DNA from: Leucobacter soli
GTDB lineage: Bacteria; Actinomycetota; Actinomycetes; Actinomycetales; Microbacteriaceae
Length of the DNA: 64,000 nt
Direction: 5' to 3'
NCBI RefSeq assembly: GCF_910593785.1
Contig: NZ_CAJVAP010000015.1
Coordinates: 1 to 64,000, forward strand
Positions 1 through 64,000 of this stretch are shown piece by piece. The number at the start of each line of letters is the position of its first letter. Within the stretch, counting starts at the first letter, position 1. The position numbers were made by a program, and so were the translations under genes. A model generated the notes under the pieces. That model saw only the letters and a program-made list of their open reading frames with translations, did not search any database and was not told the origin of the DNA.

Positions 1-182
1 TCGGCACAGTTAAGGGTGCCGGGGTATGACAATGTCTGTTCTACCGCGTGATCATGCGGCTAGATCGGGGTTCTATCCACACGTTTTGGCCGGTAACCCA
101 GGATCCGACCACGCGTTCAGGCTCGGGGACGGGCTCGTAAGGGTGCAGCACCCCGGCTGCGGTCGGATTGTAGTCTGACCAG

Positions 183-761
183 ATGGTCATCCCTGCAGAT
201 GCACTGCCGACCCTCCTCGCTTCAATGCTCGGACCGGCCCGCACGACTCGCCGGGCCAACATTCTCGACGATGTCTTCGCAGAGGTCTCCGATCAATTCT
301 GGGCGTTCCTCGCTCCGAATCTCTGGTGGCTGATCCTGCTGCTGCTCGTCCTTGTCATCCTCGCCTTTCCGATCCTCGGCCGGGGCCCGAACTCCACGAA
401 GCGCGACCCCTGGCGGGGCTTCCGGTTCGCCGCCAAGGAAACCGTCATGCTGCGCGCCGGCGGACGATGCGAGGCGCCCCGGTTCTTCGTCTGGGGCCGA
501 TGCAGCACGGTCGCCGCCGAGGTCGATCACGTCATCCCCTGGTCGAAGGGCGGTCCGACGGTCATCAGCAACGGCCAAGCGCTCTGCGCCTCGCACAATC
601 GTCTCAAGTCGGCCATCTTCCCGCCCTGGTGGTATGTGCACGGTCTCGAACGTCGCCGAAACCGCTACGCACCCAAAGGCTCCAAAGTTCGTGTACGCGC
701 TGTCCTGAACGACGAGGAGCGCGCCTCCCGCGAGCGGTGGTCCACGAACCGCCGGAAATGA
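183..761 (+). CDS. Membrane-anchored HNH endonuclease-like protein
   Basis: The 192-residue protein has one strongly hydrophobic segment (about residues 45-65) followed by an HNH/zinc-finger nuclease core. Visible core residues are C96 and C107, the E-V-D-H motif with D115-H116, N130, then C135 and H138, which is the usual metal and active-site order of small HNH nucleases. The nuclease part would face the cytoplasm if the N-terminus is outside. The start is uncertain: the ATG at 183 has no clear ribosome site, and an ATG at 225 would still keep the membrane segment. HNH proteins cut DNA in restriction, phage and repair contexts; no methylase or phage gene is adjacent, so the role is unknown. 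Confidence 0.72.
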   Translation: MVIPADALPTLLASMLGPARTTRRANILDDVFAEVSDQFWAFLAPNLWWLILLLLVLVILAFPILGRGPNSTKRDPWRGFRFAAKETVMLRAGGRCEAPRFFVWGRCSTVAAEVDHVIPWSKGGPTVISNGQALCASHNRLKSAIFPPWWYVHGLERRRNRYAPKGSKVRVRAVLNDEERASRERWSTNRRK

Positions 762-836
762 GCAGAACGATCCCTCCACCTCATCCCTGATAAATACACG
801 CCATGCAATTATGCAGAAAGCTGGAACCTGCGTATT

Positions 837-1487
837 GTGGGAGACATGGTTGCGCAGCCCCCTGCTCGGCCCGGTACACGCCAGGAGCGCCGGAAGGCCG
901 CTACCCGGGCCAAGATCTTCGATGCCGCCGAACAGCTGTTCGGCGAGCGCGGTTATGCCGGCACCTCCATCGAGGACATCTCGGAACTGGCGGATGTCGC
1001 CGTCCGCACCATCTATACGCACTTCCCCACGAAGGCCGCCATCATGCTGGCCGCCTTCGACAGCTGGGTCGACCTGTTCGTCGATGCCATCCTCGAACGC
1101 CCGATCGACGAGCACATCGCCGACACGGTGCGCGAGGCCCTGCAGGTCGTCACTGCGGCGGGACGTGCCGACCATCCGGAGAACGGTGACACGCCCGTCC
1201 ACCCGATGGTGGAACATCTGCACTCCGGCTCCCCCGATGTCGCCGGGCACGTGATGCAGCGCTGGATGCGCGAGATGGATCGCATCGCCCGGGACGCGAT
1301 CGAGCGCGGCGACTACGAGCCGGGATCCCTCGAGCCGCAGGCGCGCGCGACCGCCGTGTTCGCGGCGTGGATCTCGGCGCTCTCCGCGGCCGGCGGCCGG
1401 CAGCAGGGCCGGCCGCTGCCGGACGACGCGAGCGGGCACGGGATCGGCCTGGGCGTCCTCGACCTGTTGCAGAGCGGCCAGCTGTAA
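837..1487 (+). CDS. TetR-family transcriptional regulator
   Basis: This 216-residue protein has a TetR-type N-terminal helix-turn-helix (about residues 20-66), with the typical run from T-R-A-K-I-F-D-A-A through the recognition helix V-R-T-I-Y-T-H-F to K-A-A-I. The rest is the variable ligand-binding domain, so the ligand cannot be read. A GTG at 837 is preceded by GGAA about 11 bases upstream; an in-frame ATG at 846 is the alternative start. It stands alone between the HNH gene and the convergent glycerate kinase, so its target is not evident and may be itself or an adjacent promoter. Confidence 0.85.
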   Translation: MGDMVAQPPARPGTRQERRKAATRAKIFDAAEQLFGERGYAGTSIEDISELADVAVRTIYTHFPTKAAIMLAAFDSWVDLFVDAILERPIDEHIADTVREALQVVTAAGRADHPENGDTPVHPMVEHLHSGSPDVAGHVMQRWMREMDRIARDAIERGDYEPGSLEPQARATAVFAAWISALSAAGGRQQGRPLPDDASGHGIGLGVLDLLQSGQL

Positions 1488-1587
1488 ACAGCTCGACGCC
1501 CGACCGAGCACAGCGGCGAGCCGTACTCAGCTAGCCGACCGACCGGACACTGCGGCGAGCCGCTGCCGGCTCGACGCGATCCCCGTC

Positions 1588-2709
1588 CTACGCCCGGCCG
1601 ACCTCGACCGCGAGTCTGCGGCCCGCCTCGCGAAGAATGGCCTCGGCGTCGCGCATCGGATCCTGCCCCTGGCCGGCCAGCCGGAGCAGCGAGTGTGCCG
1701 CGACGAAGCCGTCGGTCGGCGCACCGATCCGGCCGGCGACCAGTGCCACGGGCACGCCGCGTTCGGCCGCGATCCGCTGCACGAGCGACACGACCTTCCC
1801 TTGGGCGGACTGGGCGTCGAAGGAGCCCTCCCCCGTCACCACCAGGTCCGCACCGGCCACCGCACCGTCGACCGCACCGTCGAGCCCGATGATCTCGGCG
1901 ATCGATGCCGCGCCGCCCCGCAGCTCGGCTCCGATCCGGGCGAGCGCGAAGCCCGCTCCCCCGGCCGCCCCGGTACCCGGCAGCGCCGGATCGCCGCCGA
2001 GGATCACCGCCCATCGTTCGAGGGCCGCCTCGGCCCGTTCCGCGTCGACCCCGCGCAGGCCCTTCTGCGGCCCGAACACGGCCACGGCGCCCTCCGGCCC
2101 GAGCAGCGGCGAGCGCACATCCGTCCAGGCGGTGATGCCCGCCGGCGGCATGGGGATCACTCCGCTCCGGTCGACCTCCGCGATCCGCTCGAGAGCCGTG
2201 TTCCCGGGTTCCAGCGGATGGCCGGCATCATCGAGCAGGCGCGCGCCCAGGCCCACGAGGATCCCGGCCCCTCCGTCGGAGGAGGCGCTGCCGCCGAGCG
2301 CCACGAACACGCGGCGCGCCCCCGCCTCGATCGCGGCCCGGATCGCCTGACCGGTGCCGAGCGTGTGCGCGCTCCGCGGCTGCAGCACGGGCTCGCCCTG
2401 CGGATCCTTCGCGAGTCGCAGCAGGCCGCTCGTCTCGGCGAGTTCCACGACAGCCGATCCGTCGGGCAGCCGCAGCCAGTGCGCGTCGATCGCGCGGTCG
2501 TCGGGCCCTGTGACCTCTACGGGTATCCGTCGAGCGCCCGGGACGGCGGCCGCGACCGTATCGAGCGAGCCCTCCCCACCGTCGGCCATCGGGCGCAGGA
2601 GGACCGTGTCCTCCGGCCGCTCGATTCCCCAGCCGGCGGCGAGCGCGGCAGCTGCCCGTTCCGCGGAGATCGACCCTTTGAATGAGTCCGGTGAGAAGAC
2701 CACCCGCAT
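1588..2709 (-). CDS. Glycerate kinase, type 2 (GlxK/GarK family)
   Basis: Predicted to phosphorylate D-glycerate with ATP, feeding it to glycolysis. The family hallmark V-F-S-P-D-S-F-K-G-S is at the very N-terminus, followed by the MADGGEGS motif, A-L-G-G-S-A-S-S-D-G-G-A-G in the middle and V-T-G-E-G-S-F-D-A-Q near the end, all typical of the bacterial two-domain fold. I chose the ATG at 2709 because the family normally begins right before this motif; a GTG at 2727 would add six residues. About 373 residues is the normal length. It has no glyoxylate genes beside it and looks like a standalone gene next to the pca region. Confidence 0.9.
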   Translation of the reverse strand: MRVVFSPDSFKGSISAERAAAALAAGWGIERPEDTVLLRPMADGGEGSLDTVAAAVPGARRIPVEVTGPDDRAIDAHWLRLPDGSAVVELAETSGLLRLAKDPQGEPVLQPRSAHTLGTGQAIRAAIEAGARRVFVALGGSASSDGGAGILVGLGARLLDDAGHPLEPGNTALERIAEVDRSGVIPMPPAGITAWTDVRSPLLGPEGAVAVFGPQKGLRGVDAERAEAALERWAVILGGDPALPGTGAAGGAGFALARIGAELRGGAASIAEIIGLDGAVDGAVAGADLVVTGEGSFDAQSAQGKVVSLVQRIAAERGVPVALVAGRIGAPTDGFVAAHSLLRLAGQGQDPMRDAEAILREAGRRLAVEVGRA

Positions 2710-2793
2710 CGCCGCACCCGCGTTCACGTCGTCAGCCTAGCAAGCCGGTGCCAGTCGCTCCGCGCCGGGTCGCACCGGTCCGCACCGGGTCGC

Positions 2794-3558
2794 TCAGATC
2801 AGCCGCAGATCCTGCTCGATGACTCGCGTCGTCTCGAGCAGGAGCGGCAGATGGCGCTCGGCCGAGGGCGCCAAGGATCCTCCCCCCGCGCTCGTCGAGA
2901 TGTTGACGGCTGCGGCGACGCGCCCGTCACGGCCGCGAACCGGTGCCGCGAGGGATCGCAGCCCGATCTCGAGCTCGCCGTCCACGAGCGCCCAGCCCTG
3001 CTCCCGCACCCGGGCGATCTCGGCGGCCAGCTCTGCGCCGCTCGCAAGCGTCCGCTCGGTGAGCGCACGCGGCTCGGCGGTCGCCAGCACCTCCGCGAGC
3101 TCTGCCTCGGGCAGAGCGGCGAGCAGTACGCGCCCCATGCTGGTCGCATAGGCGGGGAAGCGGGTGCCGATCGTGATCCCGACCGTCATGATGCGTCGCG
3201 TGGGCACGCGGGCGATATAGAAGATGTCGCTGCCGGAGAGCACGGCCGCGGAGACCGACTCGCCGACCTCGCGCGAGAGCCGTTCGAGGTGCGGCTGCAT
3301 CACCTCGGGCAGCGAGAGCGCGGAGAGGTAGCTGAAGCCGAGTTCGAGCACGCGCGGCGTCAGGCTGAAGACTCGGCCCGAGCGGCGCACGTAGCCGAGC
3401 ACCTCGAGCGTGCGGAGGAAGCGGCTCGCAGCAGCCGGAGGGATCTCCGACCGGCGGGCGACCTCGCTGAGCGTCAGCTCGGCGTGCTCGGCATCGAATG
3501 CGCGGATCACGGCGATCCCGCGCGCAAGGGACTGGACGAAACCGTCACCCTCGCGCAT
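2794..3558 (-). CDS. pcaR: IclR-family regulator, PcaR-like
   Basis: This 254-residue IclR protein has an N-terminal winged helix (about residues 8-70) and a C-terminal effector domain. It lies directly downstream of the pcaI-pcaJ-pcaF genes, so the likely effector is a beta-ketoadipate pathway intermediate, as for PcaR proteins. The start is set by a GGAGGA ribosome site about seven bases before the ATG at 3558; an upstream in-frame GTG at 3573 overlaps that site and is rejected. The 176 bases between it and pcaF give room for its own promoter. The PcaR name is inferred from context; three other IclR genes are within 21 kb. Confidence 0.85.
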   Translation of the reverse strand: MREGDGFVQSLARGIAVIRAFDAEHAELTLSEVARRSEIPPAAASRFLRTLEVLGYVRRSGRVFSLTPRVLELGFSYLSALSLPEVMQPHLERLSREVGESVSAAVLSGSDIFYIARVPTRRIMTVGITIGTRFPAYATSMGRVLLAALPEAELAEVLATAEPRALTERTLASGAELAAEIARVREQGWALVDGELEIGLRSLAAPVRGRDGRVAAAVNISTSAGGGSLAPSAERHLPLLLETTRVIEQDLRLI

Positions 3559-3734
3559 CGTCGAATCCTCCACTCTGTCACTCTATCCGCGTCGCTCGTA
3601 TGCCGTTCGTCCGTCGGTCGCACCGCGGCCCGTACGGTCGCTCGCACCGCCGCTCGCACCGGCGCGCATCGCCGGCATGCATCTGCGACACTCCCGGTCC
3701 GCGCGTGCGCGGCGCGTCCGGAGCGACCCCGCCG

Positions 3735-4910
3735 TCACCGTTCGATGACTACGGCGAGACCCTGCCCGACCCCGATGCAGATCGCCGCGACCGCGACGCC
3801 GCCGCCTCGGCGCTTCAGCTCCTGCGCGGCGTGACCGATGATCCGCCCGCCTGAGGCGCCGAGCGGATGCCCGATCGCGAGCGCCCCGCCGTGGATGTTG
3901 AGCTTCTCGGCGTCGAGTTCCGGCCAGCCCGCGAGACATGCCAGCGACTGCGAGGCGAAGGCCTCGTTCAGCTCCACGAAGTCGACCTCCGCCCACGTGC
4001 GGCCGGCGCGCGCGAGCGCCTTGTTCGCCGCCTCGATCGGGGCGATGGGGAAGTCGTCGGGATCGACGCCGTGGGCGGCCCTGCCGGTGATCCGGGCCAG
4101 CGGCTCGGCGTCGATCGCGCCCTCGCGGCCGAGCAGCACGGCGGAGGCGCCGTCGTTGATCGACGAGGAGTTGCCGGCGGTCACGGTGCCGGATCCGTCG
4201 GCGGCGAACAGCGGTTTCAGCCCGGCGAGCTTCTCGACGGAGGTATCGTCGCGGATCCCTTCGTCGCGCGCCAGCTCGTGCCCGTCGACCTGCACGATCT
4301 CCGCGTCGTATCGGCCCTCGGCCCACGCCGCGGCGGCGAGGTGGTGCGAGCGGGCGGCGAACGCGTCCTGCGCCTCCCGAGCGATCCCCCACTCTCGGGC
4401 GATCTTCTCGGCCGACTCGCCGTTCGAGATCGTCCAGTGCTTCGGCAGCGCACGGTTGACCATGCGCCATCCGATCGCCGTGTTCCACAGGGTCTGGTTG
4501 CCAACCGCTGGCCAGGGGCGGCCCGATTTCTCGATCACGTACGGCGACCGGCTCATCGACTCCACACCGCCCGCGAGGACGATGTCGGCGTCGCCGGCCT
4601 CGATGGCGCGGGATCCCTGGATCACGGCCTCGACGGACGACGCGCAGAGCCGGTTCACGGTGACGCCCGTCACGCTGGTCGGGAATCCCGCGAGCAGCGC
4701 GCCGAAACGCGCCACGTTGCGGTTGTCCTCGCCCGCCTGGTTCGCGTCGCCGAAGATGACGTCGTCGATCCGGGCAGGATCGAGCCCGGTCCGATCGACC
4801 GCGGCGCGCATGACGACGGCCGCGAGGTCGTCGGGCCGCACACCCGAGAGCGCACCGGCGGCACGCCCGAAGGGGGTGCGCACCGCGTCGTAGATGTAGG
4901 TGGAGGTCAT
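3735..4910 (-). CDS. pcaF: Beta-ketoadipyl-CoA thiolase
   Basis: Thiolase of 391 residues that would cleave beta-ketoadipyl-CoA with CoA into succinyl-CoA and acetyl-CoA, the last step of protocatechuate breakdown. The acylated cysteine is C89 in N-R-L-C-A-S-S. The histidine motif N-I-H-G-G-A-L-A-I-G-H-P-L-G-A-S-G and the second catalytic cysteine in C-I-G-V-G-Q-G are near the C-terminus. A GGAAAGGGA purine run precedes the ATG at 4910. It follows pcaI and pcaJ on the same strand, separated by 137 bases filled by a tandem repeat array. Assignment to pcaF rather than a general acetyl-CoA acetyltransferase rests on linkage to pcaIJ; a second thiolase is at 26446-27621. Confidence 0.9.
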   Translation of the reverse strand: MTSTYIYDAVRTPFGRAAGALSGVRPDDLAAVVMRAAVDRTGLDPARIDDVIFGDANQAGEDNRNVARFGALLAGFPTSVTGVTVNRLCASSVEAVIQGSRAIEAGDADIVLAGGVESMSRSPYVIEKSGRPWPAVGNQTLWNTAIGWRMVNRALPKHWTISNGESAEKIAREWGIAREAQDAFAARSHHLAAAAWAEGRYDAEIVQVDGHELARDEGIRDDTSVEKLAGLKPLFAADGSGTVTAGNSSSINDGASAVLLGREGAIDAEPLARITGRAAHGVDPDDFPIAPIEAANKALARAGRTWAEVDFVELNEAFASQSLACLAGWPELDAEKLNIHGGALAIGHPLGASGGRIIGHAAQELKRRGGGVAVAAICIGVGQGLAVVIER

Positions 4911-4935
4911 ATGCGTCCCTTTCCTGTTAACGGCT

Positions 4936-4963
4936 GGATCCTGCGACTACGCGCCGGATGACG
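4936..4963. repeat. Degenerate REP-like palindrome
   Basis: This copy of the dispersed GGATCCTGCG...GGATGACG element lies just upstream of the pcaF start. Its right arm has lost the CGCAGG core seen in other copies and runs into the tandem array at 4956-5041. Confidence 0.6.
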
Positions 4964-5041
4964 AAAGAAGAGTACGTGCAGGATGACGAAGCAGAGTACG
5001 TGCAGGATGACGAAGCAGACTGCGCACGGGATGACGAAGCA
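4956..5041. repeat. Tandem repeat between pcaJ and pcaF, about 24-bp unit
   Basis: Unit GGATGACGAAGCAGAGTACG followed by TGCA recurs: a 25-bp first copy (4956-4980), a 24-bp copy (4981-5004), a diverged 24-bp copy (5005-5028) and a 13-bp partial copy (5029-5041). The first base run is the right arm of the REP-like element at 4936, so the array looks like local amplification from it. It fills nearly all of the pcaJ-pcaF spacer. Confidence 0.85.
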
Positions 5042-5047
5042 ATCGGC

Positions 5048-5704
5048 TCAGGACGACGGCTCGGTCGCATCGATGAGTGCGAGCCCCGTCAGCGCTTCGA
5101 GCCCGGCGACGGTGTGCCCCCCGAACGTCTCGCGTACCGCGAAGCCGTCGGGTGTCACGTCGAACACCGCGTGGTCGGTGTAGACGCGCGTCACGCAACC
5201 GACGCCGGTGAGCGGGTAGCTGCACGCCGCGACGAGCTTGGATTCGCCGGTCTTCGTGAGGAGGTCGGTCATCACGTAGACGGACTTCGCCCCGATGGCG
5301 AGATCCATCGCGCCGCCGATGGCGGGGATCGCTTCGGGCGCGCCCGTCGACCAGTTCGCCAGGTCGCCGTTCTGCGCCACCTGGAACGCGCCGAGCACGC
5401 AGACGTCGAGATGTCCGCCGCGCATCATCGCGAAGGAGTCGGCGTGCTGGAAGTAGGCGGCACCGGGCAGCGCAGTCACGGCCTGCTTGCCGGCGTTGAT
5501 GAGATCGGGATCCACCCGGCCGGCCTCGGGAGCGGGGCCCATGCCGAGCATGCCGTTCTCGGTGTGCAGGATGATCTCCAACCCCTCGGGGAGGTAGTTG
5601 GCGACGAGGGTCGGAGCGCCGATCCCGAGGTTCACGTACGAGCCCTCGGGGATGTCGGCGGCGATGCGCGCCGCGAGATCCTGCCTGGTGATCGTGGTCG
5701 TCAT
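5048..5704 (-). CDS. pcaJ: 3-oxoadipate CoA-transferase subunit B
   Basis: Beta subunit (218 residues) of the CoA-transferase that moves CoA from succinyl-CoA to beta-ketoadipate. The catalytic glutamate is E49 in H-T-E-N-G-M-L-G-M-G-P, the standard family signature, and the N-terminal G-S-Y-V-N-L-G-I-G motif is present. The start overlaps the end of pcaI by four bases (ATGA), so the subunits are translationally coupled. pcaF follows after the repeat-filled gap. Family resemblance alone cannot exclude another 3-oxoacid CoA-transferase, but pca linkage makes pcaJ likely. Confidence 0.92.
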   Translation of the reverse strand: MTTTITRQDLAARIAADIPEGSYVNLGIGAPTLVANYLPEGLEIILHTENGMLGMGPAPEAGRVDPDLINAGKQAVTALPGAAYFQHADSFAMMRGGHLDVCVLGAFQVAQNGDLANWSTGAPEAIPAIGGAMDLAIGAKSVYVMTDLLTKTGESKLVAACSYPLTGVGCVTRVYTDHAVFDVTPDGFAVRETFGGHTVAGLEALTGLALIDATEPSS

Positions 5705-6513
5705 CGCGCGACCTCCTCGGTCTTCGCCTCGACTGACCGGGCCGCTGTGGCGGCCGAGTCCGGTGCATCGAAGGCTTCGCCTTCGCCGCGCACCGGCCTC
5801 CCCTCCAGGTCCACGCCGCCGACGAACTCGCCGGCGCGCAGCCAGCGCCGCTCGCCGACCGCGACGACGCGGTTCACGAAGATGCCGGGAGTGACGACGG
5901 ACTCGGGGTCGAGCGCGCCGAGCGGCACGATCTCGTCGACCTGGGCGATCGTCGTGGTCGCGGCGGTCGCCATGATCGGGCCGAAGTTGCGCGCGGTCTC
6001 ACGGAACACGAGGTTGCCCCAGCGATCGGCCTTGAGCCCGCTGATCAGCGCGTAGTCCGCGGCGATCGGGTACTCGAGCAGATAGGTCCTGCCGCCGATC
6101 TCGCGTACCTCCTTGCCTTCGGCGAGTTCGGTGCCGACGGCGGTCGGCGAGTAGAAGGCCCCGATGCCGGCGCCCGCCGCGCGGATCCGCTCGGCGAGGT
6201 TGCCCTGCGGTACGAGTTCCAGTTCGATGGCGCCCTCGCGGTAGAGGCCGTCGAAGACCCAGGAGTCGCTCTGCCGCGGGAAGGAGCAGACGATCTTGCG
6301 CACGCGCCGCTTGGCGAGCAGAGCCGCCAGCCCCACATCGCCGTTGCCCGCGTTGTTGTTCACGATCGTGAGGTCCCCCGCGCCCTGCGCGATCAGCGCA
6401 TCGATCAGCTCGACCGGCTGGCCGGCTCGGCCGAAGCCGCCGATCATCACGGTCGCGCCGTCGGGGATGCCGGCCACGGCCTCCTCGACCGATGGAACGG
6501 TCTTGTCGATCAT
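5701..6513 (-). CDS. pcaI: 3-oxoadipate CoA-transferase subunit A
   Basis: Alpha subunit (270 residues) of the succinyl-CoA:3-oxoadipate CoA-transferase. The glycine-rich G-A-T-V-M-I-G-G-F-G-R-A-G-Q-P motif near the N-terminus and the I-V-N-N-N-A-G motif are typical. The start at 6513 is fixed by a strong CGGAGGTG ribosome site; the reading frame stays open further upstream but that part is a low-complexity artefact through the promoter. First gene of pcaI-pcaJ-pcaF, preceded by an AT-rich region with two palindromes (6550-6584). Confidence 0.93.
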   Translation of the reverse strand: MIDKTVPSVEEAVAGIPDGATVMIGGFGRAGQPVELIDALIAQGAGDLTIVNNNAGNGDVGLAALLAKRRVRKIVCSFPRQSDSWVFDGLYREGAIELELVPQGNLAERIRAAGAGIGAFYSPTAVGTELAEGKEVREIGGRTYLLEYPIAADYALISGLKADRWGNLVFRETARNFGPIMATAATTTIAQVDEIVPLGALDPESVVTPGIFVNRVVAVGERRWLRAGEFVGGVDLEGRPVRGEGEAFDAPDSAATAARSVEAKTEEVAR

Positions 6514-6549
6514 CGTCACCTCCGAGTGAGCGGAGCACCCGCTCGCCAT

Positions 6550-6584
6550 AATTTCGCTCTGCGAATTTATATTCGCTTTACGAA
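6550..6584 (-). promoter_or_regulatory. Operator/promoter region of pcaIJF with two tandem palindromes
   Basis: Two similar 13-bp inverted repeats, TTCGCTCTGCGAA (6553-6565) and TTCGCTTTACGAA (6572-6584), are 19 bp apart in an AT-rich island in an otherwise very GC-rich region, 40-70 bp upstream of pcaI. The arrangement suits an IclR-family dimer pair such as the regulator at 2794-3558. Binding is inferred. Confidence 0.7.
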
Positions 6585-6662
6585 ACCACTGTACTCCGAC
6601 GCGCCGCAGGATGCACCCCTCGGTCGGGTCCGGGCACCGATCCCGACTCCGCTCCCGATACC

Positions 6663-6685
6663 GATCCTGATCCTGATCCTGATCC
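6663..6685. repeat. Hexanucleotide microsatellite (GATCCT)n
   Basis: Nearly four perfect copies of GATCCT lie immediately upstream of the -10 element of the MFS gene at 6702. Gain or loss of units would shift upstream promoter spacing by six bases. Confidence 0.75.
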
Positions 6686-6689
6686 GGGA

Positions 6690-6702
6690 TAGAGTGCACG
6701 AG
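6690..6702 (+). promoter_or_regulatory. -10 element of a probable leaderless MFS transcript
   Basis: TAGAGT (6690-6695) ends six bases before the GTG start at 6702, and there is no ribosome site, which fits transcription starting at or next to the start codon. No convincing -35 is seen through the GATCCT repeats. Confidence 0.55.
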
Positions 6703-8003
6703 TGACCGCCTCCGCCAGCACCGCCCGCGCGCCGTGGGTGCTGCTCTTCGTCGCGGTGGCGCTGATCGCGATGAACATGCGGATGACGATCACCGGCGTC
6801 GGCCCGCTGATCGAGCAGATCGCCGCGGACCAGGGCGTGAGCCCGGCGACCCTCGGCATCCTCGCCTCGGTGCCACTGCTCGCCTGGGGGCTCTTCTCGC
6901 CGATCGCGCAGACCATCGGCGCCCGACTCGGCATGTCCCGCACGATCTCCTGGTCGCTCGTCGTGCTGGCCGCGGGCACCGTCTGGCGCTCCGTGCCCGG
7001 CAGCCCGCTGAACCTCTGGCTGGGCACCGCGCTCATCGGGTTCGGCCTGGCCATCGGCAACGTGCTGATGCCGGCGGTGATCAAGCGGGACTTCGGCGAG
7101 CGCATCCCTCTCGTCATGGGCGTCTACACGGCGCTGCTCAGCGGTTCGGCAGCGGTCGCCTCCGGCATCGTCGTGCCGATCTCCGAGCTCGAATCGGTCT
7201 CGGGCGAACAGCTCGGCTGGCGGATCGCGCTGCTCGCCACCGGGGCGCTCCTGCCCGCCGCACTGCTGCTCTGGATGTGGGTGACGCGCGGCGAGGGATC
7301 CGGGCGGGGCGCATCGGCGCAGCACGCAGGATCGCCGGGCGCAGGATCCCCGGCCGCCGCCGCGGCCTCGCTGCATGCGCCACCCCCGGTCGCCGCCCGC
7401 GTCGGCCGGCGCATCTGGGCCGACCCGCTGGCCTGGATCGTGTCGATCTACATGGGGTCGCAGTCCGCGTCGTACTACATCCTGGCCACCTGGATCGCCC
7501 CGTACTCGGCATCGCTCGATCGCTCCGCCGTGCTCGCGGGCATCGACACCATGATCTTCCAGCTGCTCGGCGTCGCCGGCTCGATGCTGCTGCCGTTCGT
7601 GATCCGCGGCCGCGCCCAGCCCTGGGGCCCAGCGCTCGTGGCGGGCGTCTCCCTGATCGCCTCGATCGGCTACCTCGCGCTCCCCGCTCTGCTGCCCGCC
7701 TGGCTGGTGCTCGGCGGGCTCTCGGCCGGGGCGTCGCTCACGATCGCCCTGATGCTGACCGCGACGCGAGCCCGCACGGCGCAGCACGCCGCCGCGCTCT
7801 CGGGCATGGCGCAATCCGTCGGCTACCTCATCGCCGCGGCCGGCCCGATCGTCTTCGGCTGGCTGCTGGGACTCGGCGGCGGGTCCAGCGGCGCCTGGAT
7901 CGCCCCATTCGCCCTCGTCTGGCTGGTCACCGCCGTGCAGATCGTCTTCGGGCTCGCCGTGCGGAAACCCCGCTTCGTCCTCGAGCCCCGGCCGGAGCGC
8001 TGA
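6702..8003 (+). CDS. MFS transporter, CynX/NimT-like
   Basis: A 433-residue major facilitator protein with about 12 hydrophobic segments in two halves, divided by a flexible Gly/Ala/Ser/Pro-rich cytoplasmic loop (about residues 198-230). The N-terminal half with M-N-M-R-M-T-I-T-G-V-G-P-L and the general layout resemble the CynX/NimT (cyanate, 2-nitroimidazole) group. It is divergent from pcaI, so the aromatic-acid locus could use it for import or efflux of a substrate, but substrate cannot be read from sequence. The GTG start follows a -10 box closely and has no ribosome site. Confidence 0.85.
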   Translation: MTASASTARAPWVLLFVAVALIAMNMRMTITGVGPLIEQIAADQGVSPATLGILASVPLLAWGLFSPIAQTIGARLGMSRTISWSLVVLAAGTVWRSVPGSPLNLWLGTALIGFGLAIGNVLMPAVIKRDFGERIPLVMGVYTALLSGSAAVASGIVVPISELESVSGEQLGWRIALLATGALLPAALLLWMWVTRGEGSGRGASAQHAGSPGAGSPAAAAASLHAPPPVAARVGRRIWADPLAWIVSIYMGSQSASYYILATWIAPYSASLDRSAVLAGIDTMIFQLLGVAGSMLLPFVIRGRAQPWGPALVAGVSLIASIGYLALPALLPAWLVLGGLSAGASLTIALMLTATRARTAQHAAALSGMAQSVGYLIAAAGPIVFGWLLGLGGGSSGAWIAPFALVWLVTAVQIVFGLAVRKPRFVLEPRPER

Positions 8004-8093
8004 GCCGCGCGGAGCGGGTGCGGGGCTGAGCCCGCCGTGCTGTACGAGCCCGCCGGGTGTATGACCCGGCCGCGCTGCATGACCCGCCACGCT

Positions 8094-8158
8094 GTACGAG
8101 ATCGTCGGCGCAGTACGACTCCGCGGCACGATCTCATGCAGCGTCGACGATCTCGTAC
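8094..8158. repeat. 14-bp perfect inverted repeat between convergent genes
   Basis: Arms GTACGAGATCGTCG (8094-8107) and CGACGATCTCGTAC (8145-8158) flank a 37-bp loop in the 203-bp space between the MFS gene and pcaC. It could form a long hairpin ending transcription from both sides, but it has no T-run. Further short repeats of GCTGTACGAG and GCATGACCCG are in the same spacer. Confidence 0.7.
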
Positions 8159-8206
8159 GGTTTCGAAGCCGGCGACGGGGTCCGCGCCCCGGTCCAAGGG
8201 ATCCCG

Positions 8207-8692
8207 CTACAGCTCCCCGAGCCCCTCGAGCACTTCGCTCGCCAGTCTGAAGCCCTCGTTCGCGACCGGCACCCCGCAGTAGAGGCCGGCCTGCAGGATC
8301 ACCTCTTTGATCTCGTCGACCGTCAGCCCGTTGCGCCGAGCGGCAGCGACGTGCATCTTGAACTCGCCGTGATGCCCGAGCGCGAGCATCGCCGTCAGCA
8401 CCGCGACCGAGCGCTCCCGCCGCGAGAGCCCGGGCCGCGACCAGATGTCGCCCCAGGCGTTGCGGGTGATGTAATCCTGGAAGTCGGCGGTGAAGCCGCT
8501 CGTGCCCGCGATCGCGCGATCCACATGCGCATCCGAGAGCACCTCGCGCCGCACCGTCATGCCGCGCTCGTAGCGCTCGGCGTCGCTGAGGCCGGATTCA
8601 GCCGGGCGAGGATCAACGCCGAGGCCGGTCTCAACCGGCCGGCCGTCAGCACCGCGGCCGGCCCCGCCCGGTCGCTCCGCCCCCGCGTTCAC
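8207..8692 (-). CDS. pcaC: 4-carboxymuconolactone decarboxylase
   Basis: Decarboxylates gamma-carboxymuconolactone to beta-ketoadipate enol-lactone. The family core (L-G-H-H-G-E-F-K-M-H, then D-E-I-K-E-V-I-L-Q-A-G-L-Y-C-G-V-P) occupies the C-terminal 110 residues. The GTG at 8692 overlaps the pcaD stop by four bases (GTGA), giving 161 residues with an N-terminal Pro/Gly/Ala-rich extension; an internal ATG at 8560 would give the length of a classical PcaC. In many actinobacteria PcaD and PcaC are one fused protein (PcaL), and this extension resembles such a linker. Last gene of pcaHGBDC. Confidence 0.92.
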   Translation of the reverse strand: MNAGAERPGGAGRGADGRPVETGLGVDPRPAESGLSDAERYERGMTVRREVLSDAHVDRAIAGTSGFTADFQDYITRNAWGDIWSRPGLSRRERSVAVLTAMLALGHHGEFKMHVAAARRNGLTVDEIKEVILQAGLYCGVPVANEGFRLASEVLEGLGEL

Positions 8693-9468
8693 CGCAGTCC
8701 TCCGAAGAACTCGAGCAGCGCGTCGGCCGTCGCGGCGGGCTTCTCGGCGGGCGGCTGGTGCGCGGCCCCGGCGACCATCTGCTTGCGGGCGCGCTGTGCG
8801 CGAGTCACGATCTCGTCCTGCTTCGGCTCGGTGCCGACGGTGTCGTGCTCGCCCCAGAGTGCGAGCAGCGGCACCTCGATCTCGCCGAGCTGTTCGCGCA
8901 CGTCGTACGAGGCGAGCGCTTCGGCGCAGCGCGCGTAGCCCTCGGCCGAGGTCTCCTGCAGCACGCGCAGGATCCGCCCCACCATCACCGGCTCCTCGGT
9001 GAACGCCTCGGGCGCGAACCACACCTTCGACGAGGCGGCGACGAGCGAGGCCGGCGACTGCTCGCGCACCAGCTGCGCGCGCGCCTGCCAGTGCTCGGGG
9101 CCGCCGAGTTCGGCGCCCGAGGCGATGATCGCGGCGCCGCGTACCCGATCGGGGTGCCGCACCGCGAGCTCGAGGCCGAGCGCACCGCCGATCGAGACGC
9201 CGGCGTAGAAGAATCGGCCGTCATCCGAGAGCCCGCCCGCCGCCTCGGCGACGGCATCGGCGAGTTCGGCGAGCGTGAAGGGCGCGTTCGGCACCGGGGC
9301 GCCCTCGTGCCCGGGCAGGGTGAGCAGGGTGACGCGGTAGTCGGTGGCGAGGGCCGGCACCGCGTTCTCCCAGATGAGGGTGCCGGTGCCGAGGGAGTGA
9401 CCGAGCACGAGCAGCGGCGCACCCGCGGGGCCGGTCGGTTCGGTCAGGAGGATCGGTGGGGTGGTCAT
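8689..9468 (-). CDS. pcaD: 3-oxoadipate enol-lactonase
   Basis: Alpha/beta hydrolase of 259 residues predicted to open beta-ketoadipate enol-lactone to beta-ketoadipate. Visible elements: the oxyanion region L-G-H-S-L-G-T-G-T near residue 25, the nucleophile elbow G-V-S-I-G-G with S92, and a C-terminal G-A-A-H-Q-P-P-A histidine. AAGGAGA precedes the ATG at 9468. The start is about 60 bases after pcaB, with a REP-like palindrome in between, and its stop overlaps pcaC by four bases. Context in the pca operon makes the assignment firm. Confidence 0.92.
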   Translation of the reverse strand: MTTPPILLTEPTGPAGAPLLVLGHSLGTGTLIWENAVPALATDYRVTLLTLPGHEGAPVPNAPFTLAELADAVAEAAGGLSDDGRFFYAGVSIGGALGLELAVRHPDRVRGAAIIASGAELGGPEHWQARAQLVREQSPASLVAASSKVWFAPEAFTEEPVMVGRILRVLQETSAEGYARCAEALASYDVREQLGEIEVPLLALWGEHDTVGTEPKQDEIVTRAQRARKQMVAGAAHQPPAEKPAATADALLEFFGGLR

Positions 9469-9485
9469 GCGGTCTCCTTGGACGT

Positions 9486-9525
9486 CGTCATCAGAGTGGA
9501 TCCTGCGACTGCGCGCAGGATGACG
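9486..9525. repeat. REP-like palindrome between pcaB and pcaD
   Basis: Nested inverted repeats: outer CGTCATC (9486-9492) with GATGACG (9519-9525), inner TCCTGCG (9501-9507) with CGCAGGA (9514-9520). It belongs to the same dispersed intergenic family as 4936, 20097, 60624 and 60669 and lies inside an operon, where it could act as a stem-loop in the mRNA. Confidence 0.8.
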
Positions 9526-9527
9526 AG

Positions 9528-10880
9528 TTACTCATCTGCCTCGCGGGCGTTGGTGACGCGGTCGACGAGTACGCCGGCCAGGCCCGTGTAGCCGGCGGGG
9601 TCGAGCAGGTCGGCGATGTCGATGCCCGTGCCTTCGAGCCCCGGCTCGGCGCGCAGCAGCGCCGCGAGGTCGGCCCCCCGGCCGGCGGCGGCGACGATCT
9701 CGGCGACCCGCTCGGCGCCGATGATCGGGCCGAGCACGAGCGAGATGCGCTCGGCGACGATGAGCCCGCCGGTCAGCGCGAGGTTGCGCTCGACGGCGTC
9801 GCTGTCGACGCGGAGTCCGGAGACCAGTTCGGCGGCGTTGCCGGCGGCGCCGAGGGCGAGTCGCAGCAGCTCTCGCAGCGTCTGCCACTCGGCATGCCAG
9901 GCGCCGTCCGGGCGCTCGTCGACGAAGAGGCCGGCTGCCGCGTGCAGAGTCGCGGCGAGATGCGGGGCGCGGATCGCGGCCGATCGGATCAGCACGGAGC
10001 CGACCGGGTTGCGCTTCTGGGGCATCGCGGAGGATCCACCACCGGATCCCTCTGCCAATTCGCCGATCTCGGTGCGGCTGAGGGTCGCGACATCGGCGGC
10101 GATGCGACCGAGTGCGCCGATCGCCTGCGCGAGCGCCTCGCCGAGTTCGGTGACCGGCCAGCGCACGGTGTGCCAGGCGCCGTCGGGGATCGCGAGCCCG
10201 AGGATCTCGGCGTAGACGTCGGGGAGCGCCTCCGCCGATGCCGCCCCGCTGATCTGGACGAACGAGGCGAGCGTGCCGCCGGCGCCCGCGAGCTGCACCG
10301 GCAACTGGGCGAGCGCTTCGTCGAGCTTGAGCGCGGCGCGGTCGACGCCCTGCGCCCAGTTCGCGGCGCGCAGGCCGAGCGTGGTCGGCACGGCGTGCTG
10401 GGTGAGGGTGCGTGCCGCGGCCGTCTGATCGCGGTGCTCGGCGGCGAAGGCCGTCAGCGCCTCGTCGATCTCGACCAGGTGCGCGAGCACCTCGAACCCC
10501 GCATCGCGCGCGAAGAGCATGAGCGCCGTGTCGAGGATGTCCTGGCTCGTCGCTCCCCGGTGCACCCACTCGCGCGCGCCCTCGGGCACCCCGGCGCGCA
10601 GCATGCCGACGAGCGGGATCACCGGGTTGCCGCCGGCGACCGACCGCTCGACCAGCTCGGCCAGGTCGAGACGTTCGAAGCCGGCTCCGAGCGCACCCGC
10701 GGCATCGACGCCGAAGGTCTGCTCGAACCCGATGGCGGCCGCTTCGGGGGCGATGTCGAGCTCGGCCCAGGCCTGCGTCAGCGCCAGCTCGGCCCGGATC
10801 AGGGCGATCGCGAACACCGCATCGCTCACCGCGTGATCGTGCCCCACCGTGACTGGGGAGAGCAGCCCCGTGTCGATCAC
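9528..10880 (-). CDS. pcaB: 3-carboxy-cis,cis-muconate cycloisomerase
   Basis: Fumarase/aspartase-superfamily enzyme turning 3-carboxy-cis,cis-muconate into gamma-carboxymuconolactone. The superfamily signature G-S-S-A-M-P-Q-K-R-N-P-V is present, as are the H-R-G-A-T-S-Q-D-I-L-D and Q-H-A-V-P-T-T-L active-site regions. I set the start at the GTG at 10880 because a GGAGGGG ribosome site lies nine bases upstream and the protein then begins near the conserved D-T-G-L-L-S-P; the frame also runs to a TTG at 10934 overlapping pcaG. About 450 residues is normal for PcaB. Third gene of pcaHGBDC. Confidence 0.92.
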   Translation of the reverse strand: MIDTGLLSPVTVGHDHAVSDAVFAIALIRAELALTQAWAELDIAPEAAAIGFEQTFGVDAAGALGAGFERLDLAELVERSVAGGNPVIPLVGMLRAGVPEGAREWVHRGATSQDILDTALMLFARDAGFEVLAHLVEIDEALTAFAAEHRDQTAAARTLTQHAVPTTLGLRAANWAQGVDRAALKLDEALAQLPVQLAGAGGTLASFVQISGAASAEALPDVYAEILGLAIPDGAWHTVRWPVTELGEALAQAIGALGRIAADVATLSRTEIGELAEGSGGGSSAMPQKRNPVGSVLIRSAAIRAPHLAATLHAAAGLFVDERPDGAWHAEWQTLRELLRLALGAAGNAAELVSGLRVDSDAVERNLALTGGLIVAERISLVLGPIIGAERVAEIVAAAGRGADLAALLRAEPGLEGTGIDIADLLDPAGYTGLAGVLVDRVTNAREADE

Positions 10881-10923
10881 GATCCGACTCCCCTCCGGGG
10901 AGTCGCGCGAGTCCTGCGCCGCG

Positions 10924-11511
10924 TCAGAATGCAATGAAGACGGTCTCCCCTTCGCCCTGCAGGCGAATGTCTCGTCGCAGCCCGCCGTCGGGCGTGCGCT
11001 CGAGAATCAGCGTAGCGCGCTCGTCGTCGTCGAGGGAGCTCAGCAGAGGATCCGCGGCGTTCGCCGCCTCGTTCTCTGGGAGGTAGAAACGCGTGTGCAG
11101 CTTGTTCGGCAGGCCGCGCGCGTAGACGATGACGACGAAGAACGGGGCCTCGCCGTCGACGGATCCGGGTTCGCGCGTCCAGAACTCGAAGTGCCCCTCA
11201 TCGGTGGTGAAAGCGCGGCCGAAGCCCGTGAAGGTGTGGCCGTCGCGCGCGAAGGCCCCGCGGGCCATCGGCACGGTGCCGTCGCTGTCGGCCTGCCAGA
11301 TCTCGACCATCGAGTCGGGCACCGGGTCGCCCTGCCCGTCGAGCACGCGGCCGCTCAGCACGAACGAGCCCGGCGAGTGCGGGTGGACGACCTCGTGCTT
11401 CTTCTCGTAGTCGGTGCCGAAGGCGAAGAAGGGGCCGACGGTCTGGCCGGGCGTCGGCACGAGCGTGCGCTCGGGCACGGCCGAGGTGTCGAGATCGCGT
11501 GCGCGCTTCAT
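10924..11511 (-). CDS. pcaG: Protocatechuate 3,4-dioxygenase alpha subunit
   Basis: The 195-residue alpha chain of the intradiol dioxygenase that opens protocatechuate between its hydroxyl groups. It has the family regions P-T-P-G-Q-T-V-G-P-F-F, G-R-V-L-D-G-Q-G-D-P-V-P-D-S-M-V-E-I-W-Q and a C-terminal beta-sandwich, but not the full iron-ligand set, which PcaH carries. The ATG at 11511 overlaps the pcaH stop by one base (TGATG), so the two subunits are coupled for equal synthesis. Confidence 0.94.
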   Translation of the reverse strand: MKRARDLDTSAVPERTLVPTPGQTVGPFFAFGTDYEKKHEVVHPHSPGSFVLSGRVLDGQGDPVPDSMVEIWQADSDGTVPMARGAFARDGHTFTGFGRAFTTDEGHFEFWTREPGSVDGEAPFFVVIVYARGLPNKLHTRFYLPENEAANAADPLLSSLDDDERATLILERTPDGGLRRDIRLQGEGETVFIAF

Positions 11512-12347
11512 CAGTGCTCCTCTTCGTCGAACCAGCCGGCATTCTCGAACCAGGTGGCGTCGGGCCCGTCGACCACGATGTCGAAGCGGTAGCCCATCGA
11601 GAACTCGGGCACGCTCAGATCGTGGTCGTAGATGCCGATCAGGCGGTCGCGATCTCTCTGGTCTCGAATCGTGTTGTAGATCGGGTCGAGCGCGAAGAGC
11701 GGATCGCCCGGGAAGTACATCTGCGTCACGATGCGCTGGGTGAAGGATCGCCCGAAGATCGAGAAGTGGATGTGCGCGGGGCGCCAGGCGTTGATGTGGT
11801 TCTTCCACGGATAGGGGCCCGGCTTGATCGTCGTGAAGGTGTATTCGCCGCGGTCGTTCGTGATCGTGCGGCCGGCGCCGAAGAAATTCGGGTCGATCGG
11901 CGCGGGGTGCTGATCGCGCTTGTGGATGTAGCGCCCGCCGGCGTTCGCCTGCCAGACCTCGACGAGCTGGTTGGGCAAGGGCCGCCCCCAGGAGTCGAGC
12001 AGACGGCCGGTGACCGTGATCCGCTCGCCCTGCGGCTCGCCCGGGCCGCCGTTGAGCGTCAGGTCGGCCTCGATGGCCTTGATGTCGCGCTGGCCGAAGG
12101 CGGGCGACCAGAGTTCGATGGTCTCGGGATCGGTGTGCCGCGGGTCCTTGGTCGGCGAACGGAAGATGCTCGAGCGGTAGGACGGGAAGTTCAGGATCGT
12201 CTGCGGGAACGCCTCGCCCGCGGCCGCCCGGCGATCGTAGTCGGCGTGCAGCTCGGCGGTCTCGCGATCGATCTGCGCCTGCGACGCGCGATCCGGCGCT
12301 TCGAGCAGCGACTCGGGCGCGGCGGCGACCTTGTCTTCAACGGCCAT
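11511..12347 (-). CDS. pcaH: Protocatechuate 3,4-dioxygenase beta subunit
   Basis: Iron-binding chain of 278 residues. All four non-haem Fe(III) ligands of the intradiol family can be placed: Y140 (G-G-R-Y-I-H), Y179 (P-G-P-Y-P-W), H192 and H194 (R-P-A-H-I-H-F). It is somewhat longer than many PcaH proteins because of an N-terminal extension. AAGGAGA precedes the ATG at 12347. It is the first gene of pcaHGBDC, and a perfect 15-bp palindrome (12415-12429) is centred 75 bp upstream of the start. The operon makes beta-ketoadipate from protocatechuate supplied by PobA. Confidence 0.95.
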   Translation of the reverse strand: MAVEDKVAAAPESLLEAPDRASQAQIDRETAELHADYDRRAAAGEAFPQTILNFPSYRSSIFRSPTKDPRHTDPETIELWSPAFGQRDIKAIEADLTLNGGPGEPQGERITVTGRLLDSWGRPLPNQLVEVWQANAGGRYIHKRDQHPAPIDPNFFGAGRTITNDRGEYTFTTIKPGPYPWKNHINAWRPAHIHFSIFGRSFTQRIVTQMYFPGDPLFALDPIYNTIRDQRDRDRLIGIYDHDLSVPEFSMGYRFDIVVDGPDATWFENAGWFDEEEH

Positions 12348-12414
12348 CTTCGTCTCCTTCGGGTGGTCTCGTCGTACCAGGGTGACAGCGTGGCCGCGAA
12401 GGATCCCCCCGCTC

Positions 12415-12429
12415 TCCCACTCAGTGGGA
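12415..12429. promoter_or_regulatory. IclR-type palindrome upstream of pcaH
   Basis: TCCCACTCAGTGGGA is a perfect palindrome around a central C. It closely matches the palindromes at 22575, 24215 and 25117. It lies about 75 bp before pcaH, upstream of the probable core promoter, a position suited to an activator. Confidence 0.75.
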
Positions 12430-12474
12430 ATGAATGCGGGACCCCCGCTGCGACCGGGGCCGCCCGCCCCGCTC

Positions 12475-13272
12475 CTACGGCTCGCGGATCGCGGCGTGGA
12501 TCTCGCGGGCCGACTGCACCACGAGCGCGCTCAGCCGGCGCTCGGCCTCGGCGCCGGCCACGCGTTCGAGGTGCACCACCAGCCCGACCGCGATCGGAGG
12601 TAGGCCGCCGACGTGCGGCAGCGCGACCGCGACCGACACGTTGCCGAGCGTCATCTGCTCGCGAGTCGTCGCGTAACCGCGCGCGCGGGTGCGCTCGATC
12701 TCGGCGCGCAGTTCGGCCTCGTCGATGACCGTGTGCACGGTCTCGCGGTCTCGCGGCGTCGAGAACCAGCGCCGCAACCACTCCTCGTCGCGACCTGCGA
12801 GCAGCGCCCGGCCTACGCCGGTCGCGTGCAGCGGGCCCCGCCCGCCGGCCCGGCTGATCGTCGGGATCGACTGCCGGCCCGTGACCCGGTCGACGTAGAG
12901 GGCGTGGGATCGCTCCGGATCGGGGCCGTCGAGCACGGCGAGATGCACGTTCTCGCCCGTGGCCTCGTAGAGCCGCACGAGGTGCGGCAGCGCCCGCTCG
13001 CGCAGGCGCAGCGACAGCGGCGAGAGCTCGCCGAGCTCCCAGAGCCGCGGGCCGACCGCATAGCGGTGATCGGGCACCCGCACCAGCAGCCCGTGCCGCA
13101 GCAGCGTGCCGATCAGGCGGTGCATCGTCGAGGGCGCGAGGCCGGTGCGCTCCGACAATTCGACGGCGCTCAGCTCCGGCTCGTCCTCCGAGAAGCTGCC
13201 GAGCAGGCCGAGGGCGCGGTCGAGCACCCCTTGGGGGCTCGACGCATCGGCGCTGCGAACCCCTTCGCTCAT
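12475..13272 (-). CDS. IclR-family transcriptional regulator
   Basis: A 265-residue IclR protein: winged helix at about residues 15-75 (E-L-S-E-R-T-G-L-A-P-S-T-M-H-R-L-I) and a C-terminal effector domain with the conserved L-H-A-T-G-V-G-R-A-L-L-A. GAGGAGG precedes the ATG at 13272. It sits between the pca operon and the end of the cre operon on the same strand, so it is a candidate regulator of either. The effector is probably an aromatic acid, but this is inference. Confidence 0.88.
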   Translation of the reverse strand: MSEGVRSADASSPQGVLDRALGLLGSFSEDEPELSAVELSERTGLAPSTMHRLIGTLLRHGLLVRVPDHRYAVGPRLWELGELSPLSLRLRERALPHLVRLYEATGENVHLAVLDGPDPERSHALYVDRVTGRQSIPTISRAGGRGPLHATGVGRALLAGRDEEWLRRWFSTPRDRETVHTVIDEAELRAEIERTRARGYATTREQMTLGNVSVAVALPHVGGLPPIAVGLVVHLERVAGAEAERRLSALVVQSAREIHAAIREP

Positions 13273-13397
13273 CTCCGCCTCCTCGTACCCGCTGCCCGCT
13301 ACCTGCGGCCCGGCGCCTGTCGCCGGCTCCCCAAGCTGCCGCCGCCACTCCCGAGGCTACCGCCGCCGCTCCCCTTCATGCGTCGGGGTGATGCACC

Positions 13398-13409
13398 ATT
13401 CCGCGGAAT
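13398..13409. promoter_or_regulatory. Palindrome ATTCCGCGGAAT upstream of IclR gene
   Basis: A perfect 12-bp palindrome, 126 bp upstream of the regulator at 12475-13272, in the 226-bp gap below creC. It shares the TTCC...GGAA half-sites of the other IclR-type sites with a shorter centre, so it may be an autoregulatory site. Confidence 0.4.
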
Positions 13410-13498
13410 AGCGCGTCAAACCGACAAACGAAACACGGCGAGTGACGGCACCCGCCCGGCTGCAGGGCTCAGCCGACAACAGCTCGGCCGGCAACGCC

Positions 13499-14992
13499 TC
13501 AGTCGGCCCGGCGGTGGATCGACTTGAACGCGATGTACTGCTCCAGCCCCTCGATGCCGTACTCCACGCCCATGCCCGAGTCGTGGCGCCCGCCGAAGGG
13601 CGCCGCGTGGTTCGACGCGAAGAAGTTGATGCCGACCGAACCGCTGTCGATGCGTTCGGCCACCTCGAAAGCGCGCTGCTCGTCCACCGAGAACACGATG
13701 CCGCCCAGGCCGAACGGCGTGCTGTTCGCGATCCCGATCGCCTCGTCGAGGTCGCCGTAGGGCTGGATCGTGACGACCGGGCCGAAGATCTCCTCTCGCG
13801 CGACCCGCATTTCGGGGCTCACGTCGGCCAGCACGGTCGGCGCGATGAAGAAGCCGGGCCCTGGGAGCGGATCGCCGCCCGTCGCGAAGCGGGCGCCCTC
13901 CGCGCGTGCTGAGGCGAGGTGGTCGAGCACCGAATCGTACTGGGCGCGATTCGCGACCGGGCCGAACACGGTACCGGGTTCGAAGGGGTCGCCCTGCGGT
14001 GCGCCCGCCACCACCTCGGTGATGCGCGCGACGATCTCCTCGTAGCGCGAGCGGGGGGCGAGAATGCGGGTCGAGATGTAGCAGGTCTGCCCCGAGTTGC
14101 GCATGCACGAGCGTACGAAGACGCGGGCGAAGGCGTCGAGGTCGACGTCGTCGAGCAGGATCGCCGCGGACTTGCCGCCGAGCTCGAGCGTGACCGGCCG
14201 CAGCAGCTCGCCGCAGGCCGCGGCGATCCTGCGCCCCACCTCGGTGGAGCCGGTGAAGGCGACCTTGTCCACCTGCGGATGCCGCACCATCGCATCGCCG
14301 GTGCGGCCGTTGCCGGTGACCAGGTTGACGACTCCGGGCGGCACGCCGGCCGCGGCGGCGGCTTCGACGATGTGCCGGATCGAGAGCGGCGTCGGCGACG
14401 CCGGCTTGATCACCACCGTGTTGCCGGCGAGCAGCGCCGGAGCGAGCTTGATGACGACCAGGTTGATCGGGAAGTTCCAGGGCGCGATGAGCGCGCAGAC
14501 GCCGAGCGGATCGCGGCGCACGACGCTCTCTGCCGAGCCTCCGCCACCGCCATGCGGGAACGGTCGCACGTCCTCGCGCTCGAGATGGCCGGCGAGCGTG
14601 GCGAAGTAGCGCAGGATCCCGGCGGCGTTCGCCGCCGCTCCGCCGGTCTCGGCCACCGGTGAGCCGTTCTCACGGGTGTTGGTCGCCGACAGCGCCTCGG
14701 CGCGCGCCTCGACCTCGTCGGCGAAGCGCAGCAGCACCCCGGCTCGCTCGCTCGGCGCCATGCGGGGCCACGGCCCCTCGTCGAAGGCGCGTCGGGCCGC
14801 GACCATGGCGGCGTCGAGATCCTCGGTCGAAGCCACCGGAACGCTCGCCCAGGCCTCCCCCGTCGCCGGGTTCACGACCTCGATGCGGCCGGTGCCGGTC
14901 GACGGTCGCCATTCTCCGTCGATGAAGTGATCGCCGGTATGCCAAGGGTCGTTCCGGTAGTCCGTCGTCCCGGGGCCCGATCCGTCGCTCAT
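13499..14992 (-). CDS. creC: 4-hydroxybenzaldehyde dehydrogenase (CreC-like)
   Basis: NAD(P)-dependent aldehyde dehydrogenase of 497 residues. The nucleophile is C304 (N-S-G-Q-T-C), the general base E270 (V-T-L-E-L-G-G-K-S), and the cofactor-contacting P-W-N-F-P and F-T-G-S-T-E-V-G motifs are present. It is the last gene of the cre-type operon; its ATG overlaps the creD stop by four bases. By position and pathway it should oxidise 4-hydroxybenzaldehyde to 4-hydroxybenzoate, the last step before PobA. The enzyme class is certain; the substrate comes from the match with the C. glutamicum cre gene order. Confidence 0.85.
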   Translation of the reverse strand: MSDGSGPGTTDYRNDPWHTGDHFIDGEWRPSTGTGRIEVVNPATGEAWASVPVASTEDLDAAMVAARRAFDEGPWPRMAPSERAGVLLRFADEVEARAEALSATNTRENGSPVAETGGAAANAAGILRYFATLAGHLEREDVRPFPHGGGGGSAESVVRRDPLGVCALIAPWNFPINLVVIKLAPALLAGNTVVIKPASPTPLSIRHIVEAAAAAGVPPGVVNLVTGNGRTGDAMVRHPQVDKVAFTGSTEVGRRIAAACGELLRPVTLELGGKSAAILLDDVDLDAFARVFVRSCMRNSGQTCYISTRILAPRSRYEEIVARITEVVAGAPQGDPFEPGTVFGPVANRAQYDSVLDHLASARAEGARFATGGDPLPGPGFFIAPTVLADVSPEMRVAREEIFGPVVTIQPYGDLDEAIGIANSTPFGLGGIVFSVDEQRAFEVAERIDSGSVGINFFASNHAAPFGGRHDSGMGVEYGIEGLEQYIAFKSIHRRAD

Positions 14993-15696
14993 GGCCGCAC
15001 CGTCCGTTTCTGCGCGGACCCTCGCAGCACCGAGGTCTTCAGCAGGGCCTGGGAACGGTCGAGATCCGCGTTCGCCATCGCGATCGCGGCCTCCGTCAGC
15101 AGTTCGGGAACGATCTCGGCGCGCAGACGGTCGGAATAGGTGGCGGGGTCGAGCCCGAACCAGCCGGAGGCCAGAGCGATGCCGGCGTGGTCGAAGCGCC
15201 ACAACCGGTCGGCGTCGCGCACGAGCGCGTCCTCGAGCGATCGCGCCTCGGCCCGGGTGTCGTGCCCGTCGATGATCGCGCAGACCGCGTCGACGAACGC
15301 CGGGTCGTAGCCGAGCGGAGGGAGCACCTCACGGGCGATCGCGCAGCCCTGCTGCTCGTGCTGGAATCGGATGTCGGCCTTGCGCCAGTCGCCGCCGAAC
15401 CCCTCGGAGATGATGCGGGTCTCGTCGACGCGCCCCCAGCCGGTGTCGTGCAGCAGGATGCTCACGCGCACGAGAACCGCGTCGGCCTCGGGGTGCGCGG
15501 CCACCAGGCGCTCGCCGAAGGCCAACGAGATGGGCAGGTGCACGTCGTTGGAACGGGCGCGGGTCTCGGGGATCACCGCCGCCCATATCGGGTCGAGGTC
15601 CGTATCTGCGGGCGGTGTCGTCTGAATCGGCGAAGTGTCGATCGGCCCGTTCGCCGGGATCGGTGTCGTTCGCGGGAGGGGGGTGGGCGGCGTCAC
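14989..15696 (-). CDS. creD: HD-domain aryl-phosphate hydrolase (CreD-like)
   Basis: HD-superfamily metal phosphohydrolase of 235 residues. Candidate metal ligands are H53, H83-D84 (L-L-H-D-T-G-W), H113 or H145-D146 (D-G-H-D), and D161/D163. In the cre pathway this enzyme removes the phosphate from the oxidised 4-cresyl phosphate to free 4-hydroxybenzyl alcohol. The GTG at 15696 has GGAGAG seven bases upstream. The N-terminal 30 residues are Pro/Thr-rich and probably disordered. It overlaps creC by four bases. A related protein at 23492-24172 shares the H-D-T-G-W and D-A-D-(R/K)-L-W-R signatures. Confidence 0.82.
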   Translation of the reverse strand: MTPPTPLPRTTPIPANGPIDTSPIQTTPPADTDLDPIWAAVIPETRARSNDVHLPISLAFGERLVAAHPEADAVLVRVSILLHDTGWGRVDETRIISEGFGGDWRKADIRFQHEQQGCAIAREVLPPLGYDPAFVDAVCAIIDGHDTRAEARSLEDALVRDADRLWRFDHAGIALASGWFGLDPATYSDRLRAEIVPELLTEAAIAMANADLDRSQALLKTSVLRGSAQKRTVRP

Positions 15697-15700
15697 GGTG

Positions 15701-17092
15701 CTACTCTCCAGTTCTTCCGGTCGGGCGTGCGGGTTCGGCGACGAGTCCGGCGGCGGGTCCGGCGGGGACGGCTGCGGATCCGGTCGGGGCGGCGTCTGCC
15801 GGTTCCCGGTGCTCGGCGGCCAGCACCGACTTCAGCGGGACGGCGAGATCTCCGACGGCCTCGGCCGGCAGGTTCACCCCCGAGTTCAGCGCCTGGCGCA
15901 CCATCATGAAGTCGAGAGGCGCGTTGATGCAGTCGGCGGCGATCAGCTGCTCGCCGCGGTAGTACAGGATCGAGAGCTTGCGCGGCGCGGCGCCGGCCTC
16001 GCCCTCCGGGCTGCGATTCACGACGCGGTCGTACCCGGCCGAGAGCCCGGCGATCTGCAGCTTCAGCTCGCCCTGATTCGACCAGAACCAGGGGATGCCG
16101 CCGTACTCCTCCTGCCGCCCCATGACGGCGTAGGCCGCCACCTTGGCCTGCTCGATGGCGTGGTTCACGCTCTCGAAGCGCACCCGCTCGCCTGCCGGCG
16201 AGTTCGGGATCGGGTTGGGCAGGTTCGAGCAGTCGCCGACGGCGAGCGTGAAGCCGTCGGAGGCGACGGCGCAACGGTCGACCACGATGCCGTTGTCGAC
16301 GTCGAGGCCCAGCTGCTCGGCGAGCAGCGTGTTCGGGATCACACCGATGCCGACGAGCACGAGGTCGGCCGGGATCGTCTCGCCGTCGACCACGACGCCG
16401 GTGACGCGGGATGCTCCGTCGGCGCCCTCCTCACCGATGATGGCCTCGGTCGCGGCTCCGAGGCGCACGTCGATGCCCTGCGCGACGTGATGGGCGCGGA
16501 TGAACTCGGCGGTCTCGGGCCCCACGGCCCGGCCGACGAGCCGCGACCCGAACTCGACGATCGTCACGTTCTTGCCCATGGAGTGCAGGCTGGCCGCCGC
16601 CTCGATGCCGATGAAGCCGCCGCCGATCACGACGACGTTCTCGATTCCGGGGGCGCGCGCCTTGAGCTCGAGCGCATCGTCGGCCGTGCGCAGGTACAGC
16701 ACGCCATCGAGCTCGGCGCCCGGGATCGCGAGCCGGCGCGCGCTCGCGCCGACGGTCAGCGCGAGCCGGTCGAAGGCGAACTCGCGGCCGGTCGCCGAGC
16801 GGGCGATGCCGGATCCGGCGGCAGTGCCGGCATCGCGCGTCGAGACGTGCTCGATCCACTCGCCCTTGACGACATCGATGCGGTGCTCCTCCCAGTACTC
16901 CCGGCTGCGGTAGATCAGCGACTCCTTCGTGATCTTGTCCTGCAGGAACTCCTTCGAGAGCGCCGGCCGCTGGTACGGGCGGTGATCCTCGTCTCCCAGC
17001 AGCGTGATCGGGGGCTCGTAGCCGAGCGCCCGCAGCGAGACGGCGAGCTGCACGCCCGCCTGAGACGAGCCGATGATGAGCAGGCCGGCCAT
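15701..17092 (-). CDS. creE: Ferredoxin reductase of the P450 system (CreE-like)
   Basis: FAD/NAD(P)H oxidoreductase of 463 residues, putidaredoxin-reductase type. The FAD-binding L-L-I-I-G-S-S-Q-A-G is at the N-terminus, the NAD(P)-binding V-V-V-I-G-G-G-F-I-G-I-E-A-A in the middle, and the second FAD motif around D-G-F-T-L-A-V-G-D-C. It should pass electrons from NAD(P)H to the ferredoxin CreF. The ATG at 17092 starts two bases after the creF stop; the frame is open further upstream, but only this start fits the FAD motif. The Ala/Pro-rich C-terminal tail of about 45 residues is not typical. Confidence 0.88.
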   Translation of the reverse strand: MAGLLIIGSSQAGVQLAVSLRALGYEPPITLLGDEDHRPYQRPALSKEFLQDKITKESLIYRSREYWEEHRIDVVKGEWIEHVSTRDAGTAAGSGIARSATGREFAFDRLALTVGASARRLAIPGAELDGVLYLRTADDALELKARAPGIENVVVIGGGFIGIEAAASLHSMGKNVTIVEFGSRLVGRAVGPETAEFIRAHHVAQGIDVRLGAATEAIIGEEGADGASRVTGVVVDGETIPADLVLVGIGVIPNTLLAEQLGLDVDNGIVVDRCAVASDGFTLAVGDCSNLPNPIPNSPAGERVRFESVNHAIEQAKVAAYAVMGRQEEYGGIPWFWSNQGELKLQIAGLSAGYDRVVNRSPEGEAGAAPRKLSILYYRGEQLIAADCINAPLDFMMVRQALNSGVNLPAEAVGDLAVPLKSVLAAEHREPADAAPTGSAAVPAGPAAGLVAEPARPTGRTGE

Positions 17093-17094
17093 GA

Positions 17095-17415
17095 TCAGAT
17101 CTGCGTCTCGGGGGTCGTGACGTGCAGTGCGCAGCCCTCGCGGACTCGCAGCTGGCAGCTGAGCCGGGAGTTGTCCTGGCGATCCACCGCGGTGCCCCAC
17201 AGCATCTCGTCCTCCATCTCCTCCATCGGCGGCAGCTCGGCGAGCCCCGCCTCGTCGACGAAGACGTGGCAGGTGGCGCACGAGAGGGATCCGCCGCACT
17301 CGGCGACGATGCCCGGCACGCCGTTGCGCACGGCCGTCTCCATGACCGAGTCGCCGGGGTTCGCCGCGACCTCGGTGACCTCGCCCGAGGCGCTGGTGAA
17401 GATGACCTTCGTCAT
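17095..17415 (-). CDS. creF: 2Fe-2S ferredoxin (CreF-like)
   Basis: A 106-residue adrenodoxin/putidaredoxin-type ferredoxin. The cluster cysteines are C40, C46, C49 (E-C-G-G-S-L-S-C-A-T-C-H) and C87 (L-S-C-Q-L). It should shuttle single electrons from CreE to the P450 CreJ. AAGGAG precedes the ATG at 17415. Placement between the SDR and the reductase matches the C. glutamicum cre order. Confidence 0.92.
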   Translation of the reverse strand: MTKVIFTSASGEVTEVAANPGDSVMETAVRNGVPGIVAECGGSLSCATCHVFVDEAGLAELPPMEEMEDEMLWGTAVDRQDNSRLSCQLRVREGCALHVTTPETQI

Positions 17416-17441
17416 GCTGTTCTCCTTCGTATGGGAGTCGA

Positions 17442-18212
17442 CTAGATGAACTGCCTGCCGCCGTCGACGATCAGGGTTTGGCCGCTGATGAACGAGGCGT
17501 CCGCCCCGGCGAGGAAGAGCGCGGCGCCCACGATGTCTTCGGGCCGGCTCGCACGGCGCAGCGCGCCACGATCCACCCCGTAGCTCTCGGCGTCGGCCAT
17601 GTGTCCGTAGCTCGCCTCGGTCAGCGTGAAGCCCGGAGCGATCGCGTTCACGCCGATGCCGCGACGGCCGAGCTCCTTCGCCATGACTCGCGTGAGGCCG
17701 ATCACCGCTCCCTTCGAGGCGACGTAGTGCGCCCACTGCTCCGAGCCCGAGAACACGGTGGCCGACGCGATGTTGATGACGCGCGATCCCTCGCCGAGAT
17801 ACGGCGAGGCCGCGCGGGTCATCAGCCACGGGCCCTTGGCGTTGACCGCCATCACCCGATCCCACTCATCGGGGTCCAGCTCTTCGATGGGGGCGCGGGT
17901 GATACCCGCGTAGAGCGCGGCGTTGTTCACGAGCACGTCGATCCGCCCGCCGCCGAACTCGGCCGCGGCCGCCGCGACCGCCCCCGTCGACTCCACCGAG
18001 GTGACGTCGAGCCGGCCCGACCAGACGCGACCGCCGGCGGCCCCCGCGAGCGCCGCGGTCTCGGCCGCACCCGCCTCGTCGATGTCGGCGACAGCCACGG
18101 CGTAGCCGCGCTCGGCGAAACCCAGCGCGAACGATCGGCCGAGACCGCCGGCGGCGCCGGTGATCAGCACCGTGCCGCCGGGGTTCTGCGGCTGAGTATC
18201 GGTCGGGGTCAC
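17442..18212 (-). CDS. creG: SDR dehydrogenase, 4-hydroxybenzyl alcohol oxidising (CreG-like)
   Basis: Classical short-chain dehydrogenase of 256 residues: cofactor motif T-G-A-A-G-G-L-G (residues 19-26), N-N-A-A at 97-100, and the catalytic S150, Y163 and K167 (Y-V-A-S-K). It should oxidise 4-hydroxybenzyl alcohol to the aldehyde. I chose the GTG at 18212 because AGGGAG lies six bases upstream; a GTG at 18245 lies inside creH. It starts just after the creH stop. An alanine-rich insert follows the first strand. Substrate is by context. Confidence 0.84.
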   Translation of the reverse strand: MTPTDTQPQNPGGTVLITGAAGGLGRSFALGFAERGYAVAVADIDEAGAAETAALAGAAGGRVWSGRLDVTSVESTGAVAAAAAEFGGGRIDVLVNNAALYAGITRAPIEELDPDEWDRVMAVNAKGPWLMTRAASPYLGEGSRVINIASATVFSGSEQWAHYVASKGAVIGLTRVMAKELGRRGIGVNAIAPGFTLTEASYGHMADAESYGVDRGALRRASRPEDIVGAALFLAGADASFISGQTLIVDGGRQFI

Positions 18213-18222
18213 GTTCCGCTCC

Positions 18223-20052
18223 CTAGCCTTCGAGGATCTCGACACGGCCGGCGTTGCCGTCGACGCGGATCAGGTCGCCGGTCTTGATCGAGGTCGAGCC
18301 GCTGCCGGTGCCGGTGACGGCGGGAAGGCCGTACTCGCGGCAGACGATGGCCGCGTGGCTCATCATGCCGCCGATGTCGGTGACGGTCGCCCTGATCTTG
18401 CCGAACACCGGGCCCCACGAGGGGGCGGTGATGGTGGCGACGAGGATCTCGCCCTCCTGCACCTCGCCGAGCTCGTCGGCATGGTAGACGACGCGGGCGC
18501 GCCCCTCGACCACGCCGGGCGAGGCGGCCATGCCCGTGATCGTGCCGTCGTCGCCGTCGTCGTCGCTGAGCCACGACTGCACCTGCTCGGTCGTGATGCC
18601 CCAGAGCATCTGGGTGAAGGGCTCGGTGATCTCGGCGGGCGGCGTGTTGAGCGCCGGCTGCGGCCGCTGCGTCTGCAGCGCGGCCACGATCTTCGCTCGG
18701 CGAGCGATCTCGGCCGGCCAGTAGCTCGGGCCCACGGGGTCGCAGCCGACCGCCCAGCCGGTGACGTAGTCGAAGAGCGCATCGCGCACCTCGTTGCGGG
18801 TGAGGTAGAGGATGTCGTTCTCGTCGGCCCAGAATCCGGCGGCGACGAAGACTCGGCCGAGCTCGCGCACCTTGCGCCAGAAGACGCCCATCGTCCAGTG
18901 CTCAATGTAGAAGTTGTGGTTCTCGACGTAGGGGTATGCGGTGGCCGCGAGGCCCCGCTTGCCGTCGAAGGCGGCGAGGTTGTCGCCGTCGAGCAGGCTG
19001 CGGTACTCCTCGATGATGCGGTCGCGCTCGGCGATCAGCGCGTCTTTCGGGCGGAGGATCGAATGGCCCTCCTCGACCCGGCGCGCGTAGTCCTTGATGT
19101 AGCCGAGCGGGATCTCCTGGTGCTCGTTCCAGTATTTGTCATGACCGTAGAAGCCGTTGCCGACCGTGAAGTTGAACCAGGGATCCTGCGCGGCCTCGTA
19201 GCGCGCGAGCCAGCGGTCGCCGCCCGGCAGCGCGCCGATCGCGGCGAGGGTGCCGGCGACGTCGTCGGTGTTCGCGAAGGCGCCCTGCAGGCCGAGCTCG
19301 ACGGCGAGGGTCGCGAGTTCCTTGAGCTCGTCATCGGGCTTGAAGAGCTCCATGTCGACGCCCTGTACCATCTTGGCGATGGCCTGATCGGGAATGCCGG
19401 GGAACACCTGCTTCGCGAAGGTGAAGAAGTCGAGGTAGGCGAGGTAGCCGAGGTTCAGGAACTCGAAGTGGTACTGCCAGTTCTGGTAGGCGAGCTGGAT
19501 CAGGCGATCGTAGCCCTCCATCAGCACCTCGGAGCCGTCTTTGGCCTTGCCGCTCTCGATGTCCTCGAACGGCACCATCTCGGGCAGGGGCGCGAAGTGC
19601 AGCTGCTCCATCTCGGCGATGGTGCCCGTGACCTTGACCTTCCAGTCGTCGAGCAGGCGTTCCCAGTTGCCGAAGTAGTGGCCGACGCGGCGCTCGAACT
19701 CGGGCACGCGGGCCGGGATGTCCTCGGGCGCGACCGCGACGGGACTCATGTAGAGGTAGCCGAGGTGCACTTTGAACTCGATGCCGTTGGCCGGCGGGAT
19801 GAGCAGGTGACGGGTGTTGTACTGGCCGAGGCACTTCACGGCGAACTCGCCGCCGATCGTCTCGAAGGGCTTGTAGACGGTGGGCCAGTGCTGGCTGTCG
19901 CAGAACCAGAACTTGCTCTCGGAGCCGTCGCCCTCGCGGAACGGCAGATAGTAGGGGTAGAGCTGCTCCCAGCCCTCCGCGCCCTCGGGCACGGGGAGGT
20001 CGGCTGCGCTCGGGAAGGACTTCATCGCGGTGGCGGTGGAATCTGACGTCAT
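18223..20052 (-). CDS. creH: PEP-utilising component of aryl-phosphate synthase (CreH-like)
   Basis: This 609-residue protein ends in the phosphohistidine swivel domain of PEP synthase/PPDK enzymes, with M-M-S-H-A-A-I-V-C-R-E-Y-G-L-P-A-V and catalytic H566. The long N-terminal part (to about residue 500) is rich in aromatic residues and would bind the phenol. With the ATP-grasp partner CreI it should transfer phosphate from ATP through histidine to the p-cresol hydroxyl. The size pair (about 70 and 40 kDa) mirrors the phenylphosphate synthase of anaerobic phenol degraders. The ATG at 20052 has only a weak GGAACAG upstream; an in-frame ATG at 20025 is possible. The letters H and I follow the cre gene order. 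Confidence 0.84.
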   Translation of the reverse strand: MTSDSTATAMKSFPSAADLPVPEGAEGWEQLYPYYLPFREGDGSESKFWFCDSQHWPTVYKPFETIGGEFAVKCLGQYNTRHLLIPPANGIEFKVHLGYLYMSPVAVAPEDIPARVPEFERRVGHYFGNWERLLDDWKVKVTGTIAEMEQLHFAPLPEMVPFEDIESGKAKDGSEVLMEGYDRLIQLAYQNWQYHFEFLNLGYLAYLDFFTFAKQVFPGIPDQAIAKMVQGVDMELFKPDDELKELATLAVELGLQGAFANTDDVAGTLAAIGALPGGDRWLARYEAAQDPWFNFTVGNGFYGHDKYWNEHQEIPLGYIKDYARRVEEGHSILRPKDALIAERDRIIEEYRSLLDGDNLAAFDGKRGLAATAYPYVENHNFYIEHWTMGVFWRKVRELGRVFVAAGFWADENDILYLTRNEVRDALFDYVTGWAVGCDPVGPSYWPAEIARRAKIVAALQTQRPQPALNTPPAEITEPFTQMLWGITTEQVQSWLSDDDGDDGTITGMAASPGVVEGRARVVYHADELGEVQEGEILVATITAPSWGPVFGKIRATVTDIGGMMSHAAIVCREYGLPAVTGTGSGSTSIKTGDLIRVDGNAGRVEILEG

Positions 20053-20096
20053 CGTTCTGTTCCTGTTCTTGTTCGTGGAGGCCGGTGTGAGGCGGT

Positions 20097-20132
20097 GGAT
20101 CCTGCGACTCGCTTCGCGCACGCAGGATGACG
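20097..20132. repeat. REP-like palindrome inside the cre operon
   Basis: GGATCCTGCG (20097-20106) and CGCAGGATGACG (20121-20132) flank GACTCGCTTCGCGCA. It occupies the 83-bp space between creI and creH, the largest gap in the otherwise tightly packed operon, and could set mRNA stability differences between the two halves. Confidence 0.8.
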
Positions 20133-20135
20133 GGG

Positions 20136-21224
20136 TCATGGAAGTCTGATCGATCCGGTGAGCATCGACGTCAGGCTGGTCACGCCGGTGGTCGGCGCCG
20201 CGGTCGCGGGTGCAGGATCGGGCGTTCTCGAGGAGTGCACCGTCTCGGGGCGGGCCTGGAGCAGCAGCAGGTTCTCGCCCGCCGGCAGATCGCGGTCGAT
20301 CGCCCACTCGACGTCCTGCGGCGTGCCGTAGTGCTGCTCGGCGCGTTTGGCCAGTTCGGCGACGGCGCGCAGCTCGTCGTCGCTGAGGCTGCGGATCCCG
20401 CGGCGGGCCGCGTCGACCTCGAGCTCGATGAGCCCCTTCGCCGCGGGATCGGGCACGAGCTCGATGTGCTTGTCGCCGATGTGCTCGCTCACGATGCTCA
20501 TCATCACCTTGTCGAGCATGATGTTGTCGGGGGTCACATGGCCCGAGACGACCGCCTCGCCGATGCCCCACGATGCGTCGATCACGATCTTCGAGCGGTC
20601 GCCCGTGCTGGGGTTCATCGTCATGGCGACGCCCGCGGTGCGCGCCGACACCATCTTCTGCACGGCGACGGCCATCGACAGCCCCTCCTCCGGGATGCCG
20701 TTCTTGAGCCGATAGGTGATCGCACGGCTCGTGTAGAGCGAGGCCCAGCACTTGCGGATGTGCTCGCGCACCTCGCCCGCCCCGGTGAGCCAGAGGTACG
20801 TGTCCTGCTGCCCGGCGAAGCTCGCGTCGGGCAGATCCTCGGCGGTGGCCGAGGATCGCACCGCGACCGGAACAGGCTCGGCGAAGCGGCTCTGCAGCCG
20901 GTCCCAGGCCTCGTCGAAGGAGTCGCGCAGCCGCTCGGAGACCTCGACGGAGCAGATGGCGTCGCGGATGCGCTGCGAGACCCCGTCGACGCTCGTGACG
21001 TCGTCAGGGTCGAGCCCGGCGAGCAGCTCGGCGATCGTTCCGGCGAGGCCCGAGTATCCGACGAACTCGTCGTAGGTGGCGGTCGTCACCGCGAAGCCGG
21101 GCGGCACCGGCATACCGGCGGCGGTCATCGTGACGAGCGAGGCGCACTTGCCGCCGAGCAGCTCGTGATCCGAGGGCAGTCCCTCGTCGAAGAACTGGAT
21201 CAGGGGCCGAGCCGCGGCGCTCAT
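20136..21224 (-). CDS. creI: ATP-grasp component of aryl-phosphate synthase (CreI-like)
   Basis: A 362-residue protein equal to the N-terminal ATP-binding domain of PEP synthase. It has the G-G-K-C-A-S-L motif (residues 24-30), the V-R-S-S-A-T-A-E-D and A-G-Q-Q-D-T-Y-L region (122-144) and L-L-L-Q-A-R-P-E-T near the end. It should phosphorylate the swivel histidine of CreH. The ATG at 21224 overlaps the creJ stop by four bases. A Pro/Ala/Thr-rich tail follows the domain. No gene for a small third subunit, as in phenylphosphate synthase, is next to it. Confidence 0.85.
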   Translation of the reverse strand: MSAAARPLIQFFDEGLPSDHELLGGKCASLVTMTAAGMPVPPGFAVTTATYDEFVGYSGLAGTIAELLAGLDPDDVTSVDGVSQRIRDAICSVEVSERLRDSFDEAWDRLQSRFAEPVPVAVRSSATAEDLPDASFAGQQDTYLWLTGAGEVREHIRKCWASLYTSRAITYRLKNGIPEEGLSMAVAVQKMVSARTAGVAMTMNPSTGDRSKIVIDASWGIGEAVVSGHVTPDNIMLDKVMMSIVSEHIGDKHIELVPDPAAKGLIELEVDAARRGIRSLSDDELRAVAELAKRAEQHYGTPQDVEWAIDRDLPAGENLLLLQARPETVHSSRTPDPAPATAAPTTGVTSLTSMLTGSIRLP

Positions 21225-22495
21225 GCCGCCTCCTTCCAGGTCACCGGCACCTCGAGCGGCACCCGGAACGACAGGTTCTCCCGGAAGCCGATGTCGGAGC
21301 CCTCCTGCAGGCGGACATCGGGCATGAGCCGGACGATCTCCTCGAGGGCGATCTTCGCCTGCAGCTTCGCGAGCATGTTGCCGAGGCAGTAGTGGATGCC
21401 GAAGCCGAAACTCAGGTGCTCGCGGGCGTTCTCGCGGTCGATGTCGAACGATTCGCCATCGGAGAAGCGGACGTCGTCGCGGTTGGCGGAGCCCATCACC
21501 AGCAGCAGCTCGGCCCCCTCGGGGATGGCGACACCGCCGACCTCGGTGTCCTTCAACGCCTTGCGGCGCCAGGCCACGATGGAGCCGCTGTAGCGCAGCA
21601 CCTCGTCGATGGCCGGCCCGATCCGGCTCGGATCCTCGACCAGCCGGCGCCACTGATCCGGGTGCGAGAGCAGCACGCGCATGGCGTTCGAGATCAGAGT
21701 CGTGGTGGTCTCGTGCCCGGCGAAGAGCAGGCTGTAGACGACGGAGGCGATCTCATGGTCGCTGATCTCGTCGCCGTCGCGCTGGGCGCGCACCAGGTCG
21801 CCGACGAGCGAGTCCCGCTCCGTCTCGTGCGCCTCGCTCACGAGACGGAGGCACTCCTGCCAGTAGTCGACGAGGTTGTGCGCGTGCGGGATCTGCTCCT
21901 CGTCGCTGAGGTCGCCCCAGGTCATCGCCGCGCGGGAATCGCTCCACTTCTTGAACAGGTCGACCTTGGCCGTGTCCGCGCCGATGAGGGTGAGGATGGT
22001 GACGGTGGGCACGTCGTAGGCGAGATCCATGAGGAAGTCGCCCGAGCGTTCCGGCCGGGCGAGCATCTGCTCGATCCGCGAGACGACATGGGCGCGGATG
22101 CTCGGCTCGAGCGCACGGTAGCGCCGGGGCGTGAACGCCTTCTGCGCGACCCGGCGGATGCGGGTGTGCTCCGGCGGGCGGCGGGCCGACAAGCCGGAGT
22201 AGGCGGTGAACCCGCCCTCCTCCATGATCCGCTTCGCCGCCGCGCCTCGCTGACGCACCGGGGCCTGGGCGTTCTCGCTGCTGAAGGTCTCCCAGTCGTC
22301 GAAGACCGCCTTCACGTCGTCGTATCGCGTCACCACCCAGTAGCCGACGCGCTCGTCGAACATCACCGGCTCCTCGCGGCGCAACTCGGCATAGGCCGGG
22401 AAGGGGTTCTTCTGGTCGAACGGCTCGTAGCCGTGGTGGGCGCCTCCGTGGGCGACCGGGCAGCCGCCTGCGGCATTCGCCTGCGTTGCAATCAT
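21221..22495 (-). CDS. creJ: Cytochrome P450 (CreJ-like)
   Basis: Class I bacterial P450 of 424 residues. The haem-binding motif F-G-F-G-I-H-Y-C-L-G places the axial thiolate at C370. The I-helix A-G-H-E-T-T motif and the E-V-L-R helix are intact. In the C. glutamicum pathway CreJ oxidises the methyl group of p-cresyl phosphate rather than of the free phenol. It is served here by CreF and CreE of the same operon. AGGAG precedes the ATG at 22495. It is the first gene of creJIHGFEDC; a palindrome at 22575-22589 lies about 80 bp upstream. Confidence 0.88.
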   Translation of the reverse strand: MIATQANAAGGCPVAHGGAHHGYEPFDQKNPFPAYAELRREEPVMFDERVGYWVVTRYDDVKAVFDDWETFSSENAQAPVRQRGAAAKRIMEEGGFTAYSGLSARRPPEHTRIRRVAQKAFTPRRYRALEPSIRAHVVSRIEQMLARPERSGDFLMDLAYDVPTVTILTLIGADTAKVDLFKKWSDSRAAMTWGDLSDEEQIPHAHNLVDYWQECLRLVSEAHETERDSLVGDLVRAQRDGDEISDHEIASVVYSLLFAGHETTTTLISNAMRVLLSHPDQWRRLVEDPSRIGPAIDEVLRYSGSIVAWRRKALKDTEVGGVAIPEGAELLLVMGSANRDDVRFSDGESFDIDRENAREHLSFGFGIHYCLGNMLAKLQAKIALEEIVRLMPDVRLQEGSDIGFRENLSFRVPLEVPVTWKEAA

Positions 22496-22574
22496 GTCCG
22501 ACTCCTGATTCCTCTTCGAACCGTGCTGGTGTATCGAAAGTATGGATCCCGGCTTCCCGCGCCCCGCCCTTGGA

Positions 22575-22589
22575 TTTCACTCAATGGAA
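22575..22589. promoter_or_regulatory. IclR-type palindrome upstream of creJ
   Basis: TTTCACTCAATGGAA differs at two positions from the perfect palindrome at 24215. A -10-like CATACT (minus strand, 22539-22544) is closer to creJ without a recognisable -35, which suits activation from this site. Confidence 0.68.
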
Positions 22590-22639
22590 ACGACTTCCTC
22601 CGGCCGCGGCATCGTACGACGGCGGGCGAGCCTCCGGGC

Positions 22640-23416
22640 TCACGGTCTGAGCGGCAGCGGAGGGCGGTGCTGGATCGCGGCCTCGATCCGCCGGGCGACG
22701 CCGGTCAGCACCGGGACATGCCGCGCGAGTGTCGGCATCTGCGATGCGAGCGTCACCAGCCCGATCGCGGCCTCGACCGCGTTCACACCGGACCCGGACC
22801 CGACCGGCACCGCGATCGAGCACGCCCCCGCACGCGCCTCCTCCCCGGTGATCGCGTACCCGTGCTCCGCGATCTCGGCGAGCTCGCGGGCCAGCGCGAC
22901 GGGGTCGACATGCGTCGCGGGGGTCAGCGCGCGCAGTTCCCCCGCGAGGTAGGCCTCGCGGAACCAGGGCTCCTCATAGGCGAGAAGCACCTTGCCGACC
23001 GCGGTCGCGTGCAATGGGAGACGCCCGCCGATGCGCGAGGCGCGCGGCACGCGCTTCGATCCGTAGATGCGGTCGACGTAGAGGGCCTCGTTGCCCTCGC
23101 GCACCGCCAGATGCACCGTCTCGCCGGTGAGCGAGAAGAGATCTTGCAGAAAGGGCCTCGCCGTATCCCGCTGCCGACGCGACGCGTTCTGCCCCAGCTC
23201 CCAGAGGCGCATCCCGATCTGATAGCGACCCTGCGCGTCCCGGGAGAGCCCGCCCCAGGCATGCAACTCGCCGACTATCCGGTGCGCCGTGCTGACCGGC
23301 AGGCCCGTGAGTTCGGCGATCTGCGAGAGCGACAGGCTCGGGCCGTGACTCTCGAAGGCCTCGAACACCGCCAGAAGTCGCGACGCGACGCTGCGTCCCT
23401 GCTCGTTCGCCCGCAT
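22640..23416 (-). CDS. IclR-family regulator upstream of the cre operon
   Basis: A 258-residue IclR regulator with the winged helix at about residues 10-68 (Q-I-A-E-L-T-G-L-P-V-S-T-A-H-R-I-V) and an effector domain containing L-H-A-T-A-V-G-K-V-L-L-A. A GGAGGATCGGAG stretch precedes the ATG at 23416. It lies directly upstream of creJ on the same strand with a 144-bp gap holding the palindrome at 22575, making it the best candidate for cre control. Equivalence to CreR of C. glutamicum is a guess. Confidence 0.87.
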   Translation of the reverse strand: MRANEQGRSVASRLLAVFEAFESHGPSLSLSQIAELTGLPVSTAHRIVGELHAWGGLSRDAQGRYQIGMRLWELGQNASRRQRDTARPFLQDLFSLTGETVHLAVREGNEALYVDRIYGSKRVPRASRIGGRLPLHATAVGKVLLAYEEPWFREAYLAGELRALTPATHVDPVALARELAEIAEHGYAITGEEARAGACSIAVPVGSGSGVNAVEAAIGLVTLASQMPTLARHVPVLTGVARRIEAAIQHRPPLPLRP

Positions 23417-23491
23417 CCCGCTCCGATCCTCCGTGTTCCGCCCCGCCCTGCCCGCCCGCGTTCGATCGGGCTCGTCCGACTCCAGCCGGAC

Positions 23492-24172
23492 TCAGCCGAG
23501 CTCTCTGCGCTCCGGCGTCGCGTCGATCGAGGCGACGGCGCTGAAGCCCCGCGCCATCAGCCGTGCCGCGTCGGAGTGCAGATGATCGTGCACGCGCCAC
23601 GAGCAGAGCCGGTTCGCCGCCGCCCGGTCGAGCCCGAACCAGTCCATGACCGTGTCGATCCCGTGCGGGCTCACGCGCCAGAGCTTGTCGGCGTCCTTCA
23701 CGAGCGCGTCGTTCAGGGATTTCGCCGCCTTCATGCTGTCGTGGGTCGAGATGATGTCGGCGATCTCGGCCACGACCTCCGCCGCGGTGCCGAGGGACTC
23801 CAGGATCTCGGTCGCGATCCGCACTCCCTCCCGTTCGTGCCGCCGGACGAGTTCGGGATCGCCGCCGCTCGGGCTGATGGCCGTGAGCACGAGCGCTTCA
23901 GGCACCTGCGACCAGCCGGTGTCGTGCAGCAGGATCGCGGGCAGCACGACGCCGGCGTCGGCATCGGGGTTCGCCGCGCAGAGCGCACGGGCGAGGCCGT
24001 AGGCGTACAGGGTGTGCGCGTCGTTGTCCCGCACGTGGAGGAAGGGCTTCGCCCGTTCCCAGACGGCGCGGTGCTCGGGTGGCATCGTGAAGACGCCGGT
24101 CGTCTCGGCGGGGATGAACGCCTCGACCGGGGCGCCGTACTGATTCTCGTTCGGGGTGAGTTTCGGCAGCAT
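23492..24172 (-). CDS. Second HD-domain phosphohydrolase, CreD paralogue
   Basis: HD-superfamily protein of 226 residues that shares with CreD the signatures L-L-H-D-T-G-W, S-L-x-D-A-L-V-(R/K)-D-A-D-(R/K)-L-W-R and D-W-F-G-L-D (CreD has G-W-F-G-L-D), and a similar length, but its N-terminus is unrelated. It should hydrolyse a small organic phosphate; a second aryl phosphate is an attractive guess. Start at the ATG at 24172, with GAGGAGG about 14 bases upstream, is the only reasonable one. It is divergent from an IclR gene, and a perfect 15-bp IclR-type palindrome lies 50 bp upstream. Confidence 0.8.
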   Translation of the reverse strand: MLPKLTPNENQYGAPVEAFIPAETTGVFTMPPEHRAVWERAKPFLHVRDNDAHTLYAYGLARALCAANPDADAGVVLPAILLHDTGWSQVPEALVLTAISPSGGDPELVRRHEREGVRIATEILESLGTAAEVVAEIADIISTHDSMKAAKSLNDALVKDADKLWRVSPHGIDTVMDWFGLDRAAANRLCSWRVHDHLHSDAARLMARGFSAVASIDATPERRELG

Positions 24173-24214
24173 GACTCGATCACACACCTCCTCGTGCGCG
24201 CCTTCCACCCCATC

Positions 24215-24229
24215 TTCCACTCAGTGGAA
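24215..24229. promoter_or_regulatory. Perfect IclR-type palindrome between divergent genes
   Basis: TTCCACTCAGTGGAA is a perfect 15-bp palindrome (central C) between the HD-domain gene (start 24172) and the IclR gene (start 24279). It is the best copy of a motif found also at 12415, 22575 and 25117. Confidence 0.8.
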
Positions 24230-24278
24230 AGCCTTCGCAAGTGGGCGCATGGCGGCGGCCTCGTGGCAGAGTGGACGC

Positions 24279-25043
24279 ATGGCGAACTCCGCGAGCGGCG
24301 AGTCGATGATCGCGCGCGTCGTGCGTGTGATCGACACCTTCGGGGTCGACCGCACCGTGCAGACCGCGAGCGAGATCGGCCGGCGCGCGGGGCTGCCGAG
24401 TTCGACCGCGCACCGGATCATCGACGAGCTGGTCGACGAGGGTCTGCTCGAGCGGGACCTCGAGCACCGGGTGCGCCTCGGAACGCGCCTCTGGGAGCTC
24501 GCGCTCCGCGGCTCGACGGCGCTGCGCCTGCGACAGGCCGCGCTGCCCCACATGGAGAGCGTGCAGGCGGAGTTGCGGGAACACACCCAGCTCGCCGTGC
24601 TCGAGCGGGACGAAGCGCTCTTCCTGGAGCGGCTCTCCCACCCCGACGCGGTCTCCAACATCACCCGGGTCGCGGGGAGGCTGCCGCTGCACGCCTCCTC
24701 GTCGGGGCTCGTGCTGCTCGCCCACGCCGACCCTGCGCTGCGCGAGCGCGTGCTCGAGGGCCCGCTACGGGCGGTCGGCCCGAACACGATCACCGATCCC
24801 GCCGTGCTGCGGCGAGCGCTCGCCGAGATCCGCCGCAGCGGCTTCGTCTCGGCGCCCGGCTCGATCGAGGCCGTGTCGACCGGCGTCGCCGTGCCGCTGC
24901 GCGATCGCGGCGAGGTCGTCGCGGCGCTCTCCGTCGTGCTGCCGCGCGAGGCCCCGGTCGAGCCGGCGCTCGTGGCGCTGCGCGACGCTGCGGCGCGCAG
25001 CGAAGCCGATCTCCGCGATGACGCCCCGTTGACCCGGCAGTAA
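24279..25043 (+). CDS. IclR-family regulator upstream of pobA
   Basis: A 254-residue IclR regulator with the winged helix at about residues 8-65 (E-I-G-R-R-A-G-L-P-S-S-T-A-H-R-I-I) and the conserved L-H-A-S-S-S-G-L-V-L-L-A in the effector domain. I chose the ATG at 24279 because it directly precedes the DNA-binding domain; the frame is open to 24156 but that part reads through the promoter. No ribosome site is visible, so the message may be leaderless. It lies upstream of pobA on the same strand, so a PobR-like role is plausible. Confidence 0.86.
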   Translation: MANSASGESMIARVVRVIDTFGVDRTVQTASEIGRRAGLPSSTAHRIIDELVDEGLLERDLEHRVRLGTRLWELALRGSTALRLRQAALPHMESVQAELREHTQLAVLERDEALFLERLSHPDAVSNITRVAGRLPLHASSSGLVLLAHADPALRERVLEGPLRAVGPNTITDPAVLRRALAEIRRSGFVSAPGSIEAVSTGVAVPLRDRGEVVAALSVVLPREAPVEPALVALRDAAARSEADLRDDAPLTRQ

Positions 25044-25116
25044 GCGGGCTTTTCGCCCGGCCGCGCGCCCACCTACTGTCGGGTTGACGCGCCGGTACGA
25101 GGCCGCACGAACTTTC

Positions 25117-25133
25117 TTCCCTTTGAATGGGAA
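25117..25133. promoter_or_regulatory. IclR-type palindrome upstream of pobA
   Basis: TTCCCTTTGAATGGGAA is a 17-bp palindrome with one mismatched pair, centred 93 bp before pobA and aligning with TCCCACTCAGTGGGA of the pcaH site. It lies in the 174-bp space between the IclR gene and pobA. Confidence 0.68.
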
Positions 25134-25217
25134 TATTGCGACGGCGCGGGGCGATCCTTCGCACACTTGATGCAGGATCGCCCCGCACCGGGGCCGCCGA
25201 CGGCGAAGGAGCTGCGC

Positions 25218-26435
25218 ATGACCACCGAACACACCCGCGTCGCGATCGTGGGCGCCGGGCCTGCCGGCCTCGTGCTCTCGCACCTGCTCGCACAGGCGGG
25301 CATCGAGAGCATCGTGCTCGATCAGCGCAGCAGGGAGCAGATCGAGGGTACGATCCGCGCCGGCATCGTCGAGCACGGTGCCGCCGAGCTGCTCGCGAGC
25401 ATCGGCGACACGAGCCGCGTGCACACCGTCGGGCACCGCCACGACGGCATCGAGCTGCACTTCTCCTCTGGAGACGGCGCCTCGCCTGCGGGCGAGCCCG
25501 AGGCGCACCGCATCGACTTCGCAGCACTCACCGGCCGCAGCGTCTGGCTCTACCCGCAGCACGAGGTGCTCATCGATCTGATCGCGGCCCGCCTCGCGGC
25601 CGGGCAGGATCTGCGCTTCGGCTGCACGGTCACCGCGGTCGCGGGTGTCGAATCGGATCGCCCCCGCATCGCCGGCACGACGGCCGAGGGGGAAGCCTTC
25701 GAGATCGAGGCCGAGTTCGTGGTCGGCGCCGACGGTTCGCGCAGCGTCGTGCGGCCAGCGGTGACGGGCCCGTCGCGCGAGGGCGGCTACTTCCGCGAGT
25801 ACCCGTTCGCGTGGTTCGGGATCCTGTGCGAGGCCCCGCCCAGCGCACCCGAGCTGATCTACAGCAACTCCGACCATGGCTTCGCGCTGATCAGCCAGCG
25901 CAGCGAGACCGTGCAGCGCATGTACTTCCAGTGCTCCCCGGACGCCGACCCGAACTCGCTCAGCGACGCGCAGATCTGGGAGACGCTGCAGGCGCGCACG
26001 CCCGGCACCGAGCTGAAGGAGGGCCCGATCTTCCAGCGCGACGTGCTGCGCTTCCGCAGCTTCGTGTCGCACGAGCTGCGCCACGGCCGCGCCGCGCTCG
26101 TCGGCGACGCCGCGCACACGGTGCCGCCGACCGGCGCCAAGGGCATGAACCTCGCGATCGGCGATGTGATCCTGCTCGATCAGGCGCTGCAGGAGCTGCT
26201 GCTGCGCGGCAGCGAGCGCGGCCTCGACGCCTACGCCGCTGCCGCCGCGAAGCGCATCTGGAAGTCGCAGCACTTCTCGTGGTGGATGACGAGCATGCTG
26301 CACCTCGCACCCGAGGCGAGCGAGTTCGACCGGCTGCGCCAGCTCGGCGAGTTGCGCACCGTCGTCGAGAGCGAGGCGGGGCAGCGGTTCCTCGCCGAGG
26401 CCTACACCGGCTGGCCGTACCAGACCGCGCTGTAG
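25218..26435 (+). CDS. pobA: 4-hydroxybenzoate 3-monooxygenase
   Basis: Flavoprotein aromatic hydroxylase of 405 residues converting 4-hydroxybenzoate to protocatechuate with NAD(P)H and O2. The FAD motif G-A-G-P-A-G is at residues 12-17, the D-G motif V-G-A-D-G-S-R-S at 169-176 and G-D-A-A-H-T-V-P-P-T-G-A-K-G-M-N-L-A at 296-313. AAGGAG precedes the ATG at 25218. It links the cre pathway, which ends in 4-hydroxybenzoate, to the pcaHGBDC pathway; all three are in this window. Confidence 0.93.
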   Translation: MTTEHTRVAIVGAGPAGLVLSHLLAQAGIESIVLDQRSREQIEGTIRAGIVEHGAAELLASIGDTSRVHTVGHRHDGIELHFSSGDGASPAGEPEAHRIDFAALTGRSVWLYPQHEVLIDLIAARLAAGQDLRFGCTVTAVAGVESDRPRIAGTTAEGEAFEIEAEFVVGADGSRSVVRPAVTGPSREGGYFREYPFAWFGILCEAPPSAPELIYSNSDHGFALISQRSETVQRMYFQCSPDADPNSLSDAQIWETLQARTPGTELKEGPIFQRDVLRFRSFVSHELRHGRAALVGDAAHTVPPTGAKGMNLAIGDVILLDQALQELLLRGSERGLDAYAAAAAKRIWKSQHFSWWMTSMLHLAPEASEFDRLRQLGELRTVVESEAGQRFLAEAYTGWPYQTAL

Positions 26436-26445
26436 CGGGATCCGA

Positions 26446-27621
26446 CTACAGCGCCCGCAGCACCACGGCGCTGCCCTGCCCGCCACCGCCGCAGATGCCC
26501 ACGGCACCGAGCGATCCCGAGCCGAGCTCGGCCAGCTGACGAGCCAGGGTCCCGACGATGCGAGCGCCCGACGCGCCGATCGGATGGCCCAGCGCGATCG
26601 CGCCGCCGTGCACGTTCACGATCGCCGGGTCGAGCCCGAGCTCTCGGGTCGACTGCAGGCCGACCGCGGCGAACGCCTCGTTGATCTCGACGGCGGCGAG
26701 ATCGGAGGCGGCAGCGCCGCCCGCGACCTTGGCGAGCGCCGCCGCGATCGCGCGCGACGGCTGCGAGTGCAGGTGCGTGTCGGGCCCGGCGACGAACGCC
26801 GTCGCCTCGACGCGCGCGATCGGCGACAGGCCGAGACGATCGGCCGCGGCCTCGCTCACGATCACGAGCGCCGCGGCGCCATCGGTGATCTGCGAGGCGT
26901 TGCCCGCGGTGATGGTGCCGTCCTTGGCGAAGGCCGGGCGCAGGGCCGCGAGGGTCTCGGCCGTGGTGTCGGCGCGCACGCCGTCATCGGCCGAGACGAC
27001 CGTGTCGCCGCGGCGCGAGGCCACCGTGAACGGTGCGATCTCGCCGGCGAAGAACTCGTCGGAGGCGGCGGCGCGCTGGTGGGAGGCCGCGGCGAAGGCG
27101 TCCTGGTCCTCCCGGGTGAGCGCGAGCGGGGCGTTCCCCTGCTCGGTGAGCGCCCCCATCGCGACCTGGTCGAAGGCGTCGCTCAGCCCATCGCGGTCCG
27201 CCGTGTCGACCATCGTGGCCGGCCCGTACTTCGTGCCCGCGCGCAGCGGCAGCACGTGCGGGGCGAGCGACATCGACTCCTGCCCCACCGCGACGACGAC
27301 CTCTGCCTCACCGGAGGCGATCAGCCGCACCGCCTGTGAGACCGCCTCGGTTCCCGAGAGGCAGACGGCGTTCAGCGTGATCGCCGGCACGTTCATCGGG
27401 ATCCCCGCCCCGACCGCGGTCTGCCGAGCCGGGTTCTGCCCGGCGCCCGCCTGCAGCACCTGCCCGGCGACGACGGCGTCGACCTGATCCGCCGCCACTC
27501 CCGCACGCTCGAGCGCCGCTCTCGCGGCATGCGCGCCGAGCACGGTCGCCGGCTGCGCGGCGAGCTGCCCGGTGAAGCGGGTGAACGGTGTGCGGGCGTA
27601 GCCGGCGATGAATGCGGTCAT
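26446..27621 (-). CDS. Acetyl-CoA acyltransferase (second thiolase)
   Basis: Thiolase of 391 residues with C87 (N-A-V-C-L-S-G-T) as the acylated cysteine, the V-H-G-G-A-I-A-L-G-H-P-I-G-A-S-G histidine motif and C-G-G-G-G-Q-G near the end. GAAGAGG precedes the ATG at 27621; the longer frame to 27669 is not supported. It is convergent with pobA with only 10 bases between. The N-A-V-C-L-S-G motif is closer to acetoacetyl-CoA thiolases than to PcaF, so it may serve another beta-oxidation-type step rather than duplicate pcaF. Confidence 0.88.
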   Translation of the reverse strand: MTAFIAGYARTPFTRFTGQLAAQPATVLGAHAARAALERAGVAADQVDAVVAGQVLQAGAGQNPARQTAVGAGIPMNVPAITLNAVCLSGTEAVSQAVRLIASGEAEVVVAVGQESMSLAPHVLPLRAGTKYGPATMVDTADRDGLSDAFDQVAMGALTEQGNAPLALTREDQDAFAAASHQRAAASDEFFAGEIAPFTVASRRGDTVVSADDGVRADTTAETLAALRPAFAKDGTITAGNASQITDGAAALVIVSEAAADRLGLSPIARVEATAFVAGPDTHLHSQPSRAIAAALAKVAGGAAASDLAAVEINEAFAAVGLQSTRELGLDPAIVNVHGGAIALGHPIGASGARIVGTLARQLAELGSGSLGAVGICGGGGQGSAVVLRAL

Positions 27622-27704
27622 GACGGGCCTCTTCCAGGTTCGATGGTCTCGCCTTTCATCATGCCTCATGCGTCATGCCGCCGTGCTGTGATGCGGCTCC
27701 TGCC

Positions 27705-27717
27705 TAGACTGGCACCG
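27705..27717 (+). promoter_or_regulatory. -10 element of a probable leaderless transcript
   Basis: TAGACT (27705-27710) ends six bases before the GTG start at 27717 and no ribosome site is present, so the D-Ala-D-Ala carboxypeptidase mRNA is probably leaderless. Confidence 0.55.
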
Positions 27718-29003
27718 TGACAGACGCACCGCCCGACACCCGCCGCGCCCAGCGGACGCACCGGCGATTCTCCCGCCGTCGCAGGCGCCGGCTCACCGTC
27801 ACGGCCACGGTCGCGATCCTGCTCGCCGCCGGCGGGTACGCGACGGCCGCCGCCGCCGGGCCGCTGCCCGAGCTGCAGCCGGTGCTCACGGTGGACGCCG
27901 AGCAGACGATGAAGGCGAGCACGAGGCCGGCGAAGGCGCTGGTCGAGGATCAGGATCTGCCGACCGCGATCGGCTGGGGCGACGGTACGAAGATCTGGTC
28001 GAACGATTCGGAGGCGTACCCGATCGCCAGCATCACCAAACTGGTGACGGTGCTCGTCGCGCTCGAGGAGCAGCCCCTCGACCCCGGGGAGGACGGCCCC
28101 GTCTACACGTACAGCGCGGCGGATCAGCAGCGCGAGGCCGAGCTGCGGGCGCAGGATGCGATCATGTACCCGGTGCCGGTGGGGACCGAGTTCACCACCC
28201 GCGAGCTGCTCGAACTGATCCTGCTGCCCTCGGCGAACGACTACGCGATCGCCTATGCGAACTGGGTGTTCGGGGACAACGAGTCGTTCATCGCGGCCGT
28301 CGACGCCTGGGCGGACGCGCACGGACTCGAGTCCCTGACCCTGGTCGAGCCGAGCGGCCTCTCGAGCGAGAACCGCGCGAGCGCGGCCGACCTCGTGCGG
28401 ATCGCGCGCATCGCCCTGCGGCACGAGACGGTGCTCGACTTCACCGGCATGGAGCGGGCCGAGGTTCCCGGGGTCGGCCTGATCGAGACCACCAATCCGC
28501 TGTTCGATCTCATGTCGGACATCGTCGGATTCAAGACCGGTTCCACCACCGCGGCGGGCTACAACCTGCTTTCCGGCCGCAAGACCGAAGTCGGCGATCG
28601 CGAGATGGTCACGATATCGGCCACCCTCGCGCGCCCCAGCCGGGAGGCGCGCGCCGCATCCGGTTACGACACGAACGACGCCATGGCCGGCATGACCGAG
28701 GTCGTGGTGCTCGCCCTCGAGGACGAGGAGCTCGGCTACGTCACCACCTGGCAGGGCGAGCGAATTCCGATCGTCGGCACGGCCGGCGCCGACGGTACGC
28801 TGGTGCCCGGCGAACGCACCACGCGCACGATCACCGTGCGGCCGATCGACGGCGAGGCCGCAGGGGGCGCCGTGATCGGCGAGATCGCATTCGACGGGCC
28901 GATCCCGATCGACCCGGTGGACATCGCCACGACGGCGCCGATCACCGAGCCGGACTTCTGGTGGCGCATCAGCCACCCGGGCGAGGTCTTCGGCTGGAAC
29001 TGA
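27717..29003 (+). CDS. D-alanyl-D-alanine carboxypeptidase (penicillin-binding protein, S11)
   Basis: Serine peptidase of 428 residues that would trim peptidoglycan stem peptides outside the membrane. The N-terminus has an Arg-rich stretch and one hydrophobic segment (about residues 26-48), a signal anchor. Active-site motifs are S105-I-T-K108 (SxxK), S-A-N in L-P-S-A-N-D, and K-T-G in F-K-T-G-S-T-T. The C-terminal about 100 residues form an extra beta-rich domain. Unrelated in function to the neighbouring catabolic genes; it marks the boundary between the two catabolic loci. Confidence 0.9.
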   Translation: MTDAPPDTRRAQRTHRRFSRRRRRRLTVTATVAILLAAGGYATAAAAGPLPELQPVLTVDAEQTMKASTRPAKALVEDQDLPTAIGWGDGTKIWSNDSEAYPIASITKLVTVLVALEEQPLDPGEDGPVYTYSAADQQREAELRAQDAIMYPVPVGTEFTTRELLELILLPSANDYAIAYANWVFGDNESFIAAVDAWADAHGLESLTLVEPSGLSSENRASAADLVRIARIALRHETVLDFTGMERAEVPGVGLIETTNPLFDLMSDIVGFKTGSTTAAGYNLLSGRKTEVGDREMVTISATLARPSREARAASGYDTNDAMAGMTEVVVLALEDEELGYVTTWQGERIPIVGTAGADGTLVPGERTTRTITVRPIDGEAAGGAVIGEIAFDGPIPIDPVDIATTAPITEPDFWWRISHPGEVFGWN

Positions 29004-29035
29004 TCCGCGACGCCGCCCGGATCCCGCTGCTCAAG

Positions 29036-29091
29036 CAGTACCGCTCAGCCAGCACCGCTCAGCCGGCACCGCTCAGGCAGCACCGCCGAGG
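29036..29091. repeat. Tandem 14-bp repeat, four copies
   Basis: Units close to CAGCACCGCTCAGC run head to tail (29036-29049, 29050-29063, 29064-29077, 29078-29091). The last two overlap the 3' end of the esterase gene, so repeat change would alter its C-terminus. Confidence 0.7.
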
Positions 29092-29858
29092 CGCGAGCGC
29101 AGGAACCCGGCGATCAGATCCGCGTACTCAGGCGCATCGATCGCGGGATCCTCGTGCCCGGCGCCGCCGACCGTCACGAGCGTCGATGGCACCCCGGCGA
29201 GCGTGAGCGCCGTATGGAAGCGCTCGCTGACCGCGGCGTCGATCACTCGGTCCCGGTCGCCGGTGAGCAGCAGGAACGGTGAGGCGCCGCGTGTGACGTT
29301 CGCGATCGGGTTCAGGCCGACGTGCTCGGGACGCCGCGGATCGTAGGCCGCGCCGAGGAAGCTCTCGGCAGGGTCGAAGAGTTCGAGTTCGAGCGGTGTT
29401 CCGCCGGTCATGAACGCCAGATCGAGCGGGCCGAACCAGGGCACCGCCGCGTCGACGACCGGAGGTGCGCCGTCCACTTCGAGGGCGAGCATCGCTGCGA
29501 GGTAGCCGCCCGCGGAGGCTCCGACGCTGCCGATGCGCTCCGTGGCGACGCCGTACTCGGCGCCGTGCGCGCGTAGCCAGGCCGCTGCGGCCCGGGCGTC
29601 TTCGAGCGGGGCGGGGAACGGTGCGGCAGCAGCGAGACGGTAGCCGACCGTCGCCACGGCGATGCCTCGGGCTGCGAGCGCCAGGGCCCGGGTCTCCTCG
29701 TAGTCGGAGCGCGTGCCGACTTCGAATCCGCCACCGTGGAAGTAGATCGCGAGGGGAGGCGCCTCCGCGCCGGTCGGCACGTGCAGGTCGAGTTCGAGGT
29801 CGATGCCGTCGACGGAACGGTAGGTGATGCCGCGCTGCGAGCGTACTGCGTCAGTCAT
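29073..29858 (-). CDS. Alpha/beta hydrolase, esterase/lipase (HSL-like)
   Basis: Esterase-like protein of 261 residues with the oxyanion-hole motif H-G-G-G-F, the nucleophile elbow G-A-S-A-G-G-Y, an acid in G-D-R-D-R-V-I-D and a histidine in G-A-G-H-E-D, so the triad is complete. Length and motifs fit the hormone-sensitive-lipase group. AAGAGGA precedes the ATG at 29858. It is divergent from the hydrolase-monooxygenase operon at 29982 and shares its operator region, so it may release the substrate of that pathway from an ester. Confidence 0.83.
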   Translation of the reverse strand: MTDAVRSQRGITYRSVDGIDLELDLHVPTGAEAPPLAIYFHGGGFEVGTRSDYEETRALALAARGIAVATVGYRLAAAAPFPAPLEDARAAAAWLRAHGAEYGVATERIGSVGASAGGYLAAMLALEVDGAPPVVDAAVPWFGPLDLAFMTGGTPLELELFDPAESFLGAAYDPRRPEHVGLNPIANVTRGASPFLLLTGDRDRVIDAAVSERFHTALTLAGVPSTLVTVGGAGHEDPAIDAPEYADLIAGFLRSRLGGAA

Positions 29859-29907
29859 GGGAGTCCTCTTCGGCTCGGAGTAGACGGGAGTTCCGGCAAG
29901 GATGGCC

Positions 29908-29939
29908 TTGCACGTCTTACTGTGCAAGCGTACAGTAAG
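29908..29939 (+). promoter_or_regulatory. Promoter overlapped by a palindromic operator
   Basis: -35 TTGCAC (29908-29913) and -10 TACAGT (29931-29936) are 17 bp apart. The palindrome CTTACTGT (29916-29923) and ACAGTAAG (29932-29939) spans the spacer and -10, a classic repressor site of TetR/GntR type. It serves the 29982 gene and possibly the divergent esterase. The nearest candidate repressor is the TetR protein at 37723. Confidence 0.72.
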
Positions 29940-29981
29940 GACATCGGACGCACTACCCCTGCAACGAGCAAAGGAGCCCGC

Positions 29982-30815
29982 ATGTCAGATGCACCCGCAT
30001 CCACGAAGCCGACCTGGACCTACTGGGCGGAGCCGAGCACCATCGAGGCGGACGGTCTCACGACCGCCTACCGCCGCGACGGAGCCGGTGAGCCCATACT
30101 GTTCCTGCACGGCACCGGCTTCACCCGGCAATGGCTGCCGATCCACCGGAAGCTGGCCGGGAACGCCGACGTGATCGCGCCCGACCTCCCAGGTTTCGGC
30201 GCCACGGAGCTGCCCGGGGAGTTCGAGGACTTCTCCGACTACGTCCTGCATCTCGACGCGTTCCTCGACGCGCTCGGCATCCATCGCGCGCACCTCGTCG
30301 GCCACGGTCTGGGCGCTCGGATCGCCGCGCACCTGGCCGCCGTGTACCCGAGCCGCTTCGCCAGCCTGACCCTCATCGCCCCGACCGGCCTGCGGGTCGA
30401 AGGCGTACGACTCGTCGACGCCTTCCGGCTCTCCCCCGAGGCGACACGGGTCGCGCAGTTCAACGGGCGCGAGAGCGACCACGCCGACACCTTCGAGCTC
30501 GAGGGCTTCCCCGGCGACACGCTCGCGCACTACGCGGAGTCCACCGCCCACGCCCTGCTCACGTGGACCAACCGCTTCGACCGCAAGCTCGAGCGGCGCA
30601 CCCGCCGCATCGTCGCTCCCACGCTCGTCATCGCCCCCGAGGAGGATCGCTACGCCGGTCAGGGCACCGCGACCCGATACGCCGAGCTGATCCCCGGCGC
30701 TCGGGTCGAGACGATCGCCGGCCCAGCGGGAGAGCCCTCGTCGCACGCCGTCCACATCGAGCAGCCGGACGCCGTCGCCGCGCTGATCTCCGACCACGTC
30801 TCTTCGCACCACTAA
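29982..30815 (+). CDS. Alpha/beta hydrolase-fold protein lacking the serine nucleophile
   Basis: A 277-residue MhpC-like alpha/beta-fold protein. The oxyanion region F-L-H-G-T-G-F is normal, but the nucleophile elbow reads L-V-G-H-G-L-G: position 109, normally Ser, is Gly (codon GGT at 30306-30308, one base from AGT Ser). A downstream acid (A-P-E-E-D-R) and His (S-S-H-A-V-H) remain. It may use a non-covalent mechanism or have lost activity. AAGGAG precedes the ATG at 29982. It is followed after 12 bases by the luciferase-like monooxygenase, suggesting they act on the same substrate. Confidence 0.82.
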   Translation: MSDAPASTKPTWTYWAEPSTIEADGLTTAYRRDGAGEPILFLHGTGFTRQWLPIHRKLAGNADVIAPDLPGFGATELPGEFEDFSDYVLHLDAFLDALGIHRAHLVGHGLGARIAAHLAAVYPSRFASLTLIAPTGLRVEGVRLVDAFRLSPEATRVAQFNGRESDHADTFELEGFPGDTLAHYAESTAHALLTWTNRFDRKLERRTRRIVAPTLVIAPEEDRYAGQGTATRYAELIPGARVETIAGPAGEPSSHAVHIEQPDAVAALISDHVSSHH

Positions 30816-30827
30816 GGAACACGGACC

Positions 30828-32138
30828 ATGACCCAACGACTCTTCCACGTCCTCCTCAACGGCGCGTACCCGAAGGTGCCCTACGCCGGCGATCGCGGCT
30901 CGAACTTCATCGACCTGTCCAACACCCACTACGACCGCGCCGAGGGACAGCGCGTCCTCGAGCGCCAGCTCAAGATGTTCATCGACCTCGAGGAGTTCGG
31001 GTTCGACGGCGGCCTGATCTCCGAGCAGCACAACGGCCCCATCGGCCTCCTCGGCAACGCGCTGCAGGCCGGCACCTACGTCGCGGCGCGCACGAAGTAC
31101 ATCAAGATCGGCGCCGTCGGCCCGATCATGAACGACTACCTCACCCCGCTGCGCCTCGCCGAAGAGGTCGCGATGCTCGACAACCTGTCGCGCGGCAGAC
31201 TCGTGCTCGGCCTGCCCATGGGCCACGGCATGCAGTACCACTCCGTCGGCATGATGAACCCCGCGACCGCCCGCGAGCGCTACCGGGAGGGTCACGACCT
31301 GCTGATGAAGGCGCTCACGCACGACGGACCCTTCGAATGGTTCGGCAAGCACTTCCAGGTGCCCTACGTGAACCTCTGGCCGAAGCCGCTGCAGGATCCT
31401 CACCCCGAGATCGTGATCTTCGGCGGGGGCTCGCTCGAGACGCTCGACATGGTCGCGAAGCGGGGCTACGGGTACTCCGCCGTCGGGCTCAACGCCCAGG
31501 CCGCGATCAAGAAGCTGCACGAGCGGCTCCGCGACCTCGTCGAGGCGGACGGCGGCACTCTCGACCGCAAGCAGATCTGGGCCTCCGTGCGCGTGCACGT
31601 CGCCGAGACCGACGCGCAGGCACGCCAGGAGATGGAGGCCCACGAGCTCTGGAGCCAGCAGAACTTCTACCTCTCCCCCTGGCAGGACAACTTCCCGCCC
31701 GGCTATCTGAGCGCCAAGTCGATGGCCGGCGTGCTCGGCGGCGGCTACCGCAGCGCGTCGACGGCCGCGCAGGCGTACGAGAACGTGATCAACAACCGCA
31801 ACCTGATCGTCGGCTCGCCGGAGACGGTGCTCGCCGGCCTGCAGGAGCTCTTCGAGGATCAGGATCCGGGGCAGATCCTGCTCGACATGCTCTTCGATTC
31901 GAAGCCCGAGTGGCTCTCGTACAAGTCGCTGCAGCTGTTCGCCGAAGAGGTGCTGCCGAAGCTCCGCCCGGGCGGGGTCCCGCCGGCGCAGCACCGCAAG
32001 CTGCCCGGCCACGAGAGCCTCGCGGAGTACGCGGCGAAGGTGGACCCCGATCTGCCGCCGCCTACCGCGGACGTCGACGGCGTGCGCATCGATGTCTCGA
32101 AGGCGCACATCCCGGAGCTCCGCACGCCCCTCGGCTAG
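30828..32138 (+). CDS. Luciferase-like (LLM) flavin-dependent monooxygenase
   Basis: A TIM-barrel flavin oxidoreductase of 436 residues of the bacterial-luciferase superfamily. Recognisable parts are the F-I-D-L-E-E-F-G-F-D-G region, E-Q-H-N at about residue 66, the L-D-N-L-S-R-G-R-L-V-L-G-L segment and I-F-G-G-G-S. Such enzymes use reduced FMN made by a separate reductase; a flavin reductase gene is at 38413-39003. AAGGAA precedes the ATG. It ends at a strong bidirectional hairpin. The substrate is unknown; nearby ring-cleavage-type genes suggest a cyclic or aromatic compound. Confidence 0.85.
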   Translation: MTQRLFHVLLNGAYPKVPYAGDRGSNFIDLSNTHYDRAEGQRVLERQLKMFIDLEEFGFDGGLISEQHNGPIGLLGNALQAGTYVAARTKYIKIGAVGPIMNDYLTPLRLAEEVAMLDNLSRGRLVLGLPMGHGMQYHSVGMMNPATARERYREGHDLLMKALTHDGPFEWFGKHFQVPYVNLWPKPLQDPHPEIVIFGGGSLETLDMVAKRGYGYSAVGLNAQAAIKKLHERLRDLVEADGGTLDRKQIWASVRVHVAETDAQARQEMEAHELWSQQNFYLSPWQDNFPPGYLSAKSMAGVLGGGYRSASTAAQAYENVINNRNLIVGSPETVLAGLQELFEDQDPGQILLDMLFDSKPEWLSYKSLQLFAEEVLPKLRPGGVPPAQHRKLPGHESLAEYAAKVDPDLPPPTADVDGVRIDVSKAHIPELRTPLG

Positions 32139-32159
32139 CGCCGGCCGGGCCGGCGAACA

Positions 32160-32200
32160 CCGACGCCCCCTCCCCGCACCGTGCGGGAAGGGGGCGTCGG
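32160..32200. terminator. Hairpin terminator between convergent genes
   Basis: A 20-bp stem (32160-32179 with 32181-32200, one mismatch) and a one-base loop on paper lies between the converging monooxygenase and hydrolase genes. It lacks a T-run. Confidence 0.75.
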
Positions 32201-32260
32201 TCTGCGTGATCACGCCCGGCGAAGGCCGCGGCCGCCGGAAACGACGCACAGCCGAACAAC

Positions 32261-33121
32261 TCAGCCGAACAGCTCCGCCGTGCGCCGCCAGAGATCGCTC
32301 GCCGGATCCCCGTACCCCTCGAATGCCCGCATGTGCGCGGCGCCCTCCACCTGGAACACCTCACCCCGGTTGCCGGCCGCCTGCCAGGCGTCGAAGAACT
32401 CCGCCGTCTGCCGGGCGAACTCCGCGGTCTCCTGCGCGCCATAGGTCAGCAGCAGCGTGCCCGGGACCGGGCGGACGTGACGCAGCGGCGACTCGCGCAC
32501 CACGGTCTCGTGGGTGAACAGCAGGCGCGGCGCGAGCCAGCTGTAGGGGAACGGCTCCAGGTCGAACAACCCGCTGATCGCGACGCCTGCGTGGATCGTG
32601 TCCGCCGGCAGGCCGTAGTCGCCCTCCCAGTCCGTGAGCATCAGTTGCGCGACCTGCTGGCCGCCGGCTGAGTGCCCGGCGACGACGATGCGGCTCGCGT
32701 CGATGCCGAGCTCGTCGGCGTTGGAGACCAACCAGGCGATCGCCGCGCGGTTCTGCCGGGTGATCTCATCGATCGTGACCTTGGGCGCGAGCGAGTAGTT
32801 CACGACCGCGGTGGCGATGCCGGCCGACGCGGGCGCGGCCGCGACGAGCGAGAAGTCGAGGCTGCTGTTGGGCGCGTGCCAGTACCCGCCGTGGATGAAG
32901 ACGAACAGCGGCGCGCCGGGTCGGGCGGCGGGGAAGAAATCGAGGTTCTCGTCGCGGGTCGGGCCGTAGCGCAGGCCGAGCCGATGGGGCAGGGCGTCGC
33001 GGGTCGCCGCGCCCCGATCGGCGTGCCGGGTGATGGATTCGAGGAAGTCCGTCTCGATCACGTCGATGCGGTACTGCTCGTCGATCTGTTCCTGCGAGGT
33101 GAAGTCGCGGTAGAGCGCCAT
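32261..33121 (-). CDS. Alpha/beta hydrolase, arylformamidase/esterase-like
   Basis: A 286-residue alpha/beta hydrolase with the oxyanion motif H-G-G-Y-W, the nucleophile elbow G-H-S-A-G-G, an acid region in L-L-T-Y-G-A-Q-E, and a histidine in V-E-G-A-A-H-M. The H-G-G-Y-W plus G-H-S-A-G-G pair is typical of kynurenine-formamidase-like and carboxylesterase proteins. It is downstream of the ABC importer genes but separated from them by a terminator-like hairpin, and may be read through at low level. Substrate unknown. Confidence 0.82.
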   Translation of the reverse strand: MALYRDFTSQEQIDEQYRIDVIETDFLESITRHADRGAATRDALPHRLGLRYGPTRDENLDFFPAARPGAPLFVFIHGGYWHAPNSSLDFSLVAAAPASAGIATAVVNYSLAPKVTIDEITRQNRAAIAWLVSNADELGIDASRIVVAGHSAGGQQVAQLMLTDWEGDYGLPADTIHAGVAISGLFDLEPFPYSWLAPRLLFTHETVVRESPLRHVRPVPGTLLLTYGAQETAEFARQTAEFFDAWQAAGNRGEVFQVEGAAHMRAFEGYGDPASDLWRRTAELFG

Positions 33122-33148
33122 GGCGAGCCTTTCTGAGGGAGAGATGAA

Positions 33149-33179
33149 GACGGGGGCGGGCAGAGCGCCCGCCCCCGTC
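33149..33179 (-). terminator. Hairpin downstream of the ABC importer genes
   Basis: A perfect 13-bp GC-rich stem (33149-33161 with 33167-33179) and 5-base loop lies between the substrate-binding protein gene and the downstream hydrolase. It may end or attenuate the ABC operon. Confidence 0.7.
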
Positions 33180-33203
33180 GGGGTTATGAGGAGGGACGAG
33201 GGG

Positions 33204-34232
33204 TCACCCCCACTCGCCCTCGAGGCCCTCCACGTTGTCCTTCGTCACGATGAACGGCGCGGCGAGATCGGCGACCTCTTCCGGCGTCGGAACGGGCTCG
33301 CCCGTGTTGTGCGCCACCAGCGCCTCCGCGGCGGTCGCACCGTAGGTGAACGGGCGCAGGATCACGGTGGAGAAGATGCTGCCGTCCGCCACGCCGGCAA
33401 GGCCCTGGCGGCTGCCGCCGTCGCCGAGCACGACGATATCGGTGCGGTCGATCTCCTTCAGCAGGTTGGCGACCTGCACCGCGGTGCTGTCGCTGGAGTT
33501 CAGCACGACGTTGGTCTCCGGGTTCGCGGCGATCAGGTCGGCGACGATCTGGCGGCCATCATCCGGCGTGAAGTAGTCCTCGCCCTGCGCCACCTCGACG
33601 AAACGGGGATCATCGCCCACCTCGGCCTGCACCGCCGCGTGGATGTCCTCCGAGAGCTGGTAGCCCTTGATGCCGAAGATGTGGATGTAGTTGCACGGGT
33701 CGAAGCCCTCGCATGCCGAGACCAGTGTCTCGGCGATCATCGAACCGTAGTTCTCGTTGCTGGTGCCGACCGAGACGATGACGCCGTCGAGCTGCGGCTC
33801 GACGGTCGTCGAGCTCGGACCGGCGAAGCCCTCGACGGTGGCGACGGCGATGCCGGCCTCATGTGCGGCCTCGACGCAGGGGATGGCGCCGGGGGCGCTG
33901 ACCGGGTTCAGGATGATCCCGTTGTAGCGGCCCGAAGCGATCGCGTCGTTGCAGATGGTGGTCAGCGAATTGTCGTCGTTGGCACCGTCGAGCATCGTGA
34001 CGCTGCCGCCGAGCCCCTCGGCGACCGACTCCGCTCCCTCGAGCTGCATCTGACCGAAGTCGGACAGGTCCGCGGCGATGAAGGCGAACGAGGGGGTGAA
34101 ATCCCCGCCGTCGGCGCCGGTGTCGTCCGTGCCGCCACCGCCGTTGCCGGCGGACGAGCAGCCGACGAGCGCCAGGGCGACAGCCGCGGCGCCGGCGACG
34201 ATGCCGGCGAACCGAAGTTGTGTGCGATTCAT
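33204..34232 (-). CDS. Sugar-type ABC transporter substrate-binding lipoprotein
   Basis: Periplasmic-binding-protein family (RbsB-like) of 342 residues. The signal peptide ends in the lipobox L-V-G-C with lipidated C25, followed by a Gly/Thr/Asp-rich linker. The two-lobed type I fold is indicated by motifs such as I-A-S-G-R-Y-N-G-I-I-L-N and A-N-P-E-T-N-V-V-L-N-S-S-D. AAAAGGAG precedes the ATG at 34232. It is the third gene of an ATPase-permease-binding protein set. RbsB-like proteins bind sugars but also autoinducers and other ring compounds; the ligand here is unknown. Confidence 0.9.
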   Translation of the reverse strand: MNRTQLRFAGIVAGAAAVALALVGCSSAGNGGGGTDDTGADGGDFTPSFAFIAADLSDFGQMQLEGAESVAEGLGGSVTMLDGANDDNSLTTICNDAIASGRYNGIILNPVSAPGAIPCVEAAHEAGIAVATVEGFAGPSSTTVEPQLDGVIVSVGTSNENYGSMIAETLVSACEGFDPCNYIHIFGIKGYQLSEDIHAAVQAEVGDDPRFVEVAQGEDYFTPDDGRQIVADLIAANPETNVVLNSSDSTAVQVANLLKEIDRTDIVVLGDGGSRQGLAGVADGSIFSTVILRPFTYGATAAEALVAHNTGEPVPTPEEVADLAAPFIVTKDNVEGLEGEWG

Positions 34233-34326
34233 GTGTTTCTCCTTTTTGCGGGTGGAACAGGGTCGGTCGGTTCGAGGGCGGTGCGACGGCTGTCCGGTGG
34301 ACCAGGCAGCCGAGCCGACCGCCGGG

Positions 34327-35340
34327 TCAGCGGCGGTTGGAGGCTCGTATCCACGAATCCCAGCCGACTGCCAGCGCGATGATGAGGCCGGTGAAGATGC
34401 GCTGATAGGTGGGCTGCACGCCGAGCAGGTTGAAGCCGTTGCCGATGAGCTGCAGCAGCAGCACGCCGACCACGGTGCGCCAGATCGCGCCGGCGCCGCC
34501 CATCACCGAGGTGCCGCCGACCAGCACGGCGGCGATCGCGGTGAACTCGATGCCGCTGCCGATGCCGGCGTCGACGGTACCGGTGCGCGAGGCCGACATG
34601 ATGCCGGCCAGAGCGGCGCAGAAGCCCATCAGCACGTACGTGAGTGCGCGGGTCCGGTTGACGCGCACGCCCGCCATGCGCGCGGCCGCGGCGTTGCCGC
34701 CGACTGCGAACACGTGCCGGCCGAAGACCGTGCGGTTGAGCAGGAACATGTAGAGCAGGATCACGGCGATGAAGATGTAGACGGTGACCTTCAGGCCGAG
34801 GAACCGCGGCTGCGCGAAGTTCTTGAACGCCTCTTCCTGGATCACGATCAGTTTGCCGTCCGTGAGCGAGAGCGCGATGCCCGCGAACACCATGGTCGAG
34901 GCGATCGTCGCGACGAAGGGGTTCAGTTTGCCGTAGGTGGTCGAGAGGCCGTTGAGCGTGCCGAGGCCGGCACCGCTGAGCAGGCCGGCCAGGAGGCCGA
35001 GCACTGCCGATCCCGTCGCATTAGTAGTCATCGCGGCGACGATGGCGCCCACCGCGAAGATCGCCCCGATGGAGAGGTCGAAGCCGCCCGCGATGATGAC
35101 CAGCGTCATGCCGATCGCGAGGATGCCCATCGGGGCGAGCCCGTCGAGCAGGTTCGAGAGGTTGAGCGGGGTGAGGAAGGCGGGCGAGGCGATCGAGAGC
35201 AGGACGAACAGCAGCAGCAGCGCCCCGACGATGCCGAAGTCCCGGCCGATGGAGAGCGCCCGCGCCCGGGCGCTCTGCTTGCCCTTCGCCGGCACCGGGG
35301 TGCGCATGACCTCCGTGATGGTCTGGTTCGAGTTGCTCAT
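34327..35340 (-). CDS. ABC transporter permease, RbsC-like
   Basis: A 337-residue integral membrane protein with about 8-10 hydrophobic segments and the BPD_transp_2 pattern, including I-I-A-G-G-F-D-L-S-I-G-A-I and G-V-R-V-N-R-T-R. Its ATG overlaps the stop of the ATPase by four bases (ATGA). It forms the membrane channel for the importer with the ATPase at 35337 and the lipoprotein at 33204. A 94-bp gap separates it from the binding-protein gene. Confidence 0.92.
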   Translation of the reverse strand: MSNSNQTITEVMRTPVPAKGKQSARARALSIGRDFGIVGALLLLFVLLSIASPAFLTPLNLSNLLDGLAPMGILAIGMTLVIIAGGFDLSIGAIFAVGAIVAAMTTNATGSAVLGLLAGLLSGAGLGTLNGLSTTYGKLNPFVATIASTMVFAGIALSLTDGKLIVIQEEAFKNFAQPRFLGLKVTVYIFIAVILLYMFLLNRTVFGRHVFAVGGNAAAARMAGVRVNRTRALTYVLMGFCAALAGIMSASRTGTVDAGIGSGIEFTAIAAVLVGGTSVMGGAGAIWRTVVGVLLLQLIGNGFNLLGVQPTYQRIFTGLIIALAVGWDSWIRASNRR

Positions 35341-36875
35341 GCAGCCGCCTCCTGTGCGGTCCGTTCCGATTCCGGTGTCCAGAATGCTGCGGTCAGCAGC
35401 AGGTCCTTGTTCGCTTCGTGGTGGTCGTACTCCGCGACGATCCGCCCGCGCGCCATGACGAGCACGCGGTGGGAGAGTTCGAGCACCTCGTCGAGCTCGC
35501 TCGAGACGACGAGGATCGCGATGCCGCGGCTCGCGAGCTCGCGCAGGATGTCGTAGATCGCGGACTTGGCGCCGATGTCGACGCCGCGCGTCGGCTCGTC
35601 GACGATCAGCAGCCGGGGCTCCTTCGCCAGCCACTTCGCCAGCACCACCTTCTGCTGGTTGCCGCCCGAGAGCGTGCTGACGAGCGCGTCCACGCTCGCG
35701 GTCTTCACGCCGGCGCGGGTGACGAGCTCCTCCGCCTCGCCGCGTTCGCGGCCACTCCAGAGCACCCCGGCGCGGGCGAACAGGTCGAGATGGGGCAGCG
35801 TGAGGTTCTCCTTCACGCTGCGGTGCATGAGCAGGCCGAGCTCCTTGCGGTTCTCCGGCAGCATCGCGACGTTCGCCTTGATCGCCTCGGCCGGCGAGCG
35901 GAACCTCACGCGTTCGCCGTTCAGGCGCACCTCGCCCGAACGGTAGCGATCGGCGCCGAATACGGCACGGCACACCTCGGTGCGGCCTGCGCCGACGAGG
36001 CCGTTGATGCCGACGATCTCACCCGCGCGCACGGTCAGGCTGACGTCCTCGAAGTGGCCGGGCCTCGTCAACCCGGTGACCTCGAGCACGACGGGAGCGG
36101 TGTCCGGGGCGGCGGCGATCTCGGGCGGCTCGGTCAGGTGACGCCCGAGCATGGAATGGATGATGCTCTCGCGGGTCTCGTCGGCGGTGACCGCGGTGCG
36201 CACGTGCTCGCCGTCGCGCAGAATGGTGACGCGATCGCTGACCGCCAGCACCTCCTCGAGGAAGTGCGAGACCAGCACGACCGTCGCCCCGCGTGCCTTC
36301 AGCGAACGGATCACCCCGTGCAGCTGACGCACCTCGCCGGGGGTGAGCGCTGCGCTCGGCTCGTCCATGACGATCAGGTCGGCGCGCCGTGCAAGGGCGC
36401 GCAGGATCTCGACCTTCTGCTGGTCGGCCAGGCGGAGGTCGCCCACCAGGGTCTCGGGGTTCAGCTCGAAGCCGGTGCTCGCGACGAGCTCCTCGAACTC
36501 CTCGCGGGCGCTGCGATTGTCGAGCACTCCGCCATGTGCGCGCTCGATGCCCAGGAACACGTTGTCGATCACCGCGCGATCCGGGAGCATGGCGAGCTCC
36601 TGATCGATGATGGCGATGCCGTCGCGGATCGCATCCATCGGGGCCCGGTAGGCGGCGGCCTTGCCGTTCACCACCAGCGTCCCGCCGTCGTGGCGCACCG
36701 CTCCGGCGATGATCTTGCCGAGCGTGGACTTGCCGGCGCCGTTCTCGCCGACCAGGGCGTGCACCTCGCCGCGATGGATCTGCACGTTCACGTCCCGAAG
36801 CGCGTGCACACCGCCGTAGCGCTTCTCGAGGTGGCGCGTCTCGACATGCGCCTCAACGGGTTGCTGCGTTTCCAC
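35337..36875 (-). CDS. ABC transporter ATP-binding protein, RbsA/MglA-like
   Basis: A 512-residue double ATPase of the carbohydrate-uptake type. The first domain has Walker A G-E-N-G-A-G-K-S-T and signature L-A-D-Q-Q-K-V-E-I; the second has the degenerate Walker A G-L-V-G-A-G-R-T-E and signature L-S-G-G-N-Q-Q-K-V. Such tandem domains are usual for RbsA. The GTG at 36875 follows GGAGGAGG. It is the first gene of the importer operon, and tandem 22-bp repeats lie just upstream. Confidence 0.93.
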   Translation of the reverse strand: METQQPVEAHVETRHLEKRYGGVHALRDVNVQIHRGEVHALVGENGAGKSTLGKIIAGAVRHDGGTLVVNGKAAAYRAPMDAIRDGIAIIDQELAMLPDRAVIDNVFLGIERAHGGVLDNRSAREEFEELVASTGFELNPETLVGDLRLADQQKVEILRALARRADLIVMDEPSAALTPGEVRQLHGVIRSLKARGATVVLVSHFLEEVLAVSDRVTILRDGEHVRTAVTADETRESIIHSMLGRHLTEPPEIAAAPDTAPVVLEVTGLTRPGHFEDVSLTVRAGEIVGINGLVGAGRTEVCRAVFGADRYRSGEVRLNGERVRFRSPAEAIKANVAMLPENRKELGLLMHRSVKENLTLPHLDLFARAGVLWSGRERGEAEELVTRAGVKTASVDALVSTLSGGNQQKVVLAKWLAKEPRLLIVDEPTRGVDIGAKSAIYDILRELASRGIAILVVSSELDEVLELSHRVLVMARGRIVAEYDHHEANKDLLLTAAFWTPESERTAQEAAA

Positions 36876-36888
36876 TCGGCCTCCTCCA

Positions 36889-36932
36889 TTGGTAAGCGAG
36901 CTCTCTTATATTGGTATGCGAGTTCTCTTATA
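36889..36932. repeat. Two tandem 22-bp repeats in the ABC promoter
   Basis: Copies at 36889-36910 and 36911-36932 share 20 of 22 bases, reading TTGGTA-A/T-GCGAG-C/T-TCTCTTATA. On the minus strand each gives a TATAAG box. The period is near two helical turns, so two regulator dimers could bind on one face. They lie 14-57 bp upstream of the ATPase start. Confidence 0.8.
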
Positions 36933-36955
36933 TGTGTTTACCACAGTGCTGTGCA

Positions 36956-36977
36956 TGTGTACAGCTTCGGCTATAAT
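36956..36977 (+). promoter_or_regulatory. Promoter element of the 37072 gene with shared motif
   Basis: A consensus -10 TATAAT (36972-36977) follows GTGTACAGCTTCGGC (36957-36971). The same GTGTACAG-Y-TTCGGC word is at the VOC-gene promoter (43109-43123). No good -35 is seen. Confidence 0.65.
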
Positions 36978-37071
36978 CGTGACTCAGCCGCAACACTGCG
37001 ACTGCTCGTGACGCCGAAGTCCGCACCGGGCTCTCGGATTCACGCTTCACCTCGCGCAGAAGGAGCCCGAC

Positions 37072-37353
37072 ATGACGTACATCGTCACCGCCGTATTCGA
37101 TACCGACCTCGAGACCCTCACCGCCTCCGAGCAGGCGCACCCCGAGGCCATCACCGCCATCGGCGAGATCGCCAAGGACTACATGATCGGCCACCAGCGT
37201 CACGCGCGCGACGGGCAGGTCATGGATATCGACACCTACCGCACCGCCGACGACTACCGCGCGTTCTTCGCGCAGGCCGAGCCGCACATCAAGCAGTACG
37301 TGGCGAATGCGAACACCACCGTCACCGACACCATGTGGGAAGTCATCGACTGA
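37072..37353 (+). CDS. Small dimeric alpha/beta-barrel-type protein
   Basis: A 93-residue protein of the ferredoxin-like dimeric alpha/beta-barrel kind (YciI/antibiotic-biosynthesis-monooxygenase style), judged from length, the opening beta strand Y-I-V-T-A-V-F-D and the pattern of two strand-helix-strand halves. A conserved-looking H-Q-R-H is central. AGAAGGAG precedes the ATG at 37072. It overlaps the next small gene by one base; both lie divergent from the ABC importer. Function unknown; relatives include muconolactone isomerases and small cofactor-free oxygenases. Confidence 0.62.
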   Translation: MTYIVTAVFDTDLETLTASEQAHPEAITAIGEIAKDYMIGHQRHARDGQVMDIDTYRTADDYRAFFAQAEPHIKQYVANANTTVTDTMWEVID

Positions 37354-37655
37354 TGAGCGACGACTGGGTCGCCGATGTCGAGATCGTCACGCTCGCACCG
37401 AAACCGGGCGCCCGCGACGAGCTGCTGCGCATCCGGCCGCAGATCCTCGCCGAGTACGACGCATTCTGCGGAGGCCGCTACGATGCGACCCTCACCGAGA
37501 ACGAGGACGGCGGGTGGGTCGACGTCTGGCGCTGGGTGGATCGAGCCGACGCGGAGGCCGCACTCGACGACATCCCCGGCATCATCCCGACCTTCGCCCG
37601 ATGGGCCGAGCTCGTCGACCTCGAGTCGCTCGTCTGGGTGAAGCGGATCGGCTGA
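37353..37655 (+). CDS. Small dimeric alpha/beta-barrel-type protein, second of pair
   Basis: A 100-residue protein with an antibiotic-biosynthesis-monooxygenase-like layout: first strand V-A-D-V-E-I-V-T-L, K-P-G-A-R-D-E-L-L turn, and W-V-D-V-W-R-W in the third strand. The ATG overlaps the previous stop by one base (TGATG). The pair might form a heteromeric barrel. A stem-loop follows it directly. No catalytic assignment is possible from sequence alone. Confidence 0.65.
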   Translation: MSDDWVADVEIVTLAPKPGARDELLRIRPQILAEYDAFCGGRYDATLTENEDGGWVDVWRWVDRADAEAALDDIPGIIPTFARWAELVDLESLVWVKRIG

Positions 37656-37666
37656 GCCTCATCGAT

Positions 37667-37694
37667 GCAGGCGGCCCGAGCCCGGGCCGCCTGC
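37667..37694 (+). terminator. Hairpin after the small-protein pair
   Basis: A perfect 12-bp stem, GCAGGCGGCCCG (37667-37678) with CGGGCCGCCTGC (37683-37694) and a 4-base loop, separates the small-protein pair from the TetR gene. Confidence 0.7.
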
Positions 37695-37707
37695 ACAAAT
37701 GGCACGG

Positions 37708-37723
37708 TATAGGCTGGATGCGA
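37708..37723 (+). promoter_or_regulatory. -10 element of a probable leaderless tetR-type transcript
   Basis: TATAGG (37708-37713) is nine bases from the ATG at 37723, and no ribosome site is seen. Confidence 0.5.
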
Positions 37724-38358
37724 TGAACAACAGCGCGGCCAAGTCGACGAGGAAGGCACCGTCGAAGCCGAGGTCGAAATCGGCCCCGGCGCATGCGAGA
37801 GGCGAGGGGCGCGACGCCATCCTCAAGGCCGCCTACGAACTCATGCTGCAGGATCGGGTCAGCAGCGTCTCCCACCGCAGCGTCGCCGCACGCGCCGGGG
37901 TCGCCGTCGGCCTGATCCGCTACCACTTCTCGACGCGGACCACACTGCTGCTCGCCTGCATCACCCACCTGATGGAGGAGCGCCACGAGGTCGCACTGGA
38001 GGCGCTGAGCCGGTGCCGCCCGGGACTCGACCCGATCGAGACCGGGCGACTCGCGGTGACCGCCTACACCGGACCGGACATCTCGGACAGCGGGCTCACC
38101 TCGACGCTCGCCGCCCTCCTCGACACGGCCCGCGAGGACCGCGTGCTCTCGGAGTTCCTGATAGCCGAGCGCCCGACCGTCGAGGGCGACCTCATGGCCG
38201 TGCTCGAAGCCTGCGGCTGGGGCGAGGCCGATCCGACGCTCGTCCTCCACGTCATCGACGGCGCCCTCGTCGCCGGCATCGTCGACAAGCAGCCCGGGCT
38301 GCTCGACGTCGCGGCACGCTCGTGCGCGGCCGTGCTGTCGCTCAGCAAGCCGCACTAG
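37723..38358 (+). CDS. TetR-family transcriptional regulator
   Basis: A 211-residue TetR regulator. After a basic Ser/Lys-rich N-terminal stretch of about 30 residues comes the helix-turn-helix (about residues 30-80; S-H-R-S-V-A-A-R-A-G-V-A-V-G-L-I-R-Y-H-F). The remainder is a ligand domain. It is placed centrally in the second catabolic locus, so it is the leading candidate to control the GTACAG-containing promoters at 29908, 36956 and 43096. The ATG at 37723 is chosen over a GTG at 37699 because of the -10 spacing. Confidence 0.85.
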   Translation: MNNSAAKSTRKAPSKPRSKSAPAHARGEGRDAILKAAYELMLQDRVSSVSHRSVAARAGVAVGLIRYHFSTRTTLLLACITHLMEERHEVALEALSRCRPGLDPIETGRLAVTAYTGPDISDSGLTSTLAALLDTAREDRVLSEFLIAERPTVEGDLMAVLEACGWGEADPTLVLHVIDGALVAGIVDKQPGLLDVAARSCAAVLSLSKPH

Positions 38359-38412
38359 CCGCACCGGCGAAGCCGGAGACCTCACCGGCGAAGCCGGAGC
38401 CAGCGCCGCCGC

Positions 38413-39003
38413 TCAGGCCGGGGTGAGCCCCTGCCCCTGGGCGAAGAAGCCGCCGCCGAGATAGATCATCGCGGGCTGATCGGTCGCCGCCGCCTCGATC
38501 ACCTCGCCGATGAAGATCGTATGGGTGTAGGCGGGGATCTTGTAGCGCACCGCGAGCTCGAAGTGCCCGGCGCTGCCATCGATCACCGGCGCACCGGTGG
38601 TGCCGGGATGCCAGTCGAGTCCGGCGAACTTGTCGCCGCCCGACCTCGCGAAGGCGCGCACGACACCGACCTGGTTCTCGGCGACGATGTTCACGCCGAT
38701 GTGCTCCGCGCTGAACAGCCAGGGGTAGGTGGAGGCGTTGGCGTTGACGGCGACCATGATGAGCGGAGGATCGAGGGAGATCGAGGAGAACGCGTTAACG
38801 GCCAGCCCCCGCGGCTGCCCGGCTGCGTCCGCGACGGTGACGATCGTCACCCCCGTCGGGTACGTGCGGTGCACGGCACGGACCTTGTCACCGATCGTCG
38901 GTTCTGCGCTCTGCGTCGGCTCCGCGGCCTGCGTCGGTTCTGCACTCGTCGTCGATCCTGCGTTCATCGTCGCCGCTCCACTCGCACTCGCTGCCTCGCT
39001 CAT
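38413..39003 (-). CDS. Flavin reductase (HpaC-like)
   Basis: A 196-residue FMN-binding split-barrel flavin reductase. The core has Y-P-T-G-V-T-I-V-T, N-A-F-S-S-I-S-L-D-P-P-L and a C-terminal Y-L-G-G-G-F-F. It should supply reduced flavin to the luciferase-like monooxygenase at 30828. The ATG at 39003 is fixed by GAGGAGGAG just upstream. The first about 45 residues are low complexity with a repeated A-E-P-T-Q unit, which is unusual for the family. Last gene of the six-gene operon starting at 43040. Confidence 0.87.
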   Translation of the reverse strand: MSEAASASGAATMNAGSTTSAEPTQAAEPTQSAEPTIGDKVRAVHRTYPTGVTIVTVADAAGQPRGLAVNAFSSISLDPPLIMVAVNANASTYPWLFSAEHIGVNIVAENQVGVVRAFARSGGDKFAGLDWHPGTTGAPVIDGSAGHFELAVRYKIPAYTHTIFIGEVIEAAATDQPAMIYLGGGFFAQGQGLTPA

Positions 39004-39026
39004 CGTCGCTCCTCCTCGTGCACGCG

Positions 39027-39434
39027 TCATCGGTCGATCGGCAGGACGCCGATCGAGTGCAGCACGCTCACTTCGTTCCAGCTCGCCCAGTCCTCGACGA
39101 TCCTGCCGTTCTCGAAACGACTGATCGTGATCCCGCTCGCGGTGACCGTGCGCCCGGTCGGCGGGGCGCCGAGATAGTCGCCCAGGTGCGTGCCGGTCGA
39201 GACCCAGCGGTAGGCGACTCGGTCGCCCTCCTCGACGATGTCCACCACCTCCGAGCGGAGATCGGGGAATCCCGAGTGCAAGCCGTTGAGGATCCGCTTG
39301 AAATCCTCGAGGGTCTGGTCTCCCTTGCCGCCGTGACGGATGAAGTCGGGGGCGAAGAGTCGATCCATCGCTTCGATCTCGCCGTGGTTGTCGACGCGCG
39401 ACCACAGGTCGACGAGCACGTCCTTATTACTCAT
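39027..39434 (-). CDS. SnoaL-like / NTF2-fold polyketide-cyclase-type protein
   Basis: A 135-residue NTF2-superfamily protein with the ester-cyclase (SnoaL) pattern: W-S-R-V-D-N-H-G, L-F-A-P-D-F-I-R-H, F-P-D-L-R-S-E-V, and a closing G-R-I-V-E-D-W-A-S-W. Such proteins catalyse small isomerisations, cyclisations or hydrolyses. GAGGAG precedes the ATG at 39434, 16 bases after the aldehyde dehydrogenase stop. Role in the pathway unknown. Confidence 0.8.
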   Translation of the reverse strand: MSNKDVLVDLWSRVDNHGEIEAMDRLFAPDFIRHGGKGDQTLEDFKRILNGLHSGFPDLRSEVVDIVEEGDRVAYRWVSTGTHLGDYLGAPPTGRTVTASGITISRFENGRIVEDWASWNEVSVLHSIGVLPIDR

Positions 39435-39450
39435 GCCGGAGCTCCTCACG

Positions 39451-40965
39451 TCAGGCTGCCCTTCCCGCCGGGGCGGAGAGCAGGTTCACGGTCTTCAGTC
39501 GCGTGTTCGCGTGCAGGCCGGCGAGTCCGAGCTCCTCGCCGATCCCACTGCCCTTCACTCCGAGCCAGGGCAGCGCGGGATGCGGTGGCCCCCACGCGTT
39601 CACCCACACCACGCCGACGCGCAGGGCCCGGGTGAAGCGGGTGATGCGGCTCGCGTCGTTGGTCCAGAGCACGGCGGTCAACCCGTACTCGGTGCCGTTC
39701 GCGTACTCGAGCGCCTCGTCGTCGTCATCGAAGGGGATGACCGTGCCCACCGGGCCGAAGACCTCCTCGCGCGCGATCGTCAGCGTGTTGTCGCCCAGGA
39801 AGACCGTCGGCTGCACGAAGCAGCCGCGGTCCCCGACGCGGGAGCCGCCGGTGATCAGCGTCGCTCCCTCGTCCTGCGCCTGCGCGATGTAGCCGAGGAC
39901 CCGCTCGAGCTGCTGCTCGTTGATGAGGGATCCCATGTCCGTGCCCTCGGCCAGCGGGTCGCCGACCCGGATCTCGTCCGCGCGTGCCGCGAGGCGGGTC
40001 AGGAAGGCGTCGAGCACGTCGCGGTGCACGTAGATGCGCGAGCCCGAAGCGCAGGTCTGCCCCTGGTTGGCGAAGAGCGAGAGCGCGGCGACCGGCACGA
40101 CGGCGTCGAGATCGGCATCGGGCCAGACGATCTGCGGAGACTTCCCGCCCAGTTCGAGGGTGACCTTGGCGAGGTTCGCGCCGGCGGCGGAGGCGATGCG
40201 CGTGCCGACCGCCGTCGAACCGGTGAAGGTCACCTTGTCGACGAGGGGGTGCTCGGCGAGCGCGGCGCCCGCCGACGTGCCGGTTCCGGTGACGACGTTG
40301 AGCACGCCGCCGGGAATCCCGGCCTCGAGCGCGAGCTCCCCGAGCTTCAGGGTCGACAGCGAGGCGTCCGCGGCCGGCTTCACGACCAGGGTGTTCCCCG
40401 CGGCGAGGGCGGGCGCGATCTTCCACGCGGCGATCATGGTCGGCGCATTCCACGGCGTGATCGCGCCGACGACCCCGAGGGGTTCGCGGAGCGTGTACGA
40501 GAAGCGTTCCGCGCCGGCGAAGGGCGGCAGCGAGAACGTCGATCCGGTGATCTTGTCGGCCCAGCCGGCGAAGTGTCGCAGCGTGTCGACGACCAGGGGG
40601 ATCTCGGCGAAGAAGGCCTCCGCGTAGGGCCGGCCGACGTCGAGCGCCTCGAGCCGGGCCAGCTCGTCGAGGTGCTCCTCGACCAGGTCCGCGAAGCGCC
40701 ACAGCAGCTTCGCCCGCTCGGCACCCGAGACCCGCGACCAGTCGCCCCCGTCGAACTGCGCCCGCGCGGCCCGTACCGCGGCATCGATGTCCGCGGCCTC
40801 ACCGGCTGCGATCTCGGCCAGCAGCTCGCCCGTCGCGGGCGCACGGACGGCGATGGTGCCGCCGCTCGCCGCGGGCCGCCAGGTTCCGTCGATCAGCAGG
40901 TCCGTCGGCGGCGGCGGAGCGTCACGACCGAATCCGGTACCGGCACTGGCACTGGCACTGCTCAT
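39451..40965 (-). CDS. Aldehyde dehydrogenase of the second catabolic locus
   Basis: NAD(P)-dependent aldehyde dehydrogenase of 504 residues with nucleophile C305 (N-Q-G-Q-T-C), base E271 (T-L-E-L-G-G-K-S) and P-W-N-A-P in the cofactor site. Its relatives in ring-cleavage clusters oxidise muconate-type semialdehydes, which fits the neighbouring VOC and FAH-family genes. Its ATG overlaps the upstream decarboxylase-family stop by four bases. Specific substrate not determinable. Confidence 0.88.
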   Translation of the reverse strand: MSSASASAGTGFGRDAPPPPTDLLIDGTWRPAASGGTIAVRAPATGELLAEIAAGEAADIDAAVRAARAQFDGGDWSRVSGAERAKLLWRFADLVEEHLDELARLEALDVGRPYAEAFFAEIPLVVDTLRHFAGWADKITGSTFSLPPFAGAERFSYTLREPLGVVGAITPWNAPTMIAAWKIAPALAAGNTLVVKPAADASLSTLKLGELALEAGIPGGVLNVVTGTGTSAGAALAEHPLVDKVTFTGSTAVGTRIASAAGANLAKVTLELGGKSPQIVWPDADLDAVVPVAALSLFANQGQTCASGSRIYVHRDVLDAFLTRLAARADEIRVGDPLAEGTDMGSLINEQQLERVLGYIAQAQDEGATLITGGSRVGDRGCFVQPTVFLGDNTLTIAREEVFGPVGTVIPFDDDDEALEYANGTEYGLTAVLWTNDASRITRFTRALRVGVVWVNAWGPPHPALPWLGVKGSGIGEELGLAGLHANTRLKTVNLLSAPAGRAA

Positions 40966-41429
40966 GCTGGCGCGGTCTCCGCCTCGACGTCCGCGGCCTC
41001 CGCTTCGAACCTCTCGGCAACCGCCTCCGCCTCCGCCTCAGCAGCCTCCGCCTCGAACGCGCGCACGACCTCTCCCGCGATGCGGAACGCCTCCACGCCT
41101 GCCGGGATGCCCGCGTAGACGGAGAGGTGGATGAGCGTGTCCTTCACCTCGTCCACGGTGACGCCGTTGTTGCGCAGCGCGCCCTCGAGGTGCAGCTTGA
41201 ACTCGGCCGAACGCCCGAGGGTCCCGGTGATCACGAGGTTCAGCAGGCTGCGGTCGCGACGGCTCAACGCCTCGCGGCTCCAGTTCGCGCCCCAGCAGAA
41301 CTCCGTCACGAGCTCCTGGAACTCGCGCCCGAACTCCCCCGCGTTCGCGAAGGAGCGCTCCACGTATTCCTCGCCGACGACGGCCTTGCGGATCCTGAGA
41401 CCCTGTTCGAATTTCGATTCATTCGTCAT
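40962..41429 (-). CDS. Carboxymuconolactone-decarboxylase-family protein
   Basis: A 155-residue CMD-family protein with F-C-W-G-A-N-W-S-R, L-G-R-S-A-E-F-K-L-H and D-E-V-K-D-T-L-I-H-L-S-V-Y-A-G-I-P. It is similar in layout to the PcaC of this window but outside the pca operon. The C-terminal about 35 residues are almost only Glu, Ala and Val, an acidic tail not expected for the family. GAAGGAG precedes the ATG at 41429. It may act on a lactone or be a peroxide-handling AhpD-like protein. Confidence 0.83.
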   Translation of the reverse strand: MTNESKFEQGLRIRKAVVGEEYVERSFANAGEFGREFQELVTEFCWGANWSREALSRRDRSLLNLVITGTLGRSAEFKLHLEGALRNNGVTVDEVKDTLIHLSVYAGIPAGVEAFRIAGEVVRAFEAEAAEAEAEAVAERFEAEAADVEAETAPA

Positions 41430-41457
41430 GGTGGCTCCTTCTCGCCGTCTGCGCCGC

Positions 41458-42411
41458 TCAGTCGCCGCGCACCTCGTCCACGACCGGGTTCGACAGTGTG
41501 CCGATGCCCTCGATCGTGACGGCCACTGCATCCCCGTCCTTCAGGAACTCCGGCGGGGTGCGCTTGAACCCGACTCCCGCCGGCGTGCCGGTCGGGATGA
41601 TGTCTCCCGGCTCCAGCTCGACGAACTCCGAGATGTGCTCGATCAGCGTCGGAATGTCGAAGATGAACTCGGCCGTGTTCGCATCCTGCTTCACCACGCC
41701 GTTCACGGTCGTCGTGATGCGCAGCTTGTGCGGGTCGAGGCCTTCGTCGGTCAGCGAGATGTGCGGACCGATCGGACCGGATGCGTGGAAGTTCTTCCCG
41801 CCCGTGTACTGGGCTACCCGGAACTGGAAATCGCGCACCGTGACGTCGTTGAAGACGGTGTACCCCGCCACGTGCGCCATCGCATCGGCCGCGCTGATGT
41901 GGCGGCCGCCCGTGCCGATCACGACGGCGAGCTCGCCCTCCCAGTCGAGCTGCTCGGACACGAAGGGGGCGACGATCGGATCGCCGTCGGCGATCTGGGT
42001 CACGGCGAATCGGGGGAACAGGATCGGGATCTCGCTCACCTGCAGCCCGGCTTCTGCGGCGTGCTTGCCGTAGTTGCGGGCGACGCACACGATCTTCGGC
42101 GGATTCGGCACCGGCACCAGGGTCTTCGCGTCCGCACGGGCGACCGTCACCCCGGCGGCCCGTGCCGCATCCGGGTCCAGAGAAGCCGCGTAGGCGACCG
42201 CCTCCCGCAGCGCCGCATAGCTCGCCTCCCCGCCCTGCAGGTAGGCGAGCGCGTCCGGTCCGAGCACGGCGTTCGCGAGGGCGGCGGCGTTCGCGACGCC
42301 CGTCGCCGCCTGCGCGCCGGCGTAGGCCTTCGTCAGGTCGATGTAGAGGTCTCCGTGGATCACGCCGAGGCGATCCTCCCCGGCGTGGCGGAAACGTGCG
42401 AGTTGAGTCAT
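41458..42411 (-). CDS. Fumarylacetoacetate-hydrolase-family enzyme
   Basis: A 317-residue FAH-superfamily protein with the metal-binding core D-W-E-G-E-L-A-V-V-I-G, N-D-V-T-V-R-D and G-K-N-F-H-A-S-G-P-I-G-P, then D-I-I-P-T-G-T-P-A-G-V-G. In ring-cleavage pathways such enzymes are decarboxylases/isomerases or hydratases of 2-oxo-enoic acids, or C-C hydrolases. GGAGGAG lies upstream of the ATG at 42411, and the gene follows the VOC gene after 23 bases. Which reaction applies cannot be decided. Confidence 0.88.
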   Translation of the reverse strand: MTQLARFRHAGEDRLGVIHGDLYIDLTKAYAGAQAATGVANAAALANAVLGPDALAYLQGGEASYAALREAVAYAASLDPDAARAAGVTVARADAKTLVPVPNPPKIVCVARNYGKHAAEAGLQVSEIPILFPRFAVTQIADGDPIVAPFVSEQLDWEGELAVVIGTGGRHISAADAMAHVAGYTVFNDVTVRDFQFRVAQYTGGKNFHASGPIGPHISLTDEGLDPHKLRITTTVNGVVKQDANTAEFIFDIPTLIEHISEFVELEPGDIIPTGTPAGVGFKRTPPEFLKDGDAVAVTIEGIGTLSNPVVDEVRGD

Positions 42412-42434
42412 GAGAGCGGGCTCCTCCGGTTCGG

Positions 42435-43040
42435 CTACTGCTGCGGCTTCTTCGAGAGGCGCAGGTCCTCCCAGTCGAGGTCTGCGAGATCCGCGCCCTT
42501 CGCGTGCTCGCGGAGGCGCTCGTACGCGTCGAAGTCGAAGTCGTCGAGTTCGATGTTCTGGATCGGCGGGTGATCGCGGACGACGTCGTCGGATCCGATC
42601 TGATCGATCGCGTAGTAGAACTCGTTGATATTGCCGTCGGGGTCGAGCCCGTAGAAGCGCGCGTGGTTTCCCGGGCCGCCGATGCGGGCGTTGACGATGG
42701 GGATGCTCTGCTCGACGAAGCGGTGATACATGTCGATCAGATCCTGGCGCGTGTCGAACTCCCAGGCGATGTGGTGCAGGCCGAGGACGGTCGCCCCGGG
42801 CGCCTGAGCCGTGGGGTTGCGCAAGGTGAAGATGGAGAGCCGGTGGTGGATCGTGTCCTTCGCGCCGCGCACGAACGCGCCCGAGAGGACGGCGACGCCG
42901 TGCCCGGCGCGGCTCTCGTCGTAGTAGAAGATCTCGGTGAGCTTCATCCCGAGCACCTCGGTGTAGAACTTCACGGAGCGCTCGAGATCGGCGACGGCGA
43001 TGCCGACGTGTCCGAGCCTGGCGACGCGGGGATTCGTCAT
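42435..43040 (-). CDS. VOC-superfamily protein, extradiol-dioxygenase-like
   Basis: A 201-residue vicinal-oxygen-chelate protein. Candidate metal ligands are H11 (L-G-H-V-G-I-A-V), H89 or H90 (G-L-H-H-I-A-W-E) and E140 (D-P-D-G-N-I-N-E-F-Y). This 2-His-1-Glu set and the D-P-D-G-N-x-x-E-F-Y motif match Fe(II)-dependent extradiol dioxygenases, but with one barrel's worth of sequence it is shorter than the common two-domain enzymes of about 290 residues. It is the first gene of a six-gene operon (VOC, FAH, CMD, ALDH, SnoaL, flavin reductase) and would be the ring-cleaving enzyme if the pathway is aromatic. Confidence 0.82.
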   Translation of the reverse strand: MTNPRVARLGHVGIAVADLERSVKFYTEVLGMKLTEIFYYDESRAGHGVAVLSGAFVRGAKDTIHHRLSIFTLRNPTAQAPGATVLGLHHIAWEFDTRQDLIDMYHRFVEQSIPIVNARIGGPGNHARFYGLDPDGNINEFYYAIDQIGSDDVVRDHPPIQNIELDDFDFDAYERLREHAKGADLADLDWEDLRLSKKPQQ

Positions 43041-43400
43041 TGGACTCTCCTGTCACAGAACGGCGTTGTCCGGTGCGGTGGTACCGGCTGCGCTCATGTT
43101 AATACAGGTGTACAGTTTCGGCAATAGATCGACGTAAGCCGGCGTCATCCGCGATGCTCGGGGCGGGCTCCACCCGGGCCGCCCCTGCCTCTTCCCGACA
43201 TGGCGACGAGCCTGCTACCGTGATGAACGGCACTTCACGTGCCCTCGCGCAGTCGATGACGAAGTGCTCGTCTGACACATTCGCGGAGAGGACTGGCATC
43301 GGTCAGGACACGTCCGCGGTGGAGATTGCGCAACTGCCTCAGCCGGGGCGGTTGTGTTCACCATGCCGCGAATGCGGCGCGAGAGAAGGAGCGGGATACC
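43041..43400. other. Noncoding stretch with the VOC operon promoter
   Basis: This 360-base gap contains the promoter at 43096-43124 for the minus-strand operon. I see no supported gene or RNA in 43130-43400; a 66-codon minus-strand frame at 43099-43299 has no ribosome site or recognisable protein. Confidence 0.6.
43096..43124 (-). promoter_or_regulatory. Promoter of the VOC-FAH-CMD-ALDH operon
   Basis: On the minus strand, -35 TTGCCG (43119-43124) and -10 TAACAT (43096-43101) are 17 bp apart. The spacer holds ACTGTACACCTG; on the plus strand GTGTACAGTTTCGGC matches the promoter element at 36957-36971 in 14 of 15 bases. Confidence 0.7.
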
Positions 43401-43763
43401 GTGTCCACGACGAAGACCGACAAATCGGCGAAGGACCTCCAGGAGGTCACGGAGAAGATCGCGGCGATGCCGGAGCCGTACGCGACGATCGGCGCCAGAC
43501 TGCACGAGACGATTCTCGGCGCCGGGCCGAAGCTCAAGCCGAGGATCTGGTACGGCATGCCGGGCTACGCCACCGGGCGCAGCGCACCCGTGCTGGTGTT
43601 CTTCCGGCTCGACGACGGGGTCATGTCGCTCGGGCTGTCGGAGAAGGCGACCATCGTACGAGAGCCGGACAGCACCCTGCGACCGGCCGCCTGGTTCTTC
43701 GACGAGGTCGACGACGCGACCCTCGCCAAGATCGCCGAGCTCGTGCGCACTGCGTTCTCCTGA
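43401..43763 (+). CDS. DUF1801-type small protein
   Basis: A 120-residue protein resembling the DUF1801 / YdhG family (sometimes called iron-chaperone-like): P-R-I-W-Y-G-M-P-G-Y-A, V-L-V-F-F-R-L and a C-terminal helix A-K-I-A-E-L-V. The GTG at 43401 is preceded by GAAGGAG nine bases upstream, so the longer frame to 43326 is rejected. Standalone gene, ending at a bidirectional hairpin shared with nrdF. Biochemical role unknown. Confidence 0.75.
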   Translation: MSTTKTDKSAKDLQEVTEKIAAMPEPYATIGARLHETILGAGPKLKPRIWYGMPGYATGRSAPVLVFFRLDDGVMSLGLSEKATIVREPDSTLRPAAWFFDEVDDATLAKIAELVRTAFS

Positions 43764-43800
43764 ACGCGGGCCGGCACGTACGTCGCGGCGAGTACGGACG

Positions 43801-43836
43801 AGGCCCGGATCCGCGAGATTTCGCGGGTCCGGGCCT
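43801..43836. terminator. Bidirectional hairpin terminator
   Basis: A 16-bp stem (43801-43816 with 43821-43836, one mismatch) and GATT loop lies between the converging DUF1801-type gene and nrdF. Confidence 0.8.
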
Positions 43837-43874
43837 CTGCCCAGGCGTTTCAGCCGGGGCTTCTCAAGAAGCTT

Positions 43875-44861
<987 letters not shown>

Positions 44862-44908
44862 TCAGCGGGGCCCGAGGGCGGTTCGAACGGTGTCTCCAGA
44901 CCCCCTCA

Positions 44909-44957
44909 GATACTACATCTTGAGGGGGTCGACACGCCCGACCCCAACATCGTGTGT
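44909..44957 (-). promoter_or_regulatory. Probable NrdR boxes upstream of nrdF
   Basis: ATACTACATCTTGAGG (44909-44924) and CCCCAACATCGTGTGT (44942-44957) each match the 16-bp NrdR box at about 11 positions and are 33 bp apart. The segment between them contains GGGGGTCGAC, as does the nrdH control region. Confidence 0.6.
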
Positions 44958-44967
44958 CGGGGCGGGA

Positions 44968-45402
44968 TCACTCCCCCCATCCTGGGAAGATCCCGTTGAC
45001 GCACATGTAGTACGACATGTCGTTCGGCGCGACGGCGCGCAGATCGGGCAGCTTGAACGTCGAGATGCCGTCGCCGCCGAATTTGACGCCGAGCAACGTG
45101 TACAGCGCAGCGTTCTGACTGATCGACAAGGTCTGACCCTGCAGCGGGACGCCTTCGGTGCGGTTGCCCGCTGCCAGATACACCTGCCCGAGGACGCATT
45201 CGCCAGAGCCTGTGCCCGCCGCCCAGATCGTGTTCCAGAAGAGTAGCGGAATCGGGCAGTCCACCGCGGCACTGCCGCGCACTCGCGCACCGGCGCCTCG
45301 GGTCGGCGACTCACTCGCTCTGCCGGTCGGCGACGGACGGCTCGAACGGAGCGGCTCGGGATCCGCCGGAATTTCGCTCTGCGAACCCTCGCCGACTCCC
45401 AC
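44968..45402 (-). CDS. Tail-collar-domain (microcystin-dependent-like) protein
   Basis: The C-terminal about 85 residues match the phage tail-collar domain: G-Q-V-Y-L-A-A-G-N, then G-Q-T-L-S-I-S-Q-N-A-A-L-Y-T-L-L-G, F-G-G-D-G-I-S-T-F-K-L-P-D-L-R and a closing C-V-N-G-I-F-P. The N-terminal 45 residues are Arg/Ser/Pro-rich and unlike the family, and the GTG start at 45402 has only a weak site, so the true start may be internal. No phage genes are nearby. It sits alone between nrdF and a divergent secreted peptidase; function unknown. Confidence 0.68.
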   Translation of the reverse strand: MGVGEGSQSEIPADPEPLRSSRPSPTGRASESPTRGAGARVRGSAAVDCPIPLLFWNTIWAAGTGSGECVLGQVYLAAGNRTEGVPLQGQTLSISQNAALYTLLGVKFGGDGISTFKLPDLRAVAPNDMSYYMCVNGIFPGWGE

Positions 45403-45444
45403 ACTCCAGCCCCTCTATGCCGCCGGAGCCGCAGCGGACCAATC

Positions 45445-45498
45445 TCACTGGAGCTTCAGTGAATCTCGTTGACCCTGCTTCCGAGTGATCGGTAGGGT
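45445..45498 (+). promoter_or_regulatory. Palindrome and promoter for the secreted carboxypeptidase
   Basis: TCACTGGAGCTTCAGTGA (45445-45462) is an 18-bp palindrome with one mismatched pair. It is followed by -35 TTGACC (45469-45474) and -10 TAGGGT (45493-45498) with 18-bp spacing, reading toward 45562. The divergent tail-collar gene shares this region. Confidence 0.6.
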
Positions 45499-45561
45499 GA
45501 CGATCAATGTGTCGATGCCGGCACATGTCCCGAAGACTCAAAGGGGAGTGAAAAACCAATC

Positions 45562-48500
45562 ATGCTACAAAGAAAATTGATTGCGGGCTTCTGCGGCCTT
45601 GCGGTCACCGTTTCGACGATCTCCTTGGCGGCGCCCGCGCTCGCCGAGGAAGGTCGTGGGCCAGCCACCGAGGTCAAGGCCTCGACTCAGGCTCCGGCTC
45701 AGCTCCAGAACGGTGAAATCGCAGCAACCGAAGAATTCGGCGCCGCCAAGGCGTTCGATATGCCGACCTCGTACCCGTTCCAGCCGGAGCTCGACTTCTA
45801 CCGCGACAACCCGACGGGTCCGAACGGCGAGGCCGACTTCAACACGAACTACGCCGAGCTCGTCTCCCACCCGGATATCGCGCCGATCCTGACCGACATC
45901 ATGGAGCGCTCGAACCGCGTCTCCACCCAGGTGATCGGCCAGTCGACGCAGGGTCGCGATCTGTACCTCGTGACGGTGACCGCTCCCGAGACCGCGGCCG
46001 CCACCGCCAAGCAGACCGAGTGGCGCGAGAAGATCCGCAACAACCCCCACGCGGCGAAGAACGACCAGGCGCTGCTCTCCGGGTACAAGACCCCGATCTG
46101 GATCAGCAACAACATCCACGGCAACGAGTGGGAGGGCACCGACGCGGCGCTCGACTACATCGAGTACCTCGCCACGGCTCCCATGAGCGAGGTCGGGTCG
46201 ATCCTGCGCAACAACCGCATCTACTTCTCGCCCTCGCTGAACCCGGACGGCCGCACGAACGCGACCCGTGCGACGGCGCTCGGCCTGGATCCGAACCGTG
46301 ACATGATCACGCTGACGACGCCCGAGGCGACGTCGTTCGTCCAGACCGCCGACGCGGTCCAGGCGATCTACAACGCGGACTTCCACGGCTACACCAGCGT
46401 GCTGCAGATGGAGCCTACCGGCCCGCCCCACGGCTCGAACTACGAGTACGACCTGTACATCCCGCACAACTACGCCCTCGCGCTGCATGTGCAGGAGCAC
46501 GTCACCAGCGAGCTGATCCCGGGGAACACCTACCTCACGGGTCGCCGCGGCAGCGTGACGAACACCCCGACCGAGTTCATCAAGATCCCGTATCGCGATA
46601 CGCCGTCGGGCTGGGACGACTTCCCGCCGATCTTCACCGCGCAGTACGCCGCCTTCTACGGCGCGCTCACCGCGACGGTCGAGATCCCGAAGGGTCGCAC
46701 CAACGTCTCGGGTCGCAGCATCCAGACGCCCGCGAACGCGAAGATCAACACCGATGTCTCCTACGAGACGATGGTCGCGATCGTCGACTACCTCAACCGC
46801 CCGGCCGTCGCCAAGGAGCTCGTGCTCAACCAGATCGAGACCTTCCGTCGCGGTGTGGACGGCGAGCCGAAGACCGCGCTGAACCTCGGCAACATCGCCG
46901 ATGTGCCCGGCCCGAGTCAGTGGAAGGAAGAGTGGGACGAGGCTGACGACCAGCAGGCCATCACCCTGCCCCGCGCCTACGTGATCCCCCTCGGCGACGA
47001 TCAGCGTTCGGACAGCGACGCGAACCGTCTCGTCCAGCGCCTGCTCGACGTCGGCCTCGAGGTCGGCACGCTGAACGCCGACACCACGGTGGACGGCAAG
47101 ACCTACGCCAAGGGCTCGTATGTCGTCGACATGCATCAGCCGCTGCGCGGTCTCGCCAACTCGCTGCTCGACCTCGGTGAGGACATCTCTCTCGCCATCC
47201 CCTCGATGTACGACATCTCCGCCTGGAGCCTCGGCTACATCTGGGGTGCCGACGTCGAGAAGGTGGGCGAGGTGACCGACGCTTCGATCGGCGCCACCAC
47301 GCGGATCAGCAAGGTGAAGTCGAACTACGCGATGCCGAAGGCCGGGGAGTACCTGAACTTCGACCTCGCGGGCGTGAACGACTACCAGGCGCTCAACGCC
47401 CTGCTCGACGAGGACGTCGCGGTCACCATGATCGAGGACGGCTCGGTCGTGGTCGCCGACACCGACGCGGCCAAGGTCGCCGAGGTCGCCGCGGAGTTCG
47501 ACATCGCGGTCGAGGCGGCATCCGCCGCCGACATCGCGGCCTTGCAGGCCGACAGCGCGAAGGGGCTCTCGGATCTCAAGATCGCCTACGTGGGCAACCA
47601 GGACGACCGCCTCTCCCTCGAGGAGCTCGGCTTCAACGATCTGGTGCAGGTCACCGCCGCGACCGTGAACAGCAACCCGGCGCTGCTCGATGATGTCGAT
47701 GTCATCTGGGTCGGCTCGGCGTTCACCTTCTCGGGTGCGCAGACCGCGGGTCGTGACGCCGTGCAGGCCTTCGTGGACAACGGCGGCTCGATCATCGGGC
47801 GCACCGCGTCCGCGCTCACCGCTGCCAGCGCATTCGGGCTGATCAGCGCGACCGCCACGTCGGGCAACGGCTCCGGCAACGGCATCGTCGCGGTGGAGAC
47901 GCCCGAGGGATCGGTCCTCGAGCCCTACCAGCAGGACAGCTCGTTCATCTACCCGGCCGTCTCCTTCAGCAACCTCGGTGAGGGCACGAAGGCCGAGCAG
48001 AACTACGCCGAGGGCAACCCGCTGCTGGCCGGCCACTGGCGGAGCACCAACGCGACGAACGGACCCGAAGTAGCCGGCGGCAAGGCCTCGGTCATCTCGG
48101 GCGAGTCCGCCTCGGGCGCGAAGGCCCTGGTCTTCGGCACCTCGGTGTTCTTCCGCACGCACCCCAAGGGTGGGCTGAGCCAGGCCGCGCGCGGCCTGTT
48201 CTGGGCCGCTCCCGCCGCTGACGTGCTCCCCGCACCGAAGCCGGTGGCCACGGTGACGGCGAAGCTCGCGAAGTCCACTCTCCGCTACGGCCAGGCCAAC
48301 TCGGTCACCGTCACGGTGAAGGGCGACGGGGCGAACGCCACGGGCAAGGTCAAGGTCACGCTCGGCGGCAAGGCGGTCAAGACCGCCACGCTGTCGAACG
48401 GCAAGGTGAAGGTGGCCCTGCCGGCCAAGAAGTCGGTCGGCAAGTACACGCTCACCGCGAGCTACCTGGGCTCCGACGAGGTGAAGCCGAACTCGAAGAG

Positions 48501-48822
48501 CACCTCGCTGCGCATCCACAAGGCGAACACCAAGGTGACGGCGAAGCTCTCGAAGTCGAAGATCTCGACGAAGCAGAACGGCAAGGTCACCGTCAAGGTG
48601 ACGCTGCCGGGCGCCTCGAAGGTCTACGCCACGGGCAAGGTGACGGTGAAGGTCGGTAACAAGACCGTCAAGAACGTCAACCTCTCCGCCTCCAAGAAGG
48701 GCAAGCTCACGGTGACGCTGCCCAAGCTCAAGAAGGGCACCCACAAGGTGAGTGTCCAGATCAAGAGCACCTCCAACCAGAAGAAGGGAACCTCCAAGAA
48801 GGTGACGCTCCGCGTCAGCTGA
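45562..48822 (+). CDS. Secreted M14 zinc carboxypeptidase with Ig-like repeats
   Basis: A 1086-residue exported protein. The signal peptide ends near A-P-A-L-A (residues 24-28). The M14 domain (about 70-430) has zinc ligands H186 and E189 (H-G-N-E) and H275 (D-F-H-G), the substrate-binding N-P-D-G-R at 227-231 and a catalytic-Glu candidate in T-V-E-I-P-K-G. A middle region (about 470-880) has no confident match, and two lysine-rich bacterial Ig-like repeats (about 900-985 and 990-1086) close the protein, probably for binding cell wall or substrate. AAGGGGAG lies upstream of the ATG. It ends at a strong intrinsic terminator. Confidence 0.88.
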   Translation: MLQRKLIAGFCGLAVTVSTISLAAPALAEEGRGPATEVKASTQAPAQLQNGEIAATEEFGAAKAFDMPTSYPFQPELDFYRDNPTGPNGEADFNTNYAELVSHPDIAPILTDIMERSNRVSTQVIGQSTQGRDLYLVTVTAPETAAATAKQTEWREKIRNNPHAAKNDQALLSGYKTPIWISNNIHGNEWEGTDAALDYIEYLATAPMSEVGSILRNNRIYFSPSLNPDGRTNATRATALGLDPNRDMITLTTPEATSFVQTADAVQAIYNADFHGYTSVLQMEPTGPPHGSNYEYDLYIPHNYALALHVQEHVTSELIPGNTYLTGRRGSVTNTPTEFIKIPYRDTPSGWDDFPPIFTAQYAAFYGALTATVEIPKGRTNVSGRSIQTPANAKINTDVSYETMVAIVDYLNRPAVAKELVLNQIETFRRGVDGEPKTALNLGNIADVPGPSQWKEEWDEADDQQAITLPRAYVIPLGDDQRSDSDANRLVQRLLDVGLEVGTLNADTTVDGKTYAKGSYVVDMHQPLRGLANSLLDLGEDISLAIPSMYDISAWSLGYIWGADVEKVGEVTDASIGATTRISKVKSNYAMPKAGEYLNFDLAGVNDYQALNALLDEDVAVTMIEDGSVVVADTDAAKVAEVAAEFDIAVEAASAADIAALQADSAKGLSDLKIAYVGNQDDRLSLEELGFNDLVQVTAATVNSNPALLDDVDVIWVGSAFTFSGAQTAGRDAVQAFVDNGGSIIGRTASALTAASAFGLISATATSGNGSGNGIVAVETPEGSVLEPYQQDSSFIYPAVSFSNLGEGTKAEQNYAEGNPLLAGHWRSTNATNGPEVAGGKASVISGESASGAKALVFGTSVFFRTHPKGGLSQAARGLFWAAPAADVLPAPKPVATVTAKLAKSTLRYGQANSVTVTVKGDGANATGKVKVTLGGKAVKTATLSNGKVKVALPAKKSVGKYTLTASYLGSDEVKPNSKSTSLRIHKANTKVTAKLSKSKISTKQNGKVTVKVTLPGASKVYATGKVTVKVGNKTVKNVNLSASKKGKLTVTLPKLKKGTHKVSVQIKSTSNQKKGTSKKVTLRVS

Positions 48823-48835
48823 TCTCCCCATCACA

Positions 48836-48881
48836 CCGAGGGTGGTCGCGGATTCTTCCGCGGCCACCCTCGGTCGTTTTT
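48836..48881 (+). terminator. Rho-independent terminator after the carboxypeptidase gene
   Basis: A 16-bp stem (48836-48851 with 48858-48873, one G-T pair) with ATTCTT loop is followed by a run of five T (48877-48881). Confidence 0.92.
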
Positions 48882-49090
48882 CGGGGCGTCGATCTCTCCC
48901 TCGGTTCTTCCCGTAGGGGGTTCTCGCACTTCCAGGGCTCCCGTCCCCCTCCCTCTCTACGCCATCGACGCCCCGCACCGCCGCTGGGCCCGCTCCTGCC
49001 CAGCAACACATACGAAAGCGGCCCGCCCCGTCAGTGACGAGGAGGGCCGCCTAAAGTGCCGCGGAGAACGCCGCGGTCCTCAGCAACTGC

Positions 49091-51232
49091 CTACAGCATG
49101 CAGGAGACGCACTGCTCGAGTTCGGTGCCCTCGAGCGCGAGCTGGCGCAGGCGGATGTAGTAGATCGTCTTGATCCCCTTGCGCCAGGCGTAGATCTGCG
49201 CCTTGTTGATGTCGCGAGTGGTGGCGGTGTCCTTGAAGAACAGCGTCAGCGAGAGGCCCTGGTCGACGTGCTGCGTCGCCGCGGCGTAGGTGTCGATGAT
49301 CTTCTCGGGACCGATCTCGTAGGCGTCCTGGTAGTAGTCCAGGTTCTCGTTCGACATGAACGGGGCCGGGTAGTACACGCGGCCGAGCTTGCCCTCCTTG
49401 CGGATCTCGATCTTCGACGCGATCGGGTGGATCGAGCTGGTCGAGTTGTTGATGTAGGAGATGGAGCCGGTGGGCGGTACGGCCTGGAGGTTCTGGTTGT
49501 AGATGCCGTGCTGCTGCACGCTGGCCTTGAGCTCGCGCCAGTCGTCCTGGGTCGGGATGTCGACGTTCGCGGCCGCGAAGAGTTCGCTCACCCGATCGGT
49601 GGTCGGCGCCCAGAGCTCTTCGGTGTACTTGTCGAAGAACTCGCCCGAGGCGTACTTCGAATCCTCGAAGCCTTCGAAGGTGCGGCCGCGCTCGATGGCG
49701 AGCTTGTTCGACGCCTTCAGCGCATGGAAGAGGATCGTGTAGAAGTAGATGTTCGTGAAGTCGATGCCCTCGTCCGAACCGTAGTGCACGTGCTCGCGGG
49801 CGAGGTAGCCGTGCAGGTTCATCTGGCCGAGGCCGATGGCGTGCGACTTGTCGTTGCCGTCCTCGATCGAGCGCACGGATGAGATGTGGCTCATATCGCT
49901 CACCGCGGTGAGCGCCCGGATGGCCAGCTCGACGCTCGCGCCGAAGCTCTGGCCGTCCATCATCATCGCGATGTTCATCGAGCCGAGGTTGCACGAGATG
50001 TCTTTGCCGATCTCGTTGTAGCTGAGGTCCTCGTTGTAGCTGGTCGGGGTGTTGACCTGCAGGATCTCGGAGCAGAGGTTCGACATGTTGATGCGGCCCT
50101 TGATCGGGTTCGCCTGGTTCACCGTGTCCTCGAACACGATGTAGGGGTATCCCGACTCGAACTGCAGCTCGGCGATGGTCTGGAAGAAGTGACGCGCGTT
50201 GATCTTCGTCTTCTTGATCCGCGGATCGTCGACCATCTCGTGGTACTTCTCCGAGATCGGGATGTCGCCGAAGGGGATGCCGTAGACGCGCTCGACGTCG
50301 TAGGGCGAGAAGAGGTACATGTCCTCGCCCTTCTTCGCCAGCTCGAAGGTGATGTCGGGGATCACGACGCCGAGCGAGAGGGTCTTGATGCGGATCTTCT
50401 CGTCCGCGTTTTCGCGCTTGGTGTCGAGGAAGCGCATGATGTCGGGGTGGTGCGCGCTCAGATAGACCGCACCGGCGCCCTGCCGGGCCCCCAGCTGGTT
50501 GGCGTAGCTGAAGCTGTCTTCGAGGAGCTTCATCACCGGGATGATGCCCGAGGACTGGTTCTCGATCTTCTTGATCGGGGCGCCGGCCTCGCGGATGTTC
50601 GAGAGGGAGAGCGCCACGCCGCCGCCGCGCTTGGAGAGCTGGAGCGAGGAGTTGATGCCGCGCGAGATCGACTCCATGTTGTCCTCGATCCGCAGCAGGA
50701 AGCACGAGACGAGCTCGCCGCGCTGCGCCTTCCCGAGGTTCAGGAAGGTGGGGGTCGCCGGCTGGAAGCGGCCCGACACGATCTCCCGCATGTAGCCGCG
50801 TGCCAGCTCCTCGTCGCCCTGGGCGAGGCCGAGGGCGACCATCACCACGCGATCCTCGAAGCGCTCGAGGTAGCGCTTGCCGTCGAAGGTCTTCAGCGCG
50901 TAGGAGGTGAAGAACTTGAAAGCGCCGAGGAACGTCGGGAAGCGGAACTTCATCGCGTAGGCCTCGTCCGTGAGCCGTTCGATGAACTCGACCGAATACT
51001 GGTCGATCAGCGCCTTCTCGTAGTAGTCGTTATCGATCAGGAACCGCAGGCGCTCTTCGAAGTTGTGGAAGAACACGGTGTTCTGATTGACGTGCTGCAG
51101 GAAGTACTGCCGTGCGGCTTCGCGATCCTTGTCGAACTGGATCTTGCCGTCGGCGTCGTACAGGTTCAGCATCGCGTTCAGCGAGTGGTAGTCCATATCG
51201 CTGACCTTCGACGACGCGAGTCCGGGTTCCAT
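49091..51232 (-). CDS. nrdE: Class Ib ribonucleotide reductase large subunit
   Basis: A 713-residue catalytic R1E subunit. Recognisable are [24 protein letters not shown], and the C-terminal redox pair C-V-S-C-M-L reduced by NrdH. I chose the ATG at 51232, overlapping the nrdI stop by one base (TGATG); a TTG at 51259 and a GTG at 51235 are less likely. No own ribosome site is visible, so translation is probably coupled to nrdI. It has no allosteric ATP-cone, as expected for class Ib. Confidence 0.95.
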
Positions 51233-51645
51233 CACTGCGGTGCCTGCTGCAGAGTCCAAAACTTTTCCAATCCTTCTTGGACGGCGGTCACGTCGTCCGG
51301 TGTACCAAAGAGTTCGAATCGATAGAGGTGCGGCACCTGCAGCTTGCGTGCAACGATGTCGCCGGCTATTCCGTAGGCGTCGCCGAAATTGGTGTTGCCC
51401 GCTGCAATGACCCCTCGGATGTGCTTCCGGTTTCGCTCGTCGTTGAGGAACCGGATCACCTGCTTGGGTACCGCCTTGGTCTCGGGGCCGCCGCCGTAGG
51501 TCGGGAGGATGAGCACGTACGGCTCGTCGACCACAAGAGGCTCATCCCGCGAGTGGAGCGGGATCCGGTGGGCAGGAAGGCCGAGCTTCTCCACGAAGCG
51601 GTGCGTGTTGCCCGAGGCGCTCGAGAAGTAGACCAGCCTGGCCAT
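51232..51645 (-). CDS. nrdI: NrdI flavodoxin-like activator
   Basis: A 137-residue flavodoxin-like protein that helps to oxidise the manganese cofactor of NrdF. The FMN-phosphate loop S-S-A-S-G-N-T-H-R and the Y-G-G-G-P and A-G-N-T-N-F-G loops are present. GAGGAGGAG precedes the ATG at 51645. It lies between nrdH and nrdE in the normal class Ib order. Confidence 0.95.
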
Positions 51646-51716
51646 CGCTCCTCCTCGTCCCTCGCACCCGTCGCACCTGGTCGCCGCTCCGGATCACCGG
51701 CATCCCTGCTCCCGAA

Positions 51717-51953
51717 TCAGTCCGTGAGACGGGAGGCGAGCGCCGAGATCTTGTCGGGGCGGAAGCCGGACCAGTGCTCGTCGTCGGTGACGACCACGGG
51801 TGCCTGCAGGTAGCCGAGCTCCTTGACGGTTTCGAGCGCAGTCGGATCCTCCGAGAGGTCGACGACGTCGTATTCGATTCCCTGGCTGTCGAGCGCACGA
51901 TAGGTCGCATTGCACTGCACGCACGACGGCTTGGTGTACACGGTGGTAGCCAT
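51717..51953 (-). CDS. nrdH: NrdH glutaredoxin-like protein
   Basis: A 78-residue NrdH redoxin with the C-V-Q-C active site near the N-terminus and the W-S-G-F-R-P-D-K-I motif at the end. It reduces NrdE. GAAAGG precedes the ATG at 51953. First gene of nrdH-nrdI-nrdE; a NrdR box lies 42 bp upstream. Confidence 0.95.
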   Translation of the reverse strand: MATTVYTKPSCVQCNATYRALDSQGIEYDVVDLSEDPTALETVKELGYLQAPVVVTDDEHWSGFRPDKISALASRLTD

Positions 51954-51994
51954 ATCAAGCCTTTCAGTCAAAAACTCTCCCGCGCCTCAACGAG

Positions 51995-52042
51995 GCACTA
52001 CATATAGTGAACCACACGGGGGTCGACCACAACATGATGTAG
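51995..52042 (-). promoter_or_regulatory. NrdR boxes upstream of nrdH
   Basis: GCACTACATATAGTGA (51995-52010) is a close match to the NrdR box. CCACAACATGATGTAG (52027-52042) is a weaker one 32 bp away, the usual three-turn spacing. GGGGGTCGAC lies between them, as upstream of nrdF. Confidence 0.75.
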
Positions 52043-52132
52043 TTACACCAATGTAGTTTTCCACCCGGAATCCACCGCCGACCCCCAGCCTCTGGGGAGA
52101 ACTTTCGGCACGATTCCGCCACCCCATGGGAG

Positions 52133-52141
52133 TTATCCACA
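52133..52141. promoter_or_regulatory. Perfect DnaA box upstream of nrdHIE
   Basis: TTATCCACA equals the DnaA-box consensus and is followed by an AT-rich AAAATTTTT run. It lies about 180 bp upstream of nrdH. DnaA control of nrd genes is known in E. coli; here it is inference. Confidence 0.5.
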
Positions 52142-52240
52142 GGCCTCCCCGCCCGGAAAATTTTTCCTCCACACCCGGCATCCGGCGTGTCGCCTCCAGC
52201 GCCCCCGGAGGAGCCCGTGCACCCCCGCCGACGGCATCCG

Positions 52241-52591
52241 TCACAGCGCGATCGGCCACAGCAACTCCGTTCCGTCGGGCTCGAACCACCGCAGCACGAG
52301 CATCGTGTCCGGCGCGGTCAACGCCCCCTCCGCCGACGCACCGCGCAGCACCACGCGCACCCGTTCGCCAGGGTGCACGGTCCGCGGCAGCGAGAGCCCC
52401 AGCATCCCCTCACCGGCCAGCGCGAAGCGCACGCCGCGCAGCGGATGGCCCCCGGCGTGCTCCACTTCGAGCACGCCGTACTCGCTGCGCGCCGTGATCC
52501 GCCACGGCACCGCGTGCGCCGCCCGCGGCTCTGCCACCGGGGCGAGCCGCGGGCCGGCGATCACCCTGCTGGCGAGGCGAAAAGGATTCAT
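52241..52591 (-). CDS. Hypothetical protein
   Basis: A 116-residue protein I do not recognise. It has a basic N-terminus and then a mostly beta-strand pattern (W-R-I-T-A-R-S-E-Y-G-V-L-E-V, R-V-R-V-V-L-R-G, T-M-L-V-L-R-W-F-E-P-D-G), suggesting a small beta-sandwich, with no signal peptide or membrane segment. It is read on the same strand as rlmH, which ends convergent to nothing, with 39 bases between its start and the rlmH stop. Codon use matches its neighbours. Confidence 0.6.
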   Translation of the reverse strand: MNPFRLASRVIAGPRLAPVAEPRAAHAVPWRITARSEYGVLEVEHAGGHPLRGVRFALAGEGMLGLSLPRTVHPGERVRVVLRGASAEGALTAPDTMLVLRWFEPDGTELLWPIAL

Positions 52592-52630
52592 GCCGTCAGG
52601 GTAGAACGGACCTCCGACGTTGCCGGGCGA

Positions 52631-53086
52631 CTACACGTGATGGTAGGGGCGGCCCCCCGCGATCTCCTGAGCCCGGTAGAGCTGCTCCGTCACGATCAGG
52701 CGCACCAACTGGTGCGGGAACACCAGCTTCGACAGGCTCCACACGAAGTCCGCCCGCCGGCGGACCCGGTCGTCGACGCCGTAGGCACCGCCGATCACCA
52801 ACGTGGCCGTGCGAGCACGGGCGAAGCCGCCCTGCAGCACGCGCGCCAGCTCGGGAGAGTCGACGTTCCTCCCGCGCTCGTCGAGCAGCACCACGAAGTC
52901 GTCGCCGAGCTTCGCCAGGATCCGATCCGACTCCTCCGACCGCGCCGCCTCGCCCTCGCGCGCGGAGTGCGGCAGAAGTTGCCATGAGGCGTCGAACGGC
53001 TTGCGCAGCCGCTGCTCGTACCGCGCGATGCCGTCGGAGACCCAGTTCTCATGCTTCCGCCCCACGGCGAGGATTCGGATACTCAC
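52631..53086 (-). CDS. rlmH: 23S rRNA pseudouridine-1915 N3-methyltransferase
   Basis: A 151-residue SPOUT-class methyltransferase that methylates pseudouridine 1915 in helix 69 of 23S rRNA. The knot motif V-I-G-G-A-Y-G-V-D-D and the C-terminal Q-L-Y-R-A-Q-E-I-A-G-G-R-P-Y-H are diagnostic. The GTG at 53086 overlaps the aminotransferase stop by four bases (GTGA), so the two are cotranscribed. Length is normal. Confidence 0.94.
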   Translation of the reverse strand: MSIRILAVGRKHENWVSDGIARYEQRLRKPFDASWQLLPHSAREGEAARSEESDRILAKLGDDFVVLLDERGRNVDSPELARVLQGGFARARTATLVIGGAYGVDDRVRRRADFVWSLSKLVFPHQLVRLIVTEQLYRAQEIAGGRPYHHV

Positions 53087-54315
53087 GGCACTCGAATCGT
53101 CTCGAGGTACTCGGCGATCCGCCCGATCGCCTCCGTCAGAACCGGGACCTCGGGCAGCGTGACGAAGCGCAGGTGATCGGGCGTCGGCAGGTTGAAGCCG
53201 CGTCCGTTCGTCACGAGCACGCGCGTCGCCCGCAGCAGCTCGATGACGAAGTGCTGGTCGTCCGCGATCGGGTACACGGCCGGGTCGAGCCGCGGGAAGA
53301 GGTACATCGCACCGCCCGGCAGCGCGCACGAGACCCCGGGGATCGCCGTCAACAGCCGGTGCGCCGCATCGCGCTGCTCCCGCAGTCTCCCGCCGGGCGC
53401 GCAGAGGGCTTCGATCGAGCTCTCTCCTACGCCGGGCCCCGTCGAGAGCGCCACCGGGATCGCGTACTGCGCCGGAACGTTGGCGCACATGCGCATGTTG
53501 GCGAGCAGCGTCAACCCCTCGAGGAAGTCGCGCGCACGCTCGCGGTCGCCGGACGCCACCAGCCACCCCGAGCGGTAGCCGGCCACCCGCTGCGTCTTCG
53601 AGAGCCCGCCGAAGGTGAGGCAGAGGGTCTCCGCCGAATGCAGCGCGGCATGCTCGTGCGCGGCGCCGTCGTAGAGGATCCGGTCGTAGATCTCGTCGGC
53701 CAGGAGCACGAGCCCGTGCCGCTCGGCGAGAGCGGCGAAACCGCGCACCAGCTCGGGCGAGTAGACGGCGCCGGTCGGGTTGTTCGGGTTGATGAGTACG
53801 ATGCCCGTGGTGCGCGGCGTCACGAGCGACTCGATGGCGGCGAGGTCGGGCATCCAGCCGTTCGCCTCGTCGCACGGGTAGTGCACGGCGCGGCCCCCCG
53901 AGAGCGTCACCTGCGCGGTCCAGAGCGGGTAGTCGGGCGCAGGGACGAGGATCTCGTCACCCGGGCTGATGAGCGCCTGCAGTACGAGCGAGATCAGTTC
54001 GCTGACGCCGTTGCCGATGGTGACATCGTCGGGCCCGAGGCCGGGCACACCGAGCTCCGTGTAATGCCGGGCGACCGCCTCGCGTGCGGGCAGCACACCG
54101 CGCGAGTCGCTGTATCCCTGGGCGGCCGGCAGGATCCTGCGCAGCTCTTCGACGATCTCGGGCGGAGCGTCGAAGCCGAACGGCGCCGGGTTGCCGATGT
54201 TCAGCTTGAGGATCGTTTCGCCCGCGCGCTCCAGTCGCTCGGCCTCCTGCAGGATCGGGCCGCGGACGTCGTAGCGGACGCCGGCCAGTTTGCTCGACTG
54301 GGTGATGAGGCGCAC
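53083..54315 (-). CDS. PLP-dependent aminotransferase, AlaA-like
   Basis: Class I/II aminotransferase of 410 residues. The Schiff-base lysine is in F-G-G-L-S-K-T-Q-R-V-A-G-Y-R; N-P-N-N-P-T-G and D-E-I-Y-D are cofactor contacts. N-terminal I-R/R-G-P-I-L and A-P-F-G-F-D-A-P are typical for alanine-forming AlaA-like enzymes. I propose the GTG at 54315, six bases after an AATAAT -10-like box (leaderless); the frame also opens to a GTG at 54354. rlmH follows with a four-base overlap. Confidence 0.86.
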   Translation of the reverse strand: MRLITQSSKLAGVRYDVRGPILQEAERLERAGETILKLNIGNPAPFGFDAPPEIVEELRRILPAAQGYSDSRGVLPAREAVARHYTELGVPGLGPDDVTIGNGVSELISLVLQALISPGDEILVPAPDYPLWTAQVTLSGGRAVHYPCDEANGWMPDLAAIESLVTPRTTGIVLINPNNPTGAVYSPELVRGFAALAERHGLVLLADEIYDRILYDGAAHEHAALHSAETLCLTFGGLSKTQRVAGYRSGWLVASGDRERARDFLEGLTLLANMRMCANVPAQYAIPVALSTGPGVGESSIEALCAPGGRLREQRDAAHRLLTAIPGVSCALPGGAMYLFPRLDPAVYPIADDQHFVIELLRATRVLVTNGRGFNLPTPDHLRFVTLPEVPVLTEAIGRIAEYLETIRVP

Positions 54316-54380
54316 CCGCTCATTATTCCACTCCGGAGCCGCACCCTGACGCACCTACGAGCGAGCGGAACGGCGCGGGA

Positions 54381-56261
54381 TCACGCCTGCTGCGCGTAGA
54401 GTTCCGCGTAGGATCCGCCGAGCTCCAGCAGCTCGGCGTGCGATCCCTGTTCCACGATACGCCCGGCGCTCACCACGTAGATGCGATCCGCCCCCTCGAT
54501 CGTCGAGAGGCGGTGCGCGATCGCGATCGTCGTGCGCCCCTCGCGGGCGCCGTCGAGGGCGCGCTGCACGATCCGCTCGTTCACCGTGTCGAGCGCGCTC
54601 GTCGCCTCGTCGAGCACGAGCACGCGGGGGTTCTTCAGCAGCACGCGCGCGATCGCGACGCGCTGCTTCTCGCCGCCCGAGAGACGGTAGCCGCGCTCGC
54701 CCACGATCGTCTCGTAGCCGTCGGCGAACGAGACGATCGTGTCGTGGATGTTCGCGAGCCCGGCCGCCGCCTCGATCTCCTCCTGGGTCGCGTCGGGCTT
54801 CGCGTAGCGGAGGTTCTCGGCGATCGTCGCATGGAAGAGGTAGGGCTCCTGGGTGACGACGCCGATCCGGTCCATCAGCGACTGCTGCTGCAGCGTGCGC
54901 ACGTCGTCGCCCCCGTAGCGCACGGTGCCCGACGAGGCGTCGTAGAGGCGCGGGATCAGCGAGCCGATCGTGGTCTTGCCCGATCCCGAGGCGCCGACGA
55001 AGGCCACGAACTCGCCGGGCGCCACCGCGAACGACACCGCGTCGAGGGTGGGACTGTCGTCGGCCGAGGCGTCCGGGTACCGAAACGTCACGTCTTCGAA
55101 CGACACCGCGCCCGCTCGCCCGGGCTCGTCGCTCGGCTCGGCTGCCCCGGGCTCGTCGACGATCGCCGGCTCCAGGTCGAGGTACTCGAAGATGCGCGCG
55201 AAGAGCGCCGAGGAGGTCTGCAGGTCGAGCGCGACGCGCATGAGCGCCATGAGGGGGAAGAGCAGCCGCGACTGCACGGTCGTGAAGGCGACGATCGTGC
55301 CGGCGGTGATACCGGCGTCGTACCCCTGCCCGGTCGCCTGCGCCAGCAGCCAGCCCGAGACGAGGTAGACGATCGCCGGCACCGCCGAGAGGAACACCTG
55401 CACGAGCGCGAAGAACACCTGCCCGCTCATGGTCTGCCGCACCTGCAGCGCGATCTGGTTGCGGTTCTCGCCCGCATAGCGCTCCGTCTCGGCCTGCTGT
55501 CGCGAGTACGTCTTCGCGAGCAGCACGCCCGAGACCGAGAGCGCCTCCTGCGTGATCGCGCTCATCTCCGAGAGCGACTCCTGGGTCTTGCCCGCGATCC
55601 GCGCCCGCACCTGCCCGACGCGGCGCTGCGCGAACACGAGCACGGGCATCAGCACGACCGCGATGAGCGTCAGCTGCCAGCTGAGCAGCACCATCGCGAC
55701 GGCCGCCGCGATCACGGTGACCGTGTTGCCGATCACGTTCGAGACCGTGTTCGTGAGCACGTTCGCCACGCCGCCGACGTCGTTCTGCAGACGCGACTGG
55801 ATCACACCCGTCTTCGTGCGGGTGAAGAACCCGAGTTCCATCGACTGCAGATGGGCGAAGAGCTTCACGCGCAGATCGCCCATCACCCGGTTGCCGACGC
55901 GGGCGGTGAAGTAGGTCTGCACGATGCCGAGGCCCGCCGAGACGACGAAGACGAGGATCATGGCGCCGACCAGCCAGGCGAGCACGGTGAGGTTCGGGCC
56001 GGTCGCGGCGTCTTCGGCGCCCACCGGGAAGAGCCCGTCGTCGAAGACGCGCTGCGTGATGAGCGGAGGCAGGATGCCGAGGCCGGCCGAGACCAGCACG
56101 AGCACGATGATGACCGAGAGCTGCAGGCGGTACGGGCGGAAGAGCTCGGCGATGCGGCGGCCGAGGTCGGCGACCTTCGGCGCCTGCCTGTTCGCCTCGC
56201 GCTGCGCCCTGGCGTCGCCGCCGGAGACGCGGCTTCTGCCCACCGGACCGCCCATGCTCAT
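54381..56261 (-). CDS. ABC exporter, fused membrane and ATPase domains
   Basis: A 626-residue half-transporter. The N-terminal part (about 45-340) has six membrane segments of the exporter type, followed by an ATPase with Walker A G-A-S-G-S-G-K-T-T, signature L-S-G-G-E-K-Q-R and Walker B V-L-V-L-D-E-A-T-S. It probably works as a homodimer in efflux of a lipid or drug-like compound; substrate unknown. A disordered Pro/Glu-rich linker joins the domains. No partner half is next to it. Confidence 0.9.
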   Translation of the reverse strand: MSMGGPVGRSRVSGGDARAQREANRQAPKVADLGRRIAELFRPYRLQLSVIIVLVLVSAGLGILPPLITQRVFDDGLFPVGAEDAATGPNLTVLAWLVGAMILVFVVSAGLGIVQTYFTARVGNRVMGDLRVKLFAHLQSMELGFFTRTKTGVIQSRLQNDVGGVANVLTNTVSNVIGNTVTVIAAAVAMVLLSWQLTLIAVVLMPVLVFAQRRVGQVRARIAGKTQESLSEMSAITQEALSVSGVLLAKTYSRQQAETERYAGENRNQIALQVRQTMSGQVFFALVQVFLSAVPAIVYLVSGWLLAQATGQGYDAGITAGTIVAFTTVQSRLLFPLMALMRVALDLQTSSALFARIFEYLDLEPAIVDEPGAAEPSDEPGRAGAVSFEDVTFRYPDASADDSPTLDAVSFAVAPGEFVAFVGASGSGKTTIGSLIPRLYDASSGTVRYGGDDVRTLQQQSLMDRIGVVTQEPYLFHATIAENLRYAKPDATQEEIEAAAGLANIHDTIVSFADGYETIVGERGYRLSGGEKQRVAIARVLLKNPRVLVLDEATSALDTVNERIVQRALDGAREGRTTIAIAHRLSTIEGADRIYVVSAGRIVEQGSHAELLELGGSYAELYAQQA

Positions 56262-56502
56262 ACCTCGAAAGCGTAGACCGTGGAGGGCCGGAGGCGCAGA
56301 TCGTCCGCTGCCGGCGCAATCGTGCGCGTGAGGCCGGCGCGCGGCGCCGTGCGGATCGGTCAGAGTACCCTTCCCGCGCCGGGCTGTCGAGGGGCTGCCC
56401 CCGCTCAGGTCAACGGTCTACCGTCAGGGGCAGGCGGCACCCAGGGCACCGGGAGGCACCGCACGGGTCCCTGGCCGTCGTATCGGAGAGGAGCACGACA
56501 TC

Positions 56503-56769
56503 ATGCCGAGAAAGGACCGCCCCCAGCTGAAGGATCCTGAGCTCTACGAGCGTTTGCGCGAGGAAGGCGCCAGCGAGGAGAAGGCCGCCCGGATCTCGAA
56601 CGCTGCGGCGAAGGAGGGCCGATCTGCCATCGGCCGTCGCGGCGGTCTCGCGGAGAATTACGAGGATCGCACCCTGCCCGAGCTGAGGCGGCGAGCGAAG
56701 GAGCTCGGCCTGACCGGTTACTCCCGGCTTCGGAAGGCCGAGCTGATCCGCCGCCTGCAGGATCACTGA
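56503..56769 (+). CDS. Small Rho-N/SAP-like protein (DUF7218 type)
   Basis: An 88-residue basic protein. The N-terminal half (P-E-L-Y-E-R-L-R-E-E-G-x-S-x-E-K-A-A-R-I-S-N) is typical of actinobacterial proteins of this family; the C-terminal half (T-L-P-E-L-R-R-R-A-K-E-L-G-L-T-G-Y-S-R-L-R-K-A-E-L-I in sense) is a Rho N-terminal/SAP-like helix-extended-loop-helix for nucleic-acid binding. GGAGAGGAG lies upstream of the ATG at 56503. It is a stand-alone gene, possibly stress related. Confidence 0.78.
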   Translation: MPRKDRPQLKDPELYERLREEGASEEKAARISNAAAKEGRSAIGRRGGLAENYEDRTLPELRRRAKELGLTGYSRLRKAELIRRLQDH

Positions 56770-56887
56770 GCATGCCGCAATAGCGACTCTGGCGGCCGCC
56801 GGAGCCCGGAGCCGGAGCACCCGGTCGGAGCGCCCGGTTCCCCTCCTCCCCTCCGGGAGGCCCCTCGCTCCAGCCGTCCGATACCGT

Positions 56888-57436
56888 CTACCAGATCCGA
56901 TCGCGGTGACCGACCACCACCGAGACGATGATCGCGAGAGGCACGAGCCAGATCATCGCGAGCAGGCCCGCATCCACCCAGAGCCGCGCGGGTCGCCGCA
57001 GACCAGTGGCACGCACCACGAGCATCCCGAGGAGGCCGATGAGCCCGACCGCGAGACCGATGCTGCACCACAGCGGATCCCACCTCGCCAGGAGCAGGAG
57101 GACGGCGCCCACGACGACGAATGCCGCGACCGCCGAGAACATCCAGCGATTCGTACTCGCACTCGTCAATGCCGGCTGGTTGTGCACGAGAGCCGGGTCG
57201 GCCTGACCGCGATTGGGGTTCGGTACCGAGGCCTCCGCGTCGGCGCTCATGGTCGACCCGTCGAGGATGGGCCGCTCCTGGAACTCGCCCGCCGGCGGCC
57301 CGAGTACCGTGCCCCTGCCGGTCCCGGCATCGAATCGGGAGGGCCCGTGCGGTGCGTCGGGCCGCTCCTCGTCGAGGCGCTCCGCGCTGTCCGGATCCAT
57401 CGCCGGCTCGATATTCCGGTGCTTCCCGTCGTTCAT
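56888..57436 (-). CDS. Membrane protein of unknown function, three TM segments
   Basis: A 182-residue protein. Residues 1-95 are charged, Pro/Asp-rich and probably disordered; three hydrophobic segments follow (about 100-118, 122-142, 154-176). GGGAGG precedes the ATG at 57436, so the longer frame to 57763 is rejected. I do not recognise the family. It lies alone between the Rho-N-like gene and the DUF7882-type gene. Confidence 0.68.
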   Translation of the reverse strand: MNDGKHRNIEPAMDPDSAERLDEERPDAPHGPSRFDAGTGRGTVLGPPAGEFQERPILDGSTMSADAEASVPNPNRGQADPALVHNQPALTSASTNRWMFSAVAAFVVVGAVLLLLARWDPLWCSIGLAVGLIGLLGMLVVRATGLRRPARLWVDAGLLAMIWLVPLAIIVSVVVGHRDRIW

Positions 57437-57558
57437 GACTGCCTCCCTGCTCGGTGCGGCGTCCCGATCGGCGACGCGCGCCTCTTCGCAGCTCCCACGG
57501 TAGGCGGGTCCCGTCCGCCGGTGGAGAGGGTCGACAACACGTTCAGCGCCGCGTAGGA

Positions 57559-57879
57559 TCAGCGATTCGCGAGGTAGTGCTCCGCCTCCTGCTCCGACAG
57601 CACGATGAGACCCCGCTGCGAGTTGGAGAGCTCGTTCAGCGCGGTCAGCCAGGTCTCGTTCAGTTGCGGCGACCGGCTCCCGGAGAAGCGGAACACGATC
57701 GGGATGCTCGGCGACAGCCAGATCGACGCCCGCCCGCTCCCCTTCTCCGGCGGATTGGTCCAACTCATGAGGAAACTCTCCTGGCGGCGGAGCTTCATCG
57801 TGATGGCGGCCTTCAGGTGGGCGAGCGTCCGGTCCTCGAACTCGTACTCCTGGACTCCCGCATAATTCAAGAACCCCAT
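57559..57879 (-). CDS. DUF7882-type small protein
   Basis: A 106-residue protein with the pattern D-R-T-L-A-H-L-K-A-A-I-x-x-K-L-R-R-x-E-S-F, G-R-A-S-I-W-L-S-P-S-I-P-I and F-R-F-S-G-S-R, which I know from small conserved proteins of Microbacteriaceae (DUF7882). Start at the ATG at 57879, where the family begins; no ribosome site is visible. It lies 53 bases downstream of glpK on the same strand. Function unknown. Confidence 0.75.
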   Translation of the reverse strand: MGFLNYAGVQEYEFEDRTLAHLKAAITMKLRRQESFLMSWTNPPEKGSGRASIWLSPSIPIVFRFSGSRSPQLNETWLTALNELSNSQRGLIVLSEQEAEHYLANR

Positions 57880-57932
57880 GGGCGCAATGGTGTCAGAAGT
57901 GGCGGCAGAGGGGTAGCTTCCTGTGAGATTCT

Positions 57933-59543
57933 TCAGGAACCGGCGCCGCCAGCGGCCCGAACGTCGTCGTCCACCCAACCGAGCGAGCGCTCGACGGCAC
58001 GACCCCAGAGGCGCAGGCTACGCGCCCGATCCGCCGCAGCCATCCGCGGCGTCCATCGCCGCCCCTCGCGGACCAGCCCCTGCAGCTCGGCGGTGCCCGA
58101 CCACACCCCGGTCGCGAGGCCTGCGGCGAAGGCCGCGCCCAGCGCCGTGGTCTCGAGGTTCTCGGGCCGCACCACGTCGATGCCGAGCAGATCGGCCTGG
58201 AACTGCATCATCATGTCGCTGGCGGATCCGCCGCCGTCGACGCGCAGCTCGTCGAGCGCCTCGCCCGTGTCCGCCGCGGCCGCGTCGATCACCTCGACGG
58301 TCTGGAACGCGCACGCCTCGCTGGCGGCCCGTACGAGGTGCGCCTTCGTGACGAAGCGGGTGAGACCGACGATCACGCCGCGCGCGTCGGGTTGCCAGCG
58401 CGGAGCGAAGAGCCCCGAGAAGGCGGGCACGATGTACGCGCCGCCGGTATCCGGCACGCTCGAGGCGAGGCCCTCGATCTCGGTGGAGTCGCGGATCAGG
58501 CCCAGGTTGTCTCGCAGCCAGTGGTGCAGCGATCCGGCGACCGCGACCGAGCCCTCGAGCGCATAGACAGGCGACGCATTCCCGATGCGGTATGCGACGG
58601 TCGTGAGCAGCCCGTTCTGCGAGAAGACCGGGCGCTCCCCCGTATTCACGATGAGGAATCCACCGGTGCCGAAGGTCTGCTTCGCGCTGCCGGGCGCGAA
58701 CGCGGCCTGCCCGAACGTCGCGGCCTGCTGATCGCCGAGGATGCCCGCGATGGGCACACCGTCGAGGCCGGCGATGCCGCGCACCTCGCCGATCTGCTCG
58801 GAGCTCGACACGATCCCGGGCAGCATCGAGCGCGGGATCCCGAAGACGTCGAGTGCTTCTTCGCTCCAGTCGAGGGTGCGGAGGTCGCAGAGCTGGGTAC
58901 GACTCGCGTTGGTGACGTCGGTGACGTGGAGGCCGTGCTCGGCACCGCCGGTCAGGTTGTAGACGAGCCAGGAGTCGATCGTGCCGAAGCGCAGCTCGCC
59001 GCGCTCGGCGCGCTCGCGGGCGCCGGGGATCTCGTCGAGCATCCAGCGCACCTTGCCGGCCGAGAAGTAGCTGGCGAGCGGCAGGCCGGTGATGGCGCGC
59101 AGCCGCTCGGTGCCGTACGGCTGCCCGGTCGCAGGGTCGACCTCGGCGGCGAGCGCGTCGACTATGCCCTGCGTTCTCGTGTCCTGCCAGACGATCGCGT
59201 CGCCGATCGGCTCGCCGGTGGCGGCGTCCCAGACGACGGTCGTCTCGCGCTGATTGGTGATGCCGATGCCGGCGATGCGATCCTTCGCGATGCGCGCCTT
59301 GCCCAGCGCCTCCCGCAGGAGCGCCTCGGTCGTGCGCCAGATCTCGATCGCGTCGTGCCCCACCCAGCCGGGCCGTTCGAAGATCTGCCGGTGCTCGCGC
59401 TGCGCGCTCGCGACGGCTTTGGCTCGGCGGTCGAACACGATCACCCGGGTGCTCGTCGTCCCCTGGTCGATCGCGATGACGTGGTCTGCCCGGCCGGCCG
59501 CGCCGCCGGTCGGTGCGGGGTCCGCGAGATGCTGCGCTGCCAT
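57933..59543 (-). CDS. glpK: Glycerol kinase
   Basis: FGGY-family kinase of 536 residues that makes glycerol 3-phosphate from glycerol. N-terminal [25 protein letters not shown] (substrate site) and F-G-T-G-G-F-L are conserved, and [10 protein letters not shown] closes the ATP site. The N-terminus has an extra about 18 residues before the first strand, and the C-terminus a short Gly/Ala tail. No glpF or glpD is adjacent. It is divergent from xthA across a 16-bp inverted repeat. Confidence 0.93.
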
Positions 59544-59593
59544 GTCCCGAGCCTACCCCGGCCCCGCGCCGCGGCCCCGCCCACGACGCCGAC

Positions 59594-59656
59594 CCGCAAG
59601 TGCTCAGTAATCACGGGCGCGGGCCGGCCTCACCCCGCACTACTGAGCACTTGCGG
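59594..59656. repeat. 16-bp perfect inverted repeat with 31-bp loop
   Basis: Arms CCGCAAGTGCTCAGTA (59594-59609) and TACTGAGCACTTGCGG (59641-59656) lie between the divergent glpK and xthA genes. It resembles a small mobile or REP-type element more than a terminator because both flanking genes point away. Confidence 0.8.
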
Positions 59657-59697
59657 CACAGGAAGAGCCGAGAGGGTGCGGCGTCGGGGGTGCGAAG

Positions 59698-59711
59698 TAG
59701 GATGGAGCACA
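59698..59711 (+). promoter_or_regulatory. -10 element of probable leaderless xthA transcript
   Basis: TAGGAT (59698-59703) ends seven bases before the ATG at 59711. Confidence 0.5.
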
Positions 59712-60592
59712 TGCCAGAAACACTGCGCCTCGCGTCCGTGAATGTGAACGGCGTGCGCGCCGCCTTCCGCAAGGGCATGGGCGACTGGCTCGATCAGCGC
59801 GGCGTCGACGTGCTCGCGATGCAGGAGGTGCGCGCCGACGACTCGCACCTCGAGGAGCTGTTCGGGCGGGTCGAGGACCGCGGCTGGCACATCCTGCACG
59901 ACCCCTGCGCGATCAAGGGCCGCGCGGGCGTCGCCATCGCGAGCCGCGTCCCCGCGGTCGAGCACCGGATCGGGCTCGGCGGGCTCGACCTGCAGGAGTC
60001 GATCCAGTCGTCGGGCCGTTGGCTCGAGGCCGACTTCGACTTCGGCGGCACCCCCTTCACCGTCGTGAGCAACTACACGCACTCCGGCGAGGTCGACACC
60101 CCGCGCCAAGAGGCCAAGTGGGCGTTCCTCGACGCGATGGGCCCGCGCATGAACGAGCTGGCCGACGCGCGCGACCTCGTGGCGATCGTCGGCGACTTCA
60201 ACGTCGGCCACCGCGAGTTCGACATCAAGAACTGGCGCGGCAACGTGAAGCGCAGCGGCTTCCTGCCCCGCGAACGCGCCTACTTCGACCGCTTCTTCGG
60301 CCCCCGCGGCGAGGTCGTCGCCGGCGTCGACGGCACCGAGGGCCCCGGCTTCGGCTGGATCGATGTGGGCCGGCGCTGGGCCGGCGAGGTCGACGGCCCC
60401 TACACCTGGTGGTCGAACCGCGGCCAGGCGTTCGACAACGACACGGGCTGGCGGATCGACTACCACGTCGTCACGCCGGCGCTCGCCGAGCGCGTCGAGA
60501 ACTATGCGATCGACCGGGCCGCCGCCTACGACGAGCGATGGTCGGACCACGCTCCCGTCGTGGTCGACTACCGCCTCGGCGCCTGGTCCTGA
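59711..60592 (+). CDS. xthA: Exodeoxyribonuclease III
   Basis: A 293-residue AP-endonuclease/exonuclease of base-excision repair. Catalytic regions are N-V-N-G-V-R-A, Q-E-V-R-A-D (metal-binding Glu), G-D-F-N-V-G-H-R, and the C-terminal W-S-D-H-A-P-V (catalytic His). The ATG at 59711 starts two residues before the first strand; a second ATG at 59702 is possible. It is followed by two REP-like palindromes and trpS. Confidence 0.93.
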   Translation: MPETLRLASVNVNGVRAAFRKGMGDWLDQRGVDVLAMQEVRADDSHLEELFGRVEDRGWHILHDPCAIKGRAGVAIASRVPAVEHRIGLGGLDLQESIQSSGRWLEADFDFGGTPFTVVSNYTHSGEVDTPRQEAKWAFLDAMGPRMNELADARDLVAIVGDFNVGHREFDIKNWRGNVKRSGFLPRERAYFDRFFGPRGEVVAGVDGTEGPGFGWIDVGRRWAGEVDGPYTWWSNRGQAFDNDTGWRIDYHVVTPALAERVENYAIDRAAAYDERWSDHAPVVVDYRLGAWS

Positions 60593-61753
<1,161 letters not shown>

Positions 61754-61848
61754 GGCCGGCGAGAGACGGCTCCGAGACCGCCGCAGAACCGGCTGCGGCA
61801 ACCGGGACCGGCGCAGCCGAGCCCGGTGCGGCCGGGCGCCAGCCCGGA

Positions 61849-62505
61849 TCAGCGCAGGAGCGCCAGGCACGCCTCCGTGTCGGCCACGGTGAGTTGCGGC
61901 GGGTAGAGCCCCATCACGTGCAGGGCCGCGGCGTGGTTCTCGGCCGTCGACCCGGCGCAGGCGTCCGCGGCGACGGTGATCCGCGCCCCGGCATCGGCCC
62001 CGGCGAGCGCGGTCGAGATGACGCAGCAGTCCGTCGAGACGCCCGTCAGCACCACGCGGCTGTCGCGGCCGACGATCCGCTCCAGCTCGCCGCCCCACTT
62101 GCCGAAGGTCGGCAGGTCGAGCGTCGGCCAGCCCGAGAGCCCGCGCGCCTCCGGTACGAGATCGAAGAGCGCGTCGTCGGCCGGGCGGTCCGCGAACGGC
62201 CACTCGGCGAAGTAGTCGCCCCAGCTCGTGCCCCGGTCCGCGGTCGGCAGCCAACGGGTGACGAGCACCCGGTCGCCCGCCGCGTCGGCCAACCGGCGGA
62301 TGTTCGCGAACGCATCGGAGAAGAACGGCGAGCCCCATGCGGAGTCGGGCGAGGCGAAGATCGCCTGCGGATCGATCACCACGAGCCAGGCCGCGGGATC
62401 CGGCGCCGCAACGGCGCCTGCATCCGCAGCCGCGCGCTCCGCGGCATCCGCGGCGTCGCCCGCAGCGGCGCCGGGCCCGCGGCTCACGCCTGCCTCTGAC
62501 ACCAC
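61849..62505 (-). CDS. Isochorismatase-family cysteine hydrolase
   Basis: A 218-residue cysteine hydrolase with the triad D45 (V-I-D-P-Q), K136 (F-G-K-W) and C161 (T-D-C-C-V-I-S-T). The family hydrolyses amides such as nicotinamide, N-carbamoyl compounds or ureides. The first about 35 residues are Ala-rich and not part of the domain. Start GTG at 62505 or 62502. It lies 22 bases downstream of an NCS1-type nucleobase permease, so an amide of a nucleobase-degradation pathway is plausible. Confidence 0.85.
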   Translation of the reverse strand: MVSEAGVSRGPGAAAGDAADAAERAAADAGAVAAPDPAAWLVVIDPQAIFASPDSAWGSPFFSDAFANIRRLADAAGDRVLVTRWLPTADRGTSWGDYFAEWPFADRPADDALFDLVPEARGLSGWPTLDLPTFGKWGGELERIVGRDSRVVLTGVSTDCCVISTALAGADAGARITVAADACAGSTAENHAAALHVMGLYPPQLTVADTEACLALLR

Positions 62506-62527
62506 TGCCGTGCCCCTGCCTGCGCTC

Positions 62528-63982
62528 CTACCCCTGCTCCTGCTGCCGGATCCTGCCGGCGCGCGCGAACCAGGTGACGAAGAACGAGAGCACGAGCGCG
62601 AAGAAGACGCCGAGGTTGGCGTAGGCCCAGTCGCCCTCCCTGCCCCCGATCAGACCGAGGAAGTAGCCCTGCCAGTTGTTCCACGCCGCATCCTCCGCGA
62701 AGAGGTTGACGACGAAGCCCCAACCGACGATCGAGGCGCCCGCGAGCGTGCCGATGGAGACCCAGTCCCACGCGCCGTAGCGACCGCGCGGGTCGAAGAG
62801 CGCATCCTCGTCGTAGTCCTTGCGGCGACGCAGGATGTCGGCGATGAGGATCCCGGCCCACGAGGCGAGCGGCACGCCGAGCGTGATCAGGAAGCTCTGG
62901 AACGGTCCGAGGAAGTCGGCGGCCCAGAACACGACCCAGATGGTACCGGCGGTGAGGATGAGGCCGTCGATGGCCGCGGCGCTGGGGCGCGGGATCCGGA
63001 TCCCGAGGCTGAGCAGGGTGAGGCCGGAGGAGTAGATACCGAGCACGGCGCCCGAGACGAGGGCGAGGACCGCCGTCAGGAGGAACGGGATGAGCACCCA
63101 GACCGGCAGGATCAGAGCGAGCGCACCGATCGGATCCGAGCCGATGAGCACGGCGAGCTCCGGGTCCGAGCCGCCGAGCAGCAGACCGAAGACGACCAGG
63201 ATGGCGGGGGCGAGCGCGCCGCCGACCGTGTTCCAGAGCACGATCGCGCCGTCGGACGCGGTGCGCTTCTGATACCGGGACCAGTCGGCCGCGATGTTGA
63301 TCCAGCCGAGGCCGAAGCCGGTCATCACCATGACGAGCGCGCCGATCACCTGGCCGGTGCTGCCGCTGGGCAGCGCCATCACCGCGGAGAGCGAGATGTG
63401 CGGGATCGCGAGGATGACGTAGAGGATCGTCACGGCGCCGGTGACCCAGGTCAGCACCGACTGGAGCTTCATGATCGTGTGGTAGCCGAGTACGGAGGCG
63501 GTCACGATGAGCGCGGCGACGATGACCGTCGCGAGGACCTTGAGCCCGATGCTGTCGCCGTCGCCGCCGAGCTGGGAGATCACGGTGGCGGTGGCGAGCA
63601 CGGCCATGATGGCGAGGAAGGTCTCCCAGCCGATGGACGTGAGCCAGGAGACAATGCCCGGCACCTTCTGCCCGTGGACCCCGAATGCGGCGCGCGAGAG
63701 CACCATGGTGGGGGCCGAACCCCGCTTGCCGGCGATGGCGATCAGCCCGCAGAGCAGGAACGAGATGACGATGCCGACGACCGAGACGGCCGTCGCCTGC
63801 CAGAACGAGATCCCGAAGCCCAGCACGAAGGATCCGTACGACATGCCGAAGACCGACACGTTCGCGGCGAACCAGGGCCAGAACAGGTCGCGCGGTTTGG
63901 CCGTGCGATCCGATTCGGGGACGATCTCGATGCCGGTGCGCTCGATGAGCTTCGACGTGACAGGGGTGGATGATTCGGACAT
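62528..63982 (-). CDS. NCS1-family nucleobase permease
   Basis: A 484-residue permease with about 12 membrane segments of the purine-cytosine permease (CodB-like) family: N-V-S-V-F-G-M-S-Y-G, the conserved G-F-G-L-G-W-I-N-I-A-A-D-W-S-R-Y and N-T-V-G-G. Proton-driven uptake of cytosine or a related compound is likely. The ATG at 63982 has GGGAGG 12 bases upstream, at the window edge. The isochorismatase-family gene follows on the same strand as a likely operon partner. Confidence 0.9.
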   Translation of the reverse strand: MSESSTPVTSKLIERTGIEIVPESDRTAKPRDLFWPWFAANVSVFGMSYGSFVLGFGISFWQATAVSVVGIVISFLLCGLIAIAGKRGSAPTMVLSRAAFGVHGQKVPGIVSWLTSIGWETFLAIMAVLATATVISQLGGDGDSIGLKVLATVIVAALIVTASVLGYHTIMKLQSVLTWVTGAVTILYVILAIPHISLSAVMALPSGSTGQVIGALVMVMTGFGLGWINIAADWSRYQKRTASDGAIVLWNTVGGALAPAILVVFGLLLGGSDPELAVLIGSDPIGALALILPVWVLIPFLLTAVLALVSGAVLGIYSSGLTLLSLGIRIPRPSAAAIDGLILTAGTIWVVFWAADFLGPFQSFLITLGVPLASWAGILIADILRRRKDYDEDALFDPRGRYGAWDWVSIGTLAGASIVGWGFVVNLFAEDAAWNNWQGYFLGLIGGREGDWAYANLGVFFALVLSFFVTWFARAGRIRQQEQG

Positions 63983-64000
63983 GGTCTGCGTGCGCCTCCC

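Follow-up and report, generated by a model that had tools for sequence, protein, structure and literature searches.

A candidate catabolic locus of Leucobacter soli that merges two separately conserved modules around a luciferase-like monooxygenase

Is a block of genes that combines a luciferase-like monooxygenase (LLM) with a VOC protein, an FAH-family enzyme and a sugar-type importer one catabolic system, and if so, what would it do? The block lies in a 64,000-nucleotide stretch of Leucobacter soli DNA, called the window. Codon-position analysis, combined with open reading frames (ORFs), gives 16 genes in 29073-43040 (Table 1). Pfam and NCBIfam searches recover nearly every component that an earlier note on this DNA had named: the LLM, a flavin reductase, a short VOC protein with extradiol ligands, an FAH-family enzyme, a CMD protein, an aldehyde dehydrogenase (ALDH), a SnoaL protein, three alpha/beta hydrolases (g1, g2 and g4), a complete RbsABC-type importer and a TetR gene. 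The exception is its pair of ‘small barrel proteins’, g8 and g9, a label unsupported by Pfam and NCBIfam because neither protein matches any family there.

Table 1. Genes and candidate regulatory features of the block. The starts of ABH1, ABH2, the permease, TetR, the reductase, SnoaL, CMD and FAH are refined positions.
Feature	Position	Strand	Evidence or context
g1 ABH1, BD-FAE/HSL-type alpha/beta hydrolase, GxSxG intact	29073..29858	-	Pfam BD-FAE 1.8e-34
Palindrome CTTACTGTGCAAGCGTACAGTAAG, candidate TetR operator, suggestive only	29916..29939		Between ABH1 and ABH2
g2 ABH2, alpha/beta hydrolase, nucleophile elbow GHGLG	29982..30815	+	Asp222, His255 kept
g3 LLM, luciferase-like flavin-dependent monooxygenase, 436 aa	30828..32138	+	Pfam Bac_luciferase 4.7e-41
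g4 ABH3, alpha/beta hydrolase with HGGYW	32261..33121	-	Solved relatives
Perfect 13-bp hairpin, terminator-like	33149..33179		Between g5 and ABH3
g5 RbsB-type binding protein	33204..34232	-	Peripla_BP_4 7.2e-31
g6 RbsC-type permease	34327..35340	-	BPD_transp_2 domain; homologue in G594
g7 RbsA-type ATPase	35337..36875	-	Two-domain ABC ATPase; 63% identity to G594 L030
CTGTGCATGTGTACAGCTTCGGCTAT, candidate operator	36949..36974		Divergent promoter region of g7 and g8
g8 small protein	37072..37353	+	Homologues adjoin LLM in L005, L008, L009, L033
g9 small protein	37353..37655	+	Orphan in searches made
Perfect 13-bp hairpin	37666..37695		Between g9 and tetR
g10 TetR-family regulator	37723..38358	+	TetR_N 1.6e-7
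g11 flavin reductase	38413..39030	-	Flavin_Reduct 1.5e-35; 50% to L005, L009 reductases
g12 SnoaL-like protein	39027..39434	-	SnoaL 9.4e-31; 44-46% to SnoaL beside LLM in L005, L009
g13 aldehyde dehydrogenase	39451..40965	-	Aldedh 4.8e-167; 62% to ALDH of R. etli VOC-FAH-CMD cluster
g14 CMD, PcaC-like, under PcaC cut-off	40962..41429	-	CMD 7.8e-17; TIGR02425 123.6 vs 155.7 bits
g15 FAH-family predicted hydrolase or decarboxylase	41458..42411	-	FAA_hydrolase 3.9e-68
g16 single-domain VOC, extradiol-type H11, H90, E140	42435..43040	-	Glyoxalase/VOC domain 1.4e-18; alignment
GTGTACAGTTTCGGCAAT, twin of 36957-36974	43108..43125		Upstream of VOC

The search for conserved clusters around the LLM that the earlier note had proposed was productive. 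The genes for ABH2, LLM, SnoaL, g8 and flavin reductase (module A) are contiguous on an Agrobacterium plasmid and a Rhizobium plasmid, and the five contiguous genes of loci L005 and L009 encode proteins with identities of 41-43, 43-44, 44-46, 24-25 and 50%, respectively. Beside all 15 LLM genes whose flanks could be read lies an ABH2 homologue; these are the neighborhoods that we examined rather than a random sample. LLM matches are found in 622 plasmid records, of which four neighborhoods (L005, L009, L037 and L038) were examined. L037 was reached via an ABH2 match and its two LLM-ABH2 pairs were counted separately, the LLM and ABH2 of L016 were located using all ORFs, and L006 was left out because its contig starts 125 bases ahead of the LLM. 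We encountered the LLM-hydrolase pair in both Actinomycetota and Pseudomonadota, with different importers alongside. The small protein g8 is homologous to proteins of ~95 amino acids that adjoin LLM genes (24-33% identity, E 5.5e-13 to 1.4e-9). ABH3 was discarded as a conserved partner, with no matches in the related loci compared, and no conserved linkage of either ABH3 or g9 was seen; g9 has no matches in plasmids and, among 54 genomes of the genus, matches only its own.

The VOC, FAH, CMD and ALDH genes (module B) are clustered in Rhizobium etli, with identities of 61%, 52-58%, 66% and 62%, and VOC-FAH-CMD is also found in L011, L012, L021 and L022 (FAH identity 67% in L021). Within the genus, the two modules are distributed differently. 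ABH1 (at 1e-40) occurs in 4 of the 54 genomes, exactly those with the LLM; the corresponding chance of 3.2e-6 assumes independent genomes, which these are not. The RbsB-type binding protein (at 1e-60) occurs in three genomes, all LLM-bearing, and is absent from the 50 without the LLM. G594, G627 (72% complete) and G629 have the LLM and lack the VOC at 1e-20; G615 and G630 have the VOC and lack the LLM at 1e-60. Module B is otherwise found in species other than the LLM-bearing ones, and both modules together occur only in the window's genome, 1 of 54. Relatives carry pieces, and the block in the window is a merger of two separately conserved modules.

The modules are joined by an operon, VOC-FAH-CMD-ALDH-SnoaL-reductase, which runs from g16 to g11 on a single strand with gaps of 23, 28, -4, 16 and -4; the sole flavin reductase among the 16 genes is thus inside the module-B operon. 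An 18-bp element is common to the importer/TetR and VOC promoters. It has two matches in the window against 0.02 expected, for a pattern built from the pair itself, and pairs as good were seen in 0 of 148 and 2 of 2972 random pairs. A looser form of the pattern has seven matches genome-wide compared with 18 for a reversed control, including one exact match on another contig (C12), and the element is absent from the rbsA region of G594, the only relative's rbsA region scanned. The shared element supports placing these two promoters in one predicted regulon. For the LLM promoter, membership of the same predicted regulon is only suggestive: its palindrome has a 16-bp core in common with the g7/g8 region, palindromes as good occur in 203 of 3000 random stretches, and the ABH1/ABH2-LLM promoter link is weak (5/146 and 176/2968 random pairs as good, the latter an ordinary score). 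A motif common to all three promoters was not accepted as proven: at 10, 12, 14, 16 and 18 bp it was equaled in 66, 93, 10, 13 and 12 of 1000 shuffles, and in 583, 756, 344, 406 and 436 of 1000 random real windows, so that it beats the former and is no better than the latter.

The earlier note's notion of one linked block accordingly holds in part. Operon spacing, conserved modules, co-occurrence and the promoter element speak for linkage, but this is not one conserved block, since the LLM and the VOC are separate in relatives. The note had also said that its idea would fall if the parts belonged to separate, known pathways lacking conserved linkage. Half of this was found: the parts do separate, but the resulting modules match no pathway that we could find described. 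The separate occurrence of the modules would also allow two independent pathways, one of the LLM and hydrolase and the other an unrelated VOC-FAH-CMD-ALDH route for aromatics, to have landed next to each other, and the window's genome does hold two further ABH2-LLM units with no VOC beside either. Such independence is somewhat unlikely in our estimation, given that SnoaL and the reductase of module A sit inside the module-B operon and that the promoter element is shared.

We tentatively favor a TetR-controlled catabolic regulon, formed by the merger of two mobile modules, through which a ring compound is imported, oxygenated and broken down; we consider this plausible, if a little short of probable. 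Every reaction, the reaction order and the common control we infer as follows. A small ring compound or conjugate would enter through the RbsABC-type importer, and the LLM, with FMNH2 supplied by g11, would oxygenate it, most likely beside a carbonyl in the style of a type II Baeyer-Villiger enzyme. The product could be an ester, a lactone or an opened ring, which ABH1 would hydrolyze. ABH2, putatively the hydrolase with which the LLM was originally paired, may have been kept for a role that needs no serine, such as binding, isomerization or steering of the LLM product, and SnoaL and g8 may rearrange unstable intermediates or shield them. The VOC protein, as an extradiol dioxygenase of one domain, would then cleave the ring of the phenolic so freed; FAH and CMD would split or decarboxylate the cleavage product, and ALDH would oxidize the aldehyde that is released. 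In outline, the likely chemistry is FMNH2-dependent oxygenation and hydrolysis, followed by VOC and FAH cleavage.

The proposed role of ABH2 draws on a new observation, its missing serine. In the window, Gly109 (codon GGT at 30306) replaces the nucleophile of the Ser-His-Asp triad, while the acid and base are retained. Of 15 loci, five carry an added hydrolase gene, and in every one of these the serine is missing from ABH2 (G, A, G, A and D in its place); the other ten all retain it. ABH1, LLM and ABH2 are consecutive in L032, L034 and L036, and the ABH2 acid and base of L036 are unreadable because the contig end cuts the gene. Neither of the two LLM-ABH2 pairs of L037 was coded as carrying an added hydrolase. 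For the ten serine-bearing cases, ‘no added hydrolase’ means record annotation for L005, L037 and L038 and, for the remainder, no BLAST match to ABH1 beside the pair, Pfam searches of some neighbors and no GxSxGG in two called genes on each side; L009 is unannotated, with upstream neighbors that match no Pfam family. The serine was lost through at least two independent changes. A single origin for all five losses is rejected (AU p 8e-90 with L016 held in); a shared one for just L032, L034, L036 and the window withstands the test (LLM, p 0.077; ABH2 after masking of the elbow, p 0.44).

A bolder proposal, which we regard as doubtful, is that the locus degrades aromatic or heterocyclic compounds by a route of a new class, with an LLM and two alpha/beta hydrolases, a serine-less non-hydrolytic partner and a one-domain extradiol/FAH/CMD lower pathway. 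Here, a former serine hydrolase would repeatedly have lost its nucleophile, or swapped it for Asp, in loci that gained a second hydrolase. Should the LLM step still depend on serine-less ABH2, then a protein that annotation labels ‘hydrolase’ would use the alpha/beta hydrolase fold in a non-hydrolytic catabolic role. Our literature search found no reported substrate for the LLM-hydrolase pair, and one solved substrate would be a lead for the whole family.

In line with the earlier note, which could name no described pathway of this kind, we found no paper on the combination, and looser searches of open-access titles and abstract openings gave no recognized account of the pathway. The best solved relatives of the LLM are 7bip and luciferases. 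Like the type II Baeyer-Villiger LLMs, namely 3,6-diketocamphane monooxygenase and the pdc LLM, it has the LLM fold and a separate reductase; sequence similarity, however, is weak (4uwm, 2.2e-5). We propose that it may act with g11 in the style of a type II Baeyer-Villiger monooxygenase and could give an ester, as those enzymes do; its resemblance to Baeyer-Villiger monooxygenases (BVMOs) is no closer than that to F420-type and luciferase families, and its fold matches are generic LLM. The pdc LLM turns progesterone into an ester, and the pdc cluster comprises a BVMO, an LLM and two regulators, with no ABH2-like partner mentioned in the portion of the paper covered (PMC12239570).

The Rut system (RutA-F) also unites an LLM, a flavin reductase and an alpha/beta hydrolase in one catabolic unit, and these shared folds invite an N-heterocycle reading, Rut-, trigonelline- or pyridine-like, in which the LLM would open the ring, ABH1 and the formamidase-like ABH3 would remove a formamide or amide and ALDH would oxidize a semialdehyde. 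Genes that accompany LLM units speak for it: an isochorismatase-family gene and an NCS1-type permease co-strand with the reductase of the contig's second unit, RidA near the G594 units, DAO or amine oxidase genes in L005, L008 and L033, ornithine cyclodeaminase in L008 and L033, and an annotated amino-acid importer in L005. We nevertheless consider this reading unlikely. NCBIfam presumably holds a RutA model, yet none is among the 22 families matched by g3 (E<=0.001), nor among those of its two paralogues, and the scores for RutD (41.3 of 238.5 bits) and RutF (58.5 of 254.75 bits) are far under the curated cut-offs. The isochorismatase-family gene has no NCBIfam match at 1e-8, and ABH3, which matches kynurenine formamidase 4e11 third (2.9e-15), is nearer to lipase 9n8r, its first match (7.8e-36). 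VOC, FAH and CMD would be left unexplained; to our knowledge, neither they nor SnoaL are Rut parts. Two other candidates were set aside, on the parts of the sources covered: the tetramethylpyrazine tpd system, whose TpdA is a putative flavin monooxygenase and for which TpdB and TpdC are absent from the text, and the skatole system, which has a group E enzyme.

In the lower part of the favored regulon, the VOC protein is a candidate extradiol dioxygenase. H11, H90 and E140 are invariant in 7 of 7 aligned homologues and align with the H, H and E of dioxygenases, positions that we take to be metal-binding, so the 2-His-1-Glu ligand set is present. In the C-terminal domain of type I extradiol dioxygenases, a second active-site His is expected before a Tyr; H65/H66 and Y130 are invariant, and the second His before the Tyr is not conserved. 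The predicted VOC model is poor (pLDDT 65.7), and a fold search with it returned mixed-function matches, with query TM-scores of 0.25-0.47 among the 50 matches listed.

The homoprotocatechuate (hpa) meta pathway likewise has a VOC dioxygenase, an FAH-family enzyme and an ALDH. It differs in that HpaD (34.7 of 321.4 bits), HpaG-C (g15 against TIGR02303, HpaG, OPET decarboxylase/isomerase; 161.2 of 276.4) and HpaE (459.7 of 638.35) are all under cut-off, and L011 and L012 carry hpa genes of their own next to module B. The ALDH g13 is similarly under the cut-off for NF045736 (StyD phenylacetaldehyde dehydrogenase; 601.7 vs 800). In the fde/ifc flavonoid A-ring pathways, flavin hydroxylation is likewise followed by a glyoxalase-type dioxygenase; their hydroxylase, though, is described as an FAD-binding monooxygenase, with cupins acting after the dioxygenase, and disruption of the ifc alpha/beta hydrolase gene was without effect (PMC11069340). 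The fde products are described, in the text covered, as proceeding via pca (PMC11303751).

It is quite improbable that the sugar-type importer feeds a sugar-acid or polyol pathway in which the VOC protein is an isomerase and FAH hydrolyzes a keto acid: among NCBIfam models, g15 scores best against a hydrolase of the rhamnonate pathway (174.6 bits, with a cut-off of 500), and lactoylglutathione lyases are the best solved matches of a single-sequence VOC search (1.1e-6), but a profile search places catechol dioxygenases first, and module B adjoins homoprotocatechuate operons in L011 and L012 and lies near an HpaB-type hydroxylase in L010. As for g14, it was rejected as the genome's PcaC (4-carboxymuconolactone decarboxylase), with C15:8225-8581 elsewhere scoring 158.4, over the cut-off. 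Separately, VOC and FAH genes lie near each other in loci of Caballeronia and Polaromonas (L039 and L040).

The earlier note had proposed the 14-kb block, with its one TetR gene, as a catabolic locus and the window's best candidate for an undescribed system. Its gene content was as described, and its 16 genes fall into five groups by strand and spacing that we infer to be transcription units. The idea of a single system stands only in a weaker form: one locus joins two conserved modules, A and B, with partial evidence of common control. No described pathway for either module was found in the literature searched. A perfect 13-bp hairpin separates RbsB from ABH3, and a hairpin also precedes TetR. 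The small protein g9 was an orphan in the searches made.

Gene groups of the block and other features, with locations (C, contigs of the window's genome, C15 carrying the window; L, loci compared)
Feature	Location	Strand	Gaps or remarks
ABH1		-	single gene
ABH2-LLM		+	12
RbsA-RbsC-RbsB-ABH3		-	-4, 94, 82
g8-g9-TetR		+	-1, 67
VOC-FAH-CMD-ALDH-SnoaL-flavin reductase		-	23, 28, -4, 16, -4
g9	window 37353-37655	+	one-base overlap with g8
GGT codon in ABH2 elbow	window 30306	+	
GTGTACAGYTTCGGCWAT, g7/g8 promoter region	window 36957-36974		82 bases from g7 start
GTGTACAGYTTCGGCWAT, upstream of VOC	window 43108-43125		68 bases from g16 (VOC) start
CTGTGCANGYGTACAG	window 29920-29935		exact; 62 bases before ABH1
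CTGTGCANGYGTACAG	window 36949-36964		exact
DUF1801-like gene	window 43326-43763		past VOC promoter; 24.2 of 27.2 bits, under Pfam cut-off
Protocatechuate/4-hydroxybenzoate locus	window 8225-27669		same contig, within 21 kb left of block
Second ABH2-LLM pair	C15:65534-67798		1.5 kb past window's end
Isochorismatase-family gene, NCS1-type permease	window 61849-63982 + C15:64179-72708 (L007)		one strand with L007 flavin reductase
Fragments resembling remnant of another LLM gene	L008:3833-4314 (C3)		~3 kb before third ABH2-LLM pair
P450-ferredoxin fusion, GcvT-like protein	L032:2705-7971		near LLM unit
Formyltetrahydrofolate deformylase	L034:5350-7343		near LLM unit
FAH gene of module B	L022:10030-11036		two overlapping frames; frameshift or assembly error

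Module A comprises ABH2, the luciferase-like monooxygenase (LLM), SnoaL, g8 and the flavin reductase. Its five genes are adjacent, running ABH-LLM-SnoaL-small protein-reductase, on the Agrobacterium plasmid pAtCFBP6625a (L005) and in Rhizobium sp. 32-5/1 (L009), with respective identities to the window proteins of 41/43% (ABH2), 43/44% (LLM), 44/46% (SnoaL), 25/24% (g8) and 50/50% (reductase). Module B comprises VOC, FAH, CMD and ALDH, and is clustered on R. etli pRetNXC12e (VOC 61, FAH 52-58, CMD 66 and ALDH 62% identical to the window), where the VOC gene is divergent and a MoaF-like gene lies between CMD and ALDH. VOC-FAH-CMD adjoins homoprotocatechuate operons in Gemmobacter and R. ruizarguesonis, and is also present in two congeneric genomes. 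In one of these (L021) it is followed by an acyl-CoA-dehydrogenase-fold protein, a hydrolase and a flavin reductase; in the other, G615 (L022), the FAH gene reads in two overlapping frames. By annotation, a looser FAH-VOC-NTF2-like set occurs in Haematobacter and Pararhizobium, accompanied in the latter by a sugar importer and a small protein annotated as 'antibiotic biosynthesis monooxygenase'; similarity of the window VOC to these VOC proteins is weak (26-27% over 91-94 aa).

At 1e-60, LLM was found in 1 of 199 family genomes and in 4 of 54 genus genomes (the window's own, G000, with G594, G627 and G629), while LLM profile A1 at 1e-100 matched 2 of 396 phylum genomes and a search of genome contigs gave one LLM locus in a Solirubrobacteraceae MAG (57%). 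VOC was found in four genus genomes at 1e-20 (G000; G615 and G630, 70%; G602, 41%) and in one of the 396 phylum genomes at 1e-38. Only G000 holds LLM and VOC together among the 54 genus genomes, not all of them complete (the completeness filter was passed by 45), at cut-offs 1e-60/1e-20. ABH1 (1e-40) occurs in the same four of the 54 as LLM, and RbsB (1e-60) in three, all LLM-bearing, the fourth LLM genome, G627, being 72% complete. The chance of such overlap is 3.2e-6 for ABH1 and 1.6e-4 for RbsB, assuming independent genomes, which they are not. In G594, the RbsABC genes precede a flavin reductase and an ABH2-LLM pair.

The element GTGTACAGYTTCGGCWAT occurs twice in the window, with 0.02 copies expected. 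Since this pattern was built from its own two copies, the pairwise score is fairer than the count, and it was equalled by 0 of 148 and 2 of 2972 pairs of random stretches from the same genome. This resemblance between promoter regions supports a predicted common control of the importer/TetR genes and the VOC operon. The looser GYGTACAGYTWMGG, with one mismatch, had 7 matches genome-wide versus 18 for its reversed control; its exact matches are the two GTGTACAGYTTCGGCWAT sites and one on C12. The GTGTACAGYTTCGGCWAT element was absent from the G594 rbsA region scanned. For the near-palindrome CTGTGCANGYGTACAG, the pair score is ordinary (equalled by 5 of 146 and 176 of 2968 random pairs). An equally good palindrome to that at 29916 is held by 203 of 3000 random stretches, and the three-way motif statistic was no better than in random real stretches. 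Judging from sequence, the LLM unit may possibly share the same control.

The greatest surprise is that an added hydrolase goes with serine loss in the partner hydrolase, ABH2. All 15 LLM genes with flanks opened and readable (window, L005, L007, L008, L009, L016, L031-L036, L037 twice and L038) have an ABH2-family hydrolase directly beside them. The nucleophile serine is absent from 5 of the 15 ABH2-type genes: Gly in the window (elbow GHGLG) and L034, Ala in L032 and L036, and Asp in L016 (GLDIG, read off the sequence). All five loci hold another alpha/beta hydrolase gene beside the pair, which is ABH1 in four and, in L016, a protein with GLSMG and a BLAST identity of 31% to ABH2 over 96 aa. 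The other ten keep the serine with no added hydrolase gene seen there, so far as neighbours were checked.

On the LLM tree, serine loss and the added hydrolase take 3 changes each. The grouping of the window with L007/L031/L035 is not firm (support 82/84 in one tree, 61/52 in another), and the data do not reject a single clade of the window, L032, L034 and L036 (p 0.077 and 0.44). A clade also including L016 is rejected (p 8e-90), so the coincidence arose independently at least twice, which is too small a number for a sign test. With a simple Nei-Gojobori count, dN/dS of serine-less ABH2 (L032 vs L034) is 0.256, similar to the 0.277 of the pair L007-L031, which has the serine, so serine-less ABH2 looks to be maintained under constraint; the window is too diverged from L032 or L007 for this count (ABH2 0.67, 0.92; LLM 0.77-0.87). 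All 13 readable alignment rows keep Asp222 and His255, and any role for ABH2 without its serine we can only infer.

The window's genome has two further ABH2-LLM pairs. The pair on C15 is accompanied by a reductase fused to an IclR-C-like domain, an SBP_bac_8-type importer and a TetR-like gene; taken with the isochorismatase-family gene and the NCS1-type permease, this second unit has folds that resemble the Rut set, plus an importer of its own. The C3 pair comes with a g8-like protein, and its surroundings hold a DAO oxidase, an MFS transporter, an ornithine-cyclodeaminase-like gene and an HpaB-type hydroxylase, besides the LLM-like fragments.

Among solved sequences, LLM is nearest to 7bip (4.8e-18) and luciferases, and it weakly resembles 3,6-diketocamphane monooxygenase (2.2e-5); its AlphaFold2 model (pLDDT 68.5) gave a similar list. 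According to PMC12239570, a Caenibius tardaugens LLM converts progesterone to testosterone acetate. Because of this precedent and the constant hydrolase partner, we favor a scheme in which LLM would oxygenate the substrate and a hydrolase would open the product. VOC residues H11, H90, E140, H65, H66 and Y130 do not vary across 7 alignment rows; catechol dioxygenases lead the matches of the VOC profile, and lactoylglutathione lyases those of the single sequence. The best solved relatives of FAH are an FAH-family protein and HpaG-type decarboxylases. The protocatechuate/4-hydroxybenzoate locus holds PcaH and PcaC over cut-off, PcaB-like and PcaD-like genes under cut-off, a 4-hydroxybenzoate 3-monooxygenase-type (PobA-like) gene and a thiolase, and entry via protocatechuate is possible. 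Flavonoid A-ring pathways (PMC11069340 and PMC11303751) follow a similar sequence, with flavin hydroxylation before a glyoxalase-type dioxygenase. The genes near the LLM units of L032 and L034 hint at one-carbon group removal.
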